Assembly: GCF_022968795.1 (NCBI RefSeq) | Contig: NZ_JALJRB010000013.1 | Span: 56,292 to 120,291 of the forward strand | Reading direction: 5' to 3' | DNA length: 64,000 nucleotides | Source: Desulfatitalea alkaliphila | GTDB taxonomy: Bacteria; Desulfobacterota; Desulfobacteria; Desulfobacterales; Desulfosarcinaceae | In this document: piece after piece, positions 1 to 64,000 of the stretch | How positions within the stretch are numbered: the first letter of the stretch is position 1 | Layout of the letters: each line of letters begins with the position of its first letter | Notes under the pieces: model-generated | Told to the model about the DNA's origin: nothing | Databases searched by the model: none | What the model saw: the letters and a program-made list of their open reading frames with translations, nothing else | Program-made: the position numbers and the translations under genes

Positions 1-124
1 CGGTTTATAGTTCTGCGGGACCGTCCCGCGTTATGTCCAATGACGCTTATATCCCCTTGGAAATCAAGTGTTTGCAGAGATGTTTCTGCATTAAAACGAC
101 AACCCTAAAACAAAGGAGCGCAAC
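1..124. other. Leader segment with two inverted repeats, no gene
   Basis: No coding sequence is supported here. Two inverted repeats are visible. GCGGGA/TCCCGC at 15-29 is followed by only a weak T content, so it is a poor intrinsic terminator. TGCAGA/TCTGCA at 73-90 is followed by TTAAAA. They may mark the end of an upstream gene outside the window or the mRNA leader of the lipoprotein gene, whose ribosome site (aaaggagcg) is at 112-120. No copy of the phage's repeated promoter-like element is present. Confidence 0.4.
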
Positions 125-397
125 ATGTTAAAGAAAGCACTCGAATGGGTAGTCCCATTGACGCTGGCCGGTATGGTTGCTGGCTGCGCCACGTACAGGC
201 CGCCTGAGCAGATTCAGTCGGCAACATCCACCCTGAACCGCTACACCCCGGAATATGTCCGGGAGGCAAACAAGGCTTTGGTTGAATCCAACCACCCTGA
301 TGCGGAACGTCTGGTCGGAATCGGCCTGCGTCTGCAGACAGCCATTGATTCACTGGATAGCTGGGCGAACACAAACCCGGAGGACAGTGAACAATGA
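125..397 (+). CDS. Small predicted lipoprotein of phage late region
   Basis: This 90-residue protein starts with a lysine pair and a hydrophobic stretch ending in a lipobox, V18-A19-G20-C21. Signal peptidase II would therefore be expected to cleave before C21 and lipidate it. The remaining ~70 residues are polar and probably helical, with no recognised domain. The start has a good ribosome site (AAAGGAG). Its stop overlaps the next start (ATGA), so the two are coupled. Lipoproteins next to phage lysis or packaging genes are sometimes outer spanins or superinfection-exclusion proteins. Neither role is shown by the sequence, and no inner-spanin partner with a transmembrane helix is adjacent. 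Confidence 0.7.
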   Translation: MLKKALEWVVPLTLAGMVAGCATYRPPEQIQSATSTLNRYTPEYVREANKALVESNHPDAERLVGIGLRLQTAIDSLDSWANTNPEDSEQ

Positions 398-672
398 AAC
401 AGATACTCGAACAAAACAGCGATGCGATCCGGGAGGCCGGTCAGGCACTGGTCGATATCGGCTCTGAGCTGGCGGCCGGGCGCATAGACGACGCATTCGA
501 ACGTATGGAAGCCGCCCGTCAGAAATACGTGGAATGGCAGGAACTCGATCAGGCCATTCTGGATATAGAGGAAGCTGTCAGTAACAGGACGAACACATTG
601 GCGGTTCAGCAGATCCTCACAGAGCTGATCTCATCGGTTCTTGGAATTGCCATCCGTAAAGAGATGAATTGA
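394..672 (+). CDS. Small helical protein before terminase, unknown
   Basis: 92 residues, acidic, and almost entirely helix-forming by composition, with no cysteines and no signal peptide. It overlaps the lipoprotein gene by four bases and the terminase start by one base (TGATG), which indicates translational coupling. Its position directly before the large terminase is where small terminase subunits usually lie, but I see no helix-turn-helix or other small-terminase signature. I therefore leave it as unknown. The C-terminal 25 residues are hydrophobic enough to pack in an oligomer. Confidence 0.65.
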   Translation: MKQILEQNSDAIREAGQALVDIGSELAAGRIDDAFERMEAARQKYVEWQELDQAILDIEEAVSNRTNTLAVQQILTELISSVLGIAIRKEMN

Positions 673-2195
673 TGGGTGTCTCTGATAAGGAGCGCAGGCT
701 GGCCGAAACACTCCGTGACCCGGTCTTGTGGGGACAGGCATATCTCTACAACCGGGACGGTTCGGCACGCTCGTATTGGGATCACCAGAAGGAAGACCTC
801 CGCTGTTCCCACAAAAACATCATCCACCTCGATGGCCGTGACGTTGGCAAGTCGATCGTGCTTTCGACGGATGCACTGCACTATACCTTCACGACTCGCG
901 GCGGACAGGGATTGATTGCCGCTCCTCATCAGGGACATCTGGACACGGTCATCGAGGAAATCGAATACCAGCTGGATCACAATGAAGACTTGATGAACAG
1001 CATTGCCATCTCGAAATACGGCAAACCCAAAATAACCCGGAAGCCATACTTCCGACTGGAGTTTACCAATGGCTCCGTGATCTATTTCCGTCCGGCTGGT
1101 GCGTATGGCGATGCATTCCGCTCGCTTCATGTAGACCGAGTTTGGGTAGATGAAGGCGCGTGGCTTTCCGAGCGTGCATGGAAGGCGCTCAGACAATGCT
1201 TGAAAACAGGCGGCCGCCTGAAAATCTATTCCACCCCCAATGGCCTGAGAAACACTACCTACTATCGGCTGACCCTGTCGGAACAATTCAAGGTGTTCCG
1301 CTGGGCCTCTTGGCTCAATCCATTCTGGACGGCTGAACGGGAATCGGAGCTGCTGGAGTTTTATGGCGGCAAAGACACATCGGGCTGGCAGCATGAGGTT
1401 GCCGGGGAACACGGGAAGCCTTCCTACGGAACGTTTAATGTTGAGCAGTTCAATCTCTGCCGACAGGAATTGCTGGAATATCAGAAGGTCACCATCACCG
1501 ATACCGAGCTGCGTGATTGTGAAACAGAGGAAGCCGCCTATGACCGGCTTGAACTGCTGCTCAACCTCACGCCCCGAACCGGGTTATTCTGGATTGGCGG
1601 TGACCTTGGATATACCAATGACCCGACCGAGCTGGTTATCTTTCAGGAAGCCGAGGTGGGTGATCGCAGCATCCTGAAACTGGTGCTGCGTATTCACATG
1701 GAGCATGTTTCGTATCCGCACATTGCCCAGACCATCGCACTGCTCGAGCGCTATTTCACTCCGGCGGGAATCGGCGTGGACAATGGCGGCAACGGTCTGG
1801 CCGTCGTGCAGGAACTGCTGACCCTCGACAAATACAAAGAGCTGGAATTGGAAGGCCGCTTGAAAGGCTTTGACTTCGGCGGCATGACCCGGCTCACCAT
1901 CCGAGATGGCAAGGAGATCAAGAAGCGGACAAAAGAGCTGATGACCAGCCTGATTAACGGTGCCCTCCAGCGCAAACAGATCATCTTCCCGTCAGACGAT
2001 CTGGAAATTGAAGACCAGTTCACCACCCAGACGTACACCCTGCGGGACGGTAAGATCATCTACTCCAAAGGCAACGACCACATAATCGATGCGGTCCGCT
2101 GTGCCATGCTCATTCGGGAGCAAGGCAACCTCGACCTTGCCGGTGAAGAGACCGTCTGGCTCAAGCCTGTTCTGACAGAGCCGGTCTTTATTTAA
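672..2195 (+). CDS. Phage terminase large subunit
   Basis: This is the DNA-packaging motor and headful/cos nuclease acting at the portal. The N-terminal ATPase has an atypical Walker A, GRDVGKS (K60, S61), with an arginine before the P-loop as is common in terminases. A Walker B, VWVDEG, has D160-E161. The C-terminal RNase H-like nuclease shows three spaced acids: D311 in GGDLGY, D370 in GVDNGG and D473 in IIDAVR. Length (507 residues) is usual. A TTG lies one codon upstream, but the ATG at 672 overlaps the preceding stop and is preferred. Downstream is the first copy of the repeated promoter-like element, then the portal gene. Confidence 0.95.
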   Translation: MGVSDKERRLAETLRDPVLWGQAYLYNRDGSARSYWDHQKEDLRCSHKNIIHLDGRDVGKSIVLSTDALHYTFTTRGGQGLIAAPHQGHLDTVIEEIEYQLDHNEDLMNSIAISKYGKPKITRKPYFRLEFTNGSVIYFRPAGAYGDAFRSLHVDRVWVDEGAWLSERAWKALRQCLKTGGRLKIYSTPNGLRNTTYYRLTLSEQFKVFRWASWLNPFWTAERESELLEFYGGKDTSGWQHEVAGEHGKPSYGTFNVEQFNLCRQELLEYQKVTITDTELRDCETEEAAYDRLELLLNLTPRTGLFWIGGDLGYTNDPTELVIFQEAEVGDRSILKLVLRIHMEHVSYPHIAQTIALLERYFTPAGIGVDNGGNGLAVVQELLTLDKYKELELEGRLKGFDFGGMTRLTIRDGKEIKKRTKELMTSLINGALQRKQIIFPSDDLEIEDQFTTQTYTLRDGKIIYSKGNDHIIDAVRCAMLIREQGNLDLAGEETVWLKPVLTEPVFI

Positions 2196-2204
2196 CCCTC
2201 CTTT

Positions 2205-2235
2205 CCGACGTTTTTCCTCTTTCTCCGGTAAGTAA
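2205..2235 (+). promoter_or_regulatory. Repeated phage promoter-like element, copy A
   Basis: CCGAC at 2205 and CCGGTAAGTAA at 2225-2235 are separated by exactly 20 bp start to start, as in five other copies in this window. It begins ten bases after the terminase stop and 106 bases before the portal GTG start. The leader downstream has a weak CCCC/GGGG hairpin (2256-2268). I interpret it as a late promoter for the portal and head-morphogenesis unit. Confidence 0.7.
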
Positions 2236-2310
2236 CCCCAGTGTTGCCGTGATCGCCCCACAGCGGGGAGATGTGCGGCCGTTAAACCGGAAACAACCCG
2301 AGAGGATTAC

Positions 2311-3816
2311 GTGGATACAAACGCCCAGCCAGATACCGAGCAGCCTAATAACGAATCCAATGGATATGCGATTGTGCCCATGGCCGCAGCGGCAGCCCTC
2401 GACGCATCGGCCTTTAGCAAGGTAAACGCGTCGGACGCGGTTCCGGCTACATGGGAAGAGCGAGCCAGAAAGGCTTGGGAATACTATGTCGAAGAGCCGC
2501 TGGTAAAGAACTGCGTCAATTCATGGCGCACCTTTGCGGTCGGGGATGAGATCAAAATTACCAGTGATGACGAGACTCTGAAAGATGATGCGGTCAACGC
2601 CGCATGGCGACTCAATGTCTCGGAGTTCATAAAGGACATGATCCTTCAGTTGCTGGTCAAAGGCGACGCAGTCGGCTTCAAACGATATGCAACTTCCGGT
2701 CAGGACATCGAGGAAGTGGTATGTGTCAATCCGGTTTCGGTGAAGGTGAAGTATGCACAAGGCGAACTTATCGAAGCCACCCAACATGCCGAAGATTCAG
2801 GTTCAGCCAGCGACCCCATCGACCTTCCGGTGGATCAGGTCATCCACTTGAAATGGGATGCCCCGGGCTTTTCACCAAGAGGCAATTCACTGGTTCTTCC
2901 CGCGTTTCAGGCCATTGAACTGCTGCGTGACTACCGCCGCGCCGAACAGGCCATTGCCAAGCGCTGGGCCACGCCGTTCCGCTTGCTCAAAGTGGGCGGT
3001 GCCTTCGGACAGAAGATGGTAATGCCGGACCAGCGAATGCTGGAACAGGTCCGCGACATGGTCAACAAGATGGATATGAAAAGCGGCCTTGTGGTCCCGT
3101 TTTATGTGAATGTGGAAACTCACGGCACCGACGGCCAGGTCCTTAATGTCGAGGACAAGGTCAAGGAGGTCAAAGAAGACATCGTAGTGGCTCTCGGCCT
3201 TTCCCGTTCCTTGGTGACCGGAGACGGTCCCAACTTTGCCACGGCCTCGGTGAGCATGCAGAAAATGATGGTCATGATCCGGGAGATCAAACAGGCCGCC
3301 CGCAAACTGCTCGACTGGGTCTTCGATGACTGGATGGAACTGAAAGGCCACGCCGACAAATCCCTGCAATTCATCTTCAATGACCTCGACCCAAGTGATG
3401 CCGTCGACTTCAAGAAGCTGCTCATCGAGCTGTATGACCGTAAACTGATCAGCCGTTCCAGCCTGCAGCTCAAGATGGATCTGGACCCGGATATCGAAGC
3501 TGCCAACCGCGAGACCGAACGTAAGAACATCGACCTGATGGATGAAAAACAGGTGAAACCGGTCGTCGATATGGTGGTTTCCGGAATCATGAGTGTACCC
3601 AGCGCAAGAAAGATGCTCGGTATTCCCGCTGACGGCAATGATCTCGATACCGAGGCACACAATCACTATACAGAGGAACTGGAAGCAACGGCGGCGACCT
3701 CCCTGTGTGATGAGTGCAGCCACTTCAATCCCGATTCCAACCGCTGCCGGGTACACAACACCGAGCGCACTTTCGATTCCCCGGCCTGCAGATTCATTGA
3801 CCGCCGGGAATCCTGA
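2311..3816 (+). CDS. Phage portal protein
   Basis: 501 residues. Forms the dodecameric portal at the head vertex through which DNA is packaged and ejected. Portal-family features include the position directly after the terminase, a central segment around DQVIHLKWDAPGFSPRGNSL, a helical stem region with KEVKEDIVVALGLSRSLVTG, and C-terminal helices ending in a crown-like tail. The last ~35 residues carry a cysteine cluster (C-x2-C ... C ... C) that could bind zinc, which is unusual for portals. The start is GTG with GAGAGGA upstream; no better ATG exists. Three bases separate it from the head-morphogenesis gene. Confidence 0.9.
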   Translation: MDTNAQPDTEQPNNESNGYAIVPMAAAAALDASAFSKVNASDAVPATWEERARKAWEYYVEEPLVKNCVNSWRTFAVGDEIKITSDDETLKDDAVNAAWRLNVSEFIKDMILQLLVKGDAVGFKRYATSGQDIEEVVCVNPVSVKVKYAQGELIEATQHAEDSGSASDPIDLPVDQVIHLKWDAPGFSPRGNSLVLPAFQAIELLRDYRRAEQAIAKRWATPFRLLKVGGAFGQKMVMPDQRMLEQVRDMVNKMDMKSGLVVPFYVNVETHGTDGQVLNVEDKVKEVKEDIVVALGLSRSLVTGDGPNFATASVSMQKMMVMIREIKQAARKLLDWVFDDWMELKGHADKSLQFIFNDLDPSDAVDFKKLLIELYDRKLISRSSLQLKMDLDPDIEAANRETERKNIDLMDEKQVKPVVDMVVSGIMSVPSARKMLGIPADGNDLDTEAHNHYTEELEATAATSLCDECSHFNPDSNRCRVHNTERTFDSPACRFIDRRES

Positions 3817-3818
3817 CC

Positions 3819-6800
3819 ATGCCTTCCGACCTTAAAGAACGCATTCAGGCGGCAACGCTCAAAAGTCTGAAATCCCGTAACAGCTACAACGATTCCATTA
3901 CCGCCCAACTGACTCAGTCCCTCAACAAGGCTGAACAGGAAGTGGCTCAGGCCATATTGAAATACCGCAGTCTTGGATCTCTGCCGGACAACAAGCTGGC
4001 TGCGTTGAAAGGTCTGGAGAAACTTCAGGGCGAGCTGGACGATGTTCTGCGTCAGTTGAAGCGTGACCAGACGCTCGTCTTCCGCAAGAGCACCAAGGAC
4101 GCTTTCAAAGGCGGAATCGCTCAAGGCATCAGCGAACTGACATCCGCATCACTGCCTTTCTATGCCGACCTGAAACCTGAAGGTATCGATAAGCTGGCCA
4201 CCAAAGTGTTCACAATCGTCGACACCAATGCCCTCGACTTCATGACGCAGTACAACCTGACGCTTGCCGGTGATGTCCATCGTGAGCTGTCAGATGGTAT
4301 CAAACGGACAATTCTGAGCGGGATAGCCACAGGCAAAGGCGCAGATGATATTGTCCGGGACCTCGGCAAAGTCATCATCGACAAAGACTCGTTCAGACAG
4401 GCTGGCAGTCGCGTGTTCAGCAAGGCGCAGTACCGCATGGAAATGATCGCCCGGACTGAAGTCTTGCGGTCGCACAATATGGGGCGGCTGAAATTCCATG
4501 AGCGAGTCGGTGTTCAGAGACTTGAATGGATGGCCATGAATGATGAGAGAACCTGCCCGGTGTGTGGACCTCTCGACGGCAAGACATTCCCCATCGATAA
4601 ATTCCCCCAACAACCCGCACATCCGCATTGCCGCTGCACAAACCTTGTCGCGTGGCCCATGAGTATCTGCGGCTCCGACTTGTCTGCACAGGCGGCACCC
4701 ACGGCTTCACAGGGCGATGCCTGCATACTGCCCCCGCATGCGCTGGAGGGAATGGCCGACGCTCAGGCAAAAGAGAACGCCAAACTGAAGGATGCATTTG
4801 AAAACGGAAACGCCGATGACCTTACAGCACTCACCGTAAAACAGCTCCAGACACTCTCAAAAGAAAACGGCATCTCTATTGCCCGCACCAAGGCCGACTT
4901 CATCAAGCTGCTCGATCAGGCAGAGCCGGGAATAGACCACAGCACACTTTCAGGGACCGGACTGAAGGCAAAGCTCAAAGAGCACAAGATCGGCCTGCTC
5001 CGGACAAAGGAAGATTTGATCGGGCTGTTGTCTCAAAAACAGGCTGAACTCAAACAAGCACAACTCATTGCCCAGCAGATGTCTAAACTACCACCGGTGG
5101 AAGGACTCGATGGCATGCCGGTATCCCAGCTCAAAGAGATGGCCAAAAGCAACGGCATCTCCCTGAATATGACCAAGCAGGAGACCATCGAGTTACTGGA
5201 CAAACTCGAGCCGGGCATCGACCACACCTCCCTGAAGGGAAAAGAGCTGCTGGCAAAGAAAAAACAGTACGGAATCGGTGTCCTGAAAAACAAGCAACAG
5301 CTCGTTGAGGCACTCCAGAAAAAGGCCGGAACGGATCTGGCGGAATCAGCCAAAAAGAAAGCCGCCGATGAAGCCAAACAGCTTCTGGTGAAAAAACAGA
5401 AAGAGCTGGTCGAAAAGGCTGCGGCCGGAGTTCACCTGCCGGAATCCCCGTTGGACTACACAAGTTTTATCAGCCAGGTATCTGATGCGGAAAAAGCTCT
5501 GGCATCGGCGAAGGAACTGCCTCAGGAGTTGCTTGCCGGGCATGCCAAGGAAATCGCTCTCAAAAAGCAGCTCTTTCAGGAGCAAATATCCAAACTCAAG
5601 TCTTCGGAGCTTAAATCCATCGCCAAGGATACGCAGCTCAAACACTGGCAATGGGCAAGCAAGGATGACCTCGTCACGCTCTTTACTGAAACTGACCCCG
5701 GGAAGATCGGAGAAGCGCAATCCAATATCGAGAGTAAATGGCAGAAATGGGCTGAAAAGCATAGCGGCAAAAAAGCGAAGATTGCTCCTGCAAAAGAGAA
5801 AAAACCAGCGCCTAAACCATCTGTTGAACCCAAAGCCAAACCACCATCCTTTGCCCAGAAAGGTGCTGAATTTGAAACCGCCGATCAGAAATGGAATGAA
5901 AAATCAGCGACCGGAAAATTCAATAAGTCAGGCAAGGCCAATGTCGGCGGAGCGCATGAAAAAGAGTTTTGGACCGATGAGAATGGCGATAAATGGCTGT
6001 TTAAACCGGCCAAGAAATCCAAGGACAACTTCATCGCTCATGGTGAGGAAGCCGCATACAAAATCGGGCGTCTGATCGACCCGGATGCAATCGAGGTTCG
6101 AAATATCCAGTTGAACGGAAGGACCGGTTCCATTCAGAAATGGCGCACGGACCTGAAGTCAGAAATCGACTTCAGAAACATACTCCCGGAGGACCTGACC
6201 ACCGTTGAGCTTGAACAGCTGCAGCGGGAACATGTTGTCGACTGGCTTATCGCCAACCACGACGGACACTCCAAACAGTTCATCCGTGGAAGAAACGGCC
6301 ATGTATATGGCATCGACAAGGGGCAGGCATTCAAACACCTCGGCAAGGACAATCTTTCTCTGGATTACCATCCCAACAGCGCCTTTGGTGAAGAAGAACC
6401 TTTTTACAATAAGGTTTTTCGGGCAGCCAAGGACGGCAAGGTCAACTTCGATCCTCAGGTCACCCTGAAGTACATTCAGGAGGTCGAAAAGATATCTGAC
6501 GACACATATCTCGATATCATCCGGCCCTATGCCGAGGGGCGTTTCGGAAAAGACAAAATCGGGCTGGATAAATTCTATGAGCAGGCGCTTCAGCGCAAAC
6601 ATGATCTGCGGAAGGATTTCGAGCGCTATTACGGGGATGTTTTAGGTCGGAAAGATTTCAGTTTCTCATCACTGCAGACCAAACCCGGGATCAAAAAGCT
6701 GCTGCAGGATGCGGATGAAAAAATCATCGATGATGCCGGTAAACTCGGATGGCAGGGAAAAACCCTGCCGTTTGACAGTGGCGATGTCGAAGACCAGAAC

Positions 6801-8390
6801 GCGCTGATATTCACAGAGACCTTCAAAGGCAAACAACGCACCGTTGTCAAAATGAAGATCCGACCGGATACGGATTCCAAAATCACCGCTCTGCTTCGGG
6901 AACAGCTGGATCTTGTCGAACTCAAGAAAGGCCAGCCTTTGCAGGACGACACCTTTTTTTCGACCATTCTGGAAGCCGTGAAGAACGTCAATTTTCATGT
7001 CGGTGACGGGAATTATAACCGGACCAAACTGGCGAAAGCAGAGAAGCTTCGAACCCGTTTGCTTGTGCTTGCCCGCAGCAAAGATCCGGAAGTCAAAAAG
7101 ATGGCCGACAGCTATATCAAATGGCTGGATGAAATCAAAGAGGCGGTCGACTGGGACCGCGCCACCAACGGTGTCTTTGAACAGTACCTTCCCGAGCTGC
7201 CGAAGCAGGTCAAGCCCAAGAAACCGGATTTCAAGGTTACCAGAGGCAAGGTCACTCACACCAAGAGGCGCATCAGCGGCGGCAAGATAACCGTCGAGAT
7301 GGATGATGTCGATAATTACGGGATGTTCAACCGGGATTCGAGGATGCAGGACGGCCTTCAATTCACCGCCGATTTTGACGACGGTACACGTCTTAAATAC
7401 CGACCATGGGACAATACAAACCTTTATGCCCAGCGAGGAGAGCTGGAGATTGTGATCGATGGTGATGCCAGCGGCAAGAAGGTCGAAGCCCTGATGACCA
7501 AACTGGATAAACTCGGCATCGATGCACGGATTTCTTCACCCGAGAACGCCGAGCAGATGTATCTGGAAAAGATGGCTTACATCCGGAAAGTGGACCACAC
7601 CGCAGAATACAAGCGGCTTCAAAAAAGGCTGGATGACCGCGATGCATCAGTCAATGAGCGGGTACAGACTCTTCGTGGTTACTGGCAAAAAGAACTCAAT
7701 GTTGATGATATCACCAAACTGCCGGATTATGACCCGATGGGCGCTTATCAGGCCGGTTTTCTCGATCGCGGGCTGAAAGGCGGATATCGCCACCAGTACC
7801 GGTTCGACATCACTGAAGAGGATCTGGAAAAGAAAATGAAGGATTACTCTCTGGTTCATCGCCTGACCAATAATGAAGGCATGTCCGATTTCATCGACAC
7901 CATCCTTGAAAACAATGGCGCTATGGTCAGCACGGTCGAAAAGATGCGTATGGGAGTTCCTCCCGGTGGCATGTCCCCGGTGGCGGACATGCAGACAGGC
8001 GGAGCCAGTTATTTCTTTACCCGGATTCAGAAAAAACCAACCCGCGATGCCCCTCCGGCACTGTATTTCAAAAAGAGCATGCTGCGGCGCATGGATGCGA
8101 TCAGCTACAGCCACGATGCCTATGGCAAGGTTGTGGATGATTATGTCCGGAAAAACCGTGGTAACAACATCGACGACTGGAAAAACTTTTCGGGCAAGAG
8201 CGGCAATGAGACCATCTTCAAGTATTCGGTGACACTGCTGGACAATATCGAATACATCGTGGCCAATTCAGCCGCCGAGCGTCAGAAGATTATCAAGAGC
8301 TTCACCTCCCGTGGGAACAAGAAGCTGCCCGACGGCCGCAAGATAGAAGACATCGTTCACACACCGAGTACGTGGAATACGAGGAAATGA
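3819..8390 (+). CDS. Giant minor head protein: SPP1 gp7-like, SAP repeats, kinase-like domain
   Basis: 1523 residues, about four times a normal minor head protein. Residues ~1-285 match the SPP1 gp7/Mu F head-morphogenesis family: IARTEVLRSHN, then CPVC (C246, C249), LDGKTF and HPHCRC near 268. Residues ~335-405 and ~426-497 are two copies of a SAP/HeH-like helical unit, each containing an LxPGIDH motif, and are possible DNA-binding elements. Residues ~708-900 resemble a HipA/phosphatidylinositol-kinase fold: ANHDGHSKQF (D815) and GIDKGQAF (D833), corresponding to catalytic and metal-binding positions, although the usual Asn is Gln. The last ~600 residues are unrecognised and may be ejected with the DNA. 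Domain calls beyond the N-terminus are inference from motif shape. Confidence 0.8.
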   Translation: MPSDLKERIQAATLKSLKSRNSYNDSITAQLTQSLNKAEQEVAQAILKYRSLGSLPDNKLAALKGLEKLQGELDDVLRQLKRDQTLVFRKSTKDAFKGGIAQGISELTSASLPFYADLKPEGIDKLATKVFTIVDTNALDFMTQYNLTLAGDVHRELSDGIKRTILSGIATGKGADDIVRDLGKVIIDKDSFRQAGSRVFSKAQYRMEMIARTEVLRSHNMGRLKFHERVGVQRLEWMAMNDERTCPVCGPLDGKTFPIDKFPQQPAHPHCRCTNLVAWPMSICGSDLSAQAAPTASQGDACILPPHALEGMADAQAKENAKLKDAFENGNADDLTALTVKQLQTLSKENGISIARTKADFIKLLDQAEPGIDHSTLSGTGLKAKLKEHKIGLLRTKEDLIGLLSQKQAELKQAQLIAQQMSKLPPVEGLDGMPVSQLKEMAKSNGISLNMTKQETIELLDKLEPGIDHTSLKGKELLAKKKQYGIGVLKNKQQLVEALQKKAGTDLAESAKKKAADEAKQLLVKKQKELVEKAAAGVHLPESPLDYTSFISQVSDAEKALASAKELPQELLAGHAKEIALKKQLFQEQISKLKSSELKSIAKDTQLKHWQWASKDDLVTLFTETDPGKIGEAQSNIESKWQKWAEKHSGKKAKIAPAKEKKPAPKPSVEPKAKPPSFAQKGAEFETADQKWNEKSATGKFNKSGKANVGGAHEKEFWTDENGDKWLFKPAKKSKDNFIAHGEEAAYKIGRLIDPDAIEVRNIQLNGRTGSIQKWRTDLKSEIDFRNILPEDLTTVELEQLQREHVVDWLIANHDGHSKQFIRGRNGHVYGIDKGQAFKHLGKDNLSLDYHPNSAFGEEEPFYNKVFRAAKDGKVNFDPQVTLKYIQEVEKISDDTYLDIIRPYAEGRFGKDKIGLDKFYEQALQRKHDLRKDFERYYGDVLGRKDFSFSSLQTKPGIKKLLQDADEKIIDDAGKLGWQGKTLPFDSGDVEDQNALIFTETFKGKQRTVVKMKIRPDTDSKITALLREQLDLVELKKGQPLQDDTFFSTILEAVKNVNFHVGDGNYNRTKLAKAEKLRTRLLVLARSKDPEVKKMADSYIKWLDEIKEAVDWDRATNGVFEQYLPELPKQVKPKKPDFKVTRGKVTHTKRRISGGKITVEMDDVDNYGMFNRDSRMQDGLQFTADFDDGTRLKYRPWDNTNLYAQRGELEIVIDGDASGKKVEALMTKLDKLGIDARISSPENAEQMYLEKMAYIRKVDHTAEYKRLQKRLDDRDASVNERVQTLRGYWQKELNVDDITKLPDYDPMGAYQAGFLDRGLKGGYRHQYRFDITEEDLEKKMKDYSLVHRLTNNEGMSDFIDTILENNGAMVSTVEKMRMGVPPGGMSPVADMQTGGASYFFTRIQKKPTRDAPPALYFKKSMLRRMDAISYSHDAYGKVVDDYVRKNRGNNIDDWKNFSGKSGNETIFKYSVTLLDNIEYIVANSAAERQKIIKSFTSRGNKKLPDGRKIEDIVHTPSTWNTRK

Positions 8391-8391
8391 T

Positions 8392-8901
8392 ATGGAAAAC
8401 ATAATTACAGAGGAAAAATCTCGCATCCAGAGGCAGTTTCATTGGCTCAATGAGCGCGGGTGCCGTTTGCAGGTTCGGGAACGTGGCGGTGAAAACTTTA
8501 TCGACACCATTACCGCAGAGCTGACGGTAACAAGGATTGCACCGCATTTCGATGCTTCTGGGAAAATCATCCGAACGGACTTCTGGTTGCTATGGAAGGA
8601 GCTCGGTTATCAGGAAGGTTTCAATTACAGCCATACGATCAAGGTCGTCAATATATCCGTGGACGACACGCTGACGGCGCAATCAGGTGGATCTGAAATC
8701 AATGCATGGCTGATTGTCGAGCTGACCGATGATCTGGACCGCATTTACAACCTTGAAATGATCGAGCCCGTTTCCGAACCGGCTCATGCCAAGCAGTGGG
8801 AGGCATGGCTGGCATTCAGAAAAAACAACCGGGATCTGTTCCAGCGCATCGATTCTGAGATCCTTGCTGAACACATCAAGATTGCGGAGGACTGGCAATG
8901 A
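8392..8901 (+). CDS. Unknown phage head-region protein
   Basis: 169 residues, soluble, with no signal peptide, membrane segment or recognised motif. It starts one base after the preceding stop with GAGGAAA as ribosome site, and its own stop overlaps the next gene by four bases. A mix of beta-rich N-terminal half (alternating hydrophobics around residues 30-110) and helical C-terminal half is suggested by composition. Placement between the minor head protein and the protease points to a head or assembly role. I do not recognise a family. Confidence 0.7.
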   Translation: MENIITEEKSRIQRQFHWLNERGCRLQVRERGGENFIDTITAELTVTRIAPHFDASGKIIRTDFWLLWKELGYQEGFNYSHTIKVVNISVDDTLTAQSGGSEINAWLIVELTDDLDRIYNLEMIEPVSEPAHAKQWEAWLAFRKNNRDLFQRIDSEILAEHIKIAEDWQ

Positions 8902-9251
8902 AGCTGAGATACATGATTGATTCCATCCTCGTTGATCCCAAAGCGGCAGTTCCAGAATATCGGCCTGTCGGTGTTTGGGTGCAAGGTCCCGGCCCGGGCC
9001 TCGATATTGAAATGTTCTACCCGAACAACAGTCGGGGCGATATTCAGGATCGCCGTGAACAGGCACACTGGATCATCAACCGGCTGGTTGAAAGCGATGC
9101 TTTGACCATCCCGGATGATTTTCTGGAGTATCACCGCCAGAGCCGGTCTCCCTATGACGGCGTGTTTTCCGAACAGGTCGAAACAGGGGAATACCCGTCC
9201 GTAAACGCCTGTGGTCTTGCTGTTTTGCAGTTTTTGAAGATTCCCGCCTAA
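8898..9251 (+). CDS. Unknown small phage protein
   Basis: 117 residues, acidic, with a Gly/Pro-rich stretch (VQGPGPGLDIE) at residues 28-38 and otherwise no recognised motif. The start overlaps the upstream stop (ATGA), so it belongs to the same transcription unit. It is the last gene before the second copy of the repeated promoter-like element. Function unknown. Confidence 0.65.
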   Translation: MKLRYMIDSILVDPKAAVPEYRPVGVWVQGPGPGLDIEMFYPNNSRGDIQDRREQAHWIINRLVESDALTIPDDFLEYHRQSRSPYDGVFSEQVETGEYPSVNACGLAVLQFLKIPA

Positions 9252-9268
9252 AAAAGCAGACGCCGTTC

Positions 9269-9299
9269 CGACACATTTCAAAGCCTTCCGGTAAGTAAT
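9269..9299 (+). promoter_or_regulatory. Repeated phage promoter-like element, copy B
   Basis: CCGACAC at 9269 and CCGGTAAGTAA at 9289-9299, spacing 20 bp. It begins 18 bases after a stop codon. The ~65-base leader contains a CCCG/CGGG hairpin (9319-9333) and ends in AACCGGAG, which serves as ribosome site for the methyltransferase-protease gene. Predicted to drive the protease-capsid-connector unit. Confidence 0.7.
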
Positions 9300-9364
9300 C
9301 GCTGAAACCTCCCGCTCGCCCGGTGCGATCGGGGCAAATAACAGTGATTGAACCGGAGAATTTG

Positions 9365-11752
9365 ATGGAAATGTTTGCCACTGACCTGGAAAGGCTGGCG
9401 TTCCTCCTTGAGGCAGATGCGGCGCTCGCTATCGATCCCGACGAGCTCGGGACCGATGCAGCCGAACAGAAGGCTCCTGAAGAGCAGCCCCCGGAGAAAC
9501 GCCCCAAGTACATCACCAACTACATCGGCAGCAAACAGAAACTGGTCGACTGGATCTGGCGTAACACCCCGGACGGAGTTTCCTCTGTTCTGGATGCCTT
9601 TTCCGGCTCGGCCGTTGTTGCTTACATGTACAAATCCAAAGGGCTGCGAGTTTTTGCCAATGACCGTCTTCGCTACAGTCACCACGCAGCCAGAGCCATT
9701 ATCGAAAACAGTTCGACGAGACTGTCCGAGGCAGAGATCGAAAAGCTGCTGGCGGACAATCCCAAAGCCAAGACCTTTGTTCAGGACAATTTCAAAGGGA
9801 TTTTCTTTGCCAAAGGTGTCCACGCACTCATCGACTCGTTGAGGGCCAATTGCGACGACCTGTCCGGTTACAAAAAGGACATCGCGCTGTTTGCTCTCGG
9901 CAAAACCTGTATGAGCGGCAAAGGTGGATTCGGCCACTTCTCGTCTTCCACCGACTATGGGAAAAGGCAGGACACGCCTGAAGAATTCAAAAAGCGCCTG
10001 AAAGCGAATATCGAACGGATCAACGCCCTGATATTCGATAACGGCAAGGAGAACAAAGCCTATCGCGGGGATGTTAACGAGATCCTTCCCAAGGTGAAGG
10101 CTGACCTCGCTTACTTTGATCCGCCGTATGCCACCGAGTTTTCGACCACCAATTACGAAAAAGCCTATCACTTTGTCGAAGGGCTGATGACCTATTGGGA
10201 CGGCCTGACCATTAAGGCCGATACCAAGGTCAAAAACTACGAAACCAGCCATGTGACTGTGACCAAGGGCAATGCATCCGACTTCTTTCAGGAGTTTCTG
10301 GGTAATGCCACCCATATCCCGCACTGGCTCATTTCATACCGCGACCACGCCTATCCGAACGAACAGCAGATGAAAAAGATCATTGGCGGTCTGGGGCGTC
10401 AGAGCCGGATGAAGACCAAGGATCATAAGTATTCAATCACCTCCAAGCATGGAGAGGCTTCCAGCGCCAAGGAGCGCCTTTTCGTTTGCCTGAAAGGTAA
10501 CCAGTCCCATGCGGATACCGATCAGGCGGCAAAGCCTGTTCCGATGGCTGCCGCAGCCAATATCCATACATCCATCCCGGTGGAGCTCTGCCTCGATGAA
10601 AATGCGGGGCTGAACGCCGAAGCGATGAGCGGAGGTCTGCCGGGCGATCCCCAATTTACCTTTATTCTCTGCCGAACCGGCACCAACCGAAATGGTGACC
10701 ACTTCACAGCCGAGGAGCTGGCCGGAAGGCACATGACCGCCATCAACAAGAAAGTCGACCTTCAGCACTCGCAGGAGTTTGGCGACATTGTCGGTGGAGT
10801 GGTGGCGGCCGACTATCTGGAGGATGAAAACGGTGGCCGGGTGGAATGCGTCGGTGAGCTTTACACCGGAGACACCCCAAATGCCCAGCTGGCCTACAAG
10901 CTCATGAAGCGAGGCATCATCACGCAGGTATCAATGGAGTGTGATTACGAAGAAGGTGAATGCTCCGTTTGCCACAAGCGTTTCAAGAGCAAAGCCGATT
11001 ACTGCACTCACCTCAGGAAATTTAAGGGCCGTGAACTCGATGGAAAACCTGTCTTCGAGACTCTTCACGGCGTGACTTTTACGGGCCTGGGCCTGCTGGA
11101 CCGCAAAGGGGCAGATGAAAATGCCCGCATTCTGCAGGTGGCGTCGGTTCAGGAACCTTCTGTTGAACACCAACCCAAAGGAGATCCAACTATGGACGAA
11201 AAAACCAATAAACCAGATGAGTCGTCCGCCGACGCCGCTAAGAAAAAACAGGAACGGCAGGAAGACAATCCGGCTCCCGGAGGCGAGCTGGAAAAGGAAA
11301 ACCGCCAGCTGAAAGCTCAGGTGGCCGAACTTCAAAAACGCATTCAGGAGCTGGAAGCCGAACAGAAGGCTGCCGCTTCGAAAGCCCGTGCTCACAAGCT
11401 GATCTCAAAGCTCGAAAAGCAAGGCATGGACTTCGGCGAGGACCGCGACACCGAACTCAAGCGTCTGGCGGAACTGTCGGATGACGCTTTTGCCGCCACC
11501 GAAGCCGCCTATGAAAAGATGGCCAAAAGCCAGAAGGCGGATGCCAAGGCTCAGCCGGAACCGGAAAAGGAGCCTGACAAGCAGAAGTCCAAAGCATCGA
11601 GCGAAACACCCATGCGCAGTTCAGCCGGGGTGAGACCGCACGACGTGGATGACCGCAAGCTCTCCCTCGAGGATCGCCTGCGCAGCGGCTTCATGGCTGC
11701 CTACAACAACCGTGTCGGTAACGAATCGAACGAAACCGTGGAAATCAACTAA
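9365..11752 (+). CDS. D12-class adenine methyltransferase fused to prohead protease and scaffold
   Basis: 795 residues with three parts. Residues ~50-385 are an N6-adenine methyltransferase of the Dam/D12 class: YIGSKQKL at 53 (FxGxK-like SAM contact), DAFSGSAV at 77 and the catalytic DPPY at 252-255. Residues ~400-610 fit a herpesvirus-type prohead protease: H468 in LQHSQEFGD and S523 in TQVSMEC. The protease is interrupted by a likely zinc site, C533-x2-C536-x10-C547-x-H549. Residues ~610-795 are acidic, Ala/Lys-rich coiled coil typical of a scaffold. GTG at 9323 is possible, but CCGGAG eight bases before ATG 9365 decides the start. The methylase is unusual in a maturation protease; it would place DNA modification inside the prohead polyprotein. 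Confidence 0.85.
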   Translation: MEMFATDLERLAFLLEADAALAIDPDELGTDAAEQKAPEEQPPEKRPKYITNYIGSKQKLVDWIWRNTPDGVSSVLDAFSGSAVVAYMYKSKGLRVFANDRLRYSHHAARAIIENSSTRLSEAEIEKLLADNPKAKTFVQDNFKGIFFAKGVHALIDSLRANCDDLSGYKKDIALFALGKTCMSGKGGFGHFSSSTDYGKRQDTPEEFKKRLKANIERINALIFDNGKENKAYRGDVNEILPKVKADLAYFDPPYATEFSTTNYEKAYHFVEGLMTYWDGLTIKADTKVKNYETSHVTVTKGNASDFFQEFLGNATHIPHWLISYRDHAYPNEQQMKKIIGGLGRQSRMKTKDHKYSITSKHGEASSAKERLFVCLKGNQSHADTDQAAKPVPMAAAANIHTSIPVELCLDENAGLNAEAMSGGLPGDPQFTFILCRTGTNRNGDHFTAEELAGRHMTAINKKVDLQHSQEFGDIVGGVVAADYLEDENGGRVECVGELYTGDTPNAQLAYKLMKRGIITQVSMECDYEEGECSVCHKRFKSKADYCTHLRKFKGRELDGKPVFETLHGVTFTGLGLLDRKGADENARILQVASVQEPSVEHQPKGDPTMDEKTNKPDESSADAAKKKQERQEDNPAPGGELEKENRQLKAQVAELQKRIQELEAEQKAAASKARAHKLISKLEKQGMDFGEDRDTELKRLAELSDDAFAATEAAYEKMAKSQKADAKAQPEPEKEPDKQKSKASSETPMRSSAGVRPHDVDDRKLSLEDRLRSGFMAAYNNRVGNESNETVEIN
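11192..11752 (+). CDS. Nested in-frame scaffold protein (internal start)
   Basis: Inside the protease gene and in the same frame, a perfect AAAGGAG (11177-11183) stands eight bases before ATG 11192. Translation from here would give a 186-residue acidic, coiled-coil protein equal to the C-terminus of the long product, starting MDEKTNKPDES. This copies the lambda C/Nu3 arrangement, where the protease gene also makes free scaffold. The ribosome site and frame are seen directly; the separate product is inference. Confidence 0.65.
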   Translation: MDEKTNKPDESSADAAKKKQERQEDNPAPGGELEKENRQLKAQVAELQKRIQELEAEQKAAASKARAHKLISKLEKQGMDFGEDRDTELKRLAELSDDAFAATEAAYEKMAKSQKADAKAQPEPEKEPDKQKSKASSETPMRSSAGVRPHDVDDRKLSLEDRLRSGFMAAYNNRVGNESNETVEIN

Positions 11753-11766
11753 CAAGGAGAAGAGCT

Positions 11767-12132
11767 ATGTCTTTTATCAATCCATGTCACAGGGGCCTCG
11801 CTTACGGTGACGGCTATATGCAAGGCGATGGCCAGCTTGGTCATCTGGTGAGTCTGTCGGGAAACGATCTGTTTTCTGTCAACACCGATCCGGAGGTCCG
11901 TTCTTTCGGCATCCTGATCAAGGATTACGCAGGCGGTGAAATGCCCGGCATTTACTGCAACGGCGGTGTGTACGAAACGGATGTTTTCGAAGGGACGATC
12001 AATCCCGGGGATGACTTGAAGGTATCGGCCACTGGCAAGTTAACCGGCGGAAACATCGGAAATGACGAGTACGTCATCGCTCAGGCCATTTCCGTCCAGA
12101 GCGGCGTTTTGAAATTCAAACTGCTTATTTAA
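11767..12132 (+). CDS. Head decoration protein
   Basis: 121 residues, Gly-rich and beta-rich, with no charged coiled coil. Its placement between the protease/scaffold and the major capsid gene, its size and its beta-sheet composition fit the lambda gpD-like decoration (capsid-stabilising) proteins that bind the outside of expanded heads. Ribosome site AAGGAGA lies 6-12 bases before the ATG. The stop is 18 bases before the capsid start. The family assignment rests mainly on context. Confidence 0.7.
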   Translation: MSFINPCHRGLAYGDGYMQGDGQLGHLVSLSGNDLFSVNTDPEVRSFGILIKDYAGGEMPGIYCNGGVYETDVFEGTINPGDDLKVSATGKLTGGNIGNDEYVIAQAISVQSGVLKFKLLI

Positions 12133-12149
12133 CCACAGGAGCTGTACAC

Positions 12150-13013
12150 ATGAAGAACAACCCAATGAACATTCACAGCCAGGAATACATGGAGACCATG
12201 GCAAGGCTCATGAGTGAAGCTCTTGAGTCCCCGGAAGGGATGCAGGCGTTGGCTGCTGCAATTGCCGCTCCGATCGAACAGGAGATCCGGCGCAAGGAAA
12301 TCTCCTCGCTGCTGCTGACCAAACACACGCTACCCAAGGGTGAACGTCCGCTTTATCAGAAAAAGCCGACCGTTAAAGCACACTGGATCAGCAAGGACGG
12401 TGAAGCGCAGGAACAGGAGATCGGCAAGGATGAAGTCGAGTTTCCGACCAACCGCATCCACTCCAACCCGATGGTGGATATCTCCGTCCTCAAGAACGGC
12501 AACATCGGTACGCTGATGGATATCCAGACCAGTGCCTCGGATGCCATTCGAAAAGAGATGGACCGCAGGACCATCTCTGTCTTGTCGGCTGCAGTTCCGG
12601 CTGCCAACACCGTTGAAGTGGCCGGAAACACACTGACCGAGGAAGCCCTTAACGAGGCGATCTCCATCATCGAAGACCTGGAGTTGTCGGTGAAGTATAT
12701 CGTCATGCGTGGTCGCCGCTTCAACGATCTGCGCGGCTGGGATCTCGATCCTCAGACCAAGCTGGAGCTGCGTCAGAAAGGCGTGGTCAAAAACTACGGC
12801 ACCGGCGGCATTCTGCTGACGGCATCCATGCCTCTCGATGAAATCCTGATCATTCCGGATGAAGAAGTGGGCAAAATGCCGGTCCGTGAAAAGCTCAAAG
12901 CCGAATCCATCGACCAGAAGACCCGCTTCAAAACCGGTTGGCTGGTCTGGTCCGAAATCGGTCAGGGTGTTACCCGTCCGGACGTTCTGGCCCGAGTGAA
13001 ACTTGGTGTTTAA
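12150..13013 (+). CDS. Major capsid protein (HK97 fold)
   Basis: 287 residues. The likely major head subunit, by size, position after protease and decoration genes, and sequence character. An N-terminal helical arm (residues 1-60) is followed by an E-loop-like segment, a spine helix with ISIIEDLELSVKYIVMRGRRF, and a C-terminal half ending in the membrane-free beta strands typical of HK97-type capsids. A protease-cleavable N-terminal delta domain is not obvious, so the scaffold function is probably supplied by the separate coiled-coil product. Ribosome site AGGAG at 12137-12141. Confidence 0.85.
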   Translation: MKNNPMNIHSQEYMETMARLMSEALESPEGMQALAAAIAAPIEQEIRRKEISSLLLTKHTLPKGERPLYQKKPTVKAHWISKDGEAQEQEIGKDEVEFPTNRIHSNPMVDISVLKNGNIGTLMDIQTSASDAIRKEMDRRTISVLSAAVPAANTVEVAGNTLTEEALNEAISIIEDLELSVKYIVMRGRRFNDLRGWDLDPQTKLELRQKGVVKNYGTGGILLTASMPLDEILIIPDEEVGKMPVREKLKAESIDQKTRFKTGWLVWSEIGQGVTRPDVLARVKLGV

Positions 13014-13029
13014 TGCCGAAGGAGGAATC

Positions 13030-13383
13030 ATGTTGACGATAAAAAATGTTCGCCCCGGCATTCTCATCATTCCGGATGCCGGACTAAAATTGCTACCCGG
13101 AGAGGTCGCACCTGTTGAAGATCAGACCGATCAGATCAAACACTGCCTGAAAACTGGCGTGCTGATTCAGATCGACAAAGAGAAAGCTGACAAGCCTTCT
13201 CCTCAGGGCAAGCAGGATCAGGATGATGATCTGAGCAAGCTCAACGCGACCGATGCCATATCCAAGGTCAATGAAGAAGCCGACCCGGCCAAACTCAAAG
13301 GCTATATGGAAGGTGAAAAACGCAGAACCGTCATCGACGCGTTGAAGAACCGTCTTGCGGAGGTTGACGTTGACGCTTCCTGA
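13030..13383 (+). CDS. Small unknown head protein
   Basis: 117 residues. The first ~40 form a compact hydrophobic segment (LTIKNVRPGILIIPDAGLKLLPGE is the general region), and the rest is a charged Lys/Asp/Gln-rich helical tail. GGAGG six bases before ATG 13030 decides the start over an upstream in-frame GTG. Its 3' end overlaps the next gene, whose TTG start is preceded by a GGAGG lying in this gene. A similar N-terminal core recurs in the small protein at 15287, suggesting related connector accessories. Function unknown. Confidence 0.65.
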   Translation: MLTIKNVRPGILIIPDAGLKLLPGEVAPVEDQTDQIKHCLKTGVLIQIDKEKADKPSPQGKQDQDDDLSKLNATDAISKVNEEADPAKLKGYMEGEKRRTVIDALKNRLAEVDVDAS

Positions 13384-13834
13384 GCTCATAGCCGACCTGC
13401 GCATCGATCTGTCCGATCCGGATGCGTCTCTCTTTGTGGATTCCACACTGGAGAGATGCGTCCGGAAGGCGGTTTTTAAGCTGTCCCGGGATGCGGAGAT
13501 TACGCTGACCATCGAGGGCGAGCAGATTCTGCCGGATATCAGCGGTGAACTCAGGGAGTTGCTTCTGCTGCTCGGGCAGATACATGCCTGTCAGGTGATG
13601 CGCTCTGCCACAGCCAATGCCTTCTCGTTTTCCAGCGGCGACAAGCGGGTCGACAAATCCAAGCAGCCTGAACATTGGGCCAAGCTCGAAGTGGATCTGC
13701 TGGATGAATACCGCAAAAGGCTCGCCGCATTGAAGCCGGGAACCGAGGTCAACGAGGATGGCTATATCATCACCCCCGGCGGCCTAACTCCTGTGATTTA
13801 CGAACAGGGAATCTGCCTTGAAGAGGATTGCTGA
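13370..13834 (+). CDS. Head-tail adaptor (connector) protein
   Basis: About 154 residues, helical, beginning MTLPELIADLRIDL. Size, helix content and the order capsid-adaptor-stopper-completion match gp6/gp15-type head-tail adaptors that bind the portal. The start is inferred: no ATG is available, and TTG at 13370 has GCGGAGG six bases upstream. TTGs at 13355 and 13364 are alternatives but would place the ribosome site inside the gene. The stop overlaps the next ATG by one base (TGATG). Confidence 0.65.
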   Translation: MTLPELIADLRIDLSDPDASLFVDSTLERCVRKAVFKLSRDAEITLTIEGEQILPDISGELRELLLLLGQIHACQVMRSATANAFSFSSGDKRVDKSKQPEHWAKLEVDLLDEYRKRLAALKPGTEVNEDGYIITPGGLTPVIYEQGICLEEDC

Positions 13835-14193
13835 TGCTTTTGACAGATCGGGAAAAAGAACAGGCCGTGAAGGATGTCAGAGAGTTGATTGTATCCTCCG
13901 GCATCACTGCCACAGTGCTGCGCATTGTTCCCGGTGAAAATCTGTATGGAAGCGACGATCAGGAATACAGCCCAATCGGCTCGATTCTCGTGGAAATAGT
14001 CCACACACCTCCGGAAGATCTCGCCGGAAAAATCGATGCCACCGTCTCCGTACTGCCGGAAGCTGACGTGCTCCCGGAGGACAGGCTCCAGATAGAGACA
14101 ATCACATACAGAATACAGACACTCGAAGAAGAACACTTCTTTGGAGTCATTACCCACCAATCCATCAAGCTGGTGAAGATCCATGGGCGTTAA
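13834..14193 (+). CDS. Head-closure (stopper)-like protein
   Basis: 119 residues, with a beta-rich C-terminal half. Its position between the adaptor and the virion-morphogenesis/tail-completion protein is that of head-closure proteins that plug the connector after packaging. The ATG at 13834 overlaps the upstream stop and follows AAGAGGA. TTG and CTG codons directly upstream are not needed. The assignment is by gene order and size; no diagnostic motif is seen. Confidence 0.55.
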   Translation: MLLTDREKEQAVKDVRELIVSSGITATVLRIVPGENLYGSDDQEYSPIGSILVEIVHTPPEDLAGKIDATVSVLPEADVLPEDRLQIETITYRIQTLEEEHFFGVITHQSIKLVKIHGR

Positions 14194-14668
14194 ACGGACC
14201 GGTGACTGGAACAAGGCCAAAGCCAAACTGAATGGCACCCTTGGTCCCCGGATCGCCATGGCCCTTCAGCAGGCGACCATCCGCAATGCCCTGTTTCTTG
14301 TTCGGGAGATTCAGCGTGGCATCCGCAATCAGGCTCCCGGCGGGCAGGCGTTTGCCAAGCTGGCTGACAGTACTATTGAACGTAAGGGCTCCAGCAAGGC
14401 GCTTATCGACACCGGATTTTTGATCAATTCCATCACCCAGAAGATCATGGCGGACAAGGCATTTGTCGGTCTTCTCCGTGGAACCGTCAACAAGGACGGT
14501 GAAAGCATGGTGAATATCGGCGCTGTCATGGAATACGGAGCCACCATCAACCATCCGAACGGAGCGACCATTATCATCCCGGCCAGACCCTTTCTTCATC
14601 CCGTCATGCAGAAATACCGCAAAGAGATTGAGCAAAATTATCGCACAGCTCTGAAAGGCATTCTCTAA
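14183..14668 (+). CDS. Tail-completion / HK97 gp10-like virion protein
   Basis: 161 residues. The pattern fits the phage virion-morphogenesis (gp10/gpS-like) family: a basic N-terminal helix, QAPGGQAFAKLADSTI, then LIDTGFLINSI (seen in the family as L-x-DTG-x-L-x-x-SI), a central MEYGATINHP, and PARPFL near the C-terminus. These proteins join head and tail. It overlaps the preceding gene by 11 bases. The stop is directly followed by the third promoter-like element. Confidence 0.85.
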   Translation: MGVKRTGDWNKAKAKLNGTLGPRIAMALQQATIRNALFLVREIQRGIRNQAPGGQAFAKLADSTIERKGSSKALIDTGFLINSITQKIMADKAFVGLLRGTVNKDGESMVNIGAVMEYGATINHPNGATIIIPARPFLHPVMQKYRKEIEQNYRTALKGIL

Positions 14669-14669
14669 C

Positions 14670-14700
14670 CCGACACATCCGCAGCGCTTCCGGTAAGTAA
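14670..14700 (+). promoter_or_regulatory. Repeated phage promoter-like element, copy C
   Basis: CCGACAC at 14670 and CCGGTAAGTAA at 14690-14700, spacing 20 bp. It begins two bases after the stop of the tail-completion gene. The leader is the shortest of the set and ends in AACCGGAGG, the ribosome site for the GTG start at 14727. Predicted to drive the tail-tube/sheath/tape-measure unit. Confidence 0.7.
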
Positions 14701-14726
14701 TCTGGCAGAAACAACCGGAGGCTACC

Positions 14727-15290
14727 GTGAGCACAATACGAACCGTTACAGAAACTCTGATCAGGCAGGTCAAAGCCGACATCCATCCCGATGCCGTGCT
14801 GGTGCTGGCTGATGATGTTTTTGAAGTTCAGCGCACGCCCAGTGTCATTTTGCAGGGGCCGCGAGTCAGTGAAAACAAACTGCGCCGCAGCCAAAGCCGC
14901 CTGATTGAAAAGGACGTGGACGCTCTGTCATTCGAGGAGTGTTCTTTCCCGCGTCTCTATCATCTCGACTTTGACCTGATCGTGACGGTGGACCGTGAGG
15001 TCGAGCTCCTTGAATTTCAGGAGTCGGTCTCCCGCTTTGTCCAGCGCAATCCCGTTTTGACCATTACGGATCAGGGCCATCTCAACCTGACGGAGATCGC
15101 TCCGCTGGGCGGCCTGAACCGGGTCAACCTTTCCAATCTGAAGCAAAGCTCTGGACGCATCCGCATTGAAGACTGTCCTGTTTACGATGGCGAAATCCAA
15201 AACGGCCATCTGATCAAGGACCGAACTTTCCAGTTTCACGGCAGCGTGAATGAAGAACGAACCTATGAACCCAAAGGAGATGAACAGTGA
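14727..15290 (+). CDS. Probable tail-terminator-region protein, unknown family
   Basis: 187 residues, beta-rich with a helical N-terminus (TETLIRQVKADIHPD). It precedes the sheath gene, where tail-terminator or neck proteins commonly lie. The segment LYHLDFDLIVTVDREVELLEFQE resembles the core of such proteins, but I cannot fix a family. The start is GTG with CCGGAGG four bases upstream. The stop overlaps the next GTG by four bases. First gene of its transcription unit. Confidence 0.6.
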   Translation: MSTIRTVTETLIRQVKADIHPDAVLVLADDVFEVQRTPSVILQGPRVSENKLRRSQSRLIEKDVDALSFEECSFPRLYHLDFDLIVTVDREVELLEFQESVSRFVQRNPVLTITDQGHLNLTEIAPLGGLNRVNLSNLKQSSGRIRIEDCPVYDGEIQNGHLIKDRTFQFHGSVNEERTYEPKGDEQ

Positions 15291-15526
15291 TTGAAATCAG
15301 AAACCTTCAGTTTCAACCGCTCACCTTCAATCTGGCCGGAGACAGAACATTGCATCTCGGCCCGCGTGAGCGCACCTCGATTCCACAAAAGGATATCTCA
15401 CCAGAAATCACGCTTGCTGAAAAACGCGGCTTGGTGGGCCTTTCAAAACCGGAAGAGGAAAAGCCCTCCGTTTCAGATGAGACGGCTGAAACCACTGAAC
15501 CCAAAACCACGAAACGGAGGAAATAA
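15287..15526 (+). CDS. Small unknown tail-region protein
   Basis: 79 residues. The first ~50 have a hydrophobic beta pattern (IEIRNLQFQPLTFNL) and the last 25 are Lys/Thr/Glu-rich and probably disordered. The GTG start has AAAGGAGA upstream and overlaps the preceding stop. Its N-terminal core loosely resembles that of the small protein at 13030. Directly followed by the sheath gene. Function unknown. Confidence 0.65.
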   Translation: MIEIRNLQFQPLTFNLAGDRTLHLGPRERTSIPQKDISPEITLAEKRGLVGLSKPEEEKPSVSDETAETTEPKTTKRRK

Positions 15527-15528
15527 CG

Positions 15529-17058
15529 ATGCCAGCATATCTATCACCCGGCATTTACACCCGGGAAACCGACTTCAGTTTTTATGTGAAGCAGATCTCC
15601 ACCTCGGCAGCTGCCATGGTGGGCATCACTGAAAAAGGCCCGGTCAATAAGCCGGTTCTGGTAACGAGCTGGGAGCAGTTCATCAATAAATTCGGCTCCT
15701 ACATCAACGAAGGATACCTGGCTTATGCGGCCAGAGCCTTTTTCGACAATGGAGGATCGATTCTCTATGTCTGCCGCGTTGCCCACTACACCGATATTAC
15801 TGACAAGAGCACGCTGAGTGCTGTTAACTCGGTTGCCGTTCTTTCCAATCGGGGGGCAACACCTGCGCTCACATTGCAAGTGAACGCAGCCAACCCCGGA
15901 ACATGGGGAGACCGTATTTCCGTGATGGTCGAGGACGGCTCTCTGGACCCGGCCAACGCCTTCAATCTTGTTGTCAAACACAAGGACAACATCGTCGAGG
16001 TGTTCAAAGACCTATCTATGGATGAGACGTCGGCCAATCATGTGGAACTCATGATCAATGAGGTCTCAGATTACATCACTGTCAGCGACCTTTCTCCGAG
16101 CACCGGGACGGCCGAGGACAGGCCAGCCAACGGCACCTATCCGCTTATTGGTGGCGACAATGGCCTCACCGGTGTGACCGATTCAGATTATATCGGCGAC
16201 CCGTCCCAGCATACCGGGCTCTATGCATTTGATGAGATCGATGCGCTGAACCTGCTCATGGTCCCCGGTGTTACAACCGTCCCGGTCATCAATGCCGGAA
16301 TCACCTATGCGGAGAACCGCAAGGACCTGCTATTCATTGCCGACACGCCGTTCATGCTTGAACCGCTGGAGGTCGTTGACTTCAGGAAGGGTCAGGGAAC
16401 CTACACCCACGCGGCATTCAACTCGTCTTACGCGGCTCTCTATTACCCGTGGCTGGAAATCAGCGATCCCATCACCGCCCGCAAGAAATACATCCCGCCC
16501 TGTGGCGCTGTAGCCGGGTGCTGTGCCCGAAGCGACCAGAAGACCTACGTCTGGTGGGCTCCAGCAGGAATCGATCGTGGCCGCATTTTCAACGCGGTAT
16601 CGGTTGCCTACAAAACCAGCCGTGGCGAGCGCGACGTGCTCTATCCCGAAGGAGTCAATGTCATTGCTGTTTTCCCGGACACCGGCATCAACATCTGGGG
16701 CCAGAAAACGCTCCAGAGTCAGCCTTCAGCGGTGGATCGAATCAATGTCCGTCGTCTGATGATGTATATGGAGGAAGCCATTTCCGAGTCATCCCGTTTT
16801 GTGGTGTTCGAGCCGAACAATCCGCAGACATGGCGGGCGCTCGGTCGTCTGATCAATCCCTTCCTGCAGGACATCAAGGAGAAAGGCGGTCTCTATGATT
16901 ACGCCTTCCAGTGTGATGAGGAAACCAACACTCCGGCGGTTATCGATCGCAATGAAATGATTGCCCGGGTGTTCGTCAAGCCGACCAAGACAGCTGAATT
17001 CATCGAACTGAATTTCATCCTGACCGGTACCGGCGCGGACTTCAGTGAAATCATTTAA
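15529..17058 (+). CDS. Contractile tail sheath protein
   Basis: 509 residues. Sheath signatures include an N-terminal YLSPGIYTRETDFS, then AAMVGITEKGPVNKPVLVTSWEQF, the early beta-rich insertion domain, and the conserved C-terminal core with VFEPNNPQTWRALGRLINPFL and a final strand that handshakes between neighbours (FIELNFILTGTGADFSE). It forms the outer tube that contracts on infection and so defines the phage as a myovirus type. Length is close to the family norm. The tube gene follows 15 bases later. Confidence 0.95.
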   Translation: MPAYLSPGIYTRETDFSFYVKQISTSAAAMVGITEKGPVNKPVLVTSWEQFINKFGSYINEGYLAYAARAFFDNGGSILYVCRVAHYTDITDKSTLSAVNSVAVLSNRGATPALTLQVNAANPGTWGDRISVMVEDGSLDPANAFNLVVKHKDNIVEVFKDLSMDETSANHVELMINEVSDYITVSDLSPSTGTAEDRPANGTYPLIGGDNGLTGVTDSDYIGDPSQHTGLYAFDEIDALNLLMVPGVTTVPVINAGITYAENRKDLLFIADTPFMLEPLEVVDFRKGQGTYTHAAFNSSYAALYYPWLEISDPITARKKYIPPCGAVAGCCARSDQKTYVWWAPAGIDRGRIFNAVSVAYKTSRGERDVLYPEGVNVIAVFPDTGINIWGQKTLQSQPSAVDRINVRRLMMYMEEAISESSRFVVFEPNNPQTWRALGRLINPFLQDIKEKGGLYDYAFQCDEETNTPAVIDRNEMIARVFVKPTKTAEFIELNFILTGTGADFSEII

Positions 17059-17073
17059 TCAGGAGATACAACC

Positions 17074-17535
17074 ATGAGAAGTGGAAATATGCCCAAGAGC
17101 CTTTACCAGAACTGGCAGTTTGCCATCGAGGTGAATGGCTTTGACGTGGCCCTGTTTCACAAGGGACAGGAGCCGAAAACGGAATTCGAGGAAGTGGCCT
17201 TTGCGCCTGCTGGTTCCATGTTCGACCAGAAGGTGGCCGGACGCGTGAAGTTTGAGGACATCACCCTCGAAAAAGGAATCCTTCAGGACGGCTCTGACGA
17301 GGCTGCCCGTGAATGGGTGAAAAAGCAGGTTGATGTTAATGCAGTGACTGGTGGTCTGCCTGCCGATTATCTGAAGGACATCGATGTGGTGCGCTATGAC
17401 CGCAGCGGCAATGAAACCAGACGCTGGACGCTGCATGGCGCATGGATCAAGACCTTGGAATACGACGAGCTCGAAGGCGGCAATACCGAAAACACCATCG
17501 AGAAACTGACCATCTGCTACCAGTACTGGACCTGA
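17074..17535 (+). CDS. Tail tube protein (gp19-like)
   Basis: 153 residues. The inner-tube subunit, recognisable by NWQFAIEVNGFDVALFHKGQ, the middle FEDITLEKGI (the conserved K(F)xDITLxRGI-type strand) and the C-terminal RRWTLHGAWIKTLEYDELEGG. The family stacks hexameric rings under the sheath and shares its fold with Hcp and gpV. Ribosome site AGGAG 6-10 bases upstream of the start. Sits between sheath and chaperone as expected. Confidence 0.93.
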   Translation: MRSGNMPKSLYQNWQFAIEVNGFDVALFHKGQEPKTEFEEVAFAPAGSMFDQKVAGRVKFEDITLEKGILQDGSDEAAREWVKKQVDVNAVTGGLPADYLKDIDVVRYDRSGNETRRWTLHGAWIKTLEYDELEGGNTENTIEKLTICYQYWT

Positions 17536-17553
17536 TAAACAAGGAGTGAAGCA

Positions 17554-18231
17554 ATGTATACCTACGAATTACCCAGTGGCATCGAGATCGAACTCAAGGA
17601 GATGACCGGTGCCGAAGAAGAACTCCTGACCAATCAGCGCCTGATCCGCAATGGAGAGGCGATCAATCAGGTGCTCAGAAACTGTACCGTCCGGCTTGGC
17701 GAGAATGACAAGCCAGCGGTGAACGATATTCTCGACCTGCTCTCGGGCGACCGCCTTTTTGCATTGGTCAAGCTGCGCCAGATTTCCCTCGGAGACGAAG
17801 TGGAACTGGAACTGACGTGCCCCAATGCCTCGTGTCGCATGACCAACTATGTGACGGTCAATCTGGAGGATCTCAAAGTCACTCCTTACACCGAGGAGCG
17901 TGAGTTTGAATTCAAGCTGCCTGGCTCCAAGAAAGCGGTCCGTTTCGGTCTGCTTGATGGCCACAAGGAAAAGCGTCTCGCCGCCTTGCGCGAGCCGAAC
18001 ATTTCATCGGCCATGATGATTCGACTCATCGAGATTGACGGGAAGGCACCCAGCAAGAAATCCCTCGCTGAGATGCCCATGCGCGACCGCAGTGCCCTGC
18101 GACAGGAAATGGCCCGGGTGGATGCCGGTATCGATACAACGGTCGAAGTCGACTGCGATGGCTGCGGCACCCGGATCAGAACACGTCTCGAGGCCGAACC
18201 GGCTTTTTTATTTCCAGGAGTTCGCTTGTAA
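17554..18231 (+). CDS. Tail assembly chaperone, short form
   Basis: 225 residues. Position between tube and tape measure, plus a -1 frameshift signal at its end, identify it as the lambda G-like chaperone that keeps the tape measure protein soluble. It carries two cysteine pairs, C89-x4-C94 and C201-x2-C204, that could form a zinc ribbon; this is not typical of lambda G and recalls baseplate-hub proteins of large myoviruses. The short form ends six residues after the slippery codons. Ribosome site AAGGAG at 17540-17545. Confidence 0.8.
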   Translation: MYTYELPSGIEIELKEMTGAEEELLTNQRLIRNGEAINQVLRNCTVRLGENDKPAVNDILDLLSGDRLFALVKLRQISLGDEVELELTCPNASCRMTNYVTVNLEDLKVTPYTEEREFEFKLPGSKKAVRFGLLDGHKEKRLAALREPNISSAMMIRLIEIDGKAPSKKSLAEMPMRDRSALRQEMARVDAGIDTTVEVDCDGCGTRIRTRLEAEPAFLFPGVRL

Positions 18232-18374
18232 GCGACAGCTTCTTTCTCGCCTATGGCGGGCTCCACTGGAGTTATCAGGAAATCCGATCACTGCCGCTCA
18301 AGCTTCGACAGCAGTTTGTGGAAGCCTTGGAGCGGCAGATTGATTTTGAACGGGAGCAAATGGATAAGCGATGA
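18204..18374 (+). CDS. -1 frameshift extension of tail chaperone (GT-like)
   Basis: The chaperone gene ends with codons gcT TTT TTA, a canonical X-XXY-YYZ slippery heptamer at 18204-18210. A slip back of one base enters an open frame that runs to a TGA at 18372-18374. It adds about 55 residues (SDSFFLAYGGLHWSYQEIR in part) in place of the last six. That frame has no ATG before 18360 and no ribosome site, so it cannot easily be translated on its own. Its stop overlaps the tape measure start. This matches the lambda G/GT arrangement. Read as join(17554..18210, 18210..18374). Confidence 0.85.
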   Translation, partial: FFISRSSLVSDSFFLAYGGLHWSYQEIRSLPLKLRQQFVEALERQIDFEREQMDKR

Positions 18375-21300
18375 TGAATAACGACCTTGGACTGGGCATT
18401 GTCGTATCGATGAAGGATGCGTTCTCACAGAACGCCCAGCGCATTGAAAGTTCGATGACAAGCCTTGACGGAACCGTCGCGGCCGCCAGTGAACGCATGA
18501 CCAGAAATCTGGATCGTATCCAGAAAGGCACCATGATGGTGGGAGCCGGTCTTGCGCTCATGGCCGCGCCTGTTGCCTTGGTCGCATCTACCGCCGCCAC
18601 TCAAAAAGCCCTCGGGGAATTAGCCTCATTGGGTGTCAAAGATCTCGGAGCCATCGAGGATGCCGCCGAATCCTTCACCAACCAGTGGTCGGGTGCCAAC
18701 AAGGCTGCCTTCATCACAGCCACATACGATGTGAAATCGGCTCTGTCTAACCTCAGCGACGAGGCCGTCGGCGTCTTCACCAACATGGCCGGTCTCACAG
18801 CCAAAGCCACCAAAGCGACCACACAGGAGATGGTCGGAACCTTCACCACGGCTTACGGCATATTCAAACCCATCATGGCGGATATGACCGACATGGAATG
18901 GGCCACCGCCTTTTCCGGAGCCATGGCCCAAACCGTGGCATCGTTCAAGACCAACGGAACCCAGATGGCCGATGCGATCAAAAACATCGGTGCCGTTGCT
19001 GCAGCCAACAACATTCCTCTGCAGGAACAGCTGGCAATCCTCGGTCAGTTGCAGACCACCATGCCGGGCTCAGAAGCGGGAACGCTCTACAAGGCATTCA
19101 TCATGAAAGCGGCCGAGGCTGGTGATCAGCTCGGGCTCTCGTTTACCGATACAACCGGCCGTCTCAAAGGCGTCATTCCCATTTTGCAGGAGATCAAACA
19201 GCAGTTTCCGGATTTGTCACAGGCCGCAGCTCAGGTGAAGCTGAAGAAAGCCTTTGGTTCCGATGAAGCGGTCAAGTTCCTCCTGCAGATGGCGGCCGGA
19301 ACGGAATCGCTCGAAAGCAATATCAAGTCAGTCGGCACAGCCATGAAAACCGGGACAGCCGTCACCAATCAGATGGCCAGTGCCATGAATCAGGATATCG
19401 GAGCTCAGTTCGGATTGATCCGGCAGCAGATGTCCAACCTGACCGAGATATTGGGTCGCACCTTGCTGCCAGTCGTGACCCCGGTGATGAACGGCATTTC
19501 CCGCTTCATTCTGTTCCTGCAGAAACTGGCCAAATCCATGCCCGGAGTCACCCGGGTAGTTTTGACGCTCTCCATGGCGCTTGGAGCGGTGCTGGTCGTT
19601 GCCGGAGCGGTCACTTCGGCTGTTGGACTGGTCGGACTCATGCTTCCGGCAATCAAGGCCGGGTTCGTCGCCATCAGTGCAGCGGCCGCAGGTGTCGGCT
19701 CTGCCATTGCTACATACTTTCTGCCGGTCACCGCCGCTATTGCGGGTGTGGTGTTGGCGGTCTATCTGTTGAAACGGGCATGGGAGACAAACTTCGGAGG
19801 AATCCGCGATGTGGTGCTCGGGACGTGGAACAAGATCAAACTGGTCTTCGAGGGCGTGAAGACGCTCATCTCATCTTTGAGCGGCTCCTCCGGCCAGATG
19901 TCAGCCGAGCTTGCCAACCGGCTCAAGTCAGCCGGGCTCCTCGGTTTTGTCGTGACCGTCTTCAAGGTCTATTACCGGGTGCGGGAATACCTGTCCGGGC
20001 TGTGGGAAGCCTTCTCACATGCCTTCGGTCGAATCCGGGCCATTCTCGAACCGGCCGTAAAGGCAATGATTTCAGCCTATGCGACCCTCTACAAAGCCAT
20101 CTTCTCGGTGGTGGAAATATTTGGTGTCTCGGCCAATTCAGTGGATGGATCGGCGTGGCGAAAGTTTGGTTCCGTGGTCGGAACGGTTGCCGGTGTTCTG
20201 CTGCAGGGCTTGGCCTATGCACTCCGCATCGTGGTATGGAATATCACGATGGTTGTCAAAGCGCTCGCCATTGTGGTGAGAAGCGTCGTCTGGGTCGGCA
20301 AGGTGATCGTCGGCTCACTGATCTATGCCACCAAATTCATCTATAAATTTCTGCTTCCGGTCCGACTGATTGCTCAGGCGTTTGTGGCTGCCGGGAAGAT
20401 TATCTATTCCGTCTGGCAGATACTGACCGGAGATGTCTCCCTGCTGGATGGTTTGAAGGCCATTGGCGGAGCGGTCTTCGATTTTCTGGCTACTCCATTC
20501 AGATGGGCTCGCGATGTTATCAGCGGCGTCTGGAACTTCATCACCTCGGTTTTCGACGGGATGGTTCGATTCTTTGTTGCTGCCGGTGAACGTATCGTCA
20601 GTGTCTTCATGAACCTGCCGCTCGTCAGCACTTTGCGGAATCTGTTCGCCACAGTGAGAAGCTTCTTCTCAGGCGACATGACCTTTTTCGAGGCCGGGAA
20701 AAAGATGCTCGTCACGCTGGGTGGAGGCATCTGGTCGGCGGTTACCTATCCATTCCGCATGTTGAAAAGTGCCCTCGGCAAGCTGCGAAGCCTGCTGCCG
20801 TTCTCTGATGCCAAGGAAGGTCCGCTATCGACCCTGACAGCATCAGGTAAAGCACTGCTCACAACTCTGGCGGATGGAATGCTTTCCACACTGGCATTGC
20901 CTGCAAAAGTGTTCTCCTTTGCGGCTCGTGGAGTTCTGTCTGCACTGTCTGGTGTCTGGAACGGGCTCAAATCAGCGGGCCAGACCGCAATGAATCTGCT
21001 TGCTGCTCCTTTCAGAACGGCGGGCAATCTCTGGGGTTCACTGGTTGACGGTGCCGGAGCAATTGTCTCCAAAGCCGGTGGGCTGATCAAAGGTGCGTTG
21101 AGCAATCTCATCCCGGAACTGTCTTTGCCGGATTCATGGAGTGGTGTCTGGAATAAGCTGACTGCCGGTGCCACGGCGGTTAAACAGACGTTCTCCGCCA
21201 CCTTCAGCGGGCTGAAAAACATCATTGGCTCGGGGATCTCTGCGGTAGCTGAAAAAGGAACAGCCCTCTGGAGCCAGGTTAAGTCCGGTGTGGGTGGTGT

Positions 21301-22039
21301 CATTCAGTCGGTGAAACAGAAAGCCTCCGGACTGCTCAGTGGTGCGTGGACTGGTATCAAGTCCTTGTTTTCCTCTTTATCGGCACCTGAAGCCAAAGCT
21401 GCCCCCAAATTGCAGACCGCTTCCGCTAAACCTGCTGTTGTGCAGCAAAGCGCCGGTCGATTCGCTCTGATTCCGAGTCTCGATAAAAAGCTCATCCCGA
21501 CGGTGTTTTCCGCCGTGCTTATGCTTTCGCCGGTCATGGCTTCGGCAATGCCGGTCGTGAATGCAGGGCCAGCCGGAGCAGCCGACATTACACAGAAAAT
21601 TCCGGTAAGTAAGCCTTATCAGTTCCCGGACGCCATTGCGGCTCCTTCGGTTCCGCCGGTTACCATTGCCGGGCAGATCGCCCCCTCGATGGGGATGATT
21701 CCCGCGTTGAGTATTCCGGCTGATGTCAGAGCTTCCGTGGATACGGTCGGGACTGGCATGTTGCAGGAGGTCAATGCCTCTTCGGTAATGCAGCCGGAAC
21801 TGCATCCGCCTGAAAAGCTGGCAGCGGCAAGAACGAATTCGTTTGTATCACCGCCTGCAGGCCAGCAGGAAGGCCCCGATATGACCAGCCTTCTGGAGGC
21901 GCTGCTGAACAAGCTCGATGCGCTTTCGGAACGACCCGTGGAGGTTTCCGTGGCCACGCATATCGATGGACGTCAGGTGGCCGAGGCGGTCTACAAGGAC
22001 CTCCGGGAACGAAAAATAAGAAACTATGAAACCCTGTGA
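18371..22039 (+). CDS. Tail tape measure protein
   Basis: 1222 residues, the longest tail gene. Residues ~1-390 are helical with the usual TP901-type N-terminal region. Residues ~393-465 and ~600-700 are strongly hydrophobic, expected for the membrane-inserting part, followed by a Gly/Ser/Ala-rich amphipathic tract and a proline-rich C-terminal region (~1080-1190). At the commonly used 1.5 angstrom per residue this predicts a tail near 180 nm. Two ATGs are adjacent (18371, 18374). The gene carries a copy of the repeated promoter-like element near its 3' end. Confidence 0.92.
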   Translation: MMNNDLGLGIVVSMKDAFSQNAQRIESSMTSLDGTVAAASERMTRNLDRIQKGTMMVGAGLALMAAPVALVASTAATQKALGELASLGVKDLGAIEDAAESFTNQWSGANKAAFITATYDVKSALSNLSDEAVGVFTNMAGLTAKATKATTQEMVGTFTTAYGIFKPIMADMTDMEWATAFSGAMAQTVASFKTNGTQMADAIKNIGAVAAANNIPLQEQLAILGQLQTTMPGSEAGTLYKAFIMKAAEAGDQLGLSFTDTTGRLKGVIPILQEIKQQFPDLSQAAAQVKLKKAFGSDEAVKFLLQMAAGTESLESNIKSVGTAMKTGTAVTNQMASAMNQDIGAQFGLIRQQMSNLTEILGRTLLPVVTPVMNGISRFILFLQKLAKSMPGVTRVVLTLSMALGAVLVVAGAVTSAVGLVGLMLPAIKAGFVAISAAAAGVGSAIATYFLPVTAAIAGVVLAVYLLKRAWETNFGGIRDVVLGTWNKIKLVFEGVKTLISSLSGSSGQMSAELANRLKSAGLLGFVVTVFKVYYRVREYLSGLWEAFSHAFGRIRAILEPAVKAMISAYATLYKAIFSVVEIFGVSANSVDGSAWRKFGSVVGTVAGVLLQGLAYALRIVVWNITMVVKALAIVVRSVVWVGKVIVGSLIYATKFIYKFLLPVRLIAQAFVAAGKIIYSVWQILTGDVSLLDGLKAIGGAVFDFLATPFRWARDVISGVWNFITSVFDGMVRFFVAAGERIVSVFMNLPLVSTLRNLFATVRSFFSGDMTFFEAGKKMLVTLGGGIWSAVTYPFRMLKSALGKLRSLLPFSDAKEGPLSTLTASGKALLTTLADGMLSTLALPAKVFSFAARGVLSALSGVWNGLKSAGQTAMNLLAAPFRTAGNLWGSLVDGAGAIVSKAGGLIKGALSNLIPELSLPDSWSGVWNKLTAGATAVKQTFSATFSGLKNIIGSGISAVAEKGTALWSQVKSGVGGVIQSVKQKASGLLSGAWTGIKSLFSSLSAPEAKAAPKLQTASAKPAVVQQSAGRFALIPSLDKKLIPTVFSAVLMLSPVMASAMPVVNAGPAGAADITQKIPVSKPYQFPDAIAAPSVPPVTIAGQIAPSMGMIPALSIPADVRASVDTVGTGMLQEVNASSVMQPELHPPEKLAAARTNSFVSPPAGQQEGPDMTSLLEALLNKLDALSERPVEVSVATHIDGRQVAEAVYKDLRERKIRNYETL
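21582..21612 (+). promoter_or_regulatory. Promoter-like element inside tape measure gene, copy F
   Basis: CCGACA at 21582 and CCGGTAAGTAA at 21602-21612, again exactly 20 bp apart, but within coding sequence (the part read ADITQKIPVSK). The next gene starts about 435 bases downstream. Because the codons do not require these bases, the exact match in a coding context favours a DNA-level promoter over a leader-RNA element. Confidence 0.6.
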
Positions 22040-22047
22040 GGCAACCG

Positions 22048-22362
22048 ATGAAAAGAGTGTTTATTTGCAGCCCCTTTGCCGGGGACATTGAAAGAAACGT
22101 TGAAGTGGCCAAAAAGCTGTGCCGCATGGCCATGGACCAAGGCTATGCGCCATTCGCGCCACACCTGTTGTATCCCCGCTTTGTCGATGACCACGATCCG
22201 CAACAGCGTTCCGCCGGTATCAGCTGCGGACTCGCTTACATGGAGACCTGCTCTGAAGTCTGGGCGTTTACCGGAAACGGTATTTCCAAGGGGATGCAGC
22301 AGGAGTTGTCCCATGCCAGAGAGATTGGCCAGACGATCGTTGAAATCCACGAGGTTGAATGA
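22048..22362 (+). CDS. DUF4406-like, nucleoside deoxyribosyltransferase-fold protein
   Basis: 104 residues starting MKRVFICSPFAG, followed by a Rossmann-like alternation and EVWAFTGNGISKGMQQE near residue 70. This is the pattern of DUF4406 proteins, relatives of nucleoside 2-deoxyribosyltransferases that bind nucleotides or nucleoside derivatives. An enzyme of this type among tail genes is unexpected. The ATG at 22048 has only a weak GAGG upstream; GTG at 22036 is an in-frame alternative. The stop overlaps the next start (ATGA). Confidence 0.75.
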   Translation: MKRVFICSPFAGDIERNVEVAKKLCRMAMDQGYAPFAPHLLYPRFVDDHDPQQRSAGISCGLAYMETCSEVWAFTGNGISKGMQQELSHAREIGQTIVEIHEVE

Positions 22363-22832
22363 TGGCTTGGGACCGGCAACCGATAAAGGGATATCTGGTC
22401 GATGCCGATACCGGCGAGCGACTGGAATTCCAATACAACCCCAACAATATCAGCGATGAAAAATCGACCAGCTATGCCTCCATCAAGATTCCCGGCATGA
22501 GTCACCCTCGTTATCAGTACGTGGCCGGTGAACCACGCCGGATCACCTTCAAGATCGAACTGTTCAAGGGTCCGGTAAAACAGAAAGTTGACTGGTTGCG
22601 GTCTCTGCAATACCCGGAGCACGCTGGCAGCATGCTCAAAAATGCGCCGCACCGGGTCATTCTCATTTTCGGTGATCTCTATCCCGGCGTGACCTGCATT
22701 GTCAGACAGGTGAAGGCCCGCTTTTTCGGCCTCTTTGACCAGACCAATCTCGCTCCACAGCGGGCCGAGGTGGATATCTCCCTCGAAGAATACGTCGATC
22801 AATCGGTCAGCTGGTCGGAGGTGCGCTCATGA
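22359..22832 (+). CDS. Tail/baseplate tube-cap protein (CIS tube-like)
   Basis: 157 residues. The start, GYLVDADTGERLEFQYNPNNISDEKS, and later AGEPRRITFKIELF are typical of the proteins that bridge tail tube and baseplate hub in phages and contractile injection systems, often annotated with a LysM-adjacent tube domain. It overlaps the DUF4406 gene by four bases and the LysM-like gene by four. Adjacent ATGs at 22359 and 22362 are both possible. Confidence 0.8.
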   Translation: MMAWDRQPIKGYLVDADTGERLEFQYNPNNISDEKSTSYASIKIPGMSHPRYQYVAGEPRRITFKIELFKGPVKQKVDWLRSLQYPEHAGSMLKNAPHRVILIFGDLYPGVTCIVRQVKARFFGLFDQTNLAPQRAEVDISLEEYVDQSVSWSEVRS

Positions 22833-23119
22833 TCGGCAAGGATTCCAGATACGCAAAGTGTCTCCGGTATAGAGACAGTGACGGTGATTCCCTTGGCATG
22901 CGGTTTCCGATCGATACATCCCCGCGATTCGATGACCGCTTTCATAGCGTGACCGACGGTGACCGGCTGGACCTTTTGGCCCACAGGTATCTGGGAGAGG
23001 CAAAGCTCTGGTGGCTCATCTGTGATTACAACGACATCTTTTTTCCCCTTGAACTGACGCCGGGCATGCTGCTTCGCATCCCTTCCATGGACCACGTCAG
23101 CATGCACATTCTCGACTGA
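22829..23119 (+). CDS. LysM-like baseplate protein (gp53-like)
   Basis: 96 residues. The segment FHSVTDGDRLDLLAHRYLG, followed by LWWLICDYND and LTPGMLLRIP, is the LysM-like fold found in baseplate wedge/hub proteins such as T4 gp53 and in injection systems. It overlaps the preceding gene by four bases and is immediately followed by the next promoter-like element. Expected to connect hub and wedge. Confidence 0.85.
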   Translation: MIGKDSRYAKCLRYRDSDGDSLGMRFPIDTSPRFDDRFHSVTDGDRLDLLAHRYLGEAKLWWLICDYNDIFFPLELTPGMLLRIPSMDHVSMHILD

Positions 23120-23122
23120 GCC

Positions 23123-23153
23123 CCGACACTCCAGCGGCTCTTCCGGTATGTAA
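23123..23153 (+). promoter_or_regulatory. Repeated phage promoter-like element, copy D
   Basis: CCGACAC at 23123 and CCGGTATGTAA at 23143-23153, spacing 20 bp, with one base changed from the consensus (AAG to ATG). A short hairpin GCAG/CTGC lies at 23154-23165, and GCCGGAG at 23171-23177 is the ribosome site of the gpD-like gene. It begins four bases after a stop codon. Confidence 0.65.
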
Positions 23154-23183
23154 GCAGTGAACTGCGAACAGCCGGAGACGTGC

Positions 23184-24449
23184 ATGGAACTCGATACATT
23201 CAAACCGACATTTTTGATTCAGATAGAGGGCAAATCGCTCTCAAAGGATATTACTCAGGAGATCACTTCTTTTGTCTTCACCGACAATGAAGAGGAACTG
23301 GATGTCCTCGAGCTGTCCATCACTAACCGCAACCTGCAGTTTGTAGATGACTCGCTTTTTCAGGAAGGCAACGAGATCATTGCCCGGTTCGGTTATGTGG
23401 GAAATCTCTCTCCACGCAAGAAGGCCGTCATCAAGGACATCGATTACGATTTCCCTGAAAACGGCGACCCCACCATCCGTATCAAAGCCTACGACAAAGG
23501 CTTCAAGCTGGCCGGAAAAGAAAACCAGAAGGTCTGGCAGAAACCTGCGCCGGGCATTCTCTACTCCGAAATTGCCGAGCAGATCGCTTCCGCCAATGGC
23601 CTCAAGCCGGTCGTGACGCCCACGAAGGGCCACCACCTTCGCGTAACCCAGAGCAATCAGTCCGACGCCGTCTTTCTCAAAGAACTGGCAACCAAGGCCC
23701 GTGACCGGGATGGTCAGGGTGTCAGCGGCTACTCCTTTTTCATTCAGGACGATGAGCTCCATTTCCATCCGAGGGAACTGGAACAGGCTCCGCTTTTGAC
23801 GCTGGAATATTTCACCGACCGTAAAGGCGTCCTGCGTTCTTTCAGACCATCGACCCAATCACAGGGAGCCAAAGGAGCCGGGGTCGAAACCAAATCAGTC
23901 GGTGTCGATCCACGCAAAAAGGATGTGGTGGAACATAAAGCCAACAATGCCACAACTCCCGAACGGACCTCGCTGGGTAAGCAGACTTATCTGGTAGATG
24001 GCAATACCGGTGAAGGCAGCTTCAAAGAGCAGGAAACCGGACAGGTCGTTCCCGCCTACGAGCGCTCCGAAGCCTTCCATGAAGAACCGGCACAGGAGCC
24101 TGCTCAGGATACAGCCGAAGGCAAATTCAGAGAGGCCGAACTCAAACAGGTGGAGGCCACCGCCGCTACCATCGGCATTCCCTCACTGCGGGCCAAAAAG
24201 AACCTCGAAGTGAAAGGCGTGGGCCGGAAGTTTTCCGGCATTTACTACTGCCACTCGGTTCGCCACAGCATCGGTTCATCCGGCTATTCCTGTGAAATCA
24301 AACTCAAAAAGAACGCCCTTGGCAAAGGTGCAGGAGACAAGTCCGCCCAGACCAAGGGAAAACCAAACGATAAAGAAGCACCGGCAACCCCGCAGAATGA
24401 GCCACCGGCCATGGTGACCATCAATGCGGATTCCGGTGCTGTTTCTTAG
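23184..24449 (+). CDS. Baseplate hub protein (late control gpD-like)
   Basis: 421 residues. The N-terminal TFLIQIEGKSLSKDITQEI, FVFTDNEEELDVLELSI, EIIARFGYVG and later KGFKLAGKEN and SVRHSIGSSGYSCEIKL correspond to the gpD/gp27/VgrG-N hub that forms the trimer at the tail tip. The central region (~residues 220-330) and the tail (~390-421) are low-complexity and charged, probably linkers. GGAG six bases before ATG 23184 decides the start over an upstream in-frame GTG. Operon partner of the spike gene downstream. Confidence 0.9.
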   Translation: MELDTFKPTFLIQIEGKSLSKDITQEITSFVFTDNEEELDVLELSITNRNLQFVDDSLFQEGNEIIARFGYVGNLSPRKKAVIKDIDYDFPENGDPTIRIKAYDKGFKLAGKENQKVWQKPAPGILYSEIAEQIASANGLKPVVTPTKGHHLRVTQSNQSDAVFLKELATKARDRDGQGVSGYSFFIQDDELHFHPRELEQAPLLTLEYFTDRKGVLRSFRPSTQSQGAKGAGVETKSVGVDPRKKDVVEHKANNATTPERTSLGKQTYLVDGNTGEGSFKEQETGQVVPAYERSEAFHEEPAQEPAQDTAEGKFREAELKQVEATAATIGIPSLRAKKNLEVKGVGRKFSGIYYCHSVRHSIGSSGYSCEIKLKKNALGKGAGDKSAQTKGKPNDKEAPATPQNEPPAMVTINADSGAVS

Positions 24450-24457
24450 GAGGAACC

Positions 24458-24835
24458 ATGGGAGATCTGAGTAAAAATTTCAGCCGGTCCGAATTTGCCT
24501 GCAAGGGAACCAACTGCTGCGGGCATTCGGCTCCGGTGCATCCCGAATTGATTTCGGCGATTCAGACACTGCGCGATCAATTGAACCTGCCGTTGAGCAT
24601 CACCAGCGGCTTTCGCTGTAACCGGCACAATGAGTCTGTTGGTGGAGCAGCCCAAAGTTTTCACACCTTGGGAATGGCTGCCGATGTCGCCTGCCCGGAT
24701 GGACTGACAGCCGAAGACCTGGCTCGTGCAGCGGAAACCATTCCGGCCTTTCAACAAGGCGGCATCGGAATCTATCCGTCATGGGTCCATCTCGATGTCC
24801 GGACAACCGGGAAAGCGAGGTGGCGTAATGACTGA
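24458..24835 (+). CDS. M15-type zinc peptidase (tail-associated muramyl peptidase)
   Basis: 125 residues. Zinc-site residues of the M15A family are visible: H69 and D76 in SFHTLGMAADV, and H111 in WVHLDV; SGFRC precedes them. Expected to cut peptide cross-bridges of peptidoglycan during entry or release. There is no signal peptide, and its place between hub and spike genes favours a structural, tail-mounted enzyme. Four N-terminal cysteines or histidines (CKGTNCCGH) might bind a second metal. It overlaps the next gene by eight bases. Confidence 0.88.
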   Translation: MGDLSKNFSRSEFACKGTNCCGHSAPVHPELISAIQTLRDQLNLPLSITSGFRCNRHNESVGGAAQSFHTLGMAADVACPDGLTAEDLARAAETIPAFQQGGIGIYPSWVHLDVRTTGKARWRND

Positions 24836-25247
24836 GTTTCAAAAGACCGTCACCGTCGGCTCGGGAATCGGACTGAACGGGCCTTTGCAGTTTGAACTGC
24901 TGCCCAATGGCCGCAGTGCCCGTCTGATCAAAGACTACAAGGTCAGGATCTCTGACAGCCGAACCATTATCGTGCCTGCCGGATTTGAAACGGATTTTGC
25001 ATCTGTACCGCGTCTGTTCTGGCGAATTGTGCCGCCATGGGGACGCTATTCTCCGGCTGCCGTTGTGCATGACTTTCTCTATCACACCGGACTGGTGACC
25101 CGAGTTGAAGCCGACCGCATATTTCTCGACCTGATGACCAAGCTCGGTGTTCCGGCATGGAAACGCCGACTGATGTATTGGGCTGTTCGCGTGGGTGGCT
25201 GGAATGCTTGGAATGACAGCCGCCGGAGGGAAGGCAGCCATGCTTGA
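24828..25247 (+). CDS. DUF1353 family protein
   Basis: 139 residues. AGFETDFASVPRLFWRIVPPWGRY followed by AAVVHDFLYHTG (read in parts) is the DUF1353 signature. The family is common in phages next to cell-wall peptidases and baseplate genes; its biochemical function is not established. The start is the ATG at 24828, inside the end of the peptidase gene. A longer upstream frame exists but lacks a ribosome site. Confidence 0.85.
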   Translation: MTEFQKTVTVGSGIGLNGPLQFELLPNGRSARLIKDYKVRISDSRTIIVPAGFETDFASVPRLFWRIVPPWGRYSPAAVVHDFLYHTGLVTRVEADRIFLDLMTKLGVPAWKRRLMYWAVRVGGWNAWNDSRRREGSHA

Positions 25248-26289
25248 AACCTCCGATAAACAGACAGAAGAACGCTACCGCAACCGCTGGTACGGCAAGT
25301 ACCGGGCTTTTGTCCGGGACAACAATGATCCGGAACGGCTCGGTAGGGTTCGGCTCGAAATCCCTGCAGTGTTGGGTACGGGCCGCGAAAACTGGTCGGA
25401 TTGGGCATCTCCCTGCTTTCCGTATGGCGGCAATGATGATTGCGGCATGTTCCTCGTGCCTGAAGAAGGTGCTTCGGTTTGGGCCGAGTTTGAAGGCGGC
25501 ATTGTTCAATATCCGATTTGGACCGGAGTCTGGCTCGCGGGAAGTAATCCCGGCGAACAGCCGGAGGAATCCAAACGAACCTGCAGCAATGCCTTCTGTC
25601 ATGACTGCGAGGACAAGCTGGAGCACCAGAGCAATCCCCACGACAATCTCGAACACCGGAAATACCATGGCCATCCGGAATACTACTGCCCGCGTTTCAG
25701 GGTGCTGATGAAGACGGAAACCGGGCACACCATTCTGGCCGATGACCGTGATGGTGATGAAATGATGCGCCTGATCGACCGGGCCGGTCAGATCCTCACC
25801 ATGGAAGCCAAGGTCAAACCGGAAATGCAGAGTGGCAACGCCCTCAGACGCGGTACCAAGGATGCTGAAAAAGGCGACCAGCTGGATATCGCTTCACAGA
25901 TCGTCGGATCAAAAGCCCGGGTCCAACTCACGGACCTCTGCCGTCAGCAGGTGCTGCTGGAGGCATGGCAGGACAAGGAAAAGATTCACATCCTCTCCTG
26001 CGACAAGGGCCGTTCCCGCTGGCAAAAGATTCTGATTGATACCACCAAAGGCCGGGAAAAGGTTCACATCTGGGGACTCAACGGTACGCAGGAAATCCTG
26101 ATCGACTCCACCAAAGGCGCTGAACAGATCCGTCTGACCGACAAAGCCGGACAGGTGGTCAGAATGAACGCGGCTCCGGGAACGGAAAGCATCAGCGCAA
26201 CCGACAAGGCGGGAAGCCTCATTTTCATGGATGGTGTTGTCGGCAACATCATCATCAAATCGACAAACCAAGTATTGATTAACACATAA
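25240..26289 (+). CDS. Baseplate spike protein (gpV/gp5-like)
   Basis: 349 residues. The N-terminal OB-fold appears as YGKYRAFVRDNNDPERLGRV then RLEIPAV, with EEGASVWAEFEGG and YPIWTGVWL, as in T4 gp5-N and P2 gpV. Residues ~180-349 contain repeating strands (IHILSCDKGRSRWQKILIDT, VHIWGLNGTQEILIDST, IRLTDKAGQVVRMN) consistent with a trimeric beta-helix needle. The ATG at 25240 follows GGAGGGAAGG and overlaps DUF1353 by eight bases. It would sit on the gpD-like hub and be tipped by the PAAR protein downstream. Confidence 0.9.
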   Translation: MLETSDKQTEERYRNRWYGKYRAFVRDNNDPERLGRVRLEIPAVLGTGRENWSDWASPCFPYGGNDDCGMFLVPEEGASVWAEFEGGIVQYPIWTGVWLAGSNPGEQPEESKRTCSNAFCHDCEDKLEHQSNPHDNLEHRKYHGHPEYYCPRFRVLMKTETGHTILADDRDGDEMMRLIDRAGQILTMEAKVKPEMQSGNALRRGTKDAEKGDQLDIASQIVGSKARVQLTDLCRQQVLLEAWQDKEKIHILSCDKGRSRWQKILIDTTKGREKVHIWGLNGTQEILIDSTKGAEQIRLTDKAGQVVRMNAAPGTESISATDKAGSLIFMDGVVGNIIIKSTNQVLINT

Positions 26290-26300
26290 GGGAACATTGC

Positions 26301-26669
26301 ATGAGTGATTCAAAACAACCCGGGCTGACCGCATCCGAAGAGATGCTCGCCAGAACCTTCGACGCATGGCGCAAGGAATTCCGAGGGATTCTGGAAAACC
26401 ACCGCCGTGAAATTCAGGACCGGCTGGAGAAGATCGAACGGGAAATCGAAAAGAAATCTGACAAGGAGAATGTCGAGGTGCTGGTTCGCGGCATCAATTC
26501 AGACCTGCACCGCCACGCTGAGGAGATTGACCGGCTCCACACCCGGGTCAGCAGCAAGGTGGGTACGGAGACCATGTGGAAAATTGTCGGGCTGACACTG
26601 GGAATCGGCACCGCTGTCGGCGGGCTTGTCGGCTATCTGATCAATTTAACCTTGAGGCTGAAACCATGA
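26301..26669 (+). CDS. Small membrane protein with coiled coil (XhlA/holin-like)
   Basis: 122 residues: an N-terminal polar helix and coiled coil (~15-85), then a single hydrophobic segment at ~94-116 (KIVGLTLGIGTAVGGLVGYL) and a short basic tail. Coiled coil plus one C-terminal membrane anchor resembles XhlA-type lysis accessory proteins. Here it lies between the spike and PAAR genes, so a role in membrane contact of the tail or in lysis is equally possible. Overlaps the PAAR gene by four bases. Confidence 0.65.
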   Translation: MSDSKQPGLTASEEMLARTFDAWRKEFRGILENHRREIQDRLEKIEREIEKKSDKENVEVLVRGINSDLHRHAEEIDRLHTRVSSKVGTETMWKIVGLTLGIGTAVGGLVGYLINLTLRLKP

Positions 26670-26932
26670 GCGGACCACAGGCACGTCTCGGAGATGTCAG
26701 CAGTCACGGCGGGGTGATTGTCACATCCGCCGTCCGAACCATGGTGAACGGCATACCGGTGGCTCGTATGGGCGACCTGCACGTCTGCCCAATCCCCGGA
26801 CATGGCGTCACGCCCATTGTTACCGGAAGCATGACCACCATTACCGAAGGCAGCCCCAACGCCAGAATCGGCGACATAACCGCCTGCGGAGCAGTGATTG
26901 TTGCGGGCAGCCCGAACACCATAGACAATTGA
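26666..26932 (+). CDS. PAAR-domain spike tip
   Basis: 88 residues forming two PAAR-type repeats: GPQARLGDVSSHGG, VARMGDLHVCPIPGHG and ARIGDITACGAVIVAG. Conserved Cys/His (H and C around the middle, C near the end) would bind the metal ion at the needle apex. It sharpens the gpV-like spike for membrane piercing. The correct start is the ATG at 26666 overlapping the upstream stop; a longer open frame upstream lacks support. Confidence 0.92.
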   Translation: MSGPQARLGDVSSHGGVIVTSAVRTMVNGIPVARMGDLHVCPIPGHGVTPIVTGSMTTITEGSPNARIGDITACGAVIVAGSPNTIDN

Positions 26933-26942
26933 GGAAATTTGC

Positions 26943-27248
26943 ATGCCGGAAGAATCAACCATACCGACACATCCATATTGGGACGTTTTCCCCAAGCTGA
27001 TCCGCGTCTCTACTTCTGAATGGCCGCAAACCATTCCGCTCTCCATTCGGGGCTCTGTTGAATCACCGGTGTTTGAATCTTCCAACAGCGATGTCGCCGA
27101 GGTGGATGAAGCGGGAAATGTGATCTGCGGTATGCAGCCCGGCGCTGCCATTGTCATGGTCTGGCGCTCGGATGACCGCCTGAGTGTTCGCCATGTTCAA
27201 GTTGAAGTGTACGGTACGCCAATGGGTGGAGGAGAAATGCCCTCATGA
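26943..27248 (+). CDS. Ig/Big-like domain protein, paralogue of next gene
   Basis: 101 residues forming one bacterial-Ig-like (Big2-type) beta domain: IPLSIRGS, then SSNSDVAEVDEAGNVICGMQPGAAIVMVW. It is clearly related along its length to the N-terminal ~90 residues of the following gene, so the pair arose by tandem duplication. Big-like domains in tail proteins usually serve weak binding to cell surfaces or act as spacers. Overlaps the next gene by four bases. Confidence 0.75.
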   Translation: MPEESTIPTHPYWDVFPKLIRVSTSEWPQTIPLSIRGSVESPVFESSNSDVAEVDEAGNVICGMQPGAAIVMVWRSDDRLSVRHVQVEVYGTPMGGGEMPS

Positions 27249-28261
27249 CCGAACAACTCGACATTCCGGCCTATTGGGAGATTTATCCTCAGAGCATCCG
27301 ACTCTCGCTATCTTATTTCGAGCAGCGCATCCCGCTATCTGTTCGCGGCAGTGGCTTGAACCCGCAGTTCATTTCATCCAACCCGGCCGTGGCCTATGTG
27401 GATGACGAGGGCTTTCTGGTCAGCGGGCTGCAGATTGGCAACGCCATGATTATGGCGTGGAGTTCAGATGCCCGGCAGAGCCTGCGCCATTTGAATGTCG
27501 AGGTCCGTGATCCGTCGTGGTTCGCCAATCATCCCGACTTCTTGCTCGATCTGGGCACCAGTGTTCATCTTGTCGGTTCTGTTGTGGATGCGCTCAACGC
27601 CCGACCGCTTGCAGGTGTTTTGGTAACCATACGGCGCAGCGAGGAAGGTCCGATTGTGGCGCAGCAGATCACCGATGCCTCCGGCCAGTATGAAATGGAG
27701 CTGTTCGAAGGACTCTATGTTTACGAAGCAAGCACGCCCAACTATATCGATGCCCATGGCCTGCTGAACGTCCTCGAATCAGGAAGCTCCGGCCAGAATA
27801 TCGTGCTCTCCCCGGAACTCAACGGACAGGTGGCCCGCATCGTTTTGCAGTGGGGACTTAATCCCCGGGATCTTGATTCTCACCTGCGCGGTCCCCGTCC
27901 GGGTGGCGGCACGTTTCATGTCTATTACTCGACAGATTATGTGCAGGATTGCGGCGAGCTGGATGTGGATGACACCTCATCTTACGGGCCGGAGACCATC
28001 ACCATGCATCGGCTGGTGGCCGGAACCTATCGCTACAGTGTTCACGACTACACCAACCGCAACTCGAGCACCAGTACAGGTCTGGCCGGATCAGGCGCGA
28101 CCGTGAAAGTGTTTTATTACGACGGCCGGGAATACACCTTCAATGTGCCCAATCAACCCGGGACCGTCTGGAATGTATTTGAAATCAACGGAACCACCGG
28201 AGCGATCACCGCCCTCAACCAGATGGAGTTTGAGTCGAATCCGGGCAGCGTAGGAATTTAG
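27245..28261 (+). CDS. Multidomain beta protein: Big-like, carboxypeptidase-regulatory-like, DUF2135-like
   Basis: 338 residues. The first ~90 repeat the Big-like domain of the preceding gene. Residues ~95-190 look like a carboxypeptidase-regulatory-type beta sandwich (VVDALNARPLAGVLVTIRR, DASGQYEMELFEGLY). Residues ~200-320 begin LQWGLNPRDLDSHLRGP, the signature of DUF2135/YfaP-like domains. All are secretable adhesion-type folds, although no signal peptide is present, in keeping with a virion protein. Likely a tail or baseplate appendage for host-surface contact. Confidence 0.75.
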   Translation: MTEQLDIPAYWEIYPQSIRLSLSYFEQRIPLSVRGSGLNPQFISSNPAVAYVDDEGFLVSGLQIGNAMIMAWSSDARQSLRHLNVEVRDPSWFANHPDFLLDLGTSVHLVGSVVDALNARPLAGVLVTIRRSEEGPIVAQQITDASGQYEMELFEGLYVYEASTPNYIDAHGLLNVLESGSSGQNIVLSPELNGQVARIVLQWGLNPRDLDSHLRGPRPGGGTFHVYYSTDYVQDCGELDVDDTSSYGPETITMHRLVAGTYRYSVHDYTNRNSSTSTGLAGSGATVKVFYYDGREYTFNVPNQPGTVWNVFEINGTTGAITALNQMEFESNPGSVGI

Positions 28262-28271
28262 GAGAACGCCC

Positions 28272-29162
28272 ATGATATCCATAGAAGAACCTCAGGCCGG
28301 AGCCGTGGTCGAACAGACCGATTCCGGCGAAAACCATTTCATTCTCAAAGACATGGCGCTGCAGCTTGCGGGGATCAAAGCTGAAATCGCAGGCATGAAG
28401 ACCATTATCGAAGCCTCTCACAATGCATCAGAAGCATTGAAACAGCAGGCACAGGAAGCGCTGGAAGCACACATTCAGAATACACAGGATTATATGGATC
28501 AAGTCACGACCGAGCCGCCGCCTGATTTCTATCCGTTTGCCTCGCTTCCCGAAGGAAGTCAGGTGAAAGACCTGCCGGACGGCAATCGACTGTTTACCCT
28601 GTCTGATGGCATGATCCTCAAGACCAACGATGACCACACCATTTCGGTCATTGTCGATGGCGAGCCCCATGTCGTTACACCCGGACCGGCAACCTCCGTG
28701 GAAGTCAGTCCCGGCCGCATCTATGAACTGGTGCCCGAATGGATAGAAACCACGGTGGAACAGGCCGGAATCGAGGGCCTCCCGATCTCGGCCCAAGTGG
28801 ATCAATTGACCGAACATCGCTTCAGCATCGAGCTTGCCCCATACAGGTTGCTGCTCGACCATCAGTTGAAAACACTGTCCGTCATCAATCCCTCCGGCAG
28901 CATCGATATCCTCGGCATTGCCCGAATTGAAGGTGTCGGCGAGACCATCACCGTCCGAATTCTGGCCGATGGAGCCAAGGGTTTTTCCTGTGAAGAGAGC
29001 GGGCATGGCGGCCTCATCGAGAGCGGCGGCACCATTCATCTCTCCATGAAAAGCGGCACCAGTCTGATTGTCCGCTTTCCGGATGATGGCTCGGGTGAAA
29101 ATGGCGGCTCCATCAGCTGTCAGGGGCTCTGTAATCTTGAATGTGAGGAGCGTGATCTATGA
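28272..29162 (+). CDS. Unknown baseplate-region structural protein
   Basis: 296 residues: a helical N-terminus (~30-80, coiled-coil character), then beta-rich sequence with many Asp/Gly turns, and two cysteines close to the C-terminus (CQGLCNLECEE). No family recognised. It follows the Ig-like proteins with an 11-base gap, and its stop overlaps the gp25-like gene by four bases. A structural role in the baseplate periphery is inferred only from context. Confidence 0.65.
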   Translation: MISIEEPQAGAVVEQTDSGENHFILKDMALQLAGIKAEIAGMKTIIEASHNASEALKQQAQEALEAHIQNTQDYMDQVTTEPPPDFYPFASLPEGSQVKDLPDGNRLFTLSDGMILKTNDDHTISVIVDGEPHVVTPGPATSVEVSPGRIYELVPEWIETTVEQAGIEGLPISAQVDQLTEHRFSIELAPYRLLLDHQLKTLSVINPSGSIDILGIARIEGVGETITVRILADGAKGFSCEESGHGGLIESGGTIHLSMKSGTSLIVRFPDDGSGENGGSISCQGLCNLECEERDL

Positions 29163-29572
29163 ACTACGATTTTCTCGGTACAGGGCTGAAATTCCCTCTG
29201 AACTTTCAATCCATATCCGGTGGAGCCGAAGTCTCCACATCGACCTCCCGGGAGCATGAACATATCCGGGAAAGCATCATTCAGATTCTTGGGACAAGGC
29301 CCGGTGAGCGATTCATGAACCCTGAGTTCGGCTCGAAACTGAAAGATCTGGTGTTCGAGCAGAATGATGAAGTGCTTAAAGGTCTCATCCGCCATCATGT
29401 CATCGATGCGATCCGCCGCTGGGAAAAACGTGTGGTCATTACCGACGTGTCCTTCGACGATTCCGCCCGCAACAAAGACCTCAACCAACTGCCTGTCATC
29501 ATTTCCTATCGGGTCATCCAGACTCAGGTCGAAGGAAACCTCGTTTACCCGTTCTTCCGGGAACTTCCTTAG
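29159..29572 (+). CDS. Baseplate wedge protein gp25/gpW-like
   Basis: 137 residues. The EPR-like motif of gp25 (here ILGTRPGERFMNPEFGSKL) lies at ~48-68, with a following LVFEQND. Gp25 nucleates sheath assembly at the baseplate. Length is usual. It ends the transcription unit; the fifth promoter-like element begins five bases after its stop. Confidence 0.93.
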   Translation: MNYDFLGTGLKFPLNFQSISGGAEVSTSTSREHEHIRESIIQILGTRPGERFMNPEFGSKLKDLVFEQNDEVLKGLIRHHVIDAIRRWEKRVVITDVSFDDSARNKDLNQLPVIISYRVIQTQVEGNLVYPFFRELP

Positions 29573-29576
29573 ACCT

Positions 29577-29607
29577 CCGACACTTCCAGACTGCTTCCGG
29601 TAAGTAA
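29577..29607 (+). promoter_or_regulatory. Repeated phage promoter-like element, copy E
   Basis: CCGACAC at 29577 and CCGGTAAGTAA at 29597-29607, spacing 20 bp. A six-pair hairpin GCGGAG/CTCCGC (29617-29635) sits near the predicted 5' end of the transcript, and AACCGGAGG is the ribosome site of the gpJ-like gene at 29665. Predicted to drive the gpJ-gpI-fibre unit down to the terminator at 39254. Confidence 0.7.
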
Positions 29608-29664
29608 TCGGCGTGTGCGGAGTTTATCGCTCCGCTTAAAACCGACGAACGAACCGGAGGCACA

Positions 29665-31074
29665 ATGGGCCGCGCAAGCATTGAATATATCAACAAGGAT
29701 TACGAATCAATCCGGCAGGAACTGCTGGCCAAAGTGCCGCAGCTGACGGACCGCTGGACCGATTTCAATCACTCCGACCTTGGAGTTGTTCTGCTGGAAC
29801 TGTTCTGTGGTGTCGGTGACATGCTGGCTTATTACCTCGATGCGCAGGCTGCCGAGGCATTTCTGCCCACAGCACGCCAGCGTCAGAACGTGATCAATCT
29901 CTGCAAGCTCATCGGCTATCAGCTCGATACGCCGGTCTCTTCCACAACCACCATCCGCTTTTCACTGGCTGCTCCTCTCGATGCTGATCTGCCGATTCCG
30001 GCCGGAACTCAGTGCCGGGCGCTGCTTGAAGATGGCAAGGCCGATTTTGAAACCGTGGATGATGCCTTCATTCCTCGTGGTGAACTCTCCGTCGATATTT
30101 ATGCCCGTCAGGGAATCCGCAAATCCGAGGAGCTGGAAGCCACCGGAAAGCCTTGGCAGCGTTTTCACTTGAGCGGTGTATCCATCGCCCAGGCAACCAT
30201 CCGTGTTTTTATCGATGATGATATCTGGAGTGAGGTTCGCCATTTTCAGGAAAGCGACGGCGGCAGCCTTCACTTCATGGCCGACACGGATGCCTTGGAT
30301 ATTACCTCCATTCTCTTTGGTGATGGCCAATCCGGAGCGGTTCCCGCTACCGGAAAAACCATTTCAGTGAGTTGGCTCGAAAGTCTCGGAGCCAAGGGAA
30401 ATATCGGTCCGGGCCGCATCACGCAGCTTCTGTCAGCCGTCTATCACGACGGTGCTCAAATCCCTTTGACCGTCTCCAATCCGGTGGCTGCTACCGGCGG
30501 CTTATCCCGGGAGACCATTCAACATGCACGCAATCAGGCTCCGGCCGAACTGCGCAGTCTCTGGAAGGCGGTAACGCTTCAGGACTACAAGGCGCTTGCC
30601 GAGGGCTATCCCGGAGTTGCCAAAGCCAAGGTGCTCGACACCAACGACTGCCAGAACATCCGTTATTACAACGTCCATCTGGCCATCGCCCCCAATGGCG
30701 GCGGCATGCCTTCCGGGCTGCTCAAGCGTGATCTGGCTGAATATCTGGAACGCCGCAAGGTGATCACCGTCGAAGTGAAGCTGTTCGATCCGGTGTACCG
30801 GCCCATTCATATCGATTGTGAAGTTTATGCATGGCCGGGTGAAGCACTCGAAAATGTGCGCAGTCGAATCGAATCAGCTCTGGCAGATTTTTTCGCTTTC
30901 GATCAGGTGAGCTTCGGCCAGACCATCCATTCATCCGATCTCATTGCCCTGATCGATGGTGTTCGGGGAGTCAGTCACATTCGGCTCTATACGCCCCAGC
31001 TGGATGTGGAACTTGGGCGCGGTGAAATACCGGTTCTCGGAACGGTCAATCTCAATATGCGGAGGGCCGAATAG
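29665..31074 (+). CDS. Baseplate J-like protein (gp6-like wedge)
   Basis: 469 residues. N-terminal YINKDYESIRQELLAKVPQL, DLGVVLLELFCGVGDMLAYYLD and LPTARQRQNVINL are typical of baseplate J/gp47 proteins; the C-terminal half has NVHLAIAPNGGG and a closing gp6-like core. Forms the wedge that encircles the hub and triggers contraction. The stop overlaps the next GTG start by one base, so gpI is coupled. Confidence 0.92.
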   Translation: MGRASIEYINKDYESIRQELLAKVPQLTDRWTDFNHSDLGVVLLELFCGVGDMLAYYLDAQAAEAFLPTARQRQNVINLCKLIGYQLDTPVSSTTTIRFSLAAPLDADLPIPAGTQCRALLEDGKADFETVDDAFIPRGELSVDIYARQGIRKSEELEATGKPWQRFHLSGVSIAQATIRVFIDDDIWSEVRHFQESDGGSLHFMADTDALDITSILFGDGQSGAVPATGKTISVSWLESLGAKGNIGPGRITQLLSAVYHDGAQIPLTVSNPVAATGGLSRETIQHARNQAPAELRSLWKAVTLQDYKALAEGYPGVAKAKVLDTNDCQNIRYYNVHLAIAPNGGGMPSGLLKRDLAEYLERRKVITVEVKLFDPVYRPIHIDCEVYAWPGEALENVRSRIESALADFFAFDQVSFGQTIHSSDLIALIDGVRGVSHIRLYTPQLDVELGRGEIPVLGTVNLNMRRAE

Positions 31075-32648
31075 TGGCGGACTGGTTCCAGAACAACCTC
31101 ATCGACCTGCTGCCGCCGCTGTATGAGCACAAGGATGAAAGCGGCGACCTTCGCTCTCTGCTTTCACTCCCGGCAGGCACGCTCGATGAGATCAAGGAGG
31201 TCATCGACAGGTTCCCCGACATTTTTGATGTGGAGCGCTGTGACGAGCGTTTTCTGCCCTTGCTCGCGTATTTGGTCGGCCACCGCTATGACGGCACGGA
31301 CACGCCGGAAAACCAGCGTCGTCTGATTCGTGAGGCGGTTGAAATCTACCGGCGCAAAGGGACCATCCCCGCCATCGATCGCAGCCTTGCATCAATTGGC
31401 TGGGAGGGCCAGATCGAAGAAACCTTCCGCAGCGCCCTCCGTTTGAATTCCCGCTCCCGTTTGAGCTCGGCAAAACTCCCCGGCAATGTGTTCAGCCTCG
31501 GAGTGTATCGGGTTCACAGTCTCAACCTGGCCGAAGGTGTACGGGATGCATTGTCATTTCATCACCCGGCTGGCACTCGGGCGTTTTTTCTGCAGTGGCT
31601 GGCCACGTTTCTGGAGATCGGTGCCGATCTGGAATTTCAGAACGCCGCCCATGTCCGCAGTGTGGTTCTGGCTTTTCTCGATGAAACCTTCGTGCTGGGA
31701 AGAAGCCGTCTCGGCTCCTGTCGCCATCTGACCAACAAGCAGCGGATATACGATTACCTGCAGCTGACCAGCACTGTTGAGATGGTTCCGGAAATCGACC
31801 GGGCCGCCAATAAGGTCTCCCGTTTTCATGGCCGTCAAAACAGGATGCGCCTCAATTACAGGCCGCTCAACGAAAGACGGCTGGTGAATACCTCCATCCG
31901 TGAGGACAGGCTGTCCTTCTGCAACCCGATCTATACCGGAAGGGATTATTTCACCGATATTGTCGAATCCGGTTTCAACCTCTCGGATGATCATCTCAAC
32001 CGCCGCAAACTTTCCTTTGCCGATGCGGAAACCCTTTACTGCTTTCGGCAGAAAGACCTCTTTTCAATTCTGCAGGCGGAGGCTTCGGAAGCCCTGCAGA
32101 ACAGACAGGCTTTCGGCTTCAACATCGAAGCGAGAAACCGGCAATGCTTCCAACTGGGCCGCTCACCGCTCAACGGCGATGTGGTCATCAATGCCATTCA
32201 GGGCGGACACAGCAGTGCGCTGCTGGTTGCCGCCGCCGGATGCAAAGCCGGTGTCACCGAAGCATCAGATCTGATCAACCGCTGGCGTCGGAGAGGGCCT
32301 GTATTCAAGCTCAACGCGAATGTCCTCAACAACCGGACTTTGACCAATGCGAACCTCACCGGAGAACGGGCATCGCTTGAAGTCTATGTGGATACAGGTT
32401 CTCTCCAACGCCCACGGATCGTGCCTTTGAGCCTGAACCAACGCGCCCTCAACACGACCTCTTTACGCCTCTCCGTGGATCGGACCCGACCGCTCCGCAT
32501 CGGACGGATGAAACTCAATCAGGCGGGTTTCCGGTTCACCGAGCCTTCCTACCGATGGCTGTTCCGTCAACAGGATTTCAGCGAGGCGCAGGAAGCCGCA
32601 ACAGAGAGCGCCGTGAACAAATATCAAGTAACCCAATGGCCTGTTTAA
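31074..32648 (+). CDS. Baseplate/tail protein I-like with C-terminal repeats
   Basis: 524 residues. The first ~180 match the P2 gpI family: LLPPLYEHKDESGDLRSLLSLP, FLPLLAYLVGHRYDGTDTPENQRRLI and EIYRRKGTIPAIDRSL. Residues ~230-510 are not in normal gpI proteins. They hold a loose repeat of the type LNxRxL-x4-8-LxxxR (RPLNERRL, LNRRKL, LNNRTL, LNQRAL), suggesting a solenoid attachment arm for fibres. GTG start, coupled to gpJ. Confidence 0.85.
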   Translation: MADWFQNNLIDLLPPLYEHKDESGDLRSLLSLPAGTLDEIKEVIDRFPDIFDVERCDERFLPLLAYLVGHRYDGTDTPENQRRLIREAVEIYRRKGTIPAIDRSLASIGWEGQIEETFRSALRLNSRSRLSSAKLPGNVFSLGVYRVHSLNLAEGVRDALSFHHPAGTRAFFLQWLATFLEIGADLEFQNAAHVRSVVLAFLDETFVLGRSRLGSCRHLTNKQRIYDYLQLTSTVEMVPEIDRAANKVSRFHGRQNRMRLNYRPLNERRLVNTSIREDRLSFCNPIYTGRDYFTDIVESGFNLSDDHLNRRKLSFADAETLYCFRQKDLFSILQAEASEALQNRQAFGFNIEARNRQCFQLGRSPLNGDVVINAIQGGHSSALLVAAAGCKAGVTEASDLINRWRRRGPVFKLNANVLNNRTLTNANLTGERASLEVYVDTGSLQRPRIVPLSLNQRALNTTSLRLSVDRTRPLRIGRMKLNQAGFRFTEPSYRWLFRQQDFSEAQEAATESAVNKYQVTQWPV

Positions 32649-32657
32649 GGAGAGATT

Positions 32658-33251
32658 ATGGCAATTCACTTATACCTCGATGAACAGTTGACCCAGCAGA
32701 TTTCGGAAGGCGATTTCAGCAATCCGGATGCGGACAACTACAACGGTACGGATGGAGAAATCAAAGACCGGCAGATTTTCGTGGCCAATGAACAAACCAC
32801 GCTCGCCGCACCGATCGATGACATCCAGACCGACATAGAACTGACCGAACCGCGCTTTGCCGATGCGGAATACATTGTGATCGGCACCGAGCAGATGCAG
32901 ATCCTTTCCGGCGGCGGAACCACCAATCTGAGCGTAAGACGCGCCGTAGCCAACACCGTGGCAGCATCCCACGCGGCCGATGCGCCGGTCTATTCCGGAT
33001 ATGACTATACAGGGCTGGTGGTGGACCCGATCGACGAGTTCGAAACCGATGAATCGGTCTGGTACAAGCTCGCGCTCACGCAGGCCGAACTCGATACCGC
33101 CACCCAAAGCGCTCCGCTCAACATCGGAGCCAAGGCCCACAATCAGACCATCTCTTTCTGGCGTCGCTGCACGGTACTTTCGGGCACTCCTGTCCAGAAC
33201 AAGATCGACATAAAGTTGCGCCTCACCGGAACAGAGAACCCCGTTTTATAA
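32658..33251 (+). CDS. Unknown tail/fibre-associated protein
   Basis: 197 residues. An acidic N-terminal third is followed by a beta-rich domain with a short motif IGTEQMQILSGGGTTNLSVRR (read in parts) that resembles the trimeric-fibre or receptor-binding beta proteins of baseplates. No recognised family. AAGGAGAG lies seven bases before the start. Located between gpI and fibre-like genes, so a fibre or baseplate connector is plausible. Confidence 0.6.
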   Translation: MAIHLYLDEQLTQQISEGDFSNPDADNYNGTDGEIKDRQIFVANEQTTLAAPIDDIQTDIELTEPRFADAEYIVIGTEQMQILSGGGTTNLSVRRAVANTVAASHAADAPVYSGYDYTGLVVDPIDEFETDESVWYKLALTQAELDTATQSAPLNIGAKAHNQTISFWRRCTVLSGTPVQNKIDIKLRLTGTENPVL

Positions 33252-33261
33252 GGAGTGAACC

Positions 33262-34251
33262 ATGGCTTATCAAAGTATTCAGGGAACCGCCAGCGGCCGA
33301 TTGGACCTGCTGAACAAGATCAAAGATTTTCTGGTCACCACCGTTGGCTGGACATTGCATGACGACCAGTCCGCCGATGCACGGCCATACTATGTATTCA
33401 AGTCTGTCGGGGAATCCGGAGCGGAAGATATCTATCTGCGTTTTCAGATCGGGCAGAGCTCCGGTCGCATTGAAGTGGCCGCTTTCCAGTATTGGGACAA
33501 CACCACGCAGACCGCTGTCAACGAAGGGTTTTCCAGCAGTTATAACTATATCCGAGCGGAGGACACCGCCGATTTTATTTACTGGCTGTATGCCGACCTC
33601 GATCATGTATTCATCGTCAGCAAGATTGTCTCGACCTACTACGGCCATTACAGCGGTTCCATCAAACGGTTCTGGTCTTCGGCTGTTGCCATCACCCAAG
33701 CAGCGATTGTCAACGGCAGTGCCATGGTGACGCAGGTCAACGATGCATCGATCTTCACACCCGATCAGCATTACATCATCAAAGACGATGCCAATATCGA
33801 GCGGATCAAAATTACCGCCATCGATACGGTTGCCACGCCCAATACCGTGACCATTGAAACACTCGTCAGTGATTTTGCGGCCGGGGCCAAAATTGGCGAG
33901 GACCCGCAGCCGGTCATCACCGGTTACTACAACATGCCAAGCACCTTTTACGCTGTGAACAAGTTCGACGGCTGGACTTCCGCCAGCGGACAACGCGGCC
34001 GTTGCGGTGCGGCCCACGGCAACCTGCAAAGCGATACCGATCCCGAACGCCGCTACGACACCACCATTCTTTTCCCATGGCTGGTCAGCATGAATGGCGC
34101 TGACAGCTATCAGGAGCTGCGTGGGGAACTCATCGAAATCTATGCCACCGGCGGAGCCAACGTGGCCTCCGAGGACACCGTTGAAATCGGCTCGGATTCC
34201 TATCGGGTGTTCAACCTTTCCGGCGGCGGCTGGTGTGCAATTAAGGAGTAA
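33262..34251 (+). CDS. Probable tail fibre/receptor-binding protein
   Basis: 329 residues, aromatic-, Ser-, Thr- and Gly-rich, beta-dominated, without membrane segments. It starts MAYQSIQGTASGRLDLLNKI and contains YYVFKSVGE and FYAVNKFDGWTS. Composition and place fit a fibre or its tip, similar to proteins seen in large myoviruses after gpI, but I do not recognise a domain. AAGGAG precedes the ATG by nine bases. Confidence 0.6.
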   Translation: MAYQSIQGTASGRLDLLNKIKDFLVTTVGWTLHDDQSADARPYYVFKSVGESGAEDIYLRFQIGQSSGRIEVAAFQYWDNTTQTAVNEGFSSSYNYIRAEDTADFIYWLYADLDHVFIVSKIVSTYYGHYSGSIKRFWSSAVAITQAAIVNGSAMVTQVNDASIFTPDQHYIIKDDANIERIKITAIDTVATPNTVTIETLVSDFAAGAKIGEDPQPVITGYYNMPSTFYAVNKFDGWTSASGQRGRCGAAHGNLQSDTDPERRYDTTILFPWLVSMNGADSYQELRGELIEIYATGGANVASEDTVEIGSDSYRVFNLSGGGWCAIKE

Positions 34252-34256
34252 GGCTC

Positions 34257-34388
34257 ATGGCTGTTGTTAAAGGACAAATCAAAACCACAACCCAAGTGAA
34301 AGGTCGGCGTGTTCCGCAGCCGCTGGCAAATCTCAACAAGGGACAGGCATTCAAGATGACCGGGAGGATTCGTCGTGGCCGTGCATAA
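34257..34388 (+). CDS. Very small basic protein (43 aa), unknown
   Basis: Codons from ATG 34257 to TAA 34386-34388 encode 43 residues beginning MAVVKGQIKTTTQ and ending RIRRGRA, strongly basic (about ten Lys/Arg). AAGGAG lies eight bases upstream of the ATG, and it fills the gap between two structural genes. It overlaps the next GTG start by 14 bases, and that start's GGGAGGA lies within this gene. These signs support translation; the function is unknown. A similar small protein precedes tail-fibre genes in some phages, but I cannot verify homology. Confidence 0.6.
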   Translation: MAVVKGQIKTTTQVKGRRVPQPLANLNKGQAFKMTGRIRRGRA

Positions 34389-34836
34389 GGGAGCAATCAT
34401 CAGACCTGCCGTTATCCGGGGCATTCGCAGCCCCGAATTTCAGGTCAACCTGCCGCCTGTGCAGGGAGCCTATTTCGACCTGTTCGGCCCCCGAGATCAA
34501 AGGCGGACCGTCGTGATTCAGGCAGATGCCTCTGTCAGGGCTTCAAACCAGCGTTCAACGGTGGCTGACAATCAGGTCATTGTGGCGGGCCGCATCGAGC
34601 GGGATGCCGATACCTGGCTGATTATCCCGCAGGCATTTGAACAGCTGGCTTTTGCCGCCGTCCGGGTGACGCATCCCCGGGAGGCAATGCTGGATACAGC
34701 TCTTAGGATCAGCGGCTATCAGGCATTGACGGCCGATACCGCCCAGCATCTGGAGCAGCAGTTTGGCCGTTCCGCCGACGCGGGGCTGACCATTTTCAAT
34801 GTGATTATCAACGAAGAACACGAGATTCAAACATAA
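34375..34836 (+). CDS. Unknown tail-region protein
   Basis: 153 residues, beta-rich, no membrane segment. The start at GTG 34375 has GGGAGGA seven bases upstream; a second GTG two codons later is possible. The core DNQVIVAGRIERDADTWLIIP and the following AVRVTHPREAMLDTALRI resemble nothing I can name. Lies in the fibre region between a basic peptide gene and the next fibre gene. Confidence 0.65.
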   Translation: MAVHKGAIIRPAVIRGIRSPEFQVNLPPVQGAYFDLFGPRDQRRTVVIQADASVRASNQRSTVADNQVIVAGRIERDADTWLIIPQAFEQLAFAAVRVTHPREAMLDTALRISGYQALTADTAQHLEQQFGRSADAGLTIFNVIINEEHEIQT

Positions 34837-34846
34837 GGAGAAGACC

Positions 34847-35380
34847 ATGGCATTGGGACTCATAGTCAAATCAGGCCGTGTATTGACGGCAAAGCTCCTG
34901 ATGGGACAGGCGGTGGAAGGCATAACCCACTGCGCCATCGGGGATGGAGATGAAACATTCACCGAACCGCAGAATCCGCCTGCGCCGGATATCGAGCAGA
35001 CGGCTCTCAAAAACGAGCGGGCCAGAAAGCGGTTCTACAAACGGACCTTCCTCAAGGAGGACGCCGAAGGTGCGCTGGTGGTCAATGGTGTCCGCTATCT
35101 GGAAACCGGAGAAGAGACCAACACCATCGGCATCTTCTTTCGTTTTGATGAGGCCGAGGCCAACGGCATCACCATTCGTGAATACGGCTTTTTCGGCGGT
35201 GACGTCGAGTATGTGGCCAGCGCGAGCGGTGATCTGGCCATGGGCGGAGTGTTTCATCAGGACACCAACCCCGTCGGAGAGGTGCTGCGCCCGGGCTACC
35301 TGTACGAAGTGAAGAACATTCCAGATTTCAACAAGATTTCCGATACCCGCGTGGAGCTGGTCGGGATCATCAAAATATAA
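34847..35380 (+). CDS. Tail-collar/fibre-like protein
   Basis: 177 residues. The start LIVKSGRVLTAKLLMGQAVEGITHCAIGDGDETF and the middle TIREYGFFGGDVEY are typical of fibre-base proteins of the tail-collar/DUF3751-like type, in which a short beta motif assembles on the baseplate. AAGGAG sits seven bases upstream of the ATG. Sixteen bases separate it from the giant fibre gene. Confidence 0.65.
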   Translation: MALGLIVKSGRVLTAKLLMGQAVEGITHCAIGDGDETFTEPQNPPAPDIEQTALKNERARKRFYKRTFLKEDAEGALVVNGVRYLETGEETNTIGIFFRFDEAEANGITIREYGFFGGDVEYVASASGDLAMGGVFHQDTNPVGEVLRPGYLYEVKNIPDFNKISDTRVELVGIIKI

Positions 35381-35395
35381 CCGGAGGTAAAACAG

Positions 35396-38300
35396 ATGAG
35401 TATTTCAAGAGATACATTCGATCCCGCCAAGAACTATAAACGCATCCGCTATCATCAGGACCGGGATCTGCTCGATTCGGAACTGAATGAACAGCAGGAA
35501 CTGATCAACCTCGAGCGCCGCAAGATTGCTGATATCCTTTTCAAGGAAGGGTCGATTCTGAGCGGTCTCGATGTCACGGTGCAGGATAACGTAATTACCC
35601 TGACGCCGGGCATGATCTACATCGACGGCCATGTGGAAGCGGTCGCCGGAGCCACTTTGACCTATGACCCCGCCACCACCAGCGGCGCGGACTATGTCTA
35701 TGCCGAGCTGCTCAAATACAATTACGGCTACACACAGGACCCGTCGCTGATTAATCCGGCTACGGGCGAACCCACCGCTGAGCGCGAGAAATGGGTTCTG
35801 GCGTTGAAAACCACCGACACCACCGGCCTGACGCTTCCCAATAACGTGACCGAGCGCAAGGTGGTGCCGATTTACAAATTCGACCGGGAGACCGGCGATG
35901 TTACGGCGACGGTGCAGGAAAAATCCAATCTGTATCTGCGCGACCTGCTGGGCACGCTTCCCGGCAGCCGGATTACGGTTTCCTCCATTACCGAGGATCA
36001 GCTCTCCTTTGCCGCAGCCGAAGGTCTCAATTCGTTGCTGCAGAACCTTGCCGAGCGGACCTTCGATCAGGCGGGAAGCTATCTGGTCAGCGGATTCGAC
36101 AGCTTTATCGGCTCGGTGGATGATACCGACGTCGAGGTGATCACCAACGCGGGCCGGGCCTACATTCAGGGCTTCCGTCATCAGCGGGATCTGCCGACCT
36201 CCACGCTGGTGCCCAAGTCGGTGGCCATCAAGTCGGTGCGTGGTGAGCAGAAAACCTACAACATCAGCCAGCGCCGCTATCCGGTCAACTCCACACCGCT
36301 CAAAGAGACCACGCAGGTGGAAGCCATTGTGGAGATGACCGCCAATGTGACCCGTGGCTCGGTCGGCGGCGGAGAAGATCTGCTCGATCCCAATCCGGTG
36401 GTCGATATTCTGGAGGTCAGTCAGGGTGCCACCATTTTTCAGGAAGGCATCGACTGGCAGCAGTCCGGCAACCATGTGGACTGGATCGGTTCCGGAAATG
36501 AACCGGCCATCGGCACCACCTACACCGTGCGCTGGACCTACACCAAGCAGATGATCAAAGGCGAGGATTATGTGGATGGCGGCTGGTTTGGTATTACCGC
36601 CCATCCGACAGCCGGAACCTATCATTATGTGGTGACCGCTTTTGATGGCTCGGGTGAAACCACCTTCAACTCCGGCAGCGTTCTTTCGAGAATGACTCTG
36701 GTCGGAGAGATGAATCGTCTTTCATGGCTGCCGGTCAACGGTGCCAATGGCTACCGGGTTTACCGGGCCACGACCAATGGCTCGAGAACCGACTTCCAGC
36801 GCATCAAGGAGCTGGGTAGCGAAGCCATCTTTTATATCGATGATGCGGTGGACGAACCTGTGGCCTCAAATCCTCCGGCCAGCAGCTCGGCGTCGGTTTC
36901 CATGTCCACCACTCAAATCGAGCCGGGCAACCTGAATGTGGTCAACTTCGGTCGCGGAGCGCTGGGTGATGAACCGGTCAACGGCTCCAACTGCAGTATC
37001 GACTATGATTATTACCTCAGCCGCAAGGACATCATTTACGCCACCACCCGGGAGATCAAAAGACTCGAAGGCGCTCCGGCGGACTTTCCCAAGCTGCCGA
37101 TCGTTCCGGAGGATACCTTGGGACTGTGCAGCATCGACTGCCCGCCCAATTCCACCGATATGACCATCCGCAATTTCGGGCTCACCCGCATCACCATGGA
37201 TCAGATCCATGACATCATCAAAGATGTGGAGGATTTGAAATACAACGATGCCCAGTATCAGATGAACAACGAGCTGCAGAACCGCGACGCCCAATCCAAG
37301 AAAGGCATCTACTCGGACGACTTCTCCAATACGGCCCAGTCGGATATCTATCACGCCGAGTGGGATGCCCGGGTCAATGAGCTGAGCAAGTTTGCCTCTC
37401 CGGATCGTTCGGCCATTTCCAATCCCCTCGAGGTAGATACGGGAAGCAGCGATGCCAGCTTCTTCGGCAGTCTGGCGCTGTTGCCCGGATCGGAACAGGT
37501 GGTGCTCGAACAGAGCGACTGGTCCGAGGAACGCAACATCAACCCGTATGCGGTCTTTGAAAAGCCGCCCGCCATGCTTCAGGTCACGCCCAATATCGGC
37601 CGCCGTGGGCAGACCGGCATTGCGGTAACAGGCATCAACTTTACGCCGGATCGCTCCGGGATTATCCTGCGCTGTGACGGTCGTGTCATGGCCAGCAATC
37701 TGGTCAGCGATGATGCCGGACGCGTGACCGCCTCTTTCACGGTGCCGACGGAAGCCCGCAACGGCAACCGTATCGTGGAAATGGCAGATGGTCAGTACAC
37801 GGCCCGGGCCAGCCTGCAGATCAATGATCCGCTGGTGATCACCCGTATTCAGCGCTTTATTCAGACCAACATCATTACCCGTATCGTCCGCGTGCCGGTG
37901 GTGCGTACCGTCTGGAGAACTCGCACCATCTTTGTCCGTCGTGATCCGCTGGCGCAGACCTTCAGCTTTACCGAAAATCGGGTGCTGTCTGCAGTGGGTA
38001 TTCAGTTCACCGAGCGTGACGCATCCATTCCGGTAACGGTTCAGATTCGCGGCGTCACCACCGGTTTGCCAAACGACACCATCTTTGCTGAAAAGGTGAT
38101 AGCTCCGTCGGAAATCAATCTCGGCGGTGAAACCAAGATCAGTTTCGATGATCCGTTCTATGCGGAAGCCAACACCAGCTATGCGGTGGTCCTGCTGACC
38201 AACAGCACCAACTACAAGGTGCGCACCGCCACACTCGGCAAGACCGGCCGTCAGGGCATCATCACCCGCCAGACCTATGCCGAAGGTGTGCTTCTGGAAA

Positions 38301-38956
38301 GCTCCAATGCCGAGACCTGGACACCGCTCAACGGCTCAGACCTCACTATGAAACTTTATGGCTACGAGTTCGAGAACGAAGGCACGGTCCAGTTTCAGCC
38401 GGTCAGCGGTGTGCAGTTCTCTGATCTGAACATCGATGAATATTCGGCCATCCCGGAAGGCACCCACCTTATCTGGGAATACTCCACCGATGGTGGCGCG
38501 ACGTGGGATGCGGTTGTTCCGGCCGAGGAAGAGCGTCTGCCCAATCTGGCCAATGGCGTCTTGGTTCGAGTGCGTTTCAGTACCGGCATGGGAAACGACA
38601 CTCCGGCGCTCAACTTCCGGGATGTCAACCTGATCGGCTACCTCAACAATACCATCGGGACCTACCTGACCCGTGAAAACGAGCTGACGCAGGGTGTGGA
38701 ATCCACCAAGGTCTACACCCAGATGGATATCCCCAGCGGCACCAGTGTTCAGTGGTTCGCCTCCAATGATGGCGGTGAAACATGGGAAGCCATGACCATC
38801 GACGACACCCGGCCCATCGATGAAGACTGGACCGAATACACGCTGGTCCGAACCTTTAGCGATCCGCAGGGCAACAAGGTGCGCTACAAGGCTGAGCTGA
38901 CCGGAACCGTATTGACCTATCCGAGGATTCACACCCTCGGTGCAACCCTGAGCTGA
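35396..38956 (+). CDS. Large DUF4815-type tail fibre protein
   Basis: 1186 residues, the main candidate receptor-binding fibre. N-terminal FDPAKNYKRIRYHQDRDLLDSELNEQQ (read in parts) and ITLTPGMIYIDGHVE are the DUF4815 signature. A middle region (~400-520) has fibronectin-like repeats (YHYVVTAFDGSGETTFNSG, LSWLPVNGANGYRVYRATT). Residues ~700-780 hold an IPT-like domain (PNIGRRGQTGIAVTGINF), and the C-terminus has several jelly-roll-like segments. CCGGAGG eight bases upstream of the start. Confidence 0.85.
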   Translation: MSISRDTFDPAKNYKRIRYHQDRDLLDSELNEQQELINLERRKIADILFKEGSILSGLDVTVQDNVITLTPGMIYIDGHVEAVAGATLTYDPATTSGADYVYAELLKYNYGYTQDPSLINPATGEPTAEREKWVLALKTTDTTGLTLPNNVTERKVVPIYKFDRETGDVTATVQEKSNLYLRDLLGTLPGSRITVSSITEDQLSFAAAEGLNSLLQNLAERTFDQAGSYLVSGFDSFIGSVDDTDVEVITNAGRAYIQGFRHQRDLPTSTLVPKSVAIKSVRGEQKTYNISQRRYPVNSTPLKETTQVEAIVEMTANVTRGSVGGGEDLLDPNPVVDILEVSQGATIFQEGIDWQQSGNHVDWIGSGNEPAIGTTYTVRWTYTKQMIKGEDYVDGGWFGITAHPTAGTYHYVVTAFDGSGETTFNSGSVLSRMTLVGEMNRLSWLPVNGANGYRVYRATTNGSRTDFQRIKELGSEAIFYIDDAVDEPVASNPPASSSASVSMSTTQIEPGNLNVVNFGRGALGDEPVNGSNCSIDYDYYLSRKDIIYATTREIKRLEGAPADFPKLPIVPEDTLGLCSIDCPPNSTDMTIRNFGLTRITMDQIHDIIKDVEDLKYNDAQYQMNNELQNRDAQSKKGIYSDDFSNTAQSDIYHAEWDARVNELSKFASPDRSAISNPLEVDTGSSDASFFGSLALLPGSEQVVLEQSDWSEERNINPYAVFEKPPAMLQVTPNIGRRGQTGIAVTGINFTPDRSGIILRCDGRVMASNLVSDDAGRVTASFTVPTEARNGNRIVEMADGQYTARASLQINDPLVITRIQRFIQTNIITRIVRVPVVRTVWRTRTIFVRRDPLAQTFSFTENRVLSAVGIQFTERDASIPVTVQIRGVTTGLPNDTIFAEKVIAPSEINLGGETKISFDDPFYAEANTSYAVVLLTNSTNYKVRTATLGKTGRQGIITRQTYAEGVLLESSNAETWTPLNGSDLTMKLYGYEFENEGTVQFQPVSGVQFSDLNIDEYSAIPEGTHLIWEYSTDGGATWDAVVPAEEERLPNLANGVLVRVRFSTGMGNDTPALNFRDVNLIGYLNNTIGTYLTRENELTQGVESTKVYTQMDIPSGTSVQWFASNDGGETWEAMTIDDTRPIDEDWTEYTLVRTFSDPQGNKVRYKAELTGTVLTYPRIHTLGATLS

Positions 38957-38969
38957 TGGAGGTCCCGAG

Positions 38970-39227
38970 ATGATCGTTAAACGCCGTGGCGGGATGACGG
39001 AATTCATCCCGTCTCCACAGGAAAAACGGGAAGGACTGGTCCGGGATCACTCCTTCAATCTGATTGAAAACCTGCACCACAGGTTGAGCCGGTTGGAAGA
39101 GGAACTCGGATTGCCGCTCGATGAGGCTGAAGCCTGCACCGCCTTTCTGGATAAGATGAAGCAGGATGAAACCCTGAATAAGGAGATTCATACCAGCCTG
39201 ATCACGGGTAGCAGCCCGGACTCCTGA
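38970..39227 (+). CDS. Small unknown protein ending the structural module
   Basis: 85 residues. A basic N-terminus (MIVKRRGGMTEFIPSPQEKREGL) is followed by a helical, heptad-like stretch with LIENLHHRLSRLEEELG and an acidic tail. Probably an accessory of the fibre or a regulator; no family recognised. GGAGG lies eight bases before the ATG, 14 bases after the fibre stop. It is the last gene before the strong terminator. Confidence 0.6.
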   Translation: MIVKRRGGMTEFIPSPQEKREGLVRDHSFNLIENLHHRLSRLEEELGLPLDEAEACTAFLDKMKQDETLNKEIHTSLITGSSPDS

Positions 39228-39253
39228 GCCCACCCCATCCGTGAAAAACAGCC

Positions 39254-39294
39254 AACGCCCCGGAGAGCCCGCATGCTTTCGGGGCGTTTCTTTT
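39254..39294 (+). terminator. Rho-independent terminator ending phage structural operon
   Basis: A nine-pair stem AACGCCCCG (39254-39262) / CGGGGCGTT (39280-39288) with a 17-base loop is followed by TTTCTTTT. It lies 27 bases after the last structural gene, so it should end the transcript begun at copy E. Confidence 0.9.
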
Positions 39295-39474
39295 GATGTG
39301 CCCGCCCGAACGCCTCAAGAATCATAACATGTTGAAAATAAAGGTGTTAAATGTCGAATCTGTCTGTTCTTCTACTTGCTTTCTGACGGAATTAAAGCAT
39401 TCATTCACATGTAAGCTGAGGGTTTAAACACAAGCCCGGCAACGAGTTAAAAACCGAAACAACGGAGACTGTGA
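39295..39474. other. Non-coding gap before amidoligase cassette
   Basis: 180 bases, visibly more A+T-rich than the phage genes. Nothing is coded. An AACATGTT palindrome and a short AT-rich stretch around 39330-39350 are seen. I find no convincing -35/-10 pair and no copy of the CCGACA...CCGGTAAGTAA element, although a promoter for the amidoligase cassette must lie here or be supplied by read-through. AACGGAG at 39461-39467 is the ribosome site of the next gene. Confidence 0.5.
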
Positions 39475-40437
39475 ATGGATTTAAGAGAACTCAGATACGG
39501 AATCGAGATCGAGACCGTAAAACGCACCCGGGAACAGATAGCCTGGGCAATCCACTCGGTGGTCGGCGGCCATGTCAGGCATATCGGCCAACCGGCCAGC
39601 TACGACCCTTGGGAAGTGGAAGACCTGCGGGGCCGCAAATGGAAGGTGGTCAACGACGCCTCCCTGACCAATGTGCCATCCCACCTGCGGGCGGAGCTGG
39701 TGAGTCCGGTTCTGGCCTATGACGACCTTGAGCAGCTGCAGGAGGTGGCCCGGGCCATCCGCAAGGCCGGTGGAAAGATCAACAGCCAGTGCGGCATCCA
39801 CATCCATATCGACGCCGAACCCTTTGACGGGCGCAAGCTGGGCAACCTTGCCAAGGTGGTTTACAAACAGGAACCGCTGATCCTCCATGCCCTCGGGATC
39901 AACAGCGACCGCTTGCGCCGCTACACCCGACCAGTCAGTGATGAGCTGATCCGGAATATCGAAAGGCACCGGCCCAAGACCAAGGCCCAGCTGAACCGCA
40001 TCTGGTACGGCTACCACAACAACCAGCCGCAACATTACGACAACACTCGCTACCACGGAGTCAACCTGCACAACGTCTGGTACCGGGGCACGGTGGAGTT
40101 CCGCTGGTTCGAGGCGACCCTACATGCCGGAAAGATTAAAGCCTACCTGCAGTTCTGCTTGGGCATCGCCGCCAAGGCGCTCAACGGCCGAGCCGCATCC
40201 AGCCGCAAGCGGGACTTCGATCCGCAAAGCGCTAAGTATGACTTCCGGGTCTTTCTGCTCCATCTCGGCCTGATCGGGGATGAGTTCAAAACCGCCCGAT
40301 TACACCTGATGAAAAACATGCCCGGTGACGCGGCCTTCAAGAAAGGTCGTCCCAAACCGGATGAAACCGAAACCACCATTCAAACCACAGAGGCCGGGTC
40401 TAATCCCGGCCTTTCTGTTTTAGGAGGTGAATCATGA
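39475..40437 (+). CDS. Amidoligase-family enzyme (COOH-NH2 ligase)
   Basis: 320 residues. The GCS/glutamine-synthetase-like amidoligase_2 pattern is visible: GIEIE at 9-13 (metal-binding acids), CGIHIHID at ~106-113 and EFRWFEAT at ~208-215 with R210. Such enzymes join an amine to a carboxylate using ATP. The neighbours (glutamine amidotransferase and cyclotransferase-like genes) fit a glutamine-derived tagging pathway described for this family by Iyer and colleagues, as I recall. The target is unknown. The last ~20 residues are encoded by a terminator-like hairpin. The stop overlaps the next ATG. Confidence 0.85.
40392..40421 (+). terminator. Terminator-like hairpin inside amidoligase 3' end
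   Basis: A perfect seven-pair stem GGCCGGG (40392-40398) / CCCGGCC (40405-40411) with a six-base loop is followed by TTTCTGTTTT, the form of an intrinsic terminator, but it is read through in-frame as the C-terminal tail of the amidoligase. It could attenuate expression of the three following genes, or be a leftover of an earlier gene end. Confidence 0.6.
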
Positions 40438-40775
40438 AGATTCTGATCCACTCGACGACACTCGACGGCGAACCGCTCGAGGCTGATGGCATCGCTCTGA
40501 AAGGTAAAAACTGCGCGGAGCTGGTGGAGATCATGAAGGGCCAGACACCGTTCACCATCGAAGCGACCGCCCGTGATTACATGCACGGGGTGCTTGGCCG
40601 CATCCAGCCAGACCGAAAACTCCAGCTGCCCGAAGATCCCGAAGCGGCCGCCGCCGAATTCCTGACTCTGCTGGGAAAGCATGGGCTGGTGGAGTTCCTG
40701 CCGGATGACGCCTTTATCGACCTGCCGCCGGAGGACACCTTTGACAAGGAGGATGATCTATGTGCGGACAAGTAG
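40434..40775 (+). CDS. Unknown protein of amidoligase cassette
   Basis: 113 residues, acidic, mixed helix and strand, no recognised motif. AGGAGGTGA, a near-perfect Shine-Dalgarno, precedes ATG 40434, which overlaps the amidoligase stop. Its end overlaps the amidotransferase start by 16 bases. Tight coupling argues for a partner role, perhaps a carrier or the substrate peptide of the amidoligase, but its acidic C-terminal tail ([16 protein letters not shown]) is only suggestive. Confidence 0.65.
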
Positions 40776-41557
40776 GCATCATCTTCGGCAAAAAACGCCG
40801 CCGCATTGCCGAGCGGGAATACCTGAACGAGGTTTTTATCCGCATGCTGCTCTGCAGTGAGGAGCGTGGTCCTCACGCCAGCGGCATAGCATGGCTGCGG
40901 ACCGACGGCGACTTCCGTCTTTTCAAGCGTCCCATCCGGGCACACCGGCTGGTCAGGGAATCGACATTTCACGAGCTGATGGCCGAGGTGGATAACGAGA
41001 CCACCATCCTCATGGGGCACACCCGCTGGCGCACCCGGGGCAGTGAAGCCAATAGCCGCAATAATCACCCCATTCGTTCCGGCATCATTATCGGCACTCA
41101 TAACGGCACCATCTACAACGCCAATTATCTGTTCCGCAGACTCGGGCTACCGCGCTATGCCGAGGTGGACAGCGAACTGCTTTTCCGGTTGGCCGACCGC
41201 TTTGCACCCGACGGAACCATCGACGGCAGAGGCTTCCGCAATGCCCTGCGCCTGTGTCGGGGCCAAATGAGCGCCGTGCTGGCCTCACGGCTCGATCCTG
41301 GGGCCATTACCGTCATCAAGGGGAATAAGCCGCTGTCGCTGCGCTACAGCCGCAAACACCGGGCGGTGCTCTACGCCTCGGAACCGGAATACATCGAAGC
41401 CGCTCTGGATGACCTGCGTGGCTGGCGCGAGCTGGAAATTCCGCCGCTCACAATGCTGACCTTCCGCCATGAAACCCTCAAAGAGTGGCAGAGCCATCCA
41501 TTCAAATTTGTCTGTCAGGAACGCAAAGGAACCTTGCCCGAAGGAGTGAAAGCATGA
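40760..41557 (+). CDS. Class II glutamine amidotransferase
   Basis: 265 residues beginning [10 protein letters not shown]. After Met removal, the N-terminal Cys is the catalytic nucleophile of the Ntn-type class II amidotransferases. GHTRWRTRGSEANSRNNHP, then THNGTIYN, are the glutamine-binding motifs. It releases ammonia from glutamine, probably to feed the neighbouring amidoligase. No synthase domain follows the glutaminase part, so it must work with a partner. Ribosome site AAGGAGG. The stop overlaps the next start (ATGA). Confidence 0.9.
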   Translation: MCGQVGIIFGKKRRRIAEREYLNEVFIRMLLCSEERGPHASGIAWLRTDGDFRLFKRPIRAHRLVRESTFHELMAEVDNETTILMGHTRWRTRGSEANSRNNHPIRSGIIIGTHNGTIYNANYLFRRLGLPRYAEVDSELLFRLADRFAPDGTIDGRGFRNALRLCRGQMSAVLASRLDPGAITVIKGNKPLSLRYSRKHRAVLYASEPEYIEAALDDLRGWRELEIPPLTMLTFRHETLKEWQSHPFKFVCQERKGTLPEGVKA

Positions 41558-42063
41558 AAAATAACGACAACCACCTCCGGCTTTTTGTCTACGGAACCCT
41601 CAAAAAGGGATTCTGGAACTTTGACCGGTTCTGCACCCGGGCCATCGGCATCGAACCCGCCACCACTTGGGGAAGGCTCTACCAGCTGCCAGCGGGATTC
41701 CCGGCCTTGGAGGTCCCGGAGAGCTCAGTGCTGGCCACCGGTACCGATGATCCATTGGCCGATACCCGAACACAGAACGCCATCGAGCTGCCTGAATATG
41801 GCATGGCCCGACCAGAAGGCGACTGGGATCTGGTCCACGGGGAACTGATGACCTTCACCAATCCCGGCTTCGATCTGCCGCCCATTGACCGGCTCGAGGC
41901 ATTCGATCCCAATGGCCGCTGTGTTTATAAGCGCGTTCTGGTGGCGGTAAAGACCAACGACTTGATCCGGCCCGTCTGGCTGTACACCATGCAACCACCT
42001 GAAAATCCGAGATTAAAAAGAATTTTTTCTGCGTGGAACGGAGAAAAGTTAATAGAAATGTGA
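41554..42063 (+). CDS. Gamma-glutamylcyclotransferase-like (AIG2/GGCT) protein
   Basis: 169 residues. The family hallmark YGTLKKG is at residues ~12-18, and VHGELMTF supplies the conserved glutamate. Related enzymes cyclise gamma-glutamyl amines to 5-oxoproline, which would remove or finish a gamma-glutamyl tag made by the amidoligase. The correct start is ATG 41554, overlapping the amidotransferase stop and preceded by AAGGAG; a longer frame upstream is not needed. Last gene of the cassette. Confidence 0.88.
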   Translation: MKNNDNHLRLFVYGTLKKGFWNFDRFCTRAIGIEPATTWGRLYQLPAGFPALEVPESSVLATGTDDPLADTRTQNAIELPEYGMARPEGDWDLVHGELMTFTNPGFDLPPIDRLEAFDPNGRCVYKRVLVAVKTNDLIRPVWLYTMQPPENPRLKRIFSAWNGEKLIEM

Positions 42064-42070
42064 TTGTGTG

Positions 42071-42111
42071 ATAAAATTTTATTTGACATGGGCGGGCTCT
42101 GTTTGTATATT
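42071..42111 (+). promoter_or_regulatory. Sigma70 promoter with A/T palindrome, defence operon
   Basis: TTGACA (42083-42088), a spacer of exactly 17 bases and TATATT (42106-42111) form a near-consensus housekeeping promoter. Directly upstream is the perfect palindrome ATAAAATTTTAT (42071-42082), which could act as an UP element or an operator. The transcript would start near 42118, with GGAG at 42139-42142 ahead of ATG 42149. Unlike the phage-type elements, this needs no phage factor, so the operon should be expressed constitutively. Confidence 0.85.
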
Positions 42112-42148
42112 GGGTAATGTAAAAGTGAGTATGTGACACGGAGATTAT

Positions 42149-43477
42149 ATGAAAGCTCAAGAATACATAAAGGCAAGAGGCATTGAGGTTACCCCACTGG
42201 ATAATGCGAGCGTGGGTCGCCTGTCTATTGATGCGGAGTTTAAGTATGCCGGAAAACGGGGTGTTGTCGTGTCTCCGAAGCGTGGGTCTGTCTCTGATCG
42301 ATACCTGTCTTTGCTTTCTAACGAGGGCGTATCCTTTGTTGTGGCTGAAGGCGGCTCGACGCTGTCGTTCTATGAAGCACCCCCAAAGGCAGGCGGGCTG
42401 CATCCCGTTCGCGCTTTGAGACCTGTTAAGGCAGGGCTATTTCCATCGCAGGATGTTTTTGAATATCTCTCGACCCTCCTGCGGCAAAGCGTGAAAAAAC
42501 GGGAGGCTATCGATGCTGTTGCGTCGAATCTTCTGGTTGCCCGAATTGCTGATGAAGAGGCAGGAAAAGAGGATGCGTGGGCGTGCTCTATCTCTGGAAC
42601 GGTTGATGAGTGTTCTGATTTGATTTCGAGCATCAAAGGCAAACTGAAAGATGCAGATATCAACTCTGAAGGCGTTTTGAAGTTGTGTGCCGTCCTTGCT
42701 GGCTTTAGACTGAAGCCAGCGACACCCGAAGAGTCAGCCCGGTTGACCGATTGGGTGGCACGAGCAAGCGATGATAAAAAATGCATACAAGGATTGCCGT
42801 TGGCCCTGTCTCCGGTTTTTCAGTCTATGGGTGAACGCGCAAACTCAATAGCGCTTGTTACATCTGCTGTAGGCGCTCAGTTTTCAATTCTGTCCGGTTC
42901 GGGCAATGGTGAAGTCGTTCTGGAGAATGGGAATCAGGAGCTTCTATCCCTGTTGCAGGTTTTGTATCCCAAAGCCTCCTTCATCGATGATGGCTATCTT
43001 GAAAGTAAACCAGCCAAGAAAAAGGATGCCGTTGTATTGATCCCCCCATTCGGCAGATCAATACAATTGAAAAAGGATGCCGCATTAACCAGTCCCTTTT
43101 TTAAAGGTAATCCAGCGTCAAAGAAATATCCCGCTGAATACTTTTATTTAATCAAGGTCATTGATCAGTGTAAGCCGGATGGTCTAATTGCAGTCGTATT
43201 GCCGGAAGGGATTTTATCCGGAGCAAGCCACAAGGCTTTCCGGGATTGGCTGTTGGATTCCGTGCAGGTTCTTGGCATCGTCAGCTTGCCGCCCGGATTC
43301 TGTTTTTCCGGCACAGGCATTCGATGCTCTATTTTGTTCATGAAAAAGGCCAAACAGATTCCCGCTGATTACTCGATCTCAATGACCGAATTACAGCAGG
43401 AAGACTTCGACAGCGATGTAATTGCTGCCACGATTGAAACCATTAAAGCGGCATTTAATCCGGAGGATCGCGCATGA
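42149..43477 (+). CDS. Degenerate N6-methyltransferase (HsdM-like), probably inactive
   Basis: 442 residues. The C-terminal ~160 follow type I methylase subunits: FYLIKVIDQCKPDGLIAVVLPEGIL, WLLDSVQVLGIVSLPPGFCFSGTGIRCSILFMKK (in parts). The catalytic motif IV, normally NPPF, reads IPPF at 298-301, and no SAM-binding DxxCGSG is found upstream; instead SGSGNGEV is present. It probably cannot methylate. It may be a regulatory or recognition partner for the specificity protein downstream, or bind modified or unmodified DNA. First gene of the operon; overlaps the next by four bases. Confidence 0.7.
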   Translation: MKAQEYIKARGIEVTPLDNASVGRLSIDAEFKYAGKRGVVVSPKRGSVSDRYLSLLSNEGVSFVVAEGGSTLSFYEAPPKAGGLHPVRALRPVKAGLFPSQDVFEYLSTLLRQSVKKREAIDAVASNLLVARIADEEAGKEDAWACSISGTVDECSDLISSIKGKLKDADINSEGVLKLCAVLAGFRLKPATPEESARLTDWVARASDDKKCIQGLPLALSPVFQSMGERANSIALVTSAVGAQFSILSGSGNGEVVLENGNQELLSLLQVLYPKASFIDDGYLESKPAKKKDAVVLIPPFGRSIQLKKDAALTSPFFKGNPASKKYPAEYFYLIKVIDQCKPDGLIAVVLPEGILSGASHKAFRDWLLDSVQVLGIVSLPPGFCFSGTGIRCSILFMKKAKQIPADYSISMTELQQEDFDSDVIAATIETIKAAFNPEDRA

Positions 43478-44823
43478 GAAGTACCGTGATCCAGCTGAAA
43501 AAGTTTCGCAAAAAAGGCAACCGCCTCGACCCCCGGTTTTACCTTGGTGAGAAGACAGTAAAGACCATTACAAACGGTAACTACGACAGCTTCATCAAGT
43601 TGGGGGACCTGCTTGATTATTTTGCCGACGGCTCACGATTGACCTCATGTGAAGCAGGTATCCCGATGCTGCGTCTCAGCAATCTCGATGCATGCGATAT
43701 CCATTTTTCCGGGTTGAAATATGCGTCAATAGATAAGGCCGCCAAGTGGACGGCGGTAAAGCCTCAGGATGTGCTGTTCACTCAGGCTGCCGAACCTTTC
43801 AGGGCAGCGGTTATGCCCGAGGGGTTTGACGATATTACCGTGTCTTCCGAGATCACGGTCATGCGCCCGAAGTCGGCCGTTGTACCCGAATATCTGGCGG
43901 CCATACTGTCCGCACCCACCATGGGCAGGATTCTGAAAGATCTCGCCTACAGGCGGTCTGCCACAGCGTTAAGACGATTGCGCCTTAAAGATATTGCCGG
44001 AATTCCCATCCCGCTTCCGGGCCGAGAACTGCAAAACAAAATCAAGAAGGCTTATGACGATGCAGCACGCCTGAGCCAGGAGTCGGAAACAGAACTGTCT
44101 CAGATTGTACAGGCTGTCCACGCGGAGATCGATCGCAAGACACAGATGCAGATAACCATGCGCCAGTTCAAGATCCGGAAAACGGAATTGATTGGCCGAT
44201 GGGATGTTGCGTTTTGCGCAAATGAGGTGCTCCGGAAGCAGCTGCTGGAGAGTGGCAGCGTTACACATCTTCTTCAGGTAGCCAAAACGGTTCCATCAAC
44301 CTTGAAAGGGATTGACGAGGATGAACAGGTTTGCGCTGTGAAAGCCGAGCATATCAACGAAAACACCATGATGGTGGAAAGCGTGGAAACCTGCCGATTA
44401 TCCGACCTTTCACCCCGAATGAGGCAGCCGTTGAATCCCGGGGACGTGTTGATCTGCACAACGGGTAACGGAGAACAAGTGGCCTATCTGGATGAAAAGA
44501 CGGCGGCCGAAGACTGCAGGATTCTTGGAAGTGCCACGTTTACCGCTCTGCGCTTCACTGAAACGCCAAGGTATTTCACCATTGCCATGACTCACCCTAT
44601 TGTGCGGGCGCAATTGAACAGCCTTGCCACTGGGGCCGTGCAGCGTTTTATCAGCAAAAAGGATCTGGATTCGCTGCTGGTTCCCAAATTGTCGGTGATC
44701 TGGCGGGAAGATTTTGACAGTCGTGTCGCCCGGGCCTTCGAGAGAAGGCGTGAAGCCTTGACCGCAAAAGCCCATGTATTGGAGTTTGCTGAGCAGTTTT
44801 TACGGGAGGAAATGAAGCAATGA
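43474..44823 (+). CDS. Specificity (HsdS-like) protein 1
   Basis: 449 residues organised as two target-recognition domains separated and followed by helices. The first runs to the conserved end RLRLKDIAGIPIPLPGRELQNKIKKAYDDA, a type I S-subunit hallmark, and the second to ~residue 440 (FISKKDLDSLLVPKL...). It should read a bipartite DNA sequence on behalf of a methylase. Adjacent to, and overlapping, the degenerate methylase gene, which suggests that the two form a pair. Overlaps the next gene by four bases. Confidence 0.85.
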   Translation: MRSTVIQLKKFRKKGNRLDPRFYLGEKTVKTITNGNYDSFIKLGDLLDYFADGSRLTSCEAGIPMLRLSNLDACDIHFSGLKYASIDKAAKWTAVKPQDVLFTQAAEPFRAAVMPEGFDDITVSSEITVMRPKSAVVPEYLAAILSAPTMGRILKDLAYRRSATALRRLRLKDIAGIPIPLPGRELQNKIKKAYDDAARLSQESETELSQIVQAVHAEIDRKTQMQITMRQFKIRKTELIGRWDVAFCANEVLRKQLLESGSVTHLLQVAKTVPSTLKGIDEDEQVCAVKAEHINENTMMVESVETCRLSDLSPRMRQPLNPGDVLICTTGNGEQVAYLDEKTAAEDCRILGSATFTALRFTETPRYFTIAMTHPIVRAQLNSLATGAVQRFISKKDLDSLLVPKLSVIWREDFDSRVARAFERRREALTAKAHVLEFAEQFLREEMKQ

Positions 44824-45284
44824 GTATTGCATCCCAAATGATTGAATATCTAAACCGCGAAGGTGCCGCCACACCGGAGACCATTGCGGCTTCAATACCC
44901 GACCTGAATCAGTGCGGTGGTGCCGAACGCGCCCTGTTGTTGTTGCGGTTGAACCCGAAGTTTGAACGTATCGACAAGGAAGCCTCTTCACCAGCGGAAC
45001 CTTGCGACGGTTTTATGGTGAAGGAAGACGAAGTTCCTTATCTGGCCAGCTCCAAATGGACCACACGCGGCAGCGGAAAGTCCGATGAGGAGGTGATCCA
45101 TGATGCGGCGATCCAATACTTCAGGACAGTCGGAAAACAAGGCGATCTGATCAGCAATGTAGTTTCGGCGGTAACCCAAACAACCGGGCTAAGCGCACCG
45201 GCGGTGGAGCAGGCTTTACGGTCTCAGTTTATGACAATGAATACGAATGTTTTTAACCGGCCCAACCGGCAGGAGGATAGATAA
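44820..45284 (+). CDS. Small helical, possibly winged-helix protein
   Basis: 154 residues. Residues ~1-55 (SQMIEYLNREGAATPETIAASI ... LLLLRLNPKFERI, in parts) resemble a winged helix. The C-terminal ~75 residues are helical and end in a polar tail. It lies between specificity protein 1 and the intact methylase and overlaps neither by more than four bases. It could be a DNA-binding regulator or an adaptor of the methylase complex. Family not recognised. Confidence 0.6.
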   Translation: MSIASQMIEYLNREGAATPETIAASIPDLNQCGGAERALLLLRLNPKFERIDKEASSPAEPCDGFMVKEDEVPYLASSKWTTRGSGKSDEEVIHDAAIQYFRTVGKQGDLISNVVSAVTQTTGLSAPAVEQALRSQFMTMNTNVFNRPNRQEDR

Positions 45285-45286
45285 TT

Positions 45287-47284
45287 ATGGCTAAGAAAAA
45301 AGACAATGCACCGGGCAAGCTCCGGGGACAGGCCCGGGAGCAACTTGCCGAACTGGGTTACGAAAAACTTATTGAGGACTTCCAGCTGTTTGATCCGTTT
45401 GGCGACGGCAGCATGGATGCCACTGCGGATCTGGTGGCGATGGATGGTGACGAGCCGGTGATTCTTTTTGCGGCAGCAGATCCCGGCGATGCCGCCCGTC
45501 CTTCCATTCAGGATGACGCCAAGTTCAAAGCCGGGCTGGGTGCGGATGAAGGCAAGCCGTTCCGCTTTGTCTGGGTATGGGATGGCGACAATCATTTTGT
45601 CTTTGATCTGGAAAAAGACGCCCAGATTTCCGACCTGCCGCGCAAGGATTTATGGCGAGAGATTGCCAAGCCGATTTCCGATTCCCGTTCCCGTCTGCTT
45701 CAGGATCTTTCCGCTGAGTATCACCGTGGAGACTTCCGGGCGATCCAGCGCAAATTCGACCAGTTGCATGATGCCATTTACTCCCGGGGCGGCGTTAAGC
45801 CGACCAATGCGGCTATCGATGAACTGGGCAAACTTCTGTTTCTGCGCATTCATCTTGAAAAATCACCCCGCTACAAGATCAAGGACGGTGCTGGTAAGGG
45901 CAAGCTGTTCTCCGAGATCTACTCTTCCGAGTATGTAAAAAAGAATGGGAAGAAGGCTGTCATCGAACTGAAAGATGCCTTCAGGGAGATCAACAATCTG
46001 CCGCAGTACAATGCCAAGGACATTACCGGTGAAGTTCACACCATTTTTGCTTATGACGAGCCGCTGAAACTTGAAAACACCGATATCCTCGCCATGGCAA
46101 TCGATTCCATGGATCTGCGCGACCGCGATGGTCAGCCTATCCGTTTGTCAGTGCCGGACAAGGAACTGGTGGGTAATGGCGAACAGGCCCGGATGATGAG
46201 GGCGCATCTCATCCACGAAGACCTTCTTGGCTGGGCGTTCGATGTCTTCCTTCGCGGCAAATATGCCAGCAACGAGGGCTTGGCTACCTACCTGACCCCT
46301 TCACAGGTGGTTGAGTGCATGACCCACATGGTTTTCCATGACATCACCGATGCCGAGCTTTGGGCTCGCCGGGGTGATAAGGATCAGCAGGAGCGCTGGA
46401 GTCCCGGTAAAGATGAAAAAAATCTGCCCGCCTTTCTATGCGGGGATATCTGTTGTGGTACTGGCCGTTTTCTGGTGGGCGCACTACGCGAGATCAAAAA
46501 ACGCATTCTTGATGACAAGCATGTGGGTCACAGCGACGAAGACAAGCTGGCATGGCTTAGCCAGATGAAGCGCCACAGCTTCTTTGGGGCGGATCAGGCA
46601 GAAGGCAGCATCCAGAAGGCACGCATCAACATGCTGCTCTATGGAGAGGACCACAGCCAGCTGCTGAAAGTCGACGACTCCATTACGGATAACCATGTGG
46701 ATAAGCTGGTGGGTAAATTCGATCTGATTCTGACCAATCCGCCTTTCGGTTCTGGAAAGTATGATGATCCGGTTGGTATGGCCAAAATGCGCAAGGATGA
46801 ATTAGGTCTCGAACTTGGCTGGAAATGGAAGGCAGGTGATCGCAGCAAGAGAAAAGAACAAGATAAATCAGACCCAGCTGCGCTTTTTGTGGATCGCAAC
46901 CTGCAATTACTGAAGCCCGGTGGACGCCTCTTGATTGTCGTTCCGGACGGCATTCTCTGCAACTCGGGTGATGCCTATATCCGTGAATACATCATGGGAT
47001 CGAAAGATGATGAGACCGGCGAATTTTTAGGAGGTAAGGCTATCCTGAAAGCGGTTGTCAGCCTGCCTACGGAGACCTTTGCAATCTCAGGCACAGGCGC
47101 AAAGACCAGCTTCCTTTATCTGCAAAAGAAAAAGCATGCCTCTGAAAAACAGGGTTCGGTTTTTATGGGCGTTGCCAATCATGTTGGATATCTGAAAAAG
47201 GGCAAAACAGAAATGCCTGATCCCGCAGGTAATGACCTCGTCACTATTGCACACGAATATTCTAAGCTGGAGGGAACGAGATGA
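45287..47284 (+). CDS. N6-adenine DNA methyltransferase, HsdM-type
   Basis: 665 residues. Motif I, GDICCGTG, contains D387 and the Gly-rich SAM-binding turn to G393. Motif IV is NPPF at 484-487, so it should be catalytic. An N-terminal helical domain of ~330 residues precedes the Rossmann core, and the C-terminal part carries the usual SLPTETFAISGTGAKTSFLYL. Length exceeds the ~500 residues of many HsdM proteins. AGGAGG precedes the ATG. Followed by its own specificity protein (overlap ATGA), so it is the modification unit of the operon. Confidence 0.9.
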   Translation: MAKKKDNAPGKLRGQAREQLAELGYEKLIEDFQLFDPFGDGSMDATADLVAMDGDEPVILFAAADPGDAARPSIQDDAKFKAGLGADEGKPFRFVWVWDGDNHFVFDLEKDAQISDLPRKDLWREIAKPISDSRSRLLQDLSAEYHRGDFRAIQRKFDQLHDAIYSRGGVKPTNAAIDELGKLLFLRIHLEKSPRYKIKDGAGKGKLFSEIYSSEYVKKNGKKAVIELKDAFREINNLPQYNAKDITGEVHTIFAYDEPLKLENTDILAMAIDSMDLRDRDGQPIRLSVPDKELVGNGEQARMMRAHLIHEDLLGWAFDVFLRGKYASNEGLATYLTPSQVVECMTHMVFHDITDAELWARRGDKDQQERWSPGKDEKNLPAFLCGDICCGTGRFLVGALREIKKRILDDKHVGHSDEDKLAWLSQMKRHSFFGADQAEGSIQKARINMLLYGEDHSQLLKVDDSITDNHVDKLVGKFDLILTNPPFGSGKYDDPVGMAKMRKDELGLELGWKWKAGDRSKRKEQDKSDPAALFVDRNLQLLKPGGRLLIVVPDGILCNSGDAYIREYIMGSKDDETGEFLGGKAILKAVVSLPTETFAISGTGAKTSFLYLQKKKHASEKQGSVFMGVANHVGYLKKGKTEMPDPAGNDLVTIAHEYSKLEGTR

Positions 47285-48753
47285 GTCATATCTTAAGAAC
47301 AGCACCTTCCTGTGCGGTTGTCCCTCCCGAGGAAATAAAGGGCAGGATTGATGCGTCCTATTATGATGAAAGATACAACGATTTAGATAAGGAGTTGAGT
47401 AGGTTTCGCAGTAATCAAAAAGTGCTACTGGGTGATCTTTTAGATTCTCCAAGGAGAATTCTATATCAAAAAACCACGACTTTTGAGCAACCAAATATTC
47501 CTGATGAAGCAATTCCGTTCATCTCAGGAGTTGATTTAGATGGCGATACAATGAGTATCAATTGGAGTCGGGTTAAATATGTCGAAAGCTGGATGGCTGA
47601 TAGATACCCAAAAGGAAAACTATTTTCTGGAGCTCTTTTAATAAAGGTTAAGGGGCCAAATCAACACACTGTCTATGTGTCCGAAAATAATAGGTTAGCC
47701 TTAGTAAGCGGAACAGTTTTCTTTTCTAAAACAAAAGGCTGTGATCCCTATTATTTAACTAGCTACCTATCGAGTAAATCTGGGGTCAAGTGGAGGTCTC
47801 GGTTAAGAACAAATACAACCGTGGAATTTATCGGCAATGAAGAATTGCGTAACGTACCAGTTTTATTGCCGGATGAGAAGGTTCAGCGATTTATTGGGAA
47901 ACAGCTGAAGCTTGCTGAAGAATGCAGACGAAGAGCTGATGCACTCCTTAAAGAAGCAAATCAGATGTTTGACCAAAAACTTCTAACAAGCTCATTTGCC
48001 GCATCGAATGAAAAATCAAATTTTATTGACCTAAATCGATTACAGGAGCGCATCGCCGCAGAATTCTATTTGCCAAAATATTATCAGATTAATTCACACT
48101 TCACACAAATAGGTTTACGAACAATTGATTTTGGTTCTGCCTGTGAAAGCATATTCCGTTCTTCGACTCCCAAGCGTAGCGATGCAGGGAATATTCCTTG
48201 CTTATTAACAACAGATATAAAGCCCTACAAAATATCACATACACAAGCTGCAATAAAAATAGAACCAAACATCTATCGAAATCATGTCGGCAAGCTCCAG
48301 GCAAAGGATATAGTCTACTCTTCAATCTGCTCACCTCATGGTGATGCCGCAATCGTTTTGCCTCACTGGGGAAAAATGTCTGCGGGAGGAGATGTTACCG
48401 TTATAAGGGCAAATGATGATTTCCATCCGGGATATCTTTGCCTGTTCTTGAATTCTATTTTCGGTCGTATGCAAAGTGAACGATATTCACGAGGAAGCGT
48501 GCAAAGGCGCGTATATCCAGATGATATAGAGTCCTTCAGTCTTCCCCATCTAAGCAAAGATGAGCAGAATCAGATTGGTAGAAGAGTTATTCAATTTCAA
48601 ATTTTGTGTGAGAAGTCCTTCGAGATTTCAAGCCAAGCAAAAGAAGCAACGGACAAATTGGTTAAGGGCCATTTAGATACCGACGCCATCCTGTCTGGCA
48701 AACTCAAAGCCCCGACTTGGGAAAATATCGAAAAAGAACTGGAGGGCATTTAA
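47281..48753 (+). CDS. Specificity (HsdS-like) protein 2, A+T-rich
   Basis: 490 residues with the two-TRD plan. The first repeat ends at FIGNEELRNVPVLLPDEKVQRFIGKQLKLAEECRRRAD and the second at DDIESFSLPHLSKDEQNQIG (in parts), each followed by a helix. The gene is visibly richer in A+T than its neighbours, with codons such as TTA, ATA and AGA that are rare elsewhere here, so it was probably exchanged recently, as expected for target-specificity genes. It would direct the intact methylase upstream. Confidence 0.88.
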   Translation: MSHILRTAPSCAVVPPEEIKGRIDASYYDERYNDLDKELSRFRSNQKVLLGDLLDSPRRILYQKTTTFEQPNIPDEAIPFISGVDLDGDTMSINWSRVKYVESWMADRYPKGKLFSGALLIKVKGPNQHTVYVSENNRLALVSGTVFFSKTKGCDPYYLTSYLSSKSGVKWRSRLRTNTTVEFIGNEELRNVPVLLPDEKVQRFIGKQLKLAEECRRRADALLKEANQMFDQKLLTSSFAASNEKSNFIDLNRLQERIAAEFYLPKYYQINSHFTQIGLRTIDFGSACESIFRSSTPKRSDAGNIPCLLTTDIKPYKISHTQAAIKIEPNIYRNHVGKLQAKDIVYSSICSPHGDAAIVLPHWGKMSAGGDVTVIRANDDFHPGYLCLFLNSIFGRMQSERYSRGSVQRRVYPDDIESFSLPHLSKDEQNQIGRRVIQFQILCEKSFEISSQAKEATDKLVKGHLDTDAILSGKLKAPTWENIEKELEGI

Positions 48754-48755
48754 TC

Positions 48756-49217
48756 ATGCAGATACTCGGGATACGCACCGCTTCAACCTGTGTCCGATAC
48801 GCCATTGTTGAATGGGATGGTCAGACAGCCTCGTTGGTTAATTCCGCCGCTGAGAACAAACTGGATTTTCCGGCAGACTGTCAGGAGATACCTCAAAAGC
48901 TGCAATGGCTTTATTCAGAGCTTGAGCGGCTATACAGGATGTATCCCGATATTTCCAAAGTTGCCATCAAGATGAACCAGTTCGGAACAGAAAAGATGGC
49001 GAACCGTTTTTCAACCCACATGGATGGCGTTGTCATGCTGTCCGCCCTTCAGAATGGGAAAACGGCCCACACCTTCCTGTATGCAAACATGCAGCAAGGC
49101 ATGAGCTCCAAAAAAGTCCAGGCATTTGCCGAAGACAATGTGGGACGTTCAGATAAATACTGGAATGCGCAAATGGCTGATGCCGTGGCTGCCGCATGGA
49201 CCGGGAGGGATAAATAA
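48756..49217 (+). CDS. RNase H/RuvC-like fold protein, catalytic Asp missing
   Basis: 153 residues beginning MQILGIRTASTCVRYAIVEWDG. The first strand has the form of a RuvC/RNase H-like hydrolase (usually ILGIDxS), but the catalytic Asp is Arg. The C-terminal NAQMADAVAAAW recalls the closing helix with Asp of RuvC-like proteins. The DUF3010-like families have the same shape. Whether it is a nuclease is doubtful. The ATG at 48756 follows GGAGGGC; an in-frame upstream extension overlaps the specificity gene and is rejected. One-base overlap with the kinase (TAATG). Confidence 0.55.
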   Translation: MQILGIRTASTCVRYAIVEWDGQTASLVNSAAENKLDFPADCQEIPQKLQWLYSELERLYRMYPDISKVAIKMNQFGTEKMANRFSTHMDGVVMLSALQNGKTAHTFLYANMQQGMSSKKVQAFAEDNVGRSDKYWNAQMADAVAAAWTGRDK

Positions 49218-50284
49218 TGCAGCAGCGAGTGCAGATCAATCCCGGGCAGACCATTTATAAGTATGTCCTCCAACAGTCCATCGGAGGCGGTGGCTTTGGT
49301 GATGTATGGTTGGCCCACGATCGGACCATTTCCAGGGATGTTGCAGTAAAAGTGCTGGCCCAAGGGGTAGCGATTGACGAGCGCCTTCAGGAGGCTCGGA
49401 TCGGGAACCATTTGGATCATGCCAATCTGGTGAAAATGCACTATGCGGATGTGGTTCAGCACAACGGAACCGACCTTGTCATTATCGCCATGGATTACCA
49501 TGCAAACGGGTCCATCCTCTCCGGGGTCAATTCAGGGAATTTTATGCCGCTTCCTGAGGTGATTCGCTTCATGGCCGACATTCTGCGGGGACTGGAATAT
49601 CTGCACGAACTGAACCTCTATCACAACGATATTAAGCCAAAAAACATCCTTATCGGAGATGCCAACCAAGGGGTGTTGACCGATTATGGCATCACTTGTC
49701 ACTCACCGAGTGGGCAGCCGGTTCAGCCAAGGAGTGCATACAAACTGCACATTGCTCCGGAAGTGCTTAATTCCAATCAGATCAATGTGCAGACGGATAT
49801 TTATCAGGTGGGTTTGACTGCATTCCGCTTACTGAATGGTATTGGTCACATCCGCGACAAATTCAATGCCTTGGGTCAGGGAGACTACTATCAGCTGGTG
49901 AAGGATGGAAAAGTCGTTCAGACCAGTGATTACCAGCCTTTCGTACCCCGGAATCTTAAAACTGTTATCAATAAGGCGGTCCATGTAGATCCCGCCAGCA
50001 GGTATCAGTCCGCCGTTGAAATGCGCCGTGCCTTGGAACGGTTGAGTTACCCGGGTTACTGGACAACCGATCCTTGCGGAGCCTTCATAGGTCATAACGA
50101 GCGCTATGAATACCGCTTTGAAGAACAGGCGTTGACGGCCAAATCATTTGAGTTCTCAACTTACAAAAAGTTCAAAGGCTCCGGCCGCGAGACCAAGGTT
50201 TCAGCCTACTCCGGTAAAAATCTTACACGGAAACAAACAGACGATTTGAAAAGAAAATTTATGCAATGGGTGGTGACGGGATGA
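49217..50284 (+). CDS. Serine/threonine protein kinase 1
   Basis: 355 residues. Kinase motifs: Gly-rich loop IGGGGFGDVW at 22-31, K45 in VAVK, catalytic HNDIKPKN with D138, and DYG (instead of DFG) at 156-158; an APE-like triplet is at APEV. The R of HRD is Asn, as in many bacterial non-RD kinases. Kinase lobe ends near residue 275, leaving ~80 residues with a basic tail (STYKKFKGSGRETKVSAYSGK). No transmembrane segment, so cytosolic. Together with the second kinase at 61067 this suggests a phosphorylation step in the system. Confidence 0.93.
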   Translation: MQQRVQINPGQTIYKYVLQQSIGGGGFGDVWLAHDRTISRDVAVKVLAQGVAIDERLQEARIGNHLDHANLVKMHYADVVQHNGTDLVIIAMDYHANGSILSGVNSGNFMPLPEVIRFMADILRGLEYLHELNLYHNDIKPKNILIGDANQGVLTDYGITCHSPSGQPVQPRSAYKLHIAPEVLNSNQINVQTDIYQVGLTAFRLLNGIGHIRDKFNALGQGDYYQLVKDGKVVQTSDYQPFVPRNLKTVINKAVHVDPASRYQSAVEMRRALERLSYPGYWTTDPCGAFIGHNERYEYRFEEQALTAKSFEFSTYKKFKGSGRETKVSAYSGKNLTRKQTDDLKRKFMQWVVTG

Positions 50285-51519
50285 AGCACGATATGACCCA
50301 TTTGAATACACCAAAGATGCTTCAGAGCGCACAGGCCCTGATTGATCACCTCATCACATGGGGCGAGGTCACCCGCTTTGAACTGAGCGGTTTTGCCGGT
50401 GCTCAGGAGTGGATTACGACCTTCGAAAACGCAGGTATTCTGCATACAGCGACCACCGATATCTGGAGCCTTTCACCCGAATTTTGGAGCTTGCTCCGGG
50501 AAGAGTCGGAGAAAGCCGTCCGCATCGCATTGTTTCAGGTCCCGGAATATCGTGGCTATCTGATTTCTATTCTTGCCGAAGGTGCTGCATCCGCTGCCAA
50601 GCAGGGACTGAATGATGAGGTTGAAAAATGGTCCGGCGATGAGCTGCTGCCGTTCCTCTCAGCTATAAACCGGATGCTGAACGAAATTGAAACCGACGGG
50701 AAACGGATCATCGATCAGAAGGCGGATCAGATACCCACTCTGTTTGCATCGCTTTCCGAAAGGCAGAACAACTGGGACAACTGGAACCAGACTTTGCTGG
50801 GCAGAACGGCCCGGCCGCAGGACCTCTTTGATTTTGTTTTGAAGCGCTTTGTGCCTTATGCCATGCCGGAGCCGTGCAAAACCCACGGACGCACCCCGGC
50901 ACTCCTGCCGATCCTCCCCTTGGTGGATGCTGACGGCAATGCACAGTTTATGAATCTGGTTCCGGCACCATGGAATGTCAGCCGATCGGATATTCAAAGC
51001 GGCATCGCGCTCTTTGATGAATATGGAAAGCCAATGAGTGAAATGGGGACAGCTGACGCTGCCCGGAATGCGTTGCAGGATGCTCTGATTGAACAGCCCT
51101 TTTACAAGGCCGTGACCCAGCTGGCGATTAATCATTACCGGGCAAAGACCGCTTTTTCACCGAGCTTCGAATTGGTTTTACAACCCGGAGCCGGGTTGTC
51201 CGGTGTGGCGCTGTTTTATGAAACACGGAAAATGGGATTACTGAAAGACTGGTTGCCGCCGCTGGTTCAATGCCAGGAGTGTTTTGCCGCCAGACCGCTG
51301 GAGGAGGAACAGGTTGCAAATATGATGGAGAACCTGCTGGCTCTGGACATTCTGGAACAGGCCGATGACAACCTCGTTCTTCATGAAGATTTCCAGTCCA
51401 CCTTGATGGCAGGACGGCTTCGTTCCGTGTTTCGGCCCGGCAAGTCTTTGCAGGACCGCATGATTGAAGCGGTCAGAAAACATTTACAAAAAAATCAACC
51501 GCAGGAGGTGAATACATGA
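50281..51519 (+). CDS. Unknown operon protein A
   Basis: 412 residues, mixed helix and strand, soluble, without recognised domain. N-terminal ~70 residues (LIDHLITWGEVTRFELSGF) look like a winged-helix unit. A Cys pair (CQEC near residue 325) is present. The start ATG 50281 overlaps the kinase stop; a shorter upstream extension is not needed. Being coupled to the kinase and to the next gene, it could be a kinase substrate or adaptor. Family unknown. Confidence 0.6.
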   Translation: MKHDMTHLNTPKMLQSAQALIDHLITWGEVTRFELSGFAGAQEWITTFENAGILHTATTDIWSLSPEFWSLLREESEKAVRIALFQVPEYRGYLISILAEGAASAAKQGLNDEVEKWSGDELLPFLSAINRMLNEIETDGKRIIDQKADQIPTLFASLSERQNNWDNWNQTLLGRTARPQDLFDFVLKRFVPYAMPEPCKTHGRTPALLPILPLVDADGNAQFMNLVPAPWNVSRSDIQSGIALFDEYGKPMSEMGTADAARNALQDALIEQPFYKAVTQLAINHYRAKTAFSPSFELVLQPGAGLSGVALFYETRKMGLLKDWLPPLVQCQECFAARPLEEEQVANMMENLLALDILEQADDNLVLHEDFQSTLMAGRLRSVFRPGKSLQDRMIEAVRKHLQKNQPQEVNT

Positions 51520-52682
51520 GTCAGATAAAAGACACCTCCTCGAAGGTAGCATTACCAAAACTATTTCTGTGGAGTGACCCGACAAGGTATCAGGAATACC
51601 CGGAGGCTCTCGCCCGGGCGGAAGAAGGCCGTGTTTATACACGACAGGAGATCGAGCAGGAGCTGTTCGATATCACGCCGACCCTGACCTTCAAGAAAGA
51701 TGGTAAACCTCGAGGACGTGGAACGGATGGTATTGTCAACGCCATGGGCTTCGAGCGTTTCGGCCAGAGGCTGTGTGTAAACGGGCTCGATCTTATCCAG
51801 AAAACAGACCACGGTTTTGTGGTTTCTGAGGCAGGATTGGAGCTGGGAAACACCTACAAGAATAGCGCTGAGTCAGATGAGTGGCTTCATTTGCTGGCAA
51901 AAAATCTTCTGCTCCGGGAACCAAGAACACGACTTCTGATTGGGCTGATGCTCAAGGGCTGGCTGCTGCAGGTGGACGTGTTCAACAAATTCCCCAAGAG
52001 TCAGATGTCATTTATAGGGCCGGAACAGGCCAGACTGGATATCACCTCCAAGGACTGTCTACAGTTCAATGCTCTGCTCTCAGACCATGCGGAATTGGCA
52101 TTGGGTCCCTTATGGATTGCCGAACTGTCGGAACACGGCTTGAGCCTGCCCATTGAATGGTGTGGCATACGTGTCGACCAGCCCTCCATTAAGGATCTCT
52201 CCTCTGCCATTAAAAAGAGTTTCGGGTTGCTCTTCTATATCGGAATTTTCAGTGATGAAGGCAATGGTTGGGCCGTTGATACGGATCACGTGGGCCTGAT
52301 GCTCGGTCACGATGTCCTTGAATCATTCGGCGTTTCGGCTTCCGGTGGCCACGGCAAGTCAAAGGATGAGCTCTTTCTTGAGGCATTACTGCAAACCATG
52401 GACAGCGAAGGATACGCTATCGCCAGCGCCCTTGCGGATAAATTTGGAGAGCTTTGCCAGACCCCGGTTGAAGAGCGGGAAGAGGCTCTGGACCAGTTTG
52501 CCCGTGAATCCATGTATGACGACCGTCTGGTCATTGAATCCTATCACACTGGCCAGCCCCGGATGGGACGCGGCTTGTTCGGTGACAGTAACTGCCGTCG
52601 CCTGAAAATCGAATTTACACCGTCCGCAAGAGGGACGGTTATCGGAATTAAAACGAATAACAACCTCGCGGAGGAACAGTAA
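51516..52682 (+). CDS. Unknown operon protein B
   Basis: 388 residues, soluble, no recognised domain. ATG 51516 overlaps the previous stop and has GCAGGAGGTG upstream, a strong ribosome site. Features: acidic-basic alternation near the N-terminus with KKDGKPRGRGTDG (possible DNA contact), and a C-terminal half beginning SASGGHGKSKDE. The latter superficially resembles a P-loop (GGHGKS) but lacks a Walker B, so I do not call it an ATPase. Followed one base later by the 1354-residue ATPase. Confidence 0.6.
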   Translation: MSQIKDTSSKVALPKLFLWSDPTRYQEYPEALARAEEGRVYTRQEIEQELFDITPTLTFKKDGKPRGRGTDGIVNAMGFERFGQRLCVNGLDLIQKTDHGFVVSEAGLELGNTYKNSAESDEWLHLLAKNLLLREPRTRLLIGLMLKGWLLQVDVFNKFPKSQMSFIGPEQARLDITSKDCLQFNALLSDHAELALGPLWIAELSEHGLSLPIEWCGIRVDQPSIKDLSSAIKKSFGLLFYIGIFSDEGNGWAVDTDHVGLMLGHDVLESFGVSASGGHGKSKDELFLEALLQTMDSEGYAIASALADKFGELCQTPVEEREEALDQFARESMYDDRLVIESYHTGQPRMGRGLFGDSNCRRLKIEFTPSARGTVIGIKTNNNLAEEQ

Positions 52683-52683
52683 A

Positions 52684-55600
52684 ATGATAATGAAACCTTG
52701 GGCAGCAAAAGGAGTCGCGCTTTATCCACCCAGCTTCTGCATGGTTGGACAAAATCAGGTATTTAACGCTCTGCACCAATTCCGACGTTCGTTCTGGGAT
52801 GGTCAGACTCACGATATTGCGGGATTTTTCGTGGCATTCGGAGACTGGGGTCTTGGTAAGACCCGTCTCGGCTATGAACTGATTGGAGAGGCCACCGGAC
52901 AGATCGATGAGTGGCTCTTGAATGAACACGAATATGTGGTCGCTCCCTATAACCGAAAAGATAAAAAGGCACGGGTGCTTGAACCGGCGCTGTCCGATGG
53001 TGTCCTGCCTGTTTACATACGCTACAGCTCTGTATGTGATGATGAGCTTGATGCACCCACATGGGTTGCACGACTCACCGTTGAATCCCTTCGCCAGACG
53101 CTCGAATGCGATGTGAAATCCGGAGGCGTAAAAGCGCTCTATACAGACATCACCAATGCCCTTCATGCCAAGGGGATTCCGCTTGATCAGCTGACCGCCT
53201 GCGTGAAAAACGAAGATCTGGATTATTCCGCAAGGCTCGATGCCGCAATGGAAATCCTCAAACCTAAAGGGATCAAACATCTCTGGATAATCGTTGACGA
53301 AGTGGAAACCCCCGGTGATCTGAAGCGGGGCCTTCGTGATGACACCCCGTCCAGTATTGATGATGAATACCTGCTGATGGTCTCCGAGGTTATCAAGCAC
53401 GAAAACTGGCGCAGCCAGCACCCCTATGTGAATTTCCTGCTGCTCTGCTCCATGGGTATGAGGGACCAAATTCAGATCGGTCCGAACTTGCGTCGCGCCA
53501 GCAGTGTAACAATAGAACCGAATCAGGTCACCGATGTTAGCCGGTATGTGAATCATATCAAAGAGTCGCTGGCTGATCCGGAGTCGGTGGAATATCCGGC
53601 GGGTACGCTGGAGGCGGCCTTTCTCTCTGCCAACAGAAACTTTGGCTGGCTGAACGTCATTATGTCATCAGTGCATGAGACCTATGCCCGACACAAAGAG
53701 CGAAACGAAGATATCAATTCGTGGGCATTGATCCGGGATTTTGCCAAAACCGATGCTCGGGCTGGCAACATTTTCAACGATAATGCCGCCATGCCTTTGA
53801 TCGGCAAGATTAAGGATGTGCCTCAAGAAACCGTGGAGCGTATTGTTTACGGCCAGCTCCCCGTGGGCGTGGGTGGGACATCATCTGCCAACATCTCCCC
53901 GGCTTTTGCTGAGACCCTGCTTGAGCATGAAATCGCCGGGCGCGGAAAGACATTTGCTGAGCTGAGCATGGTGCATATCGATGCGTCAACGCTTGCCAGT
54001 GAACTCATCCGGCCTGAATACGGCTTCAAACCGGTTGAAGGCAAATCAGACACCTACTTTACCTCCACATGCCAATTGTCCGTGGTTGGATTGCTGGAAG
54101 CGTTGAAAGCCTTTTCGGTCACGGCGGGAAGCAACGACTCTTCGGAAATTGTCATCTACACCGACCTTGAGCAATGGGGCGAGCAGCTGACGGCTCTTTA
54201 CCCGAGAGATGGAATTGAGTTTGCCGCAGAAGCGCTGCACAGGATCTTCCTGAGCCCTGATTACAGGGTGGAAGATAGCCGCTTTATCGGAATGGCATTC
54301 CGCCTGTGGAAGGAATTCAACAAATTGCTCAATGCGAATACGGAAAGTGTTCGGTTCTTCAAGGACGGTCGCTTTGAGCAGAAGCTTGAGGATTATGTAA
54401 AAGAGGTATCCGCTTCTAAAAATAAACGGACTGTAGCGACATGCCTTGGTTTGGCAAAGCTGTTGGATGAGTCATTAGAGAACGCAGCTACCGTGCAGGC
54501 ATTGTCCGGCATTCCTCATCAGGTGTTCTCTTCACGATTCACATCCCCATCTGTGGATGGATTCCGGGTTACACCAGACGGAAAACTGACAATCGTCTAT
54601 TGTCTCGATTCTGATGAGACCATCAGAAAGCTGAGCACATATCTTGGCACCGAGCGAGTGCATCCAATTATTGTGCTGTTCCCCGCATCCGCAGATTATG
54701 CCGCTTTTGAGGAACAACTGGATAAATATCCGATTCTGAAGCGATGTGTTCTGACTTCACGGCTGGTGGTTCAGGAAGAAGATTTTCTAATCAAGTATTC
54801 TGCCCGGAACTCCGTTTTTGAACCACAGGATGCAAGGCTCAGCAAGGTCGCCAATGGTCTGCTGAAATCCTATCAGGATGAATGGGTTTCCAAAGCCAGA
54901 AACTGGTCCAACAAAATCAGGCAGGACGGTTACCTGATCGCACCGATCTGGAGTAAGGCGAAAAGTATACCGGTGGCCGATTTTGCCAAAGGCTACCGCT
55001 ACATGCTTGCCACGAAAAATTCTCTGGATGCCACTCATGAAAACCATGGCGGTCCGTTGAGCGATGTGGAGTTTGAAAACTGCAAGCAGGCCGCCAAAAA
55101 GAATACCAATCCGCCAACCGCATGGAGCTATGGAGATCTGCTGGAAATCTTAACCCCGGATCACAACTCGAGAGTTCCCCGTTGTTTCTTTTCAATTCTG
55201 CGCGAACTGAAAACACAGACCGCAGCGAATAAACTGGCCAAGAATTTCTTCTTTATCGTGCCTGAAACCGAATTCAAGTCGGTTCAGCAGATGGAGCAGA
55301 TCCTTGAACTTCTGATTGGGCTGGGTGCCGTCCGCCAGACCAGTGGAGAGCTTTTCCGGGCGATTGATCAGAATCAGCTGGAAATCCGACGGGAAGCCGC
55401 TTCCAAGTGGCTGAAGAACGAATGTAAGGAAGCGATCAAAAACTGTGAAGGACTTTTCCCGACTCAGGCAGGCATTCTCTGGAATGCCTCATATCCCGAC
55501 GCCAGCCTGAAACTCGAGGATTCCGAAAAGAAAATCAAAGCGATTGATTTCAAGATCCTCACAGCACCTTCTATAAATTCACTTCAGGAGGATGCGTTTA

Positions 55601-56748
55601 CGGATCTGGTCGCACAGATCCTGCAAATCGAGAACCTCATCGTGAAAGTCTGCCCGCTGGATATCGGCAGTAAGAATGTGGAGTTCGAGTGCGTGGCGGC
55701 CCAGATCGGTCAGTTTGAACGGAAATATAATTCCCTGTCGCTCTGGGAGAAAGTCTCCTTCCTGAGCTGGCTCAAAAAACACTTCCTATCCAAGCGCGAG
55801 GAGCTGCTGTCTGAGATCAACCGGATCATTAAGGACAGCAACGAATTGAAGCTTGTTTCTGGAAAGCCATTCCCGATCGTTCCACTGACACTGCCGCTCA
55901 AGGCTATTCAGAATGAGCTGGAAAACGCTTTAAAGGGTGTCGGTTCTCCGTCCATGACGCGCATGGCAACCATTAAGGCTGGTAGCTATACCTTGCTGAT
56001 CGATCAGTATCTTGTGGATTCCAAATACGAGTCAGCCTGGGAACGCTTGTCCGCTTTGGGTGATCTTGTCTCGCCGGATATGACAGACAGCTTCTATACA
56101 CGGTTTGTTGCCTTGAGAACCCGCTGGGAATCGGTCATTCATACATTTGATGCTACCGATAGTGTATGGACTCAGCTTTCGGAATTTACCAAGGATGCAC
56201 CGCAGGAAATCCTATCAGACCTCACCGGGATCAAGTCTGAGATCCAGAAATATAACGGGATGATTACAGGCGGTTTGGAAAGTCAGATTCAATCCCAATG
56301 CGATGATACGGCTGAAGATGAGCTTTTGACCTTGCTGCAAAACGAGGTTGATGCGTGCGAATCCAAGCTCCAGCCGATGCAACAGAAGATCTCCGACAGG
56401 CTGGACACGATTAAGTCTGACTTGAGGAAAATCATCCGCAGCACCCGGCTTCAGGCATTGAATAAGCTGCTTCAGTCTGAAGGCAAGAGCATCATGGAAG
56501 AACCGAAGGCTGAGGATACCTATCAGAAAACCAAGATGGCCTATGAGTCCTTCAATACAAAGGTGATCGCTGATGGTGATAACGTCTTTGAGACCTCAGG
56601 TCAGCCGGTCTCCTTTGAGCTTTGGGTGGATATTTATAAAGGGCTGAGCAACGGATCTTACAGCGAAGAGGAGCACCCGGATCATGATGAGGCTATCAAG
56701 GCTCTGAAGAAGATGAAACTTATCAGGACAAGATTGGAGCTGCGATGA
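52684..56748 (+). CDS. Giant P-loop ATPase (1354 aa), BrxC/PglY-like in size
   Basis: The N-terminal ATPase domain has Walker A GDWGLGKT at 53-60 and Walker B IIVDE with D205-E206, the arrangement of AAA+/STAND-type ATPases. The remaining ~1000 residues are mostly helical with coiled-coil segments (~1200-1330) and no recognised domain. Size and N-terminal P-loop recall BrxC/PglY of BREX, and the large ATPases of other modification-based systems, but I cannot show homology. Probably the central motor or sensor complex. It has GGAGG at 52670-52674 and overlaps the next gene by four bases (ATGA). Confidence 0.8.
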   Translation: MIMKPWAAKGVALYPPSFCMVGQNQVFNALHQFRRSFWDGQTHDIAGFFVAFGDWGLGKTRLGYELIGEATGQIDEWLLNEHEYVVAPYNRKDKKARVLEPALSDGVLPVYIRYSSVCDDELDAPTWVARLTVESLRQTLECDVKSGGVKALYTDITNALHAKGIPLDQLTACVKNEDLDYSARLDAAMEILKPKGIKHLWIIVDEVETPGDLKRGLRDDTPSSIDDEYLLMVSEVIKHENWRSQHPYVNFLLLCSMGMRDQIQIGPNLRRASSVTIEPNQVTDVSRYVNHIKESLADPESVEYPAGTLEAAFLSANRNFGWLNVIMSSVHETYARHKERNEDINSWALIRDFAKTDARAGNIFNDNAAMPLIGKIKDVPQETVERIVYGQLPVGVGGTSSANISPAFAETLLEHEIAGRGKTFAELSMVHIDASTLASELIRPEYGFKPVEGKSDTYFTSTCQLSVVGLLEALKAFSVTAGSNDSSEIVIYTDLEQWGEQLTALYPRDGIEFAAEALHRIFLSPDYRVEDSRFIGMAFRLWKEFNKLLNANTESVRFFKDGRFEQKLEDYVKEVSASKNKRTVATCLGLAKLLDESLENAATVQALSGIPHQVFSSRFTSPSVDGFRVTPDGKLTIVYCLDSDETIRKLSTYLGTERVHPIIVLFPASADYAAFEEQLDKYPILKRCVLTSRLVVQEEDFLIKYSARNSVFEPQDARLSKVANGLLKSYQDEWVSKARNWSNKIRQDGYLIAPIWSKAKSIPVADFAKGYRYMLATKNSLDATHENHGGPLSDVEFENCKQAAKKNTNPPTAWSYGDLLEILTPDHNSRVPRCFFSILRELKTQTAANKLAKNFFFIVPETEFKSVQQMEQILELLIGLGAVRQTSGELFRAIDQNQLEIRREAASKWLKNECKEAIKNCEGLFPTQAGILWNASYPDASLKLEDSEKKIKAIDFKILTAPSINSLQEDAFTDLVAQILQIENLIVKVCPLDIGSKNVEFECVAAQIGQFERKYNSLSLWEKVSFLSWLKKHFLSKREELLSEINRIIKDSNELKLVSGKPFPIVPLTLPLKAIQNELENALKGVGSPSMTRMATIKAGSYTLLIDQYLVDSKYESAWERLSALGDLVSPDMTDSFYTRFVALRTRWESVIHTFDATDSVWTQLSEFTKDAPQEILSDLTGIKSEIQKYNGMITGGLESQIQSQCDDTAEDELLTLLQNEVDACESKLQPMQQKISDRLDTIKSDLRKIIRSTRLQALNKLLQSEGKSIMEEPKAEDTYQKTKMAYESFNTKVIADGDNVFETSGQPVSFELWVDIYKGLSNGSYSEEEHPDHDEAIKALKKMKLIRTRLELR

Positions 56749-57617
56749 AAACCCTAATTCTTGATATCCAGAAAGACCTGTTTGAGTCATCGGTGCTGGA
56801 ACAATCAGCTGAAATACAATTTGTATCAGTTGATGAAGTCCTTGGGGTGAAAGGCGTCCCATGCGTTCTGCTTGGCTCCAAAGGGATTGATGACTTTACC
56901 GGCACCGTGCGTAAGCTGGCGCGGGCCAATTATCAAAACGGTACCGGTCTGATCATCATAAATCCGCCGATTGACACCGATATTGGCAACGCTGTTGACG
57001 CGCCTGTTTCAATCACGGTGAAGAAACGTAAAGCATCTTCTTTTTGTAAGCCCTCGGGGTTTGATGGTCTTGATGGCGAAAGCAAATATGAGATCTGGTC
57101 GGATGGCACGATTGAGTCATCACTGAGCTCTGGCGTGATGGGCGTTGACGATAATAAGGGTACCGTCCTGCTCAAATATCAGCCCAAGAATACATCAGGC
57201 GCGGTTTTTATAACCACTTTGAAGTTGCTTTCCTACAGCGGGATGACCAACGAGGCCGACAGAGAATCACTGCTAAAGTTGCTTCTGATATGGGAGAACA
57301 AACAGTCGTTTGTCAATGAAGAGCCGACCGAAGATGTGACGGCTTCAGATGAGAGTGTATTGCATACTGTGGCAATCCTCTCTTTTTCATATGACAGCAA
57401 AGACCCGGATAAAATTTCAGCAGCCATGTCCCGGTTTTTTACCCTCAACACCGACGTGGATGCCGTCCGGCAAGTGTTAGAGCAACTTTCAATTAATCTG
57501 AACGCAACAAAGGAAAATTGGAAGTCCAAACTCGAAGATTATATCGATCAGGCCGGACACTACTCCTATGCGCGGGAAATAAAGGAAATACTTGAAGACG
57601 AGGAGGCTGGCGTATGA
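56745..57617 (+). CDS. Unknown operon protein C
   Basis: 290 residues, acidic, without a signal peptide or membrane segment. The N-terminal third shows Rossmann-like alternation (LLGSKGIDDFTGTV, GTGLIIINPP) and the rest is helical, ending in an acidic tail. The NPP here is not a methylase motif, as no SAM site or aromatic residue follows. Tight coupling to the ATPase before and the NurA-like gene after places it in the execution part of the operon. Family unknown. Confidence 0.6.
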   Translation: MKTLILDIQKDLFESSVLEQSAEIQFVSVDEVLGVKGVPCVLLGSKGIDDFTGTVRKLARANYQNGTGLIIINPPIDTDIGNAVDAPVSITVKKRKASSFCKPSGFDGLDGESKYEIWSDGTIESSLSSGVMGVDDNKGTVLLKYQPKNTSGAVFITTLKLLSYSGMTNEADRESLLKLLLIWENKQSFVNEEPTEDVTASDESVLHTVAILSFSYDSKDPDKISAAMSRFFTLNTDVDAVRQVLEQLSINLNATKENWKSKLEDYIDQAGHYSYAREIKEILEDEEAGV

Positions 57618-58759
57618 AAAGCGTTGAAATGTCACGCGCATTGACAGCAGCCATGAGCCTGCGCCTTCCCGGCACCGCTGGCAAACTGGCCAACAAGATG
57701 CGCTATGTCGATTCCAAAGGACCACTGTTTCATGACGGGGGCCTGATTAGGAATATTACCCAAGGTAAGCACGAGAAGGTGTATGCCGTTGGTATCTCTT
57801 CGAAAAGCAAAAGCATGCCTGCTCTGGGTGGATTGCTCTATGGAGCTGCTGCCCTTCGGCACGACTTGGTCGTCGCCAATAACGAGGTCAGTGAAGGTCT
57901 GCAGGACAGTCGAGTCGACATCAACGATATGAATTTCCTCGGGGCGTCAGAACGCCTTGTGTGGAAGGAGTTCATTCTTGTTTACCGACTCCTTTCGGAT
58001 TTGATGAGCTCTGATACCAAGCCAGACATCATTTTCGTGGATATCCCTCTACTGGTTTCCCGGGCGGAACAAAGCGTCTTTCTTGAAGAAGAGGATGTAC
58101 AGGAGGACTGGCAGGCCCTTCTACACGTGATGGAGGATTTCTGGCAGCGCCACCTGAATGACTTTTACCCTAACAATCCCGACGGACCATTCCTTGTATC
58201 ACTACAAACCAAGCGGGATCTGAACAGTGCCGTCCTGAATGCCATTCGAGAAGAAGGTCAGTCAGGAAGCCCGGAAGCCATTGATGACAAAATCGTGAAC
58301 CTAATCCGTGAGGACTGGGGGCAGCTACGAAGAGTCGGTATCCTGCGTTTTCTGAAAGGGACACTTAAGGCTGGGCGCAGAACAGCTGCCTTCTATTACG
58401 AGTCTCTCAGTAAATACATGAAGCGTTTTGAACCGAAGCTTGTTTCAGAGCATGGCCTTGTTGGATTTCACCTTCAGGTTGGGCTGCGTACACCCATCTG
58501 GAAGGTTGAAACCATTGGTAAGCGTGACAGCTGGAGCACAGAGAGTCTCGATAAGCTTGCAGGGCTGATCTCGTATTTAACCATTCACGACAACCCCAAA
58601 ATGAAGCCGCTTCCTCTGTGGTTTGCCGAACAGCTTGTTCGTATGCCTAAGGAAGTTCTAATCAGCTATTTAAAATCGACCCTCGCAATGCTCAGAGACA
58701 GAGAGGTTGATCAGACATGGCTTGAAGGTATCGACACAATTCAGGAAGAGGTAGAATAA
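57614..58759 (+). CDS. NurA-like protein, first catalytic Asp uncertain
   Basis: 381 residues. The C-terminal part (GLRTPIWKVETIGKRD then LPLWFAEQLVRM) resembles the end of NurA nucleases, which have P-x-x-R/K-V-E and YPxxLxxAH-type segments. DIIFVDIPLL at ~130-140 resembles the second DGSL-like Asp motif. In the position of the first Asp (normally VDGS) the sequence reads VGIS. Its place one base before HerA is the classical NurA-HerA order. It may be a divergent or inactive nuclease. The TAATG overlap couples it to HerA. Confidence 0.55.
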   Translation: MKSVEMSRALTAAMSLRLPGTAGKLANKMRYVDSKGPLFHDGGLIRNITQGKHEKVYAVGISSKSKSMPALGGLLYGAAALRHDLVVANNEVSEGLQDSRVDINDMNFLGASERLVWKEFILVYRLLSDLMSSDTKPDIIFVDIPLLVSRAEQSVFLEEEDVQEDWQALLHVMEDFWQRHLNDFYPNNPDGPFLVSLQTKRDLNSAVLNAIREEGQSGSPEAIDDKIVNLIREDWGQLRRVGILRFLKGTLKAGRRTAAFYYESLSKYMKRFEPKLVSEHGLVGFHLQVGLRTPIWKVETIGKRDSWSTESLDKLAGLISYLTIHDNPKMKPLPLWFAEQLVRMPKEVLISYLKSTLAMLRDREVDQTWLEGIDTIQEEVE

Positions 58760-60453
58760 TGAAAAATAATCAAGAAAACTTTATCGGTAAACTGGTTGGG
58801 AACACGGGCCAACCGGACAAATTGACCATTGCTCTCCGGAATAGCTTTTCAGCAAGGCGCGGCGAGTTCGTCAGGATCGCTCATCAAGAGCGTGAAAATG
58901 ACCAGAACATGGATGTACTCGGGCGTATTGTCTCCCTTTCCAGAAACAGCATCCTGTTCAACCCTGCTCTTGGTGAAGGCATTAGCGAGGTTGAGCTACT
59001 GCCACACTCCAAAATTTCCGGGGAAACGGTGTATGGAACCATTGAACTGGTTGGTTACAAAGATCCATATACAGGTGAAATCAGAATCCCTCGCAGACCG
59101 CTTAATCCGGGCACTAAGGTCTACAGTGTCGATTATGACTTTTTGACCAAGTTTTATGATTTCTCTGAGGACACCAGCATTCACCTTGGCAACCTTGTCG
59201 GGTACGAAAAAGGCTCAAATGTCGTTCCTGTATATCTTGATGCCAACACGCTGGTGACAGAACACTTAGCCGTGCTGGCTATGACCGGCTCTGGTAAAAG
59301 TTACACCGTTGGGCGAATTATTGAACGCCTTGTTGCTCAGCTGAACGCATCGGTTGTGGTTTTCGATCCCCATGGGGAGTACGGGAAGGCATTGCGAGGC
59401 GGAACCCTGAATTTCAATGACCGGCTTGATTCCGTAGAGGATGTAAGGGACCGGGAGAAGCTCGTTGAAATCCAAACAAGGTTGCAAGCCCTTCAAGATA
59501 AGGGGGCTGGCATAACTGTCTTTACGCCTCAACTCAGAAGCTTTACCGAAAAATATGCCGGTAAGAATCAGAACCTGGCCCTGCAGCTGGATCATTTCGA
59601 TGTGGATGAATTTTCAGGTGTGTTACCGGGTCTCACGGAGCCACAGCAGCGTGTACTCGATGTGGCGCTGAGGTATTGGAAGGAAAATTTCGAAGAGCCT
59701 CGGGATATTCAGGAGCTGTTCTCTGTTTTGGACGACCTTGACCGCCTGAAAAATTGGGTTGCTGAATCAGGAAGCCCGGGTGAAGCCAGCGCCCTCAAAG
59801 GCGGAAGTGCCAATATTGCCGCCATCCGGTTACGCCGGATGATTAATGAGGCACAAAGCTTTTATACCCGTGCCGCAGGCGACCCCTTCGATGTTTACAA
59901 AATGGTCGGAGATGACAACGAACCCTACGGACGAATTTGTATTGTGGATCTTCAAGGACTCTCAAACACGGCAAGACAGGTCATAGTTGCATTGATATCC
60001 AGTGAACTGATGAAAGCGGCGGGCGACAAGAACCGTCCGATAAGACCCTCTTTTATCATCTATGAAGAAGGCCACAATTTCGCGCCCAATGGTGAACCCT
60101 GCATATCAAAGAACATCATCAAGCGGATTGCAGCCGAAGGTCGAAAGTTTGGAGTCGGGTTTGCCATCGTAAGTCAGCGCCCCAGCAAGCTGGACTCAGA
60201 CGTCACCAGTCAGTGCAACACGATTGTGGCCATGCGTATCAAGAACCCGGATGATCAACGATTCATTCAGAAAACATCTGATTATTTCTCCGCAGCTGAC
60301 CTTGCTGAGTTGCCGACACTGTCAACAGGTGAAGCATTGATATGCGGCCGGGCAATTATCGCTCCGCTGGTGGTAAAAGTCGGAACAAAGGCCCTTGTTC
60401 ATGGAGGAGAGTCGCCGAAAGTATGTGAACGCTGGGGAAAACCGGAGATTTGA
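58759..60453 (+). CDS. herA: HerA-family DNA-translocating ATPase
   Basis: 564 residues. The N-terminal HAS-barrel region precedes the Walker A MTGSGKS at 175-181. FDPHGEYG (D203) is a typical HerA/FtsK-like segment, and the Walker B-like YEEGHNF has E436-E437. The C-terminal part includes SQRPSKLDSDVTSQCNT, the arginine-finger and polar region. HerA rings move on double-stranded DNA and work with NurA or other nucleases in end resection and in several anti-phage systems. It overlaps the next gene by one base. Confidence 0.95.
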   Translation: MKNNQENFIGKLVGNTGQPDKLTIALRNSFSARRGEFVRIAHQERENDQNMDVLGRIVSLSRNSILFNPALGEGISEVELLPHSKISGETVYGTIELVGYKDPYTGEIRIPRRPLNPGTKVYSVDYDFLTKFYDFSEDTSIHLGNLVGYEKGSNVVPVYLDANTLVTEHLAVLAMTGSGKSYTVGRIIERLVAQLNASVVVFDPHGEYGKALRGGTLNFNDRLDSVEDVRDREKLVEIQTRLQALQDKGAGITVFTPQLRSFTEKYAGKNQNLALQLDHFDVDEFSGVLPGLTEPQQRVLDVALRYWKENFEEPRDIQELFSVLDDLDRLKNWVAESGSPGEASALKGGSANIAAIRLRRMINEAQSFYTRAAGDPFDVYKMVGDDNEPYGRICIVDLQGLSNTARQVIVALISSELMKAAGDKNRPIRPSFIIYEEGHNFAPNGEPCISKNIIKRIAAEGRKFGVGFAIVSQRPSKLDSDVTSQCNTIVAMRIKNPDDQRFIQKTSDYFSAADLAELPTLSTGEALICGRAIIAPLVVKVGTKALVHGGESPKVCERWGKPEI

Positions 60454-61067
60454 TGAAAAGAAGCATAAACATAAGCGAAACAGTTTTTTCTGCCGTCACT
60501 GATAAGTCTCACATGGCAGAGAACTTTCCTATGCTTTTGCAGTCGGGAATCCCAGACCGTGGTGTGACGATCCATTCGCACTTTTTGACCTACTTGTCGA
60601 GCTGCGGTCAAAAAGCCGGGTATTCCGCGATTACGGAATGCCCCGTGAGTATTAACGAATCATTTCAAGGCATCGGAGAGATCCGGGCTGATTCCGTGTG
60701 GTTTGATAAATCGGATTTAAAACCGAGAATCGCCTTCGAGTTCGAACGCTTTGAAAAAGGTGATGAAAAGAAGCTCAAGCAGAAGGTTGAAAACTTGGCG
60801 ATAACAGCGGCGCTCAGTGAGACCATTGAATTGGCCGTTCTTGTCTACTGGGTCCGGTCCGGCTCCATGCCCAGAAGCATGGATGGTGTAGTCGCCCCAT
60901 ACGGAGCCAGCTTCAGAAGAAACGGGATCGTGGTCCCCAAAGCCATGACACCGTTAATGGTAATCAAATGCGTCATGAAAAGCTCTGGAGATACGCAGGA
61001 TCTTGTGTTTGGGGAACTCCTTCGGGATATGCGTAATGAACGGCACTTATCTGGAGGAAGTTATTAA
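60453..61067 (+). CDS. Possible PD-(D/E)XK-like nuclease
   Basis: 204 residues. The segment EIRADSVWFDKSDLKPRIAFEFERFEKGD (read in parts) has the spacing of a restriction-like fold: an Asp in RAD, then E-x-E (EFE) ~14 residues later, where nucleases usually have E-x-K. A helix rich in Lys follows. The fold is likely, but the active site is incomplete, so the nuclease call is tentative. ATG 60453 overlaps the HerA stop (TGATG). It would be the third partner of the HerA module. Confidence 0.45.
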   Translation: MKRSINISETVFSAVTDKSHMAENFPMLLQSGIPDRGVTIHSHFLTYLSSCGQKAGYSAITECPVSINESFQGIGEIRADSVWFDKSDLKPRIAFEFERFEKGDEKKLKQKVENLAITAALSETIELAVLVYWVRSGSMPRSMDGVVAPYGASFRRNGIVVPKAMTPLMVIKCVMKSSGDTQDLVFGELLRDMRNERHLSGGSY

Positions 61068-62638
61068 TGGGCATTTTCTTTAGAACAAAGAAAAACGAAC
61101 TCCTTGGAGACCGGTTTCGGCTTATTGAAGAAGTCGGCAAAGGAAGCTTCGGTGAAGTATGGAGGGCCGAACGTTTATCTGACGGGAAGCATGTCGCCAT
61201 CAAGATCCCAAAAGATCAAGAAAAAGGTGAGGAGGTCCTTCGTAAAGAAGCAGATATCGTTAAAGGAATCATCCACCCGAATATTGTGCAGGTGTACGCA
61301 TTTCATAACATAAGCGACCTGTTCTTCATTGAAATGGAATTCATAGACGGGTTCAGCCTTTCAGCAATTTTGCAGGGCTCGAACAATGCAACGAGCCTGT
61401 CTTTCAAACAGATGCTGGAATGGCTTGCCAATATACTGGATGGACTCGCAGCCGTGCATCAAAGGAATATTTCACACAACGATCTTAAGCCGGAAAACAT
61501 CCTTATCGCCAAGGATAGCAACAAGGCCAAAATAACTGACTTTGGCGTCAGTAGAAGATTTGAGGATGCGTGGGTATGGACCAAGCGTCATGGAACAGAG
61601 GCGTACATGGCTCCGGAAGTGGCTCTGGAAGGTAAACGTAGCAAGGTGTCGGATATTTATTCGCTCGGAGTCTTGTTATATGAGATGACCACAGGCTCCC
61701 TCCCATACACCAGTCCACACCAATTGTTGACGGGCTTAAACATCTCAAAGCCCCGGGAAATCAACACCGATATTCCATCCGACCTTGAACGGGTGATTCT
61801 GAAAGCGATGGAACGGCGGCCGGAAAAACGGTATCAAAGCGTCGGTGAGTTGCGAGCTGATGTCGATCGATGTGTGGATTCCTTGTCAGTCAGCAATGTG
61901 ATGACGGAACTGCCTTCTCGGTCCGCACCCAAACAAGAATTCCAACCACCTTCATCGAGCCCGCTCTATTACCTTGAACTCGCCAAAAAGAAGCTTTCCG
62001 ATGGTGATCATCAGGGGGCCTTGGAAGCGGCAGAAGCTGCAGTTGACCGCAGCGATGAACATCCTCAGTACCTGCGGATGCTCGGCGGTATTTGCATTCG
62101 TGTGGGATACAAAAAGAAGGCCATTGCTGCTTATGAACGGTTGATGAGTATCTATGAGCGCGGATACCCAGTTGAGGATCGCCAGAAGATAGAGACCATC
62201 GAGCGTCTTGGCTCTCTATATGTGGACGATCAGCGTTATGAACAGGCCATCCAGATTTACACCTCGCTGGTCAAGATAACCTCAAGCTCCTATGCCAAAT
62301 TTAAACTCGCGATTGCCTATGGCTTGGATGGTGATTACCGACAAGCGATTCAGCTTCTTGAAGAGGTCCGAAATGAAAAACCTGAGGCTTTGGTGGTCTA
62401 TAACAAACTGGCATGGGCTCATGCATTAAACGGAGATGATCACCTCGCTCTCAGCTTCTATAACCAAGCGTTGGCAATAGATGCTTTTGACCTGTTCAGC
62501 CTTTTCCACCTTGGGCAGTATTACCACATCATCGGTGATCGTCGCAGGTCAAATGAGTATTTCCAGCGGCTTTATAACGCAGATAAGGTTGGTGATTATT
62601 CCGCCCGGGCAAAAAAAATTACAGGTGATGATAAATAA
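61067..62638 (+). CDS. Serine/threonine protein kinase 2 with TPR domain
   Basis: 523 residues. N-terminal kinase: VGKGSFGEVW at ~23-32, K46 in AIKI, HNDLKPEN with D139, DFG at 158-160 and APEV. As in kinase 1, HRD is HND. Residues ~302-515 are tetratricopeptide repeats (about six; for example GALEAAEAAVDRSDEHPQYL and YRQAIQLLEEV), which bind partner proteins. No membrane segment. It is separated from the next gene by only 11 bases. Two kinases in one operon suggest a relay or two separate triggers. Confidence 0.95.
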   Translation: MGIFFRTKKNELLGDRFRLIEEVGKGSFGEVWRAERLSDGKHVAIKIPKDQEKGEEVLRKEADIVKGIIHPNIVQVYAFHNISDLFFIEMEFIDGFSLSAILQGSNNATSLSFKQMLEWLANILDGLAAVHQRNISHNDLKPENILIAKDSNKAKITDFGVSRRFEDAWVWTKRHGTEAYMAPEVALEGKRSKVSDIYSLGVLLYEMTTGSLPYTSPHQLLTGLNISKPREINTDIPSDLERVILKAMERRPEKRYQSVGELRADVDRCVDSLSVSNVMTELPSRSAPKQEFQPPSSSPLYYLELAKKKLSDGDHQGALEAAEAAVDRSDEHPQYLRMLGGICIRVGYKKKAIAAYERLMSIYERGYPVEDRQKIETIERLGSLYVDDQRYEQAIQIYTSLVKITSSSYAKFKLAIAYGLDGDYRQAIQLLEEVRNEKPEALVVYNKLAWAHALNGDDHLALSFYNQALAIDAFDLFSLFHLGQYYHIIGDRRRSNEYFQRLYNADKVGDYSARAKKITGDDK

Positions 62639-62649
62639 AGGAGAGTGTG

Positions 62650-63840
62650 ATGTTTCAAACAGAAGTGGCATCGGAAAAAGAGTTTTCAGACTGGAGCGAA
62701 TTGTATGCGTGGGTCGCTGATGAAGAAAAATCTACATCACGAGTTCCAATACAGGGCTTACTGAAAAATGGAGCCAAATTCCAGGAAGATAAATATTTCG
62801 GCGGCTCGGAATACAAACTTGCTTTCACCGAAGAAGGACTAAAAGCGCTCTGCTACAAACTCGGCTTTCCTCTGCTTGCCCTTGAAATGACAAAAGAAAG
62901 TGAGTTGGCCTCAAGAATACTAAATGATCTCCTCGGCCAAGATAATGCGAAAGCACAGCTGTCCAATAGTGAATTTGTGATCAATGAAAAAGGCAGCGAC
63001 TCATCACATGGGAAAGTTTGTGGAATTGTTTCGAGTAGCTATGTCGGATACAGCAACAATTCATTTGTGCGAGATATTGAAAATGTAATAAGTGAAAATG
63101 ATTTGTCCTCTGCAGGAAAGCTGACTTTAAAAGAGGCATACTCAATAAACACAAGGCTGCACCTTCGACTTACCAGCATGCACATCTCTGGAACGGTTTC
63201 CGGCCGGGGAGGTATCTCTGAAGATAAAACAGAAATAGGTCTTGAATTTTGCAACAGCATGGTAGGTGATGCCGCTGTTTCTATAGATTATTTCCTCCAT
63301 CGGTTGGTATGTGCCAATGGACTGGTGTTGCCTGCCGGTCGAAATGGAGCACGAGTTATTCATTCTGGAAAAGCCAAAAATTTCTTGACCCGCTTAAACA
63401 AGGCTTTTGGTGATGTGCTCGCAGGAATGGGTGAAAAAGCAACGTATGTGAAGGAACTCAGTGATATCGAGTTTTCTCCGCAAAGACTGTCTGAGTTAGA
63501 TCTCAGCAAAATGATTTTTGACATCATTCCGAAATCAAAATCCACCGTTATTGATAAGCATAGAAATGTTTTCAATGACTTCATTTTTAGGAAACTAAGC
63601 CCAGAGGACAAACTAAAAAGAGAAGAGCTGGCGATAGGATACTTGCCGCTTTGTTTTGCTGGAGAGCTGTCAAAAGCTGTCTTCAATTCTAAATATCGGG
63701 ACAACGCCTCAATGTTTGACCTGATAAATGTATTTACTGAGCACGCCAAAGAAAAACAACCCGCCGAACGGTTGGAAATTCAGAAGCGATCTGGTCAGCT
63801 CGCTGAATGGGTTGTCAACAATAAGAAAAAGTTTAATTAG
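62650..63840 (+). CDS. DUF932-like protein
   Basis: 396 residues. HRLVCANGLVLP at ~residue 220 is the DUF932 signature; such proteins occur in phages, plasmids and defence islands and their activity is unknown. AAGGAGAG lies six bases before ATG 62650; the GTG one codon upstream is an alternative. The gene is visibly richer in A+T than the neighbouring kinase gene, so it may have joined the operon separately. Its stop abuts the next ATG directly. Confidence 0.7.
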   Translation: MFQTEVASEKEFSDWSELYAWVADEEKSTSRVPIQGLLKNGAKFQEDKYFGGSEYKLAFTEEGLKALCYKLGFPLLALEMTKESELASRILNDLLGQDNAKAQLSNSEFVINEKGSDSSHGKVCGIVSSSYVGYSNNSFVRDIENVISENDLSSAGKLTLKEAYSINTRLHLRLTSMHISGTVSGRGGISEDKTEIGLEFCNSMVGDAAVSIDYFLHRLVCANGLVLPAGRNGARVIHSGKAKNFLTRLNKAFGDVLAGMGEKATYVKELSDIEFSPQRLSELDLSKMIFDIIPKSKSTVIDKHRNVFNDFIFRKLSPEDKLKREELAIGYLPLCFAGELSKAVFNSKYRDNASMFDLINVFTEHAKEKQPAERLEIQKRSGQLAEWVVNNKKKFN

Positions 63841-64000
63841 ATGAACGTTCAAGATGCAGCCATACAGATATTAAAGGACGCTGGAAAGCCTCTCCATGCC
63901 AAAGAGATCGCCGAGCGGATTATGGAAGCGGGTTTGTGGTCAAGCGATGGTAAAACGCCAGAGGCCACTGTCAGCGCTTGCCTTTACTCGAATATTAAAA
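63841..64000 (+). CDS. HARE-HTH domain protein, N-terminal part (partial)
   Basis: ATG at 63841 follows the previous stop without a gap and runs to the window edge. The first 53 residues, AIQILKDAGKPLHAKEIAERI through EAGLWSSDGKTPEATVSACLYSNIK (in parts), are the HARE-HTH helix-turn-helix domain, which in bacteria is often fused to restriction endonucleases. The rest, and any nuclease domain, lie beyond the window. Confidence 0.85.
   Translation, partial: MNVQDAAIQILKDAGKPLHAKEIAERIMEAGLWSSDGKTPEATVSACLYSNIK

What the first reader, a model, noticed from the sequence alone, without database searches (positions are those of the whole stretch)
42071..64000. Seventeen-gene modification/kinase/HerA operon, candidate undescribed defence system
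Seen: a single strong promoter followed by at least 17 genes with overlaps or gaps of at most 13 bases, encoding two HsdM-like and two HsdS-like proteins, a RuvC-like protein, two Ser/Thr kinases, a 1354-residue ATPase, a NurA-like protein, HerA, a possible PD-(D/E)XK protein, a DUF932-like protein and a HARE-HTH protein. Known: type I restriction needs HsdR; BREX/Pgl needs PglZ; DISARM needs DrmA and DrmB. None is in the window. Inference: a modification-gated anti-phage system combining methylation, phosphorylation and HerA-nuclease execution. Gene content recalls the methylation-associated defence system (MADS) as I remember it, but the number of orphan genes here is larger. Its right end is outside the window.
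Basis: partly seen in the sequence, partly recalled or inferred. Interest (0 to 1): 0.93.

Follow-up and report, generated by a model that had tools for sequence, protein, structure and literature searches.

The report
Methylation-gated HerA defence operon, cross-phylum
A 20-kilobase cassette of about fifteen genes, kept in the same order in bacteria of several phyla and matching no named defence system in the libraries searched, likely lets cells mark their own DNA by methylation and would destroy unmarked phage DNA with a DNA pump and a nuclease; it also carries a second marking enzyme without its catalytic motifs, which may have become a switch or sensor.

Summary
The operon is real: from one promoter (42083-42111), 17 overlapping or near-abutting genes run to the contig end, which is the window end. 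D-E-[slot]-H-I-J-K-L-M-N-O recurs in 13 of 14 J-bearing loci (Actinomycetota, Bacillota, Desulfobacteraceae, a gammaproteobacterial MAG), with A-B upstream wherever read (7 of 7). A divergent copy found through HerA alone keeps the order at 26-62% identity. Six core families (C, H, I, J, K, L) have no family in Pfam, NCBIfam or PADLOC. MADS shares only MTase, S, kinase and HerA domains with it. New: (1) the first HsdM (A) lost its catalytic motifs in 8 of 8 sequences, D keeps them in 14 of 14 genomes; (2) E, the S subunit beside D, is hypervariable (median 31%, 91 pairs) while B is conserved; (3) paired GTGAN4GTGA repeats flank the promoter in 11 of 12 carrier genomes; (4) N is predicted to be a PD-(D/E)XK nuclease; (5) the slot holds a PARIS-like pair in two relatives. 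Best reading: a restriction-like system whose HsdR is replaced by an ATPase, a kinase and HerA plus nuclease. Function is untested; the NurA and RuvC assignments are weak; several carriers are MAGs.

The parts
42060..42071 (+). operator-like repeat 1, GTGATTGTGTGA (GTGAN4GTGA)
   Evidence: the pair is the only match of the paired pattern in the 5.07-Mb own genome
42083..42111 (+). promoter, -35 TTGACA, 17-nt spacer, -10 TATATT
42125..42136 (+). operator-like repeat 2, GTGAGTATGTGA
42149..43477 (+). A: HsdM-like protein without SAM and NPPF motifs (pseudo-methyltransferase)
   Evidence: Pfam N6_Mtase E=3.4e-16; motifs lost in 8 of 8 sequences
43474..44823 (+). B: HsdS-like specificity subunit, conserved between genomes
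   Evidence: PADLOC Specificity_I E=1.2e-22; 88-96% identity within clades, 46-73% between
44820..45284 (+). C: small orphan protein, 154 aa
   Evidence: no family; conserved next to D
45287..47284 (+). D: HsdM methyltransferase with intact motifs
   Evidence: PADLOC MTase_I E=8.3e-116; GDICCGTG and TNPPFG in 14 of 14 genomes
47281..48753 (+). E: hypervariable HsdS specificity subunit, swapped as a cassette (about 47237-48675)
48756..49217 (+). F: weakly RuvC-like protein (slot gene)
   Evidence: NCBIfam RuvC E=1.3e-4, below cut-off; also in L004 and L005
49217..50284 (+). G: Ser/Thr kinase (slot gene)
   Evidence: Pfam Pkinase E=7.3e-36
50266..51519 (+). H: orphan core protein
   Evidence: no family; present in 13 of 14 loci
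51516..52682 (+). I: orphan core protein
   Evidence: no family; 13 of 14 loci plus a piece in L006; 26% identical in G322
52684..56748 (+). J: 1354-aa ATPase with Walker A/B near the N-terminus
   Evidence: 16 of 16 rows; relatives
56745..57617 (+). K: fast-evolving orphan core protein
   Evidence: 13 of 14 loci, 30-36% identity outside the close relatives
57614..58759 (+). L: conserved HerA neighbour, NurA-like by UniRef name only
58759..60453 (+). M: HerA translocase
   Evidence: Pfam DUF87 E=2.8e-39; 83-99% identity among 8 operons
60450..61067 (+). N: predicted PD-(D/E)XK nuclease
61067..62638 (+). O: Ser/Thr kinase with TPR repeats; last gene of the conserved unit
   Evidence: Pfam Pkinase E=1.2e-49 plus TPR; similarity to relatives ends at 62629-62642
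62647..63840 (+). P: DUF932 protein (accessory)
   Evidence: Pfam E=2.1e-8; also in L004
63841..64000 (+). Q: start of a HARE-HTH protein, cut by the contig end (accessory)
   Evidence: Pfam E=2.2e-18

Best explanation
This is a gene cassette, conserved in order across bacterial phyla, that likely works as a methylation-gated DNA-destruction system against phages: the methyltransferase D with its ever-changing specificity partner E is predicted to mark host DNA, and unmarked incoming DNA would be pumped by the HerA-family translocase M to the predicted PD-(D/E)XK nuclease N. Steps. (1) D/E writes N6-adenine marks at a strain-specific site (inferred from intact motifs and hypervariable E). (2) J, a large ATPase, with the orphans H, I and K recognises unmarked or foreign DNA and loads the effector (inferred from conserved order only). 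(3) Kinase O with its TPR arm licenses or triggers the effector by phosphorylation (inferred). (4) M, N and L degrade the DNA (M's family is shown, N's fold is predicted, L's part is inferred from its place beside HerA). (5) A/B, a methyltransferase without catalytic motifs and a conserved specificity subunit, does not mark DNA but reads a fixed sequence, as a sensor or as the operon's own regulator at the GTGAN4GTGA pair (inferred). (6) The slot between E and H holds interchangeable add-ons (F plus kinase G, a DUF1016/YhcG nuclease, a PARIS-like pair) that may guard against anti-restriction proteins (inferred).
For: Conserved order in 13 of 14 loci, A and B in 7 of 7 read upstream; a divergent copy found through HerA alone. 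Intact D motifs in 14 of 14 genomes, lost in A in 8 of 8. E 28-36% identical within clades where D is 92-96% and M 97-99%, with cassette edges at 47250 and 48676 against L004. N fold. HerA. PARIS-like and DUF1016 genes in the slot and an EVE-domain gene between H and I in actinomycetes are defence-type neighbours. Rare and sporadic: 1 of 198 and 1 of 395 genomes of the phylum. Each operon examined lies in a different genomic context.
Confidence: 0.55

Rival explanations
1. It is an enlarged subtype of MADS and works the same way.
For: D, E, O and M match MAD2, MAD5, MAD6 and MAD8 profiles weakly and by hhalign. The slot ATPase of relative L003 also hits PADLOC mad3 (E=1.1e-16), though PtuA and AriA score higher.
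Against: Scores lie far below the curated cut-offs: MAD2 133.6 of 720, MAD5 96.7 of 400, MAD6 164.6 of 460 bits. C, F, H, I, J, K, L, N, P and Q gave no match of 20% probability or more to any gene of two MADS loci, and the genes there named MAD7 and the long N-terminal part of MAD8 have no partner here. The test is limited: 1-3 sequences per MADS gene, and only MAD2 was identified by a library cut-off; the others are named by order, recalled.
Confidence: 0.1
2. It is a member of the HerA/FtsK capture systems (Rakesh, Aravind, Krishnan 2024): an Orc/CDC6-type ATPase and HerA intercept invading DNA for a nuclease, and methylation is an add-on.
For: That class combines Orc/CDC6 ATPase, restriction-type nuclease, HerA/FtsK and winged HTH (PMC10853773 sections 22 and 26). 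Here there are HerA, a PD-(D/E)XK fold and an N-terminal P-loop ATPase J.
Against: J matches no Orc/CDC6 family in Pfam and not BrxC. The sections read mention no HsdM/HsdS pairs or TPR kinases in those loci.
Confidence: 0.2
3. It serves a mobile element rather than cell defence: DNA transfer, maintenance or superinfection control by the prophage beside it.
For: In the window the operon directly follows prophage genes of moron type. HerA/NurA pairs are described in Thermus transjugation (PMC5365140, search listing only). L005 has serine recombinase-like genes just upstream (read by eye).
Against: In L003 the neighbours look like housekeeping genes (read by eye) and contexts differ between loci. 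Hypervariable specificity and swappable guard-like slot genes are typical of defence. No match in phage, plasmid or viral-contig collections.
Confidence: 0.12

Closest known systems
MADS (methylation-associated defence system)
   Same: Methyltransferase, HsdS-like subunit, Ser/Thr kinase and HerA-type ATPase in one operon
   Different: All scores far below MADS cut-offs; separate HerA (564 aa) with its own nuclease gene N; large ATPase J; orphans C, H, I, K, L; a second, catalytically degenerate M/S pair
Type I restriction-modification
   Same: HsdM and HsdS homologues; E diversifies by cassette exchange as HsdS does
   Different: No HsdR hit; effector is HerA plus N instead; duplicated pair A/B without catalytic motifs
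HerA/FtsK capture systems and BREX-related capture (BRC) systems (PMC10853773, PMC12839542; passages and sections read)
   Same: HerA plus a large ATPase plus a restriction-type nuclease
   Different: No PglZ, GNAT or TGT hit; J not matched to BrxC; HsdM/HsdS pairs and kinases are added here
PARIS (AriA/AriB; PMC9122126, passages read)
   Same: The slot of L003 holds an ATPase matching AriA (E=9.5e-25, though PtuA scores higher) and a partner matching AriAB/AriB (E=9.6e-7); L013 has homologues of both, 53% and 51% identical
   Different: Lies inside the operon as an exchangeable insert; absent from the window

Membership tests
MADS | MAD2 methyltransferase above NCBIfam cut-off (720 bits) | tested here: not met
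   D scores 133.6, A 44.8 bits
MADS | MAD5 specificity subunit above cut-off (400 bits) | tested here: not met
   E 96.7, B 59.3 bits
MADS | MAD6 kinase above cut-off (460 bits) | tested here: not met
   O 164.6, G 115 bits
MADS | Counterparts of the genes named MAD7 and MAD8 in two MADS loci | tested here: inconclusive
   hhalign: M to MAD8 C-terminus, probability 62%, E=7.5e-5; MAD7 none at 20% or more; only 2 sequences per gene, named by order
Type I restriction-modification | HsdM and HsdS | tested here: met
   PADLOC MTase_I E=8.3e-116 for D, Specificity_I for B and E
Type I restriction-modification | HsdR translocase-nuclease in the operon | tested here: not met
   no HsdR-type hit among Pfam, PADLOC or NCBIfam rows shown for the operon proteins
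BREX | PglZ | tested here: not met
   no PglZ hit in Pfam scans of A-Q
BREX | BrxC-type ATPase | tested here: inconclusive
   hhalign J profile against four BrxC sequences: probability 1.2%; a fold comparison was not possible
DISARM | DrmA and DrmB | tested here: not met
   none among PADLOC rows shown
HerA/FtsK capture systems | HerA/FtsK translocase | tested here: met
   M, Pfam DUF87 E=2.8e-39
HerA/FtsK capture systems | Active restriction-type (PD-(D/E)XK) nuclease | tested here: inconclusive
   predicted fold fits; activity untested
HerA/FtsK capture systems | Orc/CDC6-type AAA+ ATPase | tested here: inconclusive
   J has Walker A/B but no family hit; no structure
HerA/FtsK capture systems | Winged-HTH protein | tested here: inconclusive
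   C, H and I have no Pfam match; no model was made
NurA (gene L) | Pfam NurA PF09376 | tested here: not met
   no match in the window, L009 or G322 copies nor in 118 genomes of the phylum including the own one; the controls ring in 6 of 14 genomes
PARIS (slot of L003 and L013, not the window) | AriA plus AriB | tested here: inconclusive
   L003 pair hits AriA and AriAB/AriB models, but PtuA scores higher for the ATPase; L013 only by similarity to L003

The most novel reading that the evidence does not exclude
A duplicated type I methyltransferase-specificity pair has been turned into a regulator. The dead HsdM A with the fixed HsdS B no longer methylates but binds the bipartite GTGAN4GTGA operators that flank the operon's own promoter, so the system is held down by its own retired modification enzyme and released when phage anti-restriction DNA mimics pull A/B off. 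The sister pair D/E keeps writing an ever-changing mark, and a HerA-plus-nuclease machine replaces HsdR.
Probability: 0.25. Interest if true: 0.93.

Novelty: new variant of a known kind. Interest (0 to 1): 0.8.

Why it matters
If true, it adds a large restriction-like system to the BREX/DISARM/MADS group in which HsdR is replaced by a HerA translocase, a separate nuclease, a large ATPase and a TPR kinase, built largely from protein families nobody has named. It offers a clean natural experiment: a live writer with swapped specificity next to a dead, fixed copy and a fixed DNA element at the promoter. It also shows an exchangeable slot where PARIS-like guards are inserted into a restriction-type operon. 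Each of these points can be tested directly.

Tried and rejected
Rejected or left open: MADS; BREX by BrxC and PglZ; DISARM and type I R-M by missing hallmark genes. NurA by Pfam not confirmed. AlphaFold of L failed (pLDDT 43.8), so no fold search was run with it. PDB sequence searches with profiles of L, J, N and I gave nothing credible (E 0.33 or worse). J in plasmids and phages: no match. L profile in viral contigs: 29 stretches matched a pattern, none encodes a relative. F against the actinomycete 152-aa slot protein: no significant profile match. In G322, C has no match (0.9%) and H a weak one (33%); these two rest on position. Short direct repeats (9 bases or less) around the L003 operon are probably chance. 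VIA-align cannot exclude families it does not list. The B value for L010 was a mis-hit on E; one search replaces it. The first-order Markov null covers one upstream stretch of about 200 bases, not a genome. Against the operator reading: L013 has no exact repeat, only versions with 1-2 mismatches, and G322 has none, but its contig starts only 102 bases before its first gene.

Literature: eight searches answered. Seen: passages of PMC12839542, PMC12904381, PMC9122126 and PMC12458937; PMC10853773 by passages, outline and sections 22 and 26; PMC5365140 as a listing only. The MADS paper (Maestri 2024) did not turn up in the library; what I say of MAD gene roles beyond library names is recalled. None of the listings or passages seen describes this gene set, but preprints and most subscription papers lie outside the library, and the PADLOC copy dates from 2023.
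Full report
WHAT IS THERE. Seventeen genes on the + strand start behind one promoter and run to the end of contig C5 (the window is C5:56292-120291 of a 120,291-base contig). Neighbours overlap or lie at most 11 bases apart. In order: A HsdM-like, B HsdS-like, C orphan, D HsdM, E HsdS, F weakly RuvC-like, G kinase, H and I orphans, J 1354-aa ATPase, K orphan, L, M HerA, N, O kinase with TPR repeats, P DUF932, Q start of a HARE-HTH protein.

THE SAME OPERON ELSEWHERE. J as query found 14 loci in the collection of one genome for each of 84,980 species (close relatives only). Thirteen hold D, E, H, I, J, K, L, M, N and O in this order; the fourteenth, L006, is a 4.5-kb contig with only I and J. 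The 13 are two Desulfobacteraceae MAGs, a Gracilibacter MAG (Bacillota), nine actinomycetes and a gammaproteobacterial MAG. Upstream DNA was read in seven of them and holds A and B in 7 of 7. In a set of 5.8 billion proteins J gave 62 relatives, L 251 (names listed include Streptomyces, Burkholderia, Corallococcus and Nocardia) and N 227; each search scored only about 8,000 candidates. Within the window's (unnamed) phylum it is rare: J in 1 of 198 genomes, HerA at E<=1e-100 in 1 of 395, the own genome each time; among 60 relatives 2 of 60, the own genome and G322. G322 was thus found through HerA alone and carries a divergent version: D (37% identical), H-like, I (26%), J (26%), K-like, L (36%), an S gene, M (62%), N (34%), O (27%), then an SF2 helicase. 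Profile comparison supports I, J, L, N, O and S at 99% probability or more and K at 90%; H reaches only 33% and C none. This independent find is the strongest argument that the gene set is one system.

BOUNDARIES. Nucleotide similarity to L003 and L005 starts at 42049, just before the promoter, and ends at 62629 and 62642, at the end of O (62638); to L004 it runs to 63849, the end of P. So promoter plus A-O looks like the unit that moves. Contexts differ: in L003 housekeeping-type genes, with two pieces of what looks like one HdrB-type gene on either side; in L005 serine recombinase-like genes (both read by eye); in the window a prophage.

ONE LIVE AND ONE DEAD METHYLTRANSFERASE. D keeps the SAM motif GDICCGTG and the catalytic TNPPFG in all 18 rows aligned, which are 14 distinct genomes. 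A has no recognisable SAM motif there, and its NPPF position reads IPPF, VPPL, VPPF, VPPI or VPPP in 8 of 8 sequences from four groups. The partners behave in opposite ways. E is swapped as a cassette: against L004 the flanking DNA is 91.0% (to 47250) and 97.8% (from 48676) identical, while E itself is about 24% identical. Over 8 operons E is 28-36% identical within clades (9 pairs), where D is 92-96%, B 88-96% and HerA 97-99%; between clades B keeps 46-73%. Over 14 E alleles the median of 91 pairs is 31%, and eight pairs reach 56-71%, some of them between the gammaproteobacterial MAG and actinomycetes. This is how type I specificity subunits behave and makes D/E the likely writer. B's conserved recognition domains beside a dead A imply a fixed target.

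A FIXED DNA ELEMENT. Two GTGAN4GTGA repeats flank the -35/-10 boxes in the window, L003 and L005, and GTGAGYGCGTGA repeats do so in four actinomycete loci of 66-68% G+C. The paired pattern (repeats 40-65 bases apart) was sought in 12 carrier genomes: 11 of 12 have a match that fits the start of the operon. In seven it was read directly before A; in four (G002, G361-G363) the place is inferred from its distance to the operon. In the own genome it is the only match in 5.07 Mb. Extra matches elsewhere are 12 in a GTGA microsatellite of G001 and one repeat-rich stretch each in G004 and G005. G007 (L013) has no exact match, only versions with 1-2 mismatches. Random first-order sequences of the same composition and length hit 4 and 3 times in 200,000. 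Some protein of the operon very likely reads this element. A/B and C are candidates; nothing here decides between them.

SLOT AND ACCESSORIES. Between E and H: F and G in the window, L004 and L005. L004 adds a DUF1016/YhcG nuclease. L003 has DUF1016, an ATPase matching PtuA, AriA and, less well, mad3, and a protein matching AriAB/AriB. L013 has homologues of that pair, 53% and 51% identical. The nine actinomycete loci have a kinase, in L007, L009, L012 and L014 preceded by a 152-aa protein weakly like DUF3010. PARIS senses the anti-restriction protein Ocr (PMC9122126, passages), so the slot may hold guards. Between H and I, all nine actinomycete loci and L013 carry at least part of a gene with EVE and DUF7669 domains (domains called in L009; only its two ends remain in L007); the window and L003-L005 lack it. 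EVE domains are known (recalled) as readers of modified bases. P and Q may play such roles in the window.

COMPARISON. Two MADS loci of the phylum match only through MTase, S, kinase and HerA domains. BrxC does not match J. The nearest published idea is the HerA/FtsK capture systems, described in the sections read without HsdM/HsdS or TPR kinases.

VERDICT. Real, conserved, probably mobile, and not described in the sources searched. Defence is inferred, not shown.

Noticed in passing
window 1-42063 and L050 (G000:C5:39900-57500): A co-directional prophage gene set (serine integrase, exonuclease, helicase, primase, portal, Mu F, tail sheath, baseplate, then amidoligase, glutamine amidotransferase and gamma-glutamyl cyclotransferase of moron type) runs from about C5:40110 right up to the operon, so the operon may be prophage cargo; its right end is not assembled.
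   Followed up: partly
L017 reverse strand 10929-11315 and L003 20502-21398: Two pieces of what looks by eye like one HdrB/CCG-type gene flank the operon in L003, as if it had landed inside that gene; no clear target-site repeat was found.
   Followed up: partly
L046 and L047 (G322 contig C419): Divergent copy of the system with the S gene between L and M, followed by an SF2 helicase matching PADLOC PbeA (E=8.6e-61) and, further on, a second helicase-like ORF of 948 aa.
   Followed up: partly
L037 (G044) and L038 (G304): MADS loci with MAD2 over cut-off: G044 has two MAD2-type genes in tandem (1034.7 and 808.1 bits), and the gene before the S subunit differs between the two loci (protease-like in one, Fic-like in the other, by eye).
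   Followed up: no
L019 8509-12682: Serine recombinase-like ORFs lie directly upstream of the operon in the Gracilibacter MAG (read by eye).
   Followed up: no
window 9323-11752: An 809-aa phage-region protein whose first half is a D12-class adenine methyltransferase (Pfam E=2.3e-24, residues 67-326), with no Pfam match in the rest.
   Followed up: no
L007 828-1577 and L023 about 10503-11321: In actinomycete loci an additional ORF of about 250 aa fills the gap between B and C; not identified.
   Followed up: no
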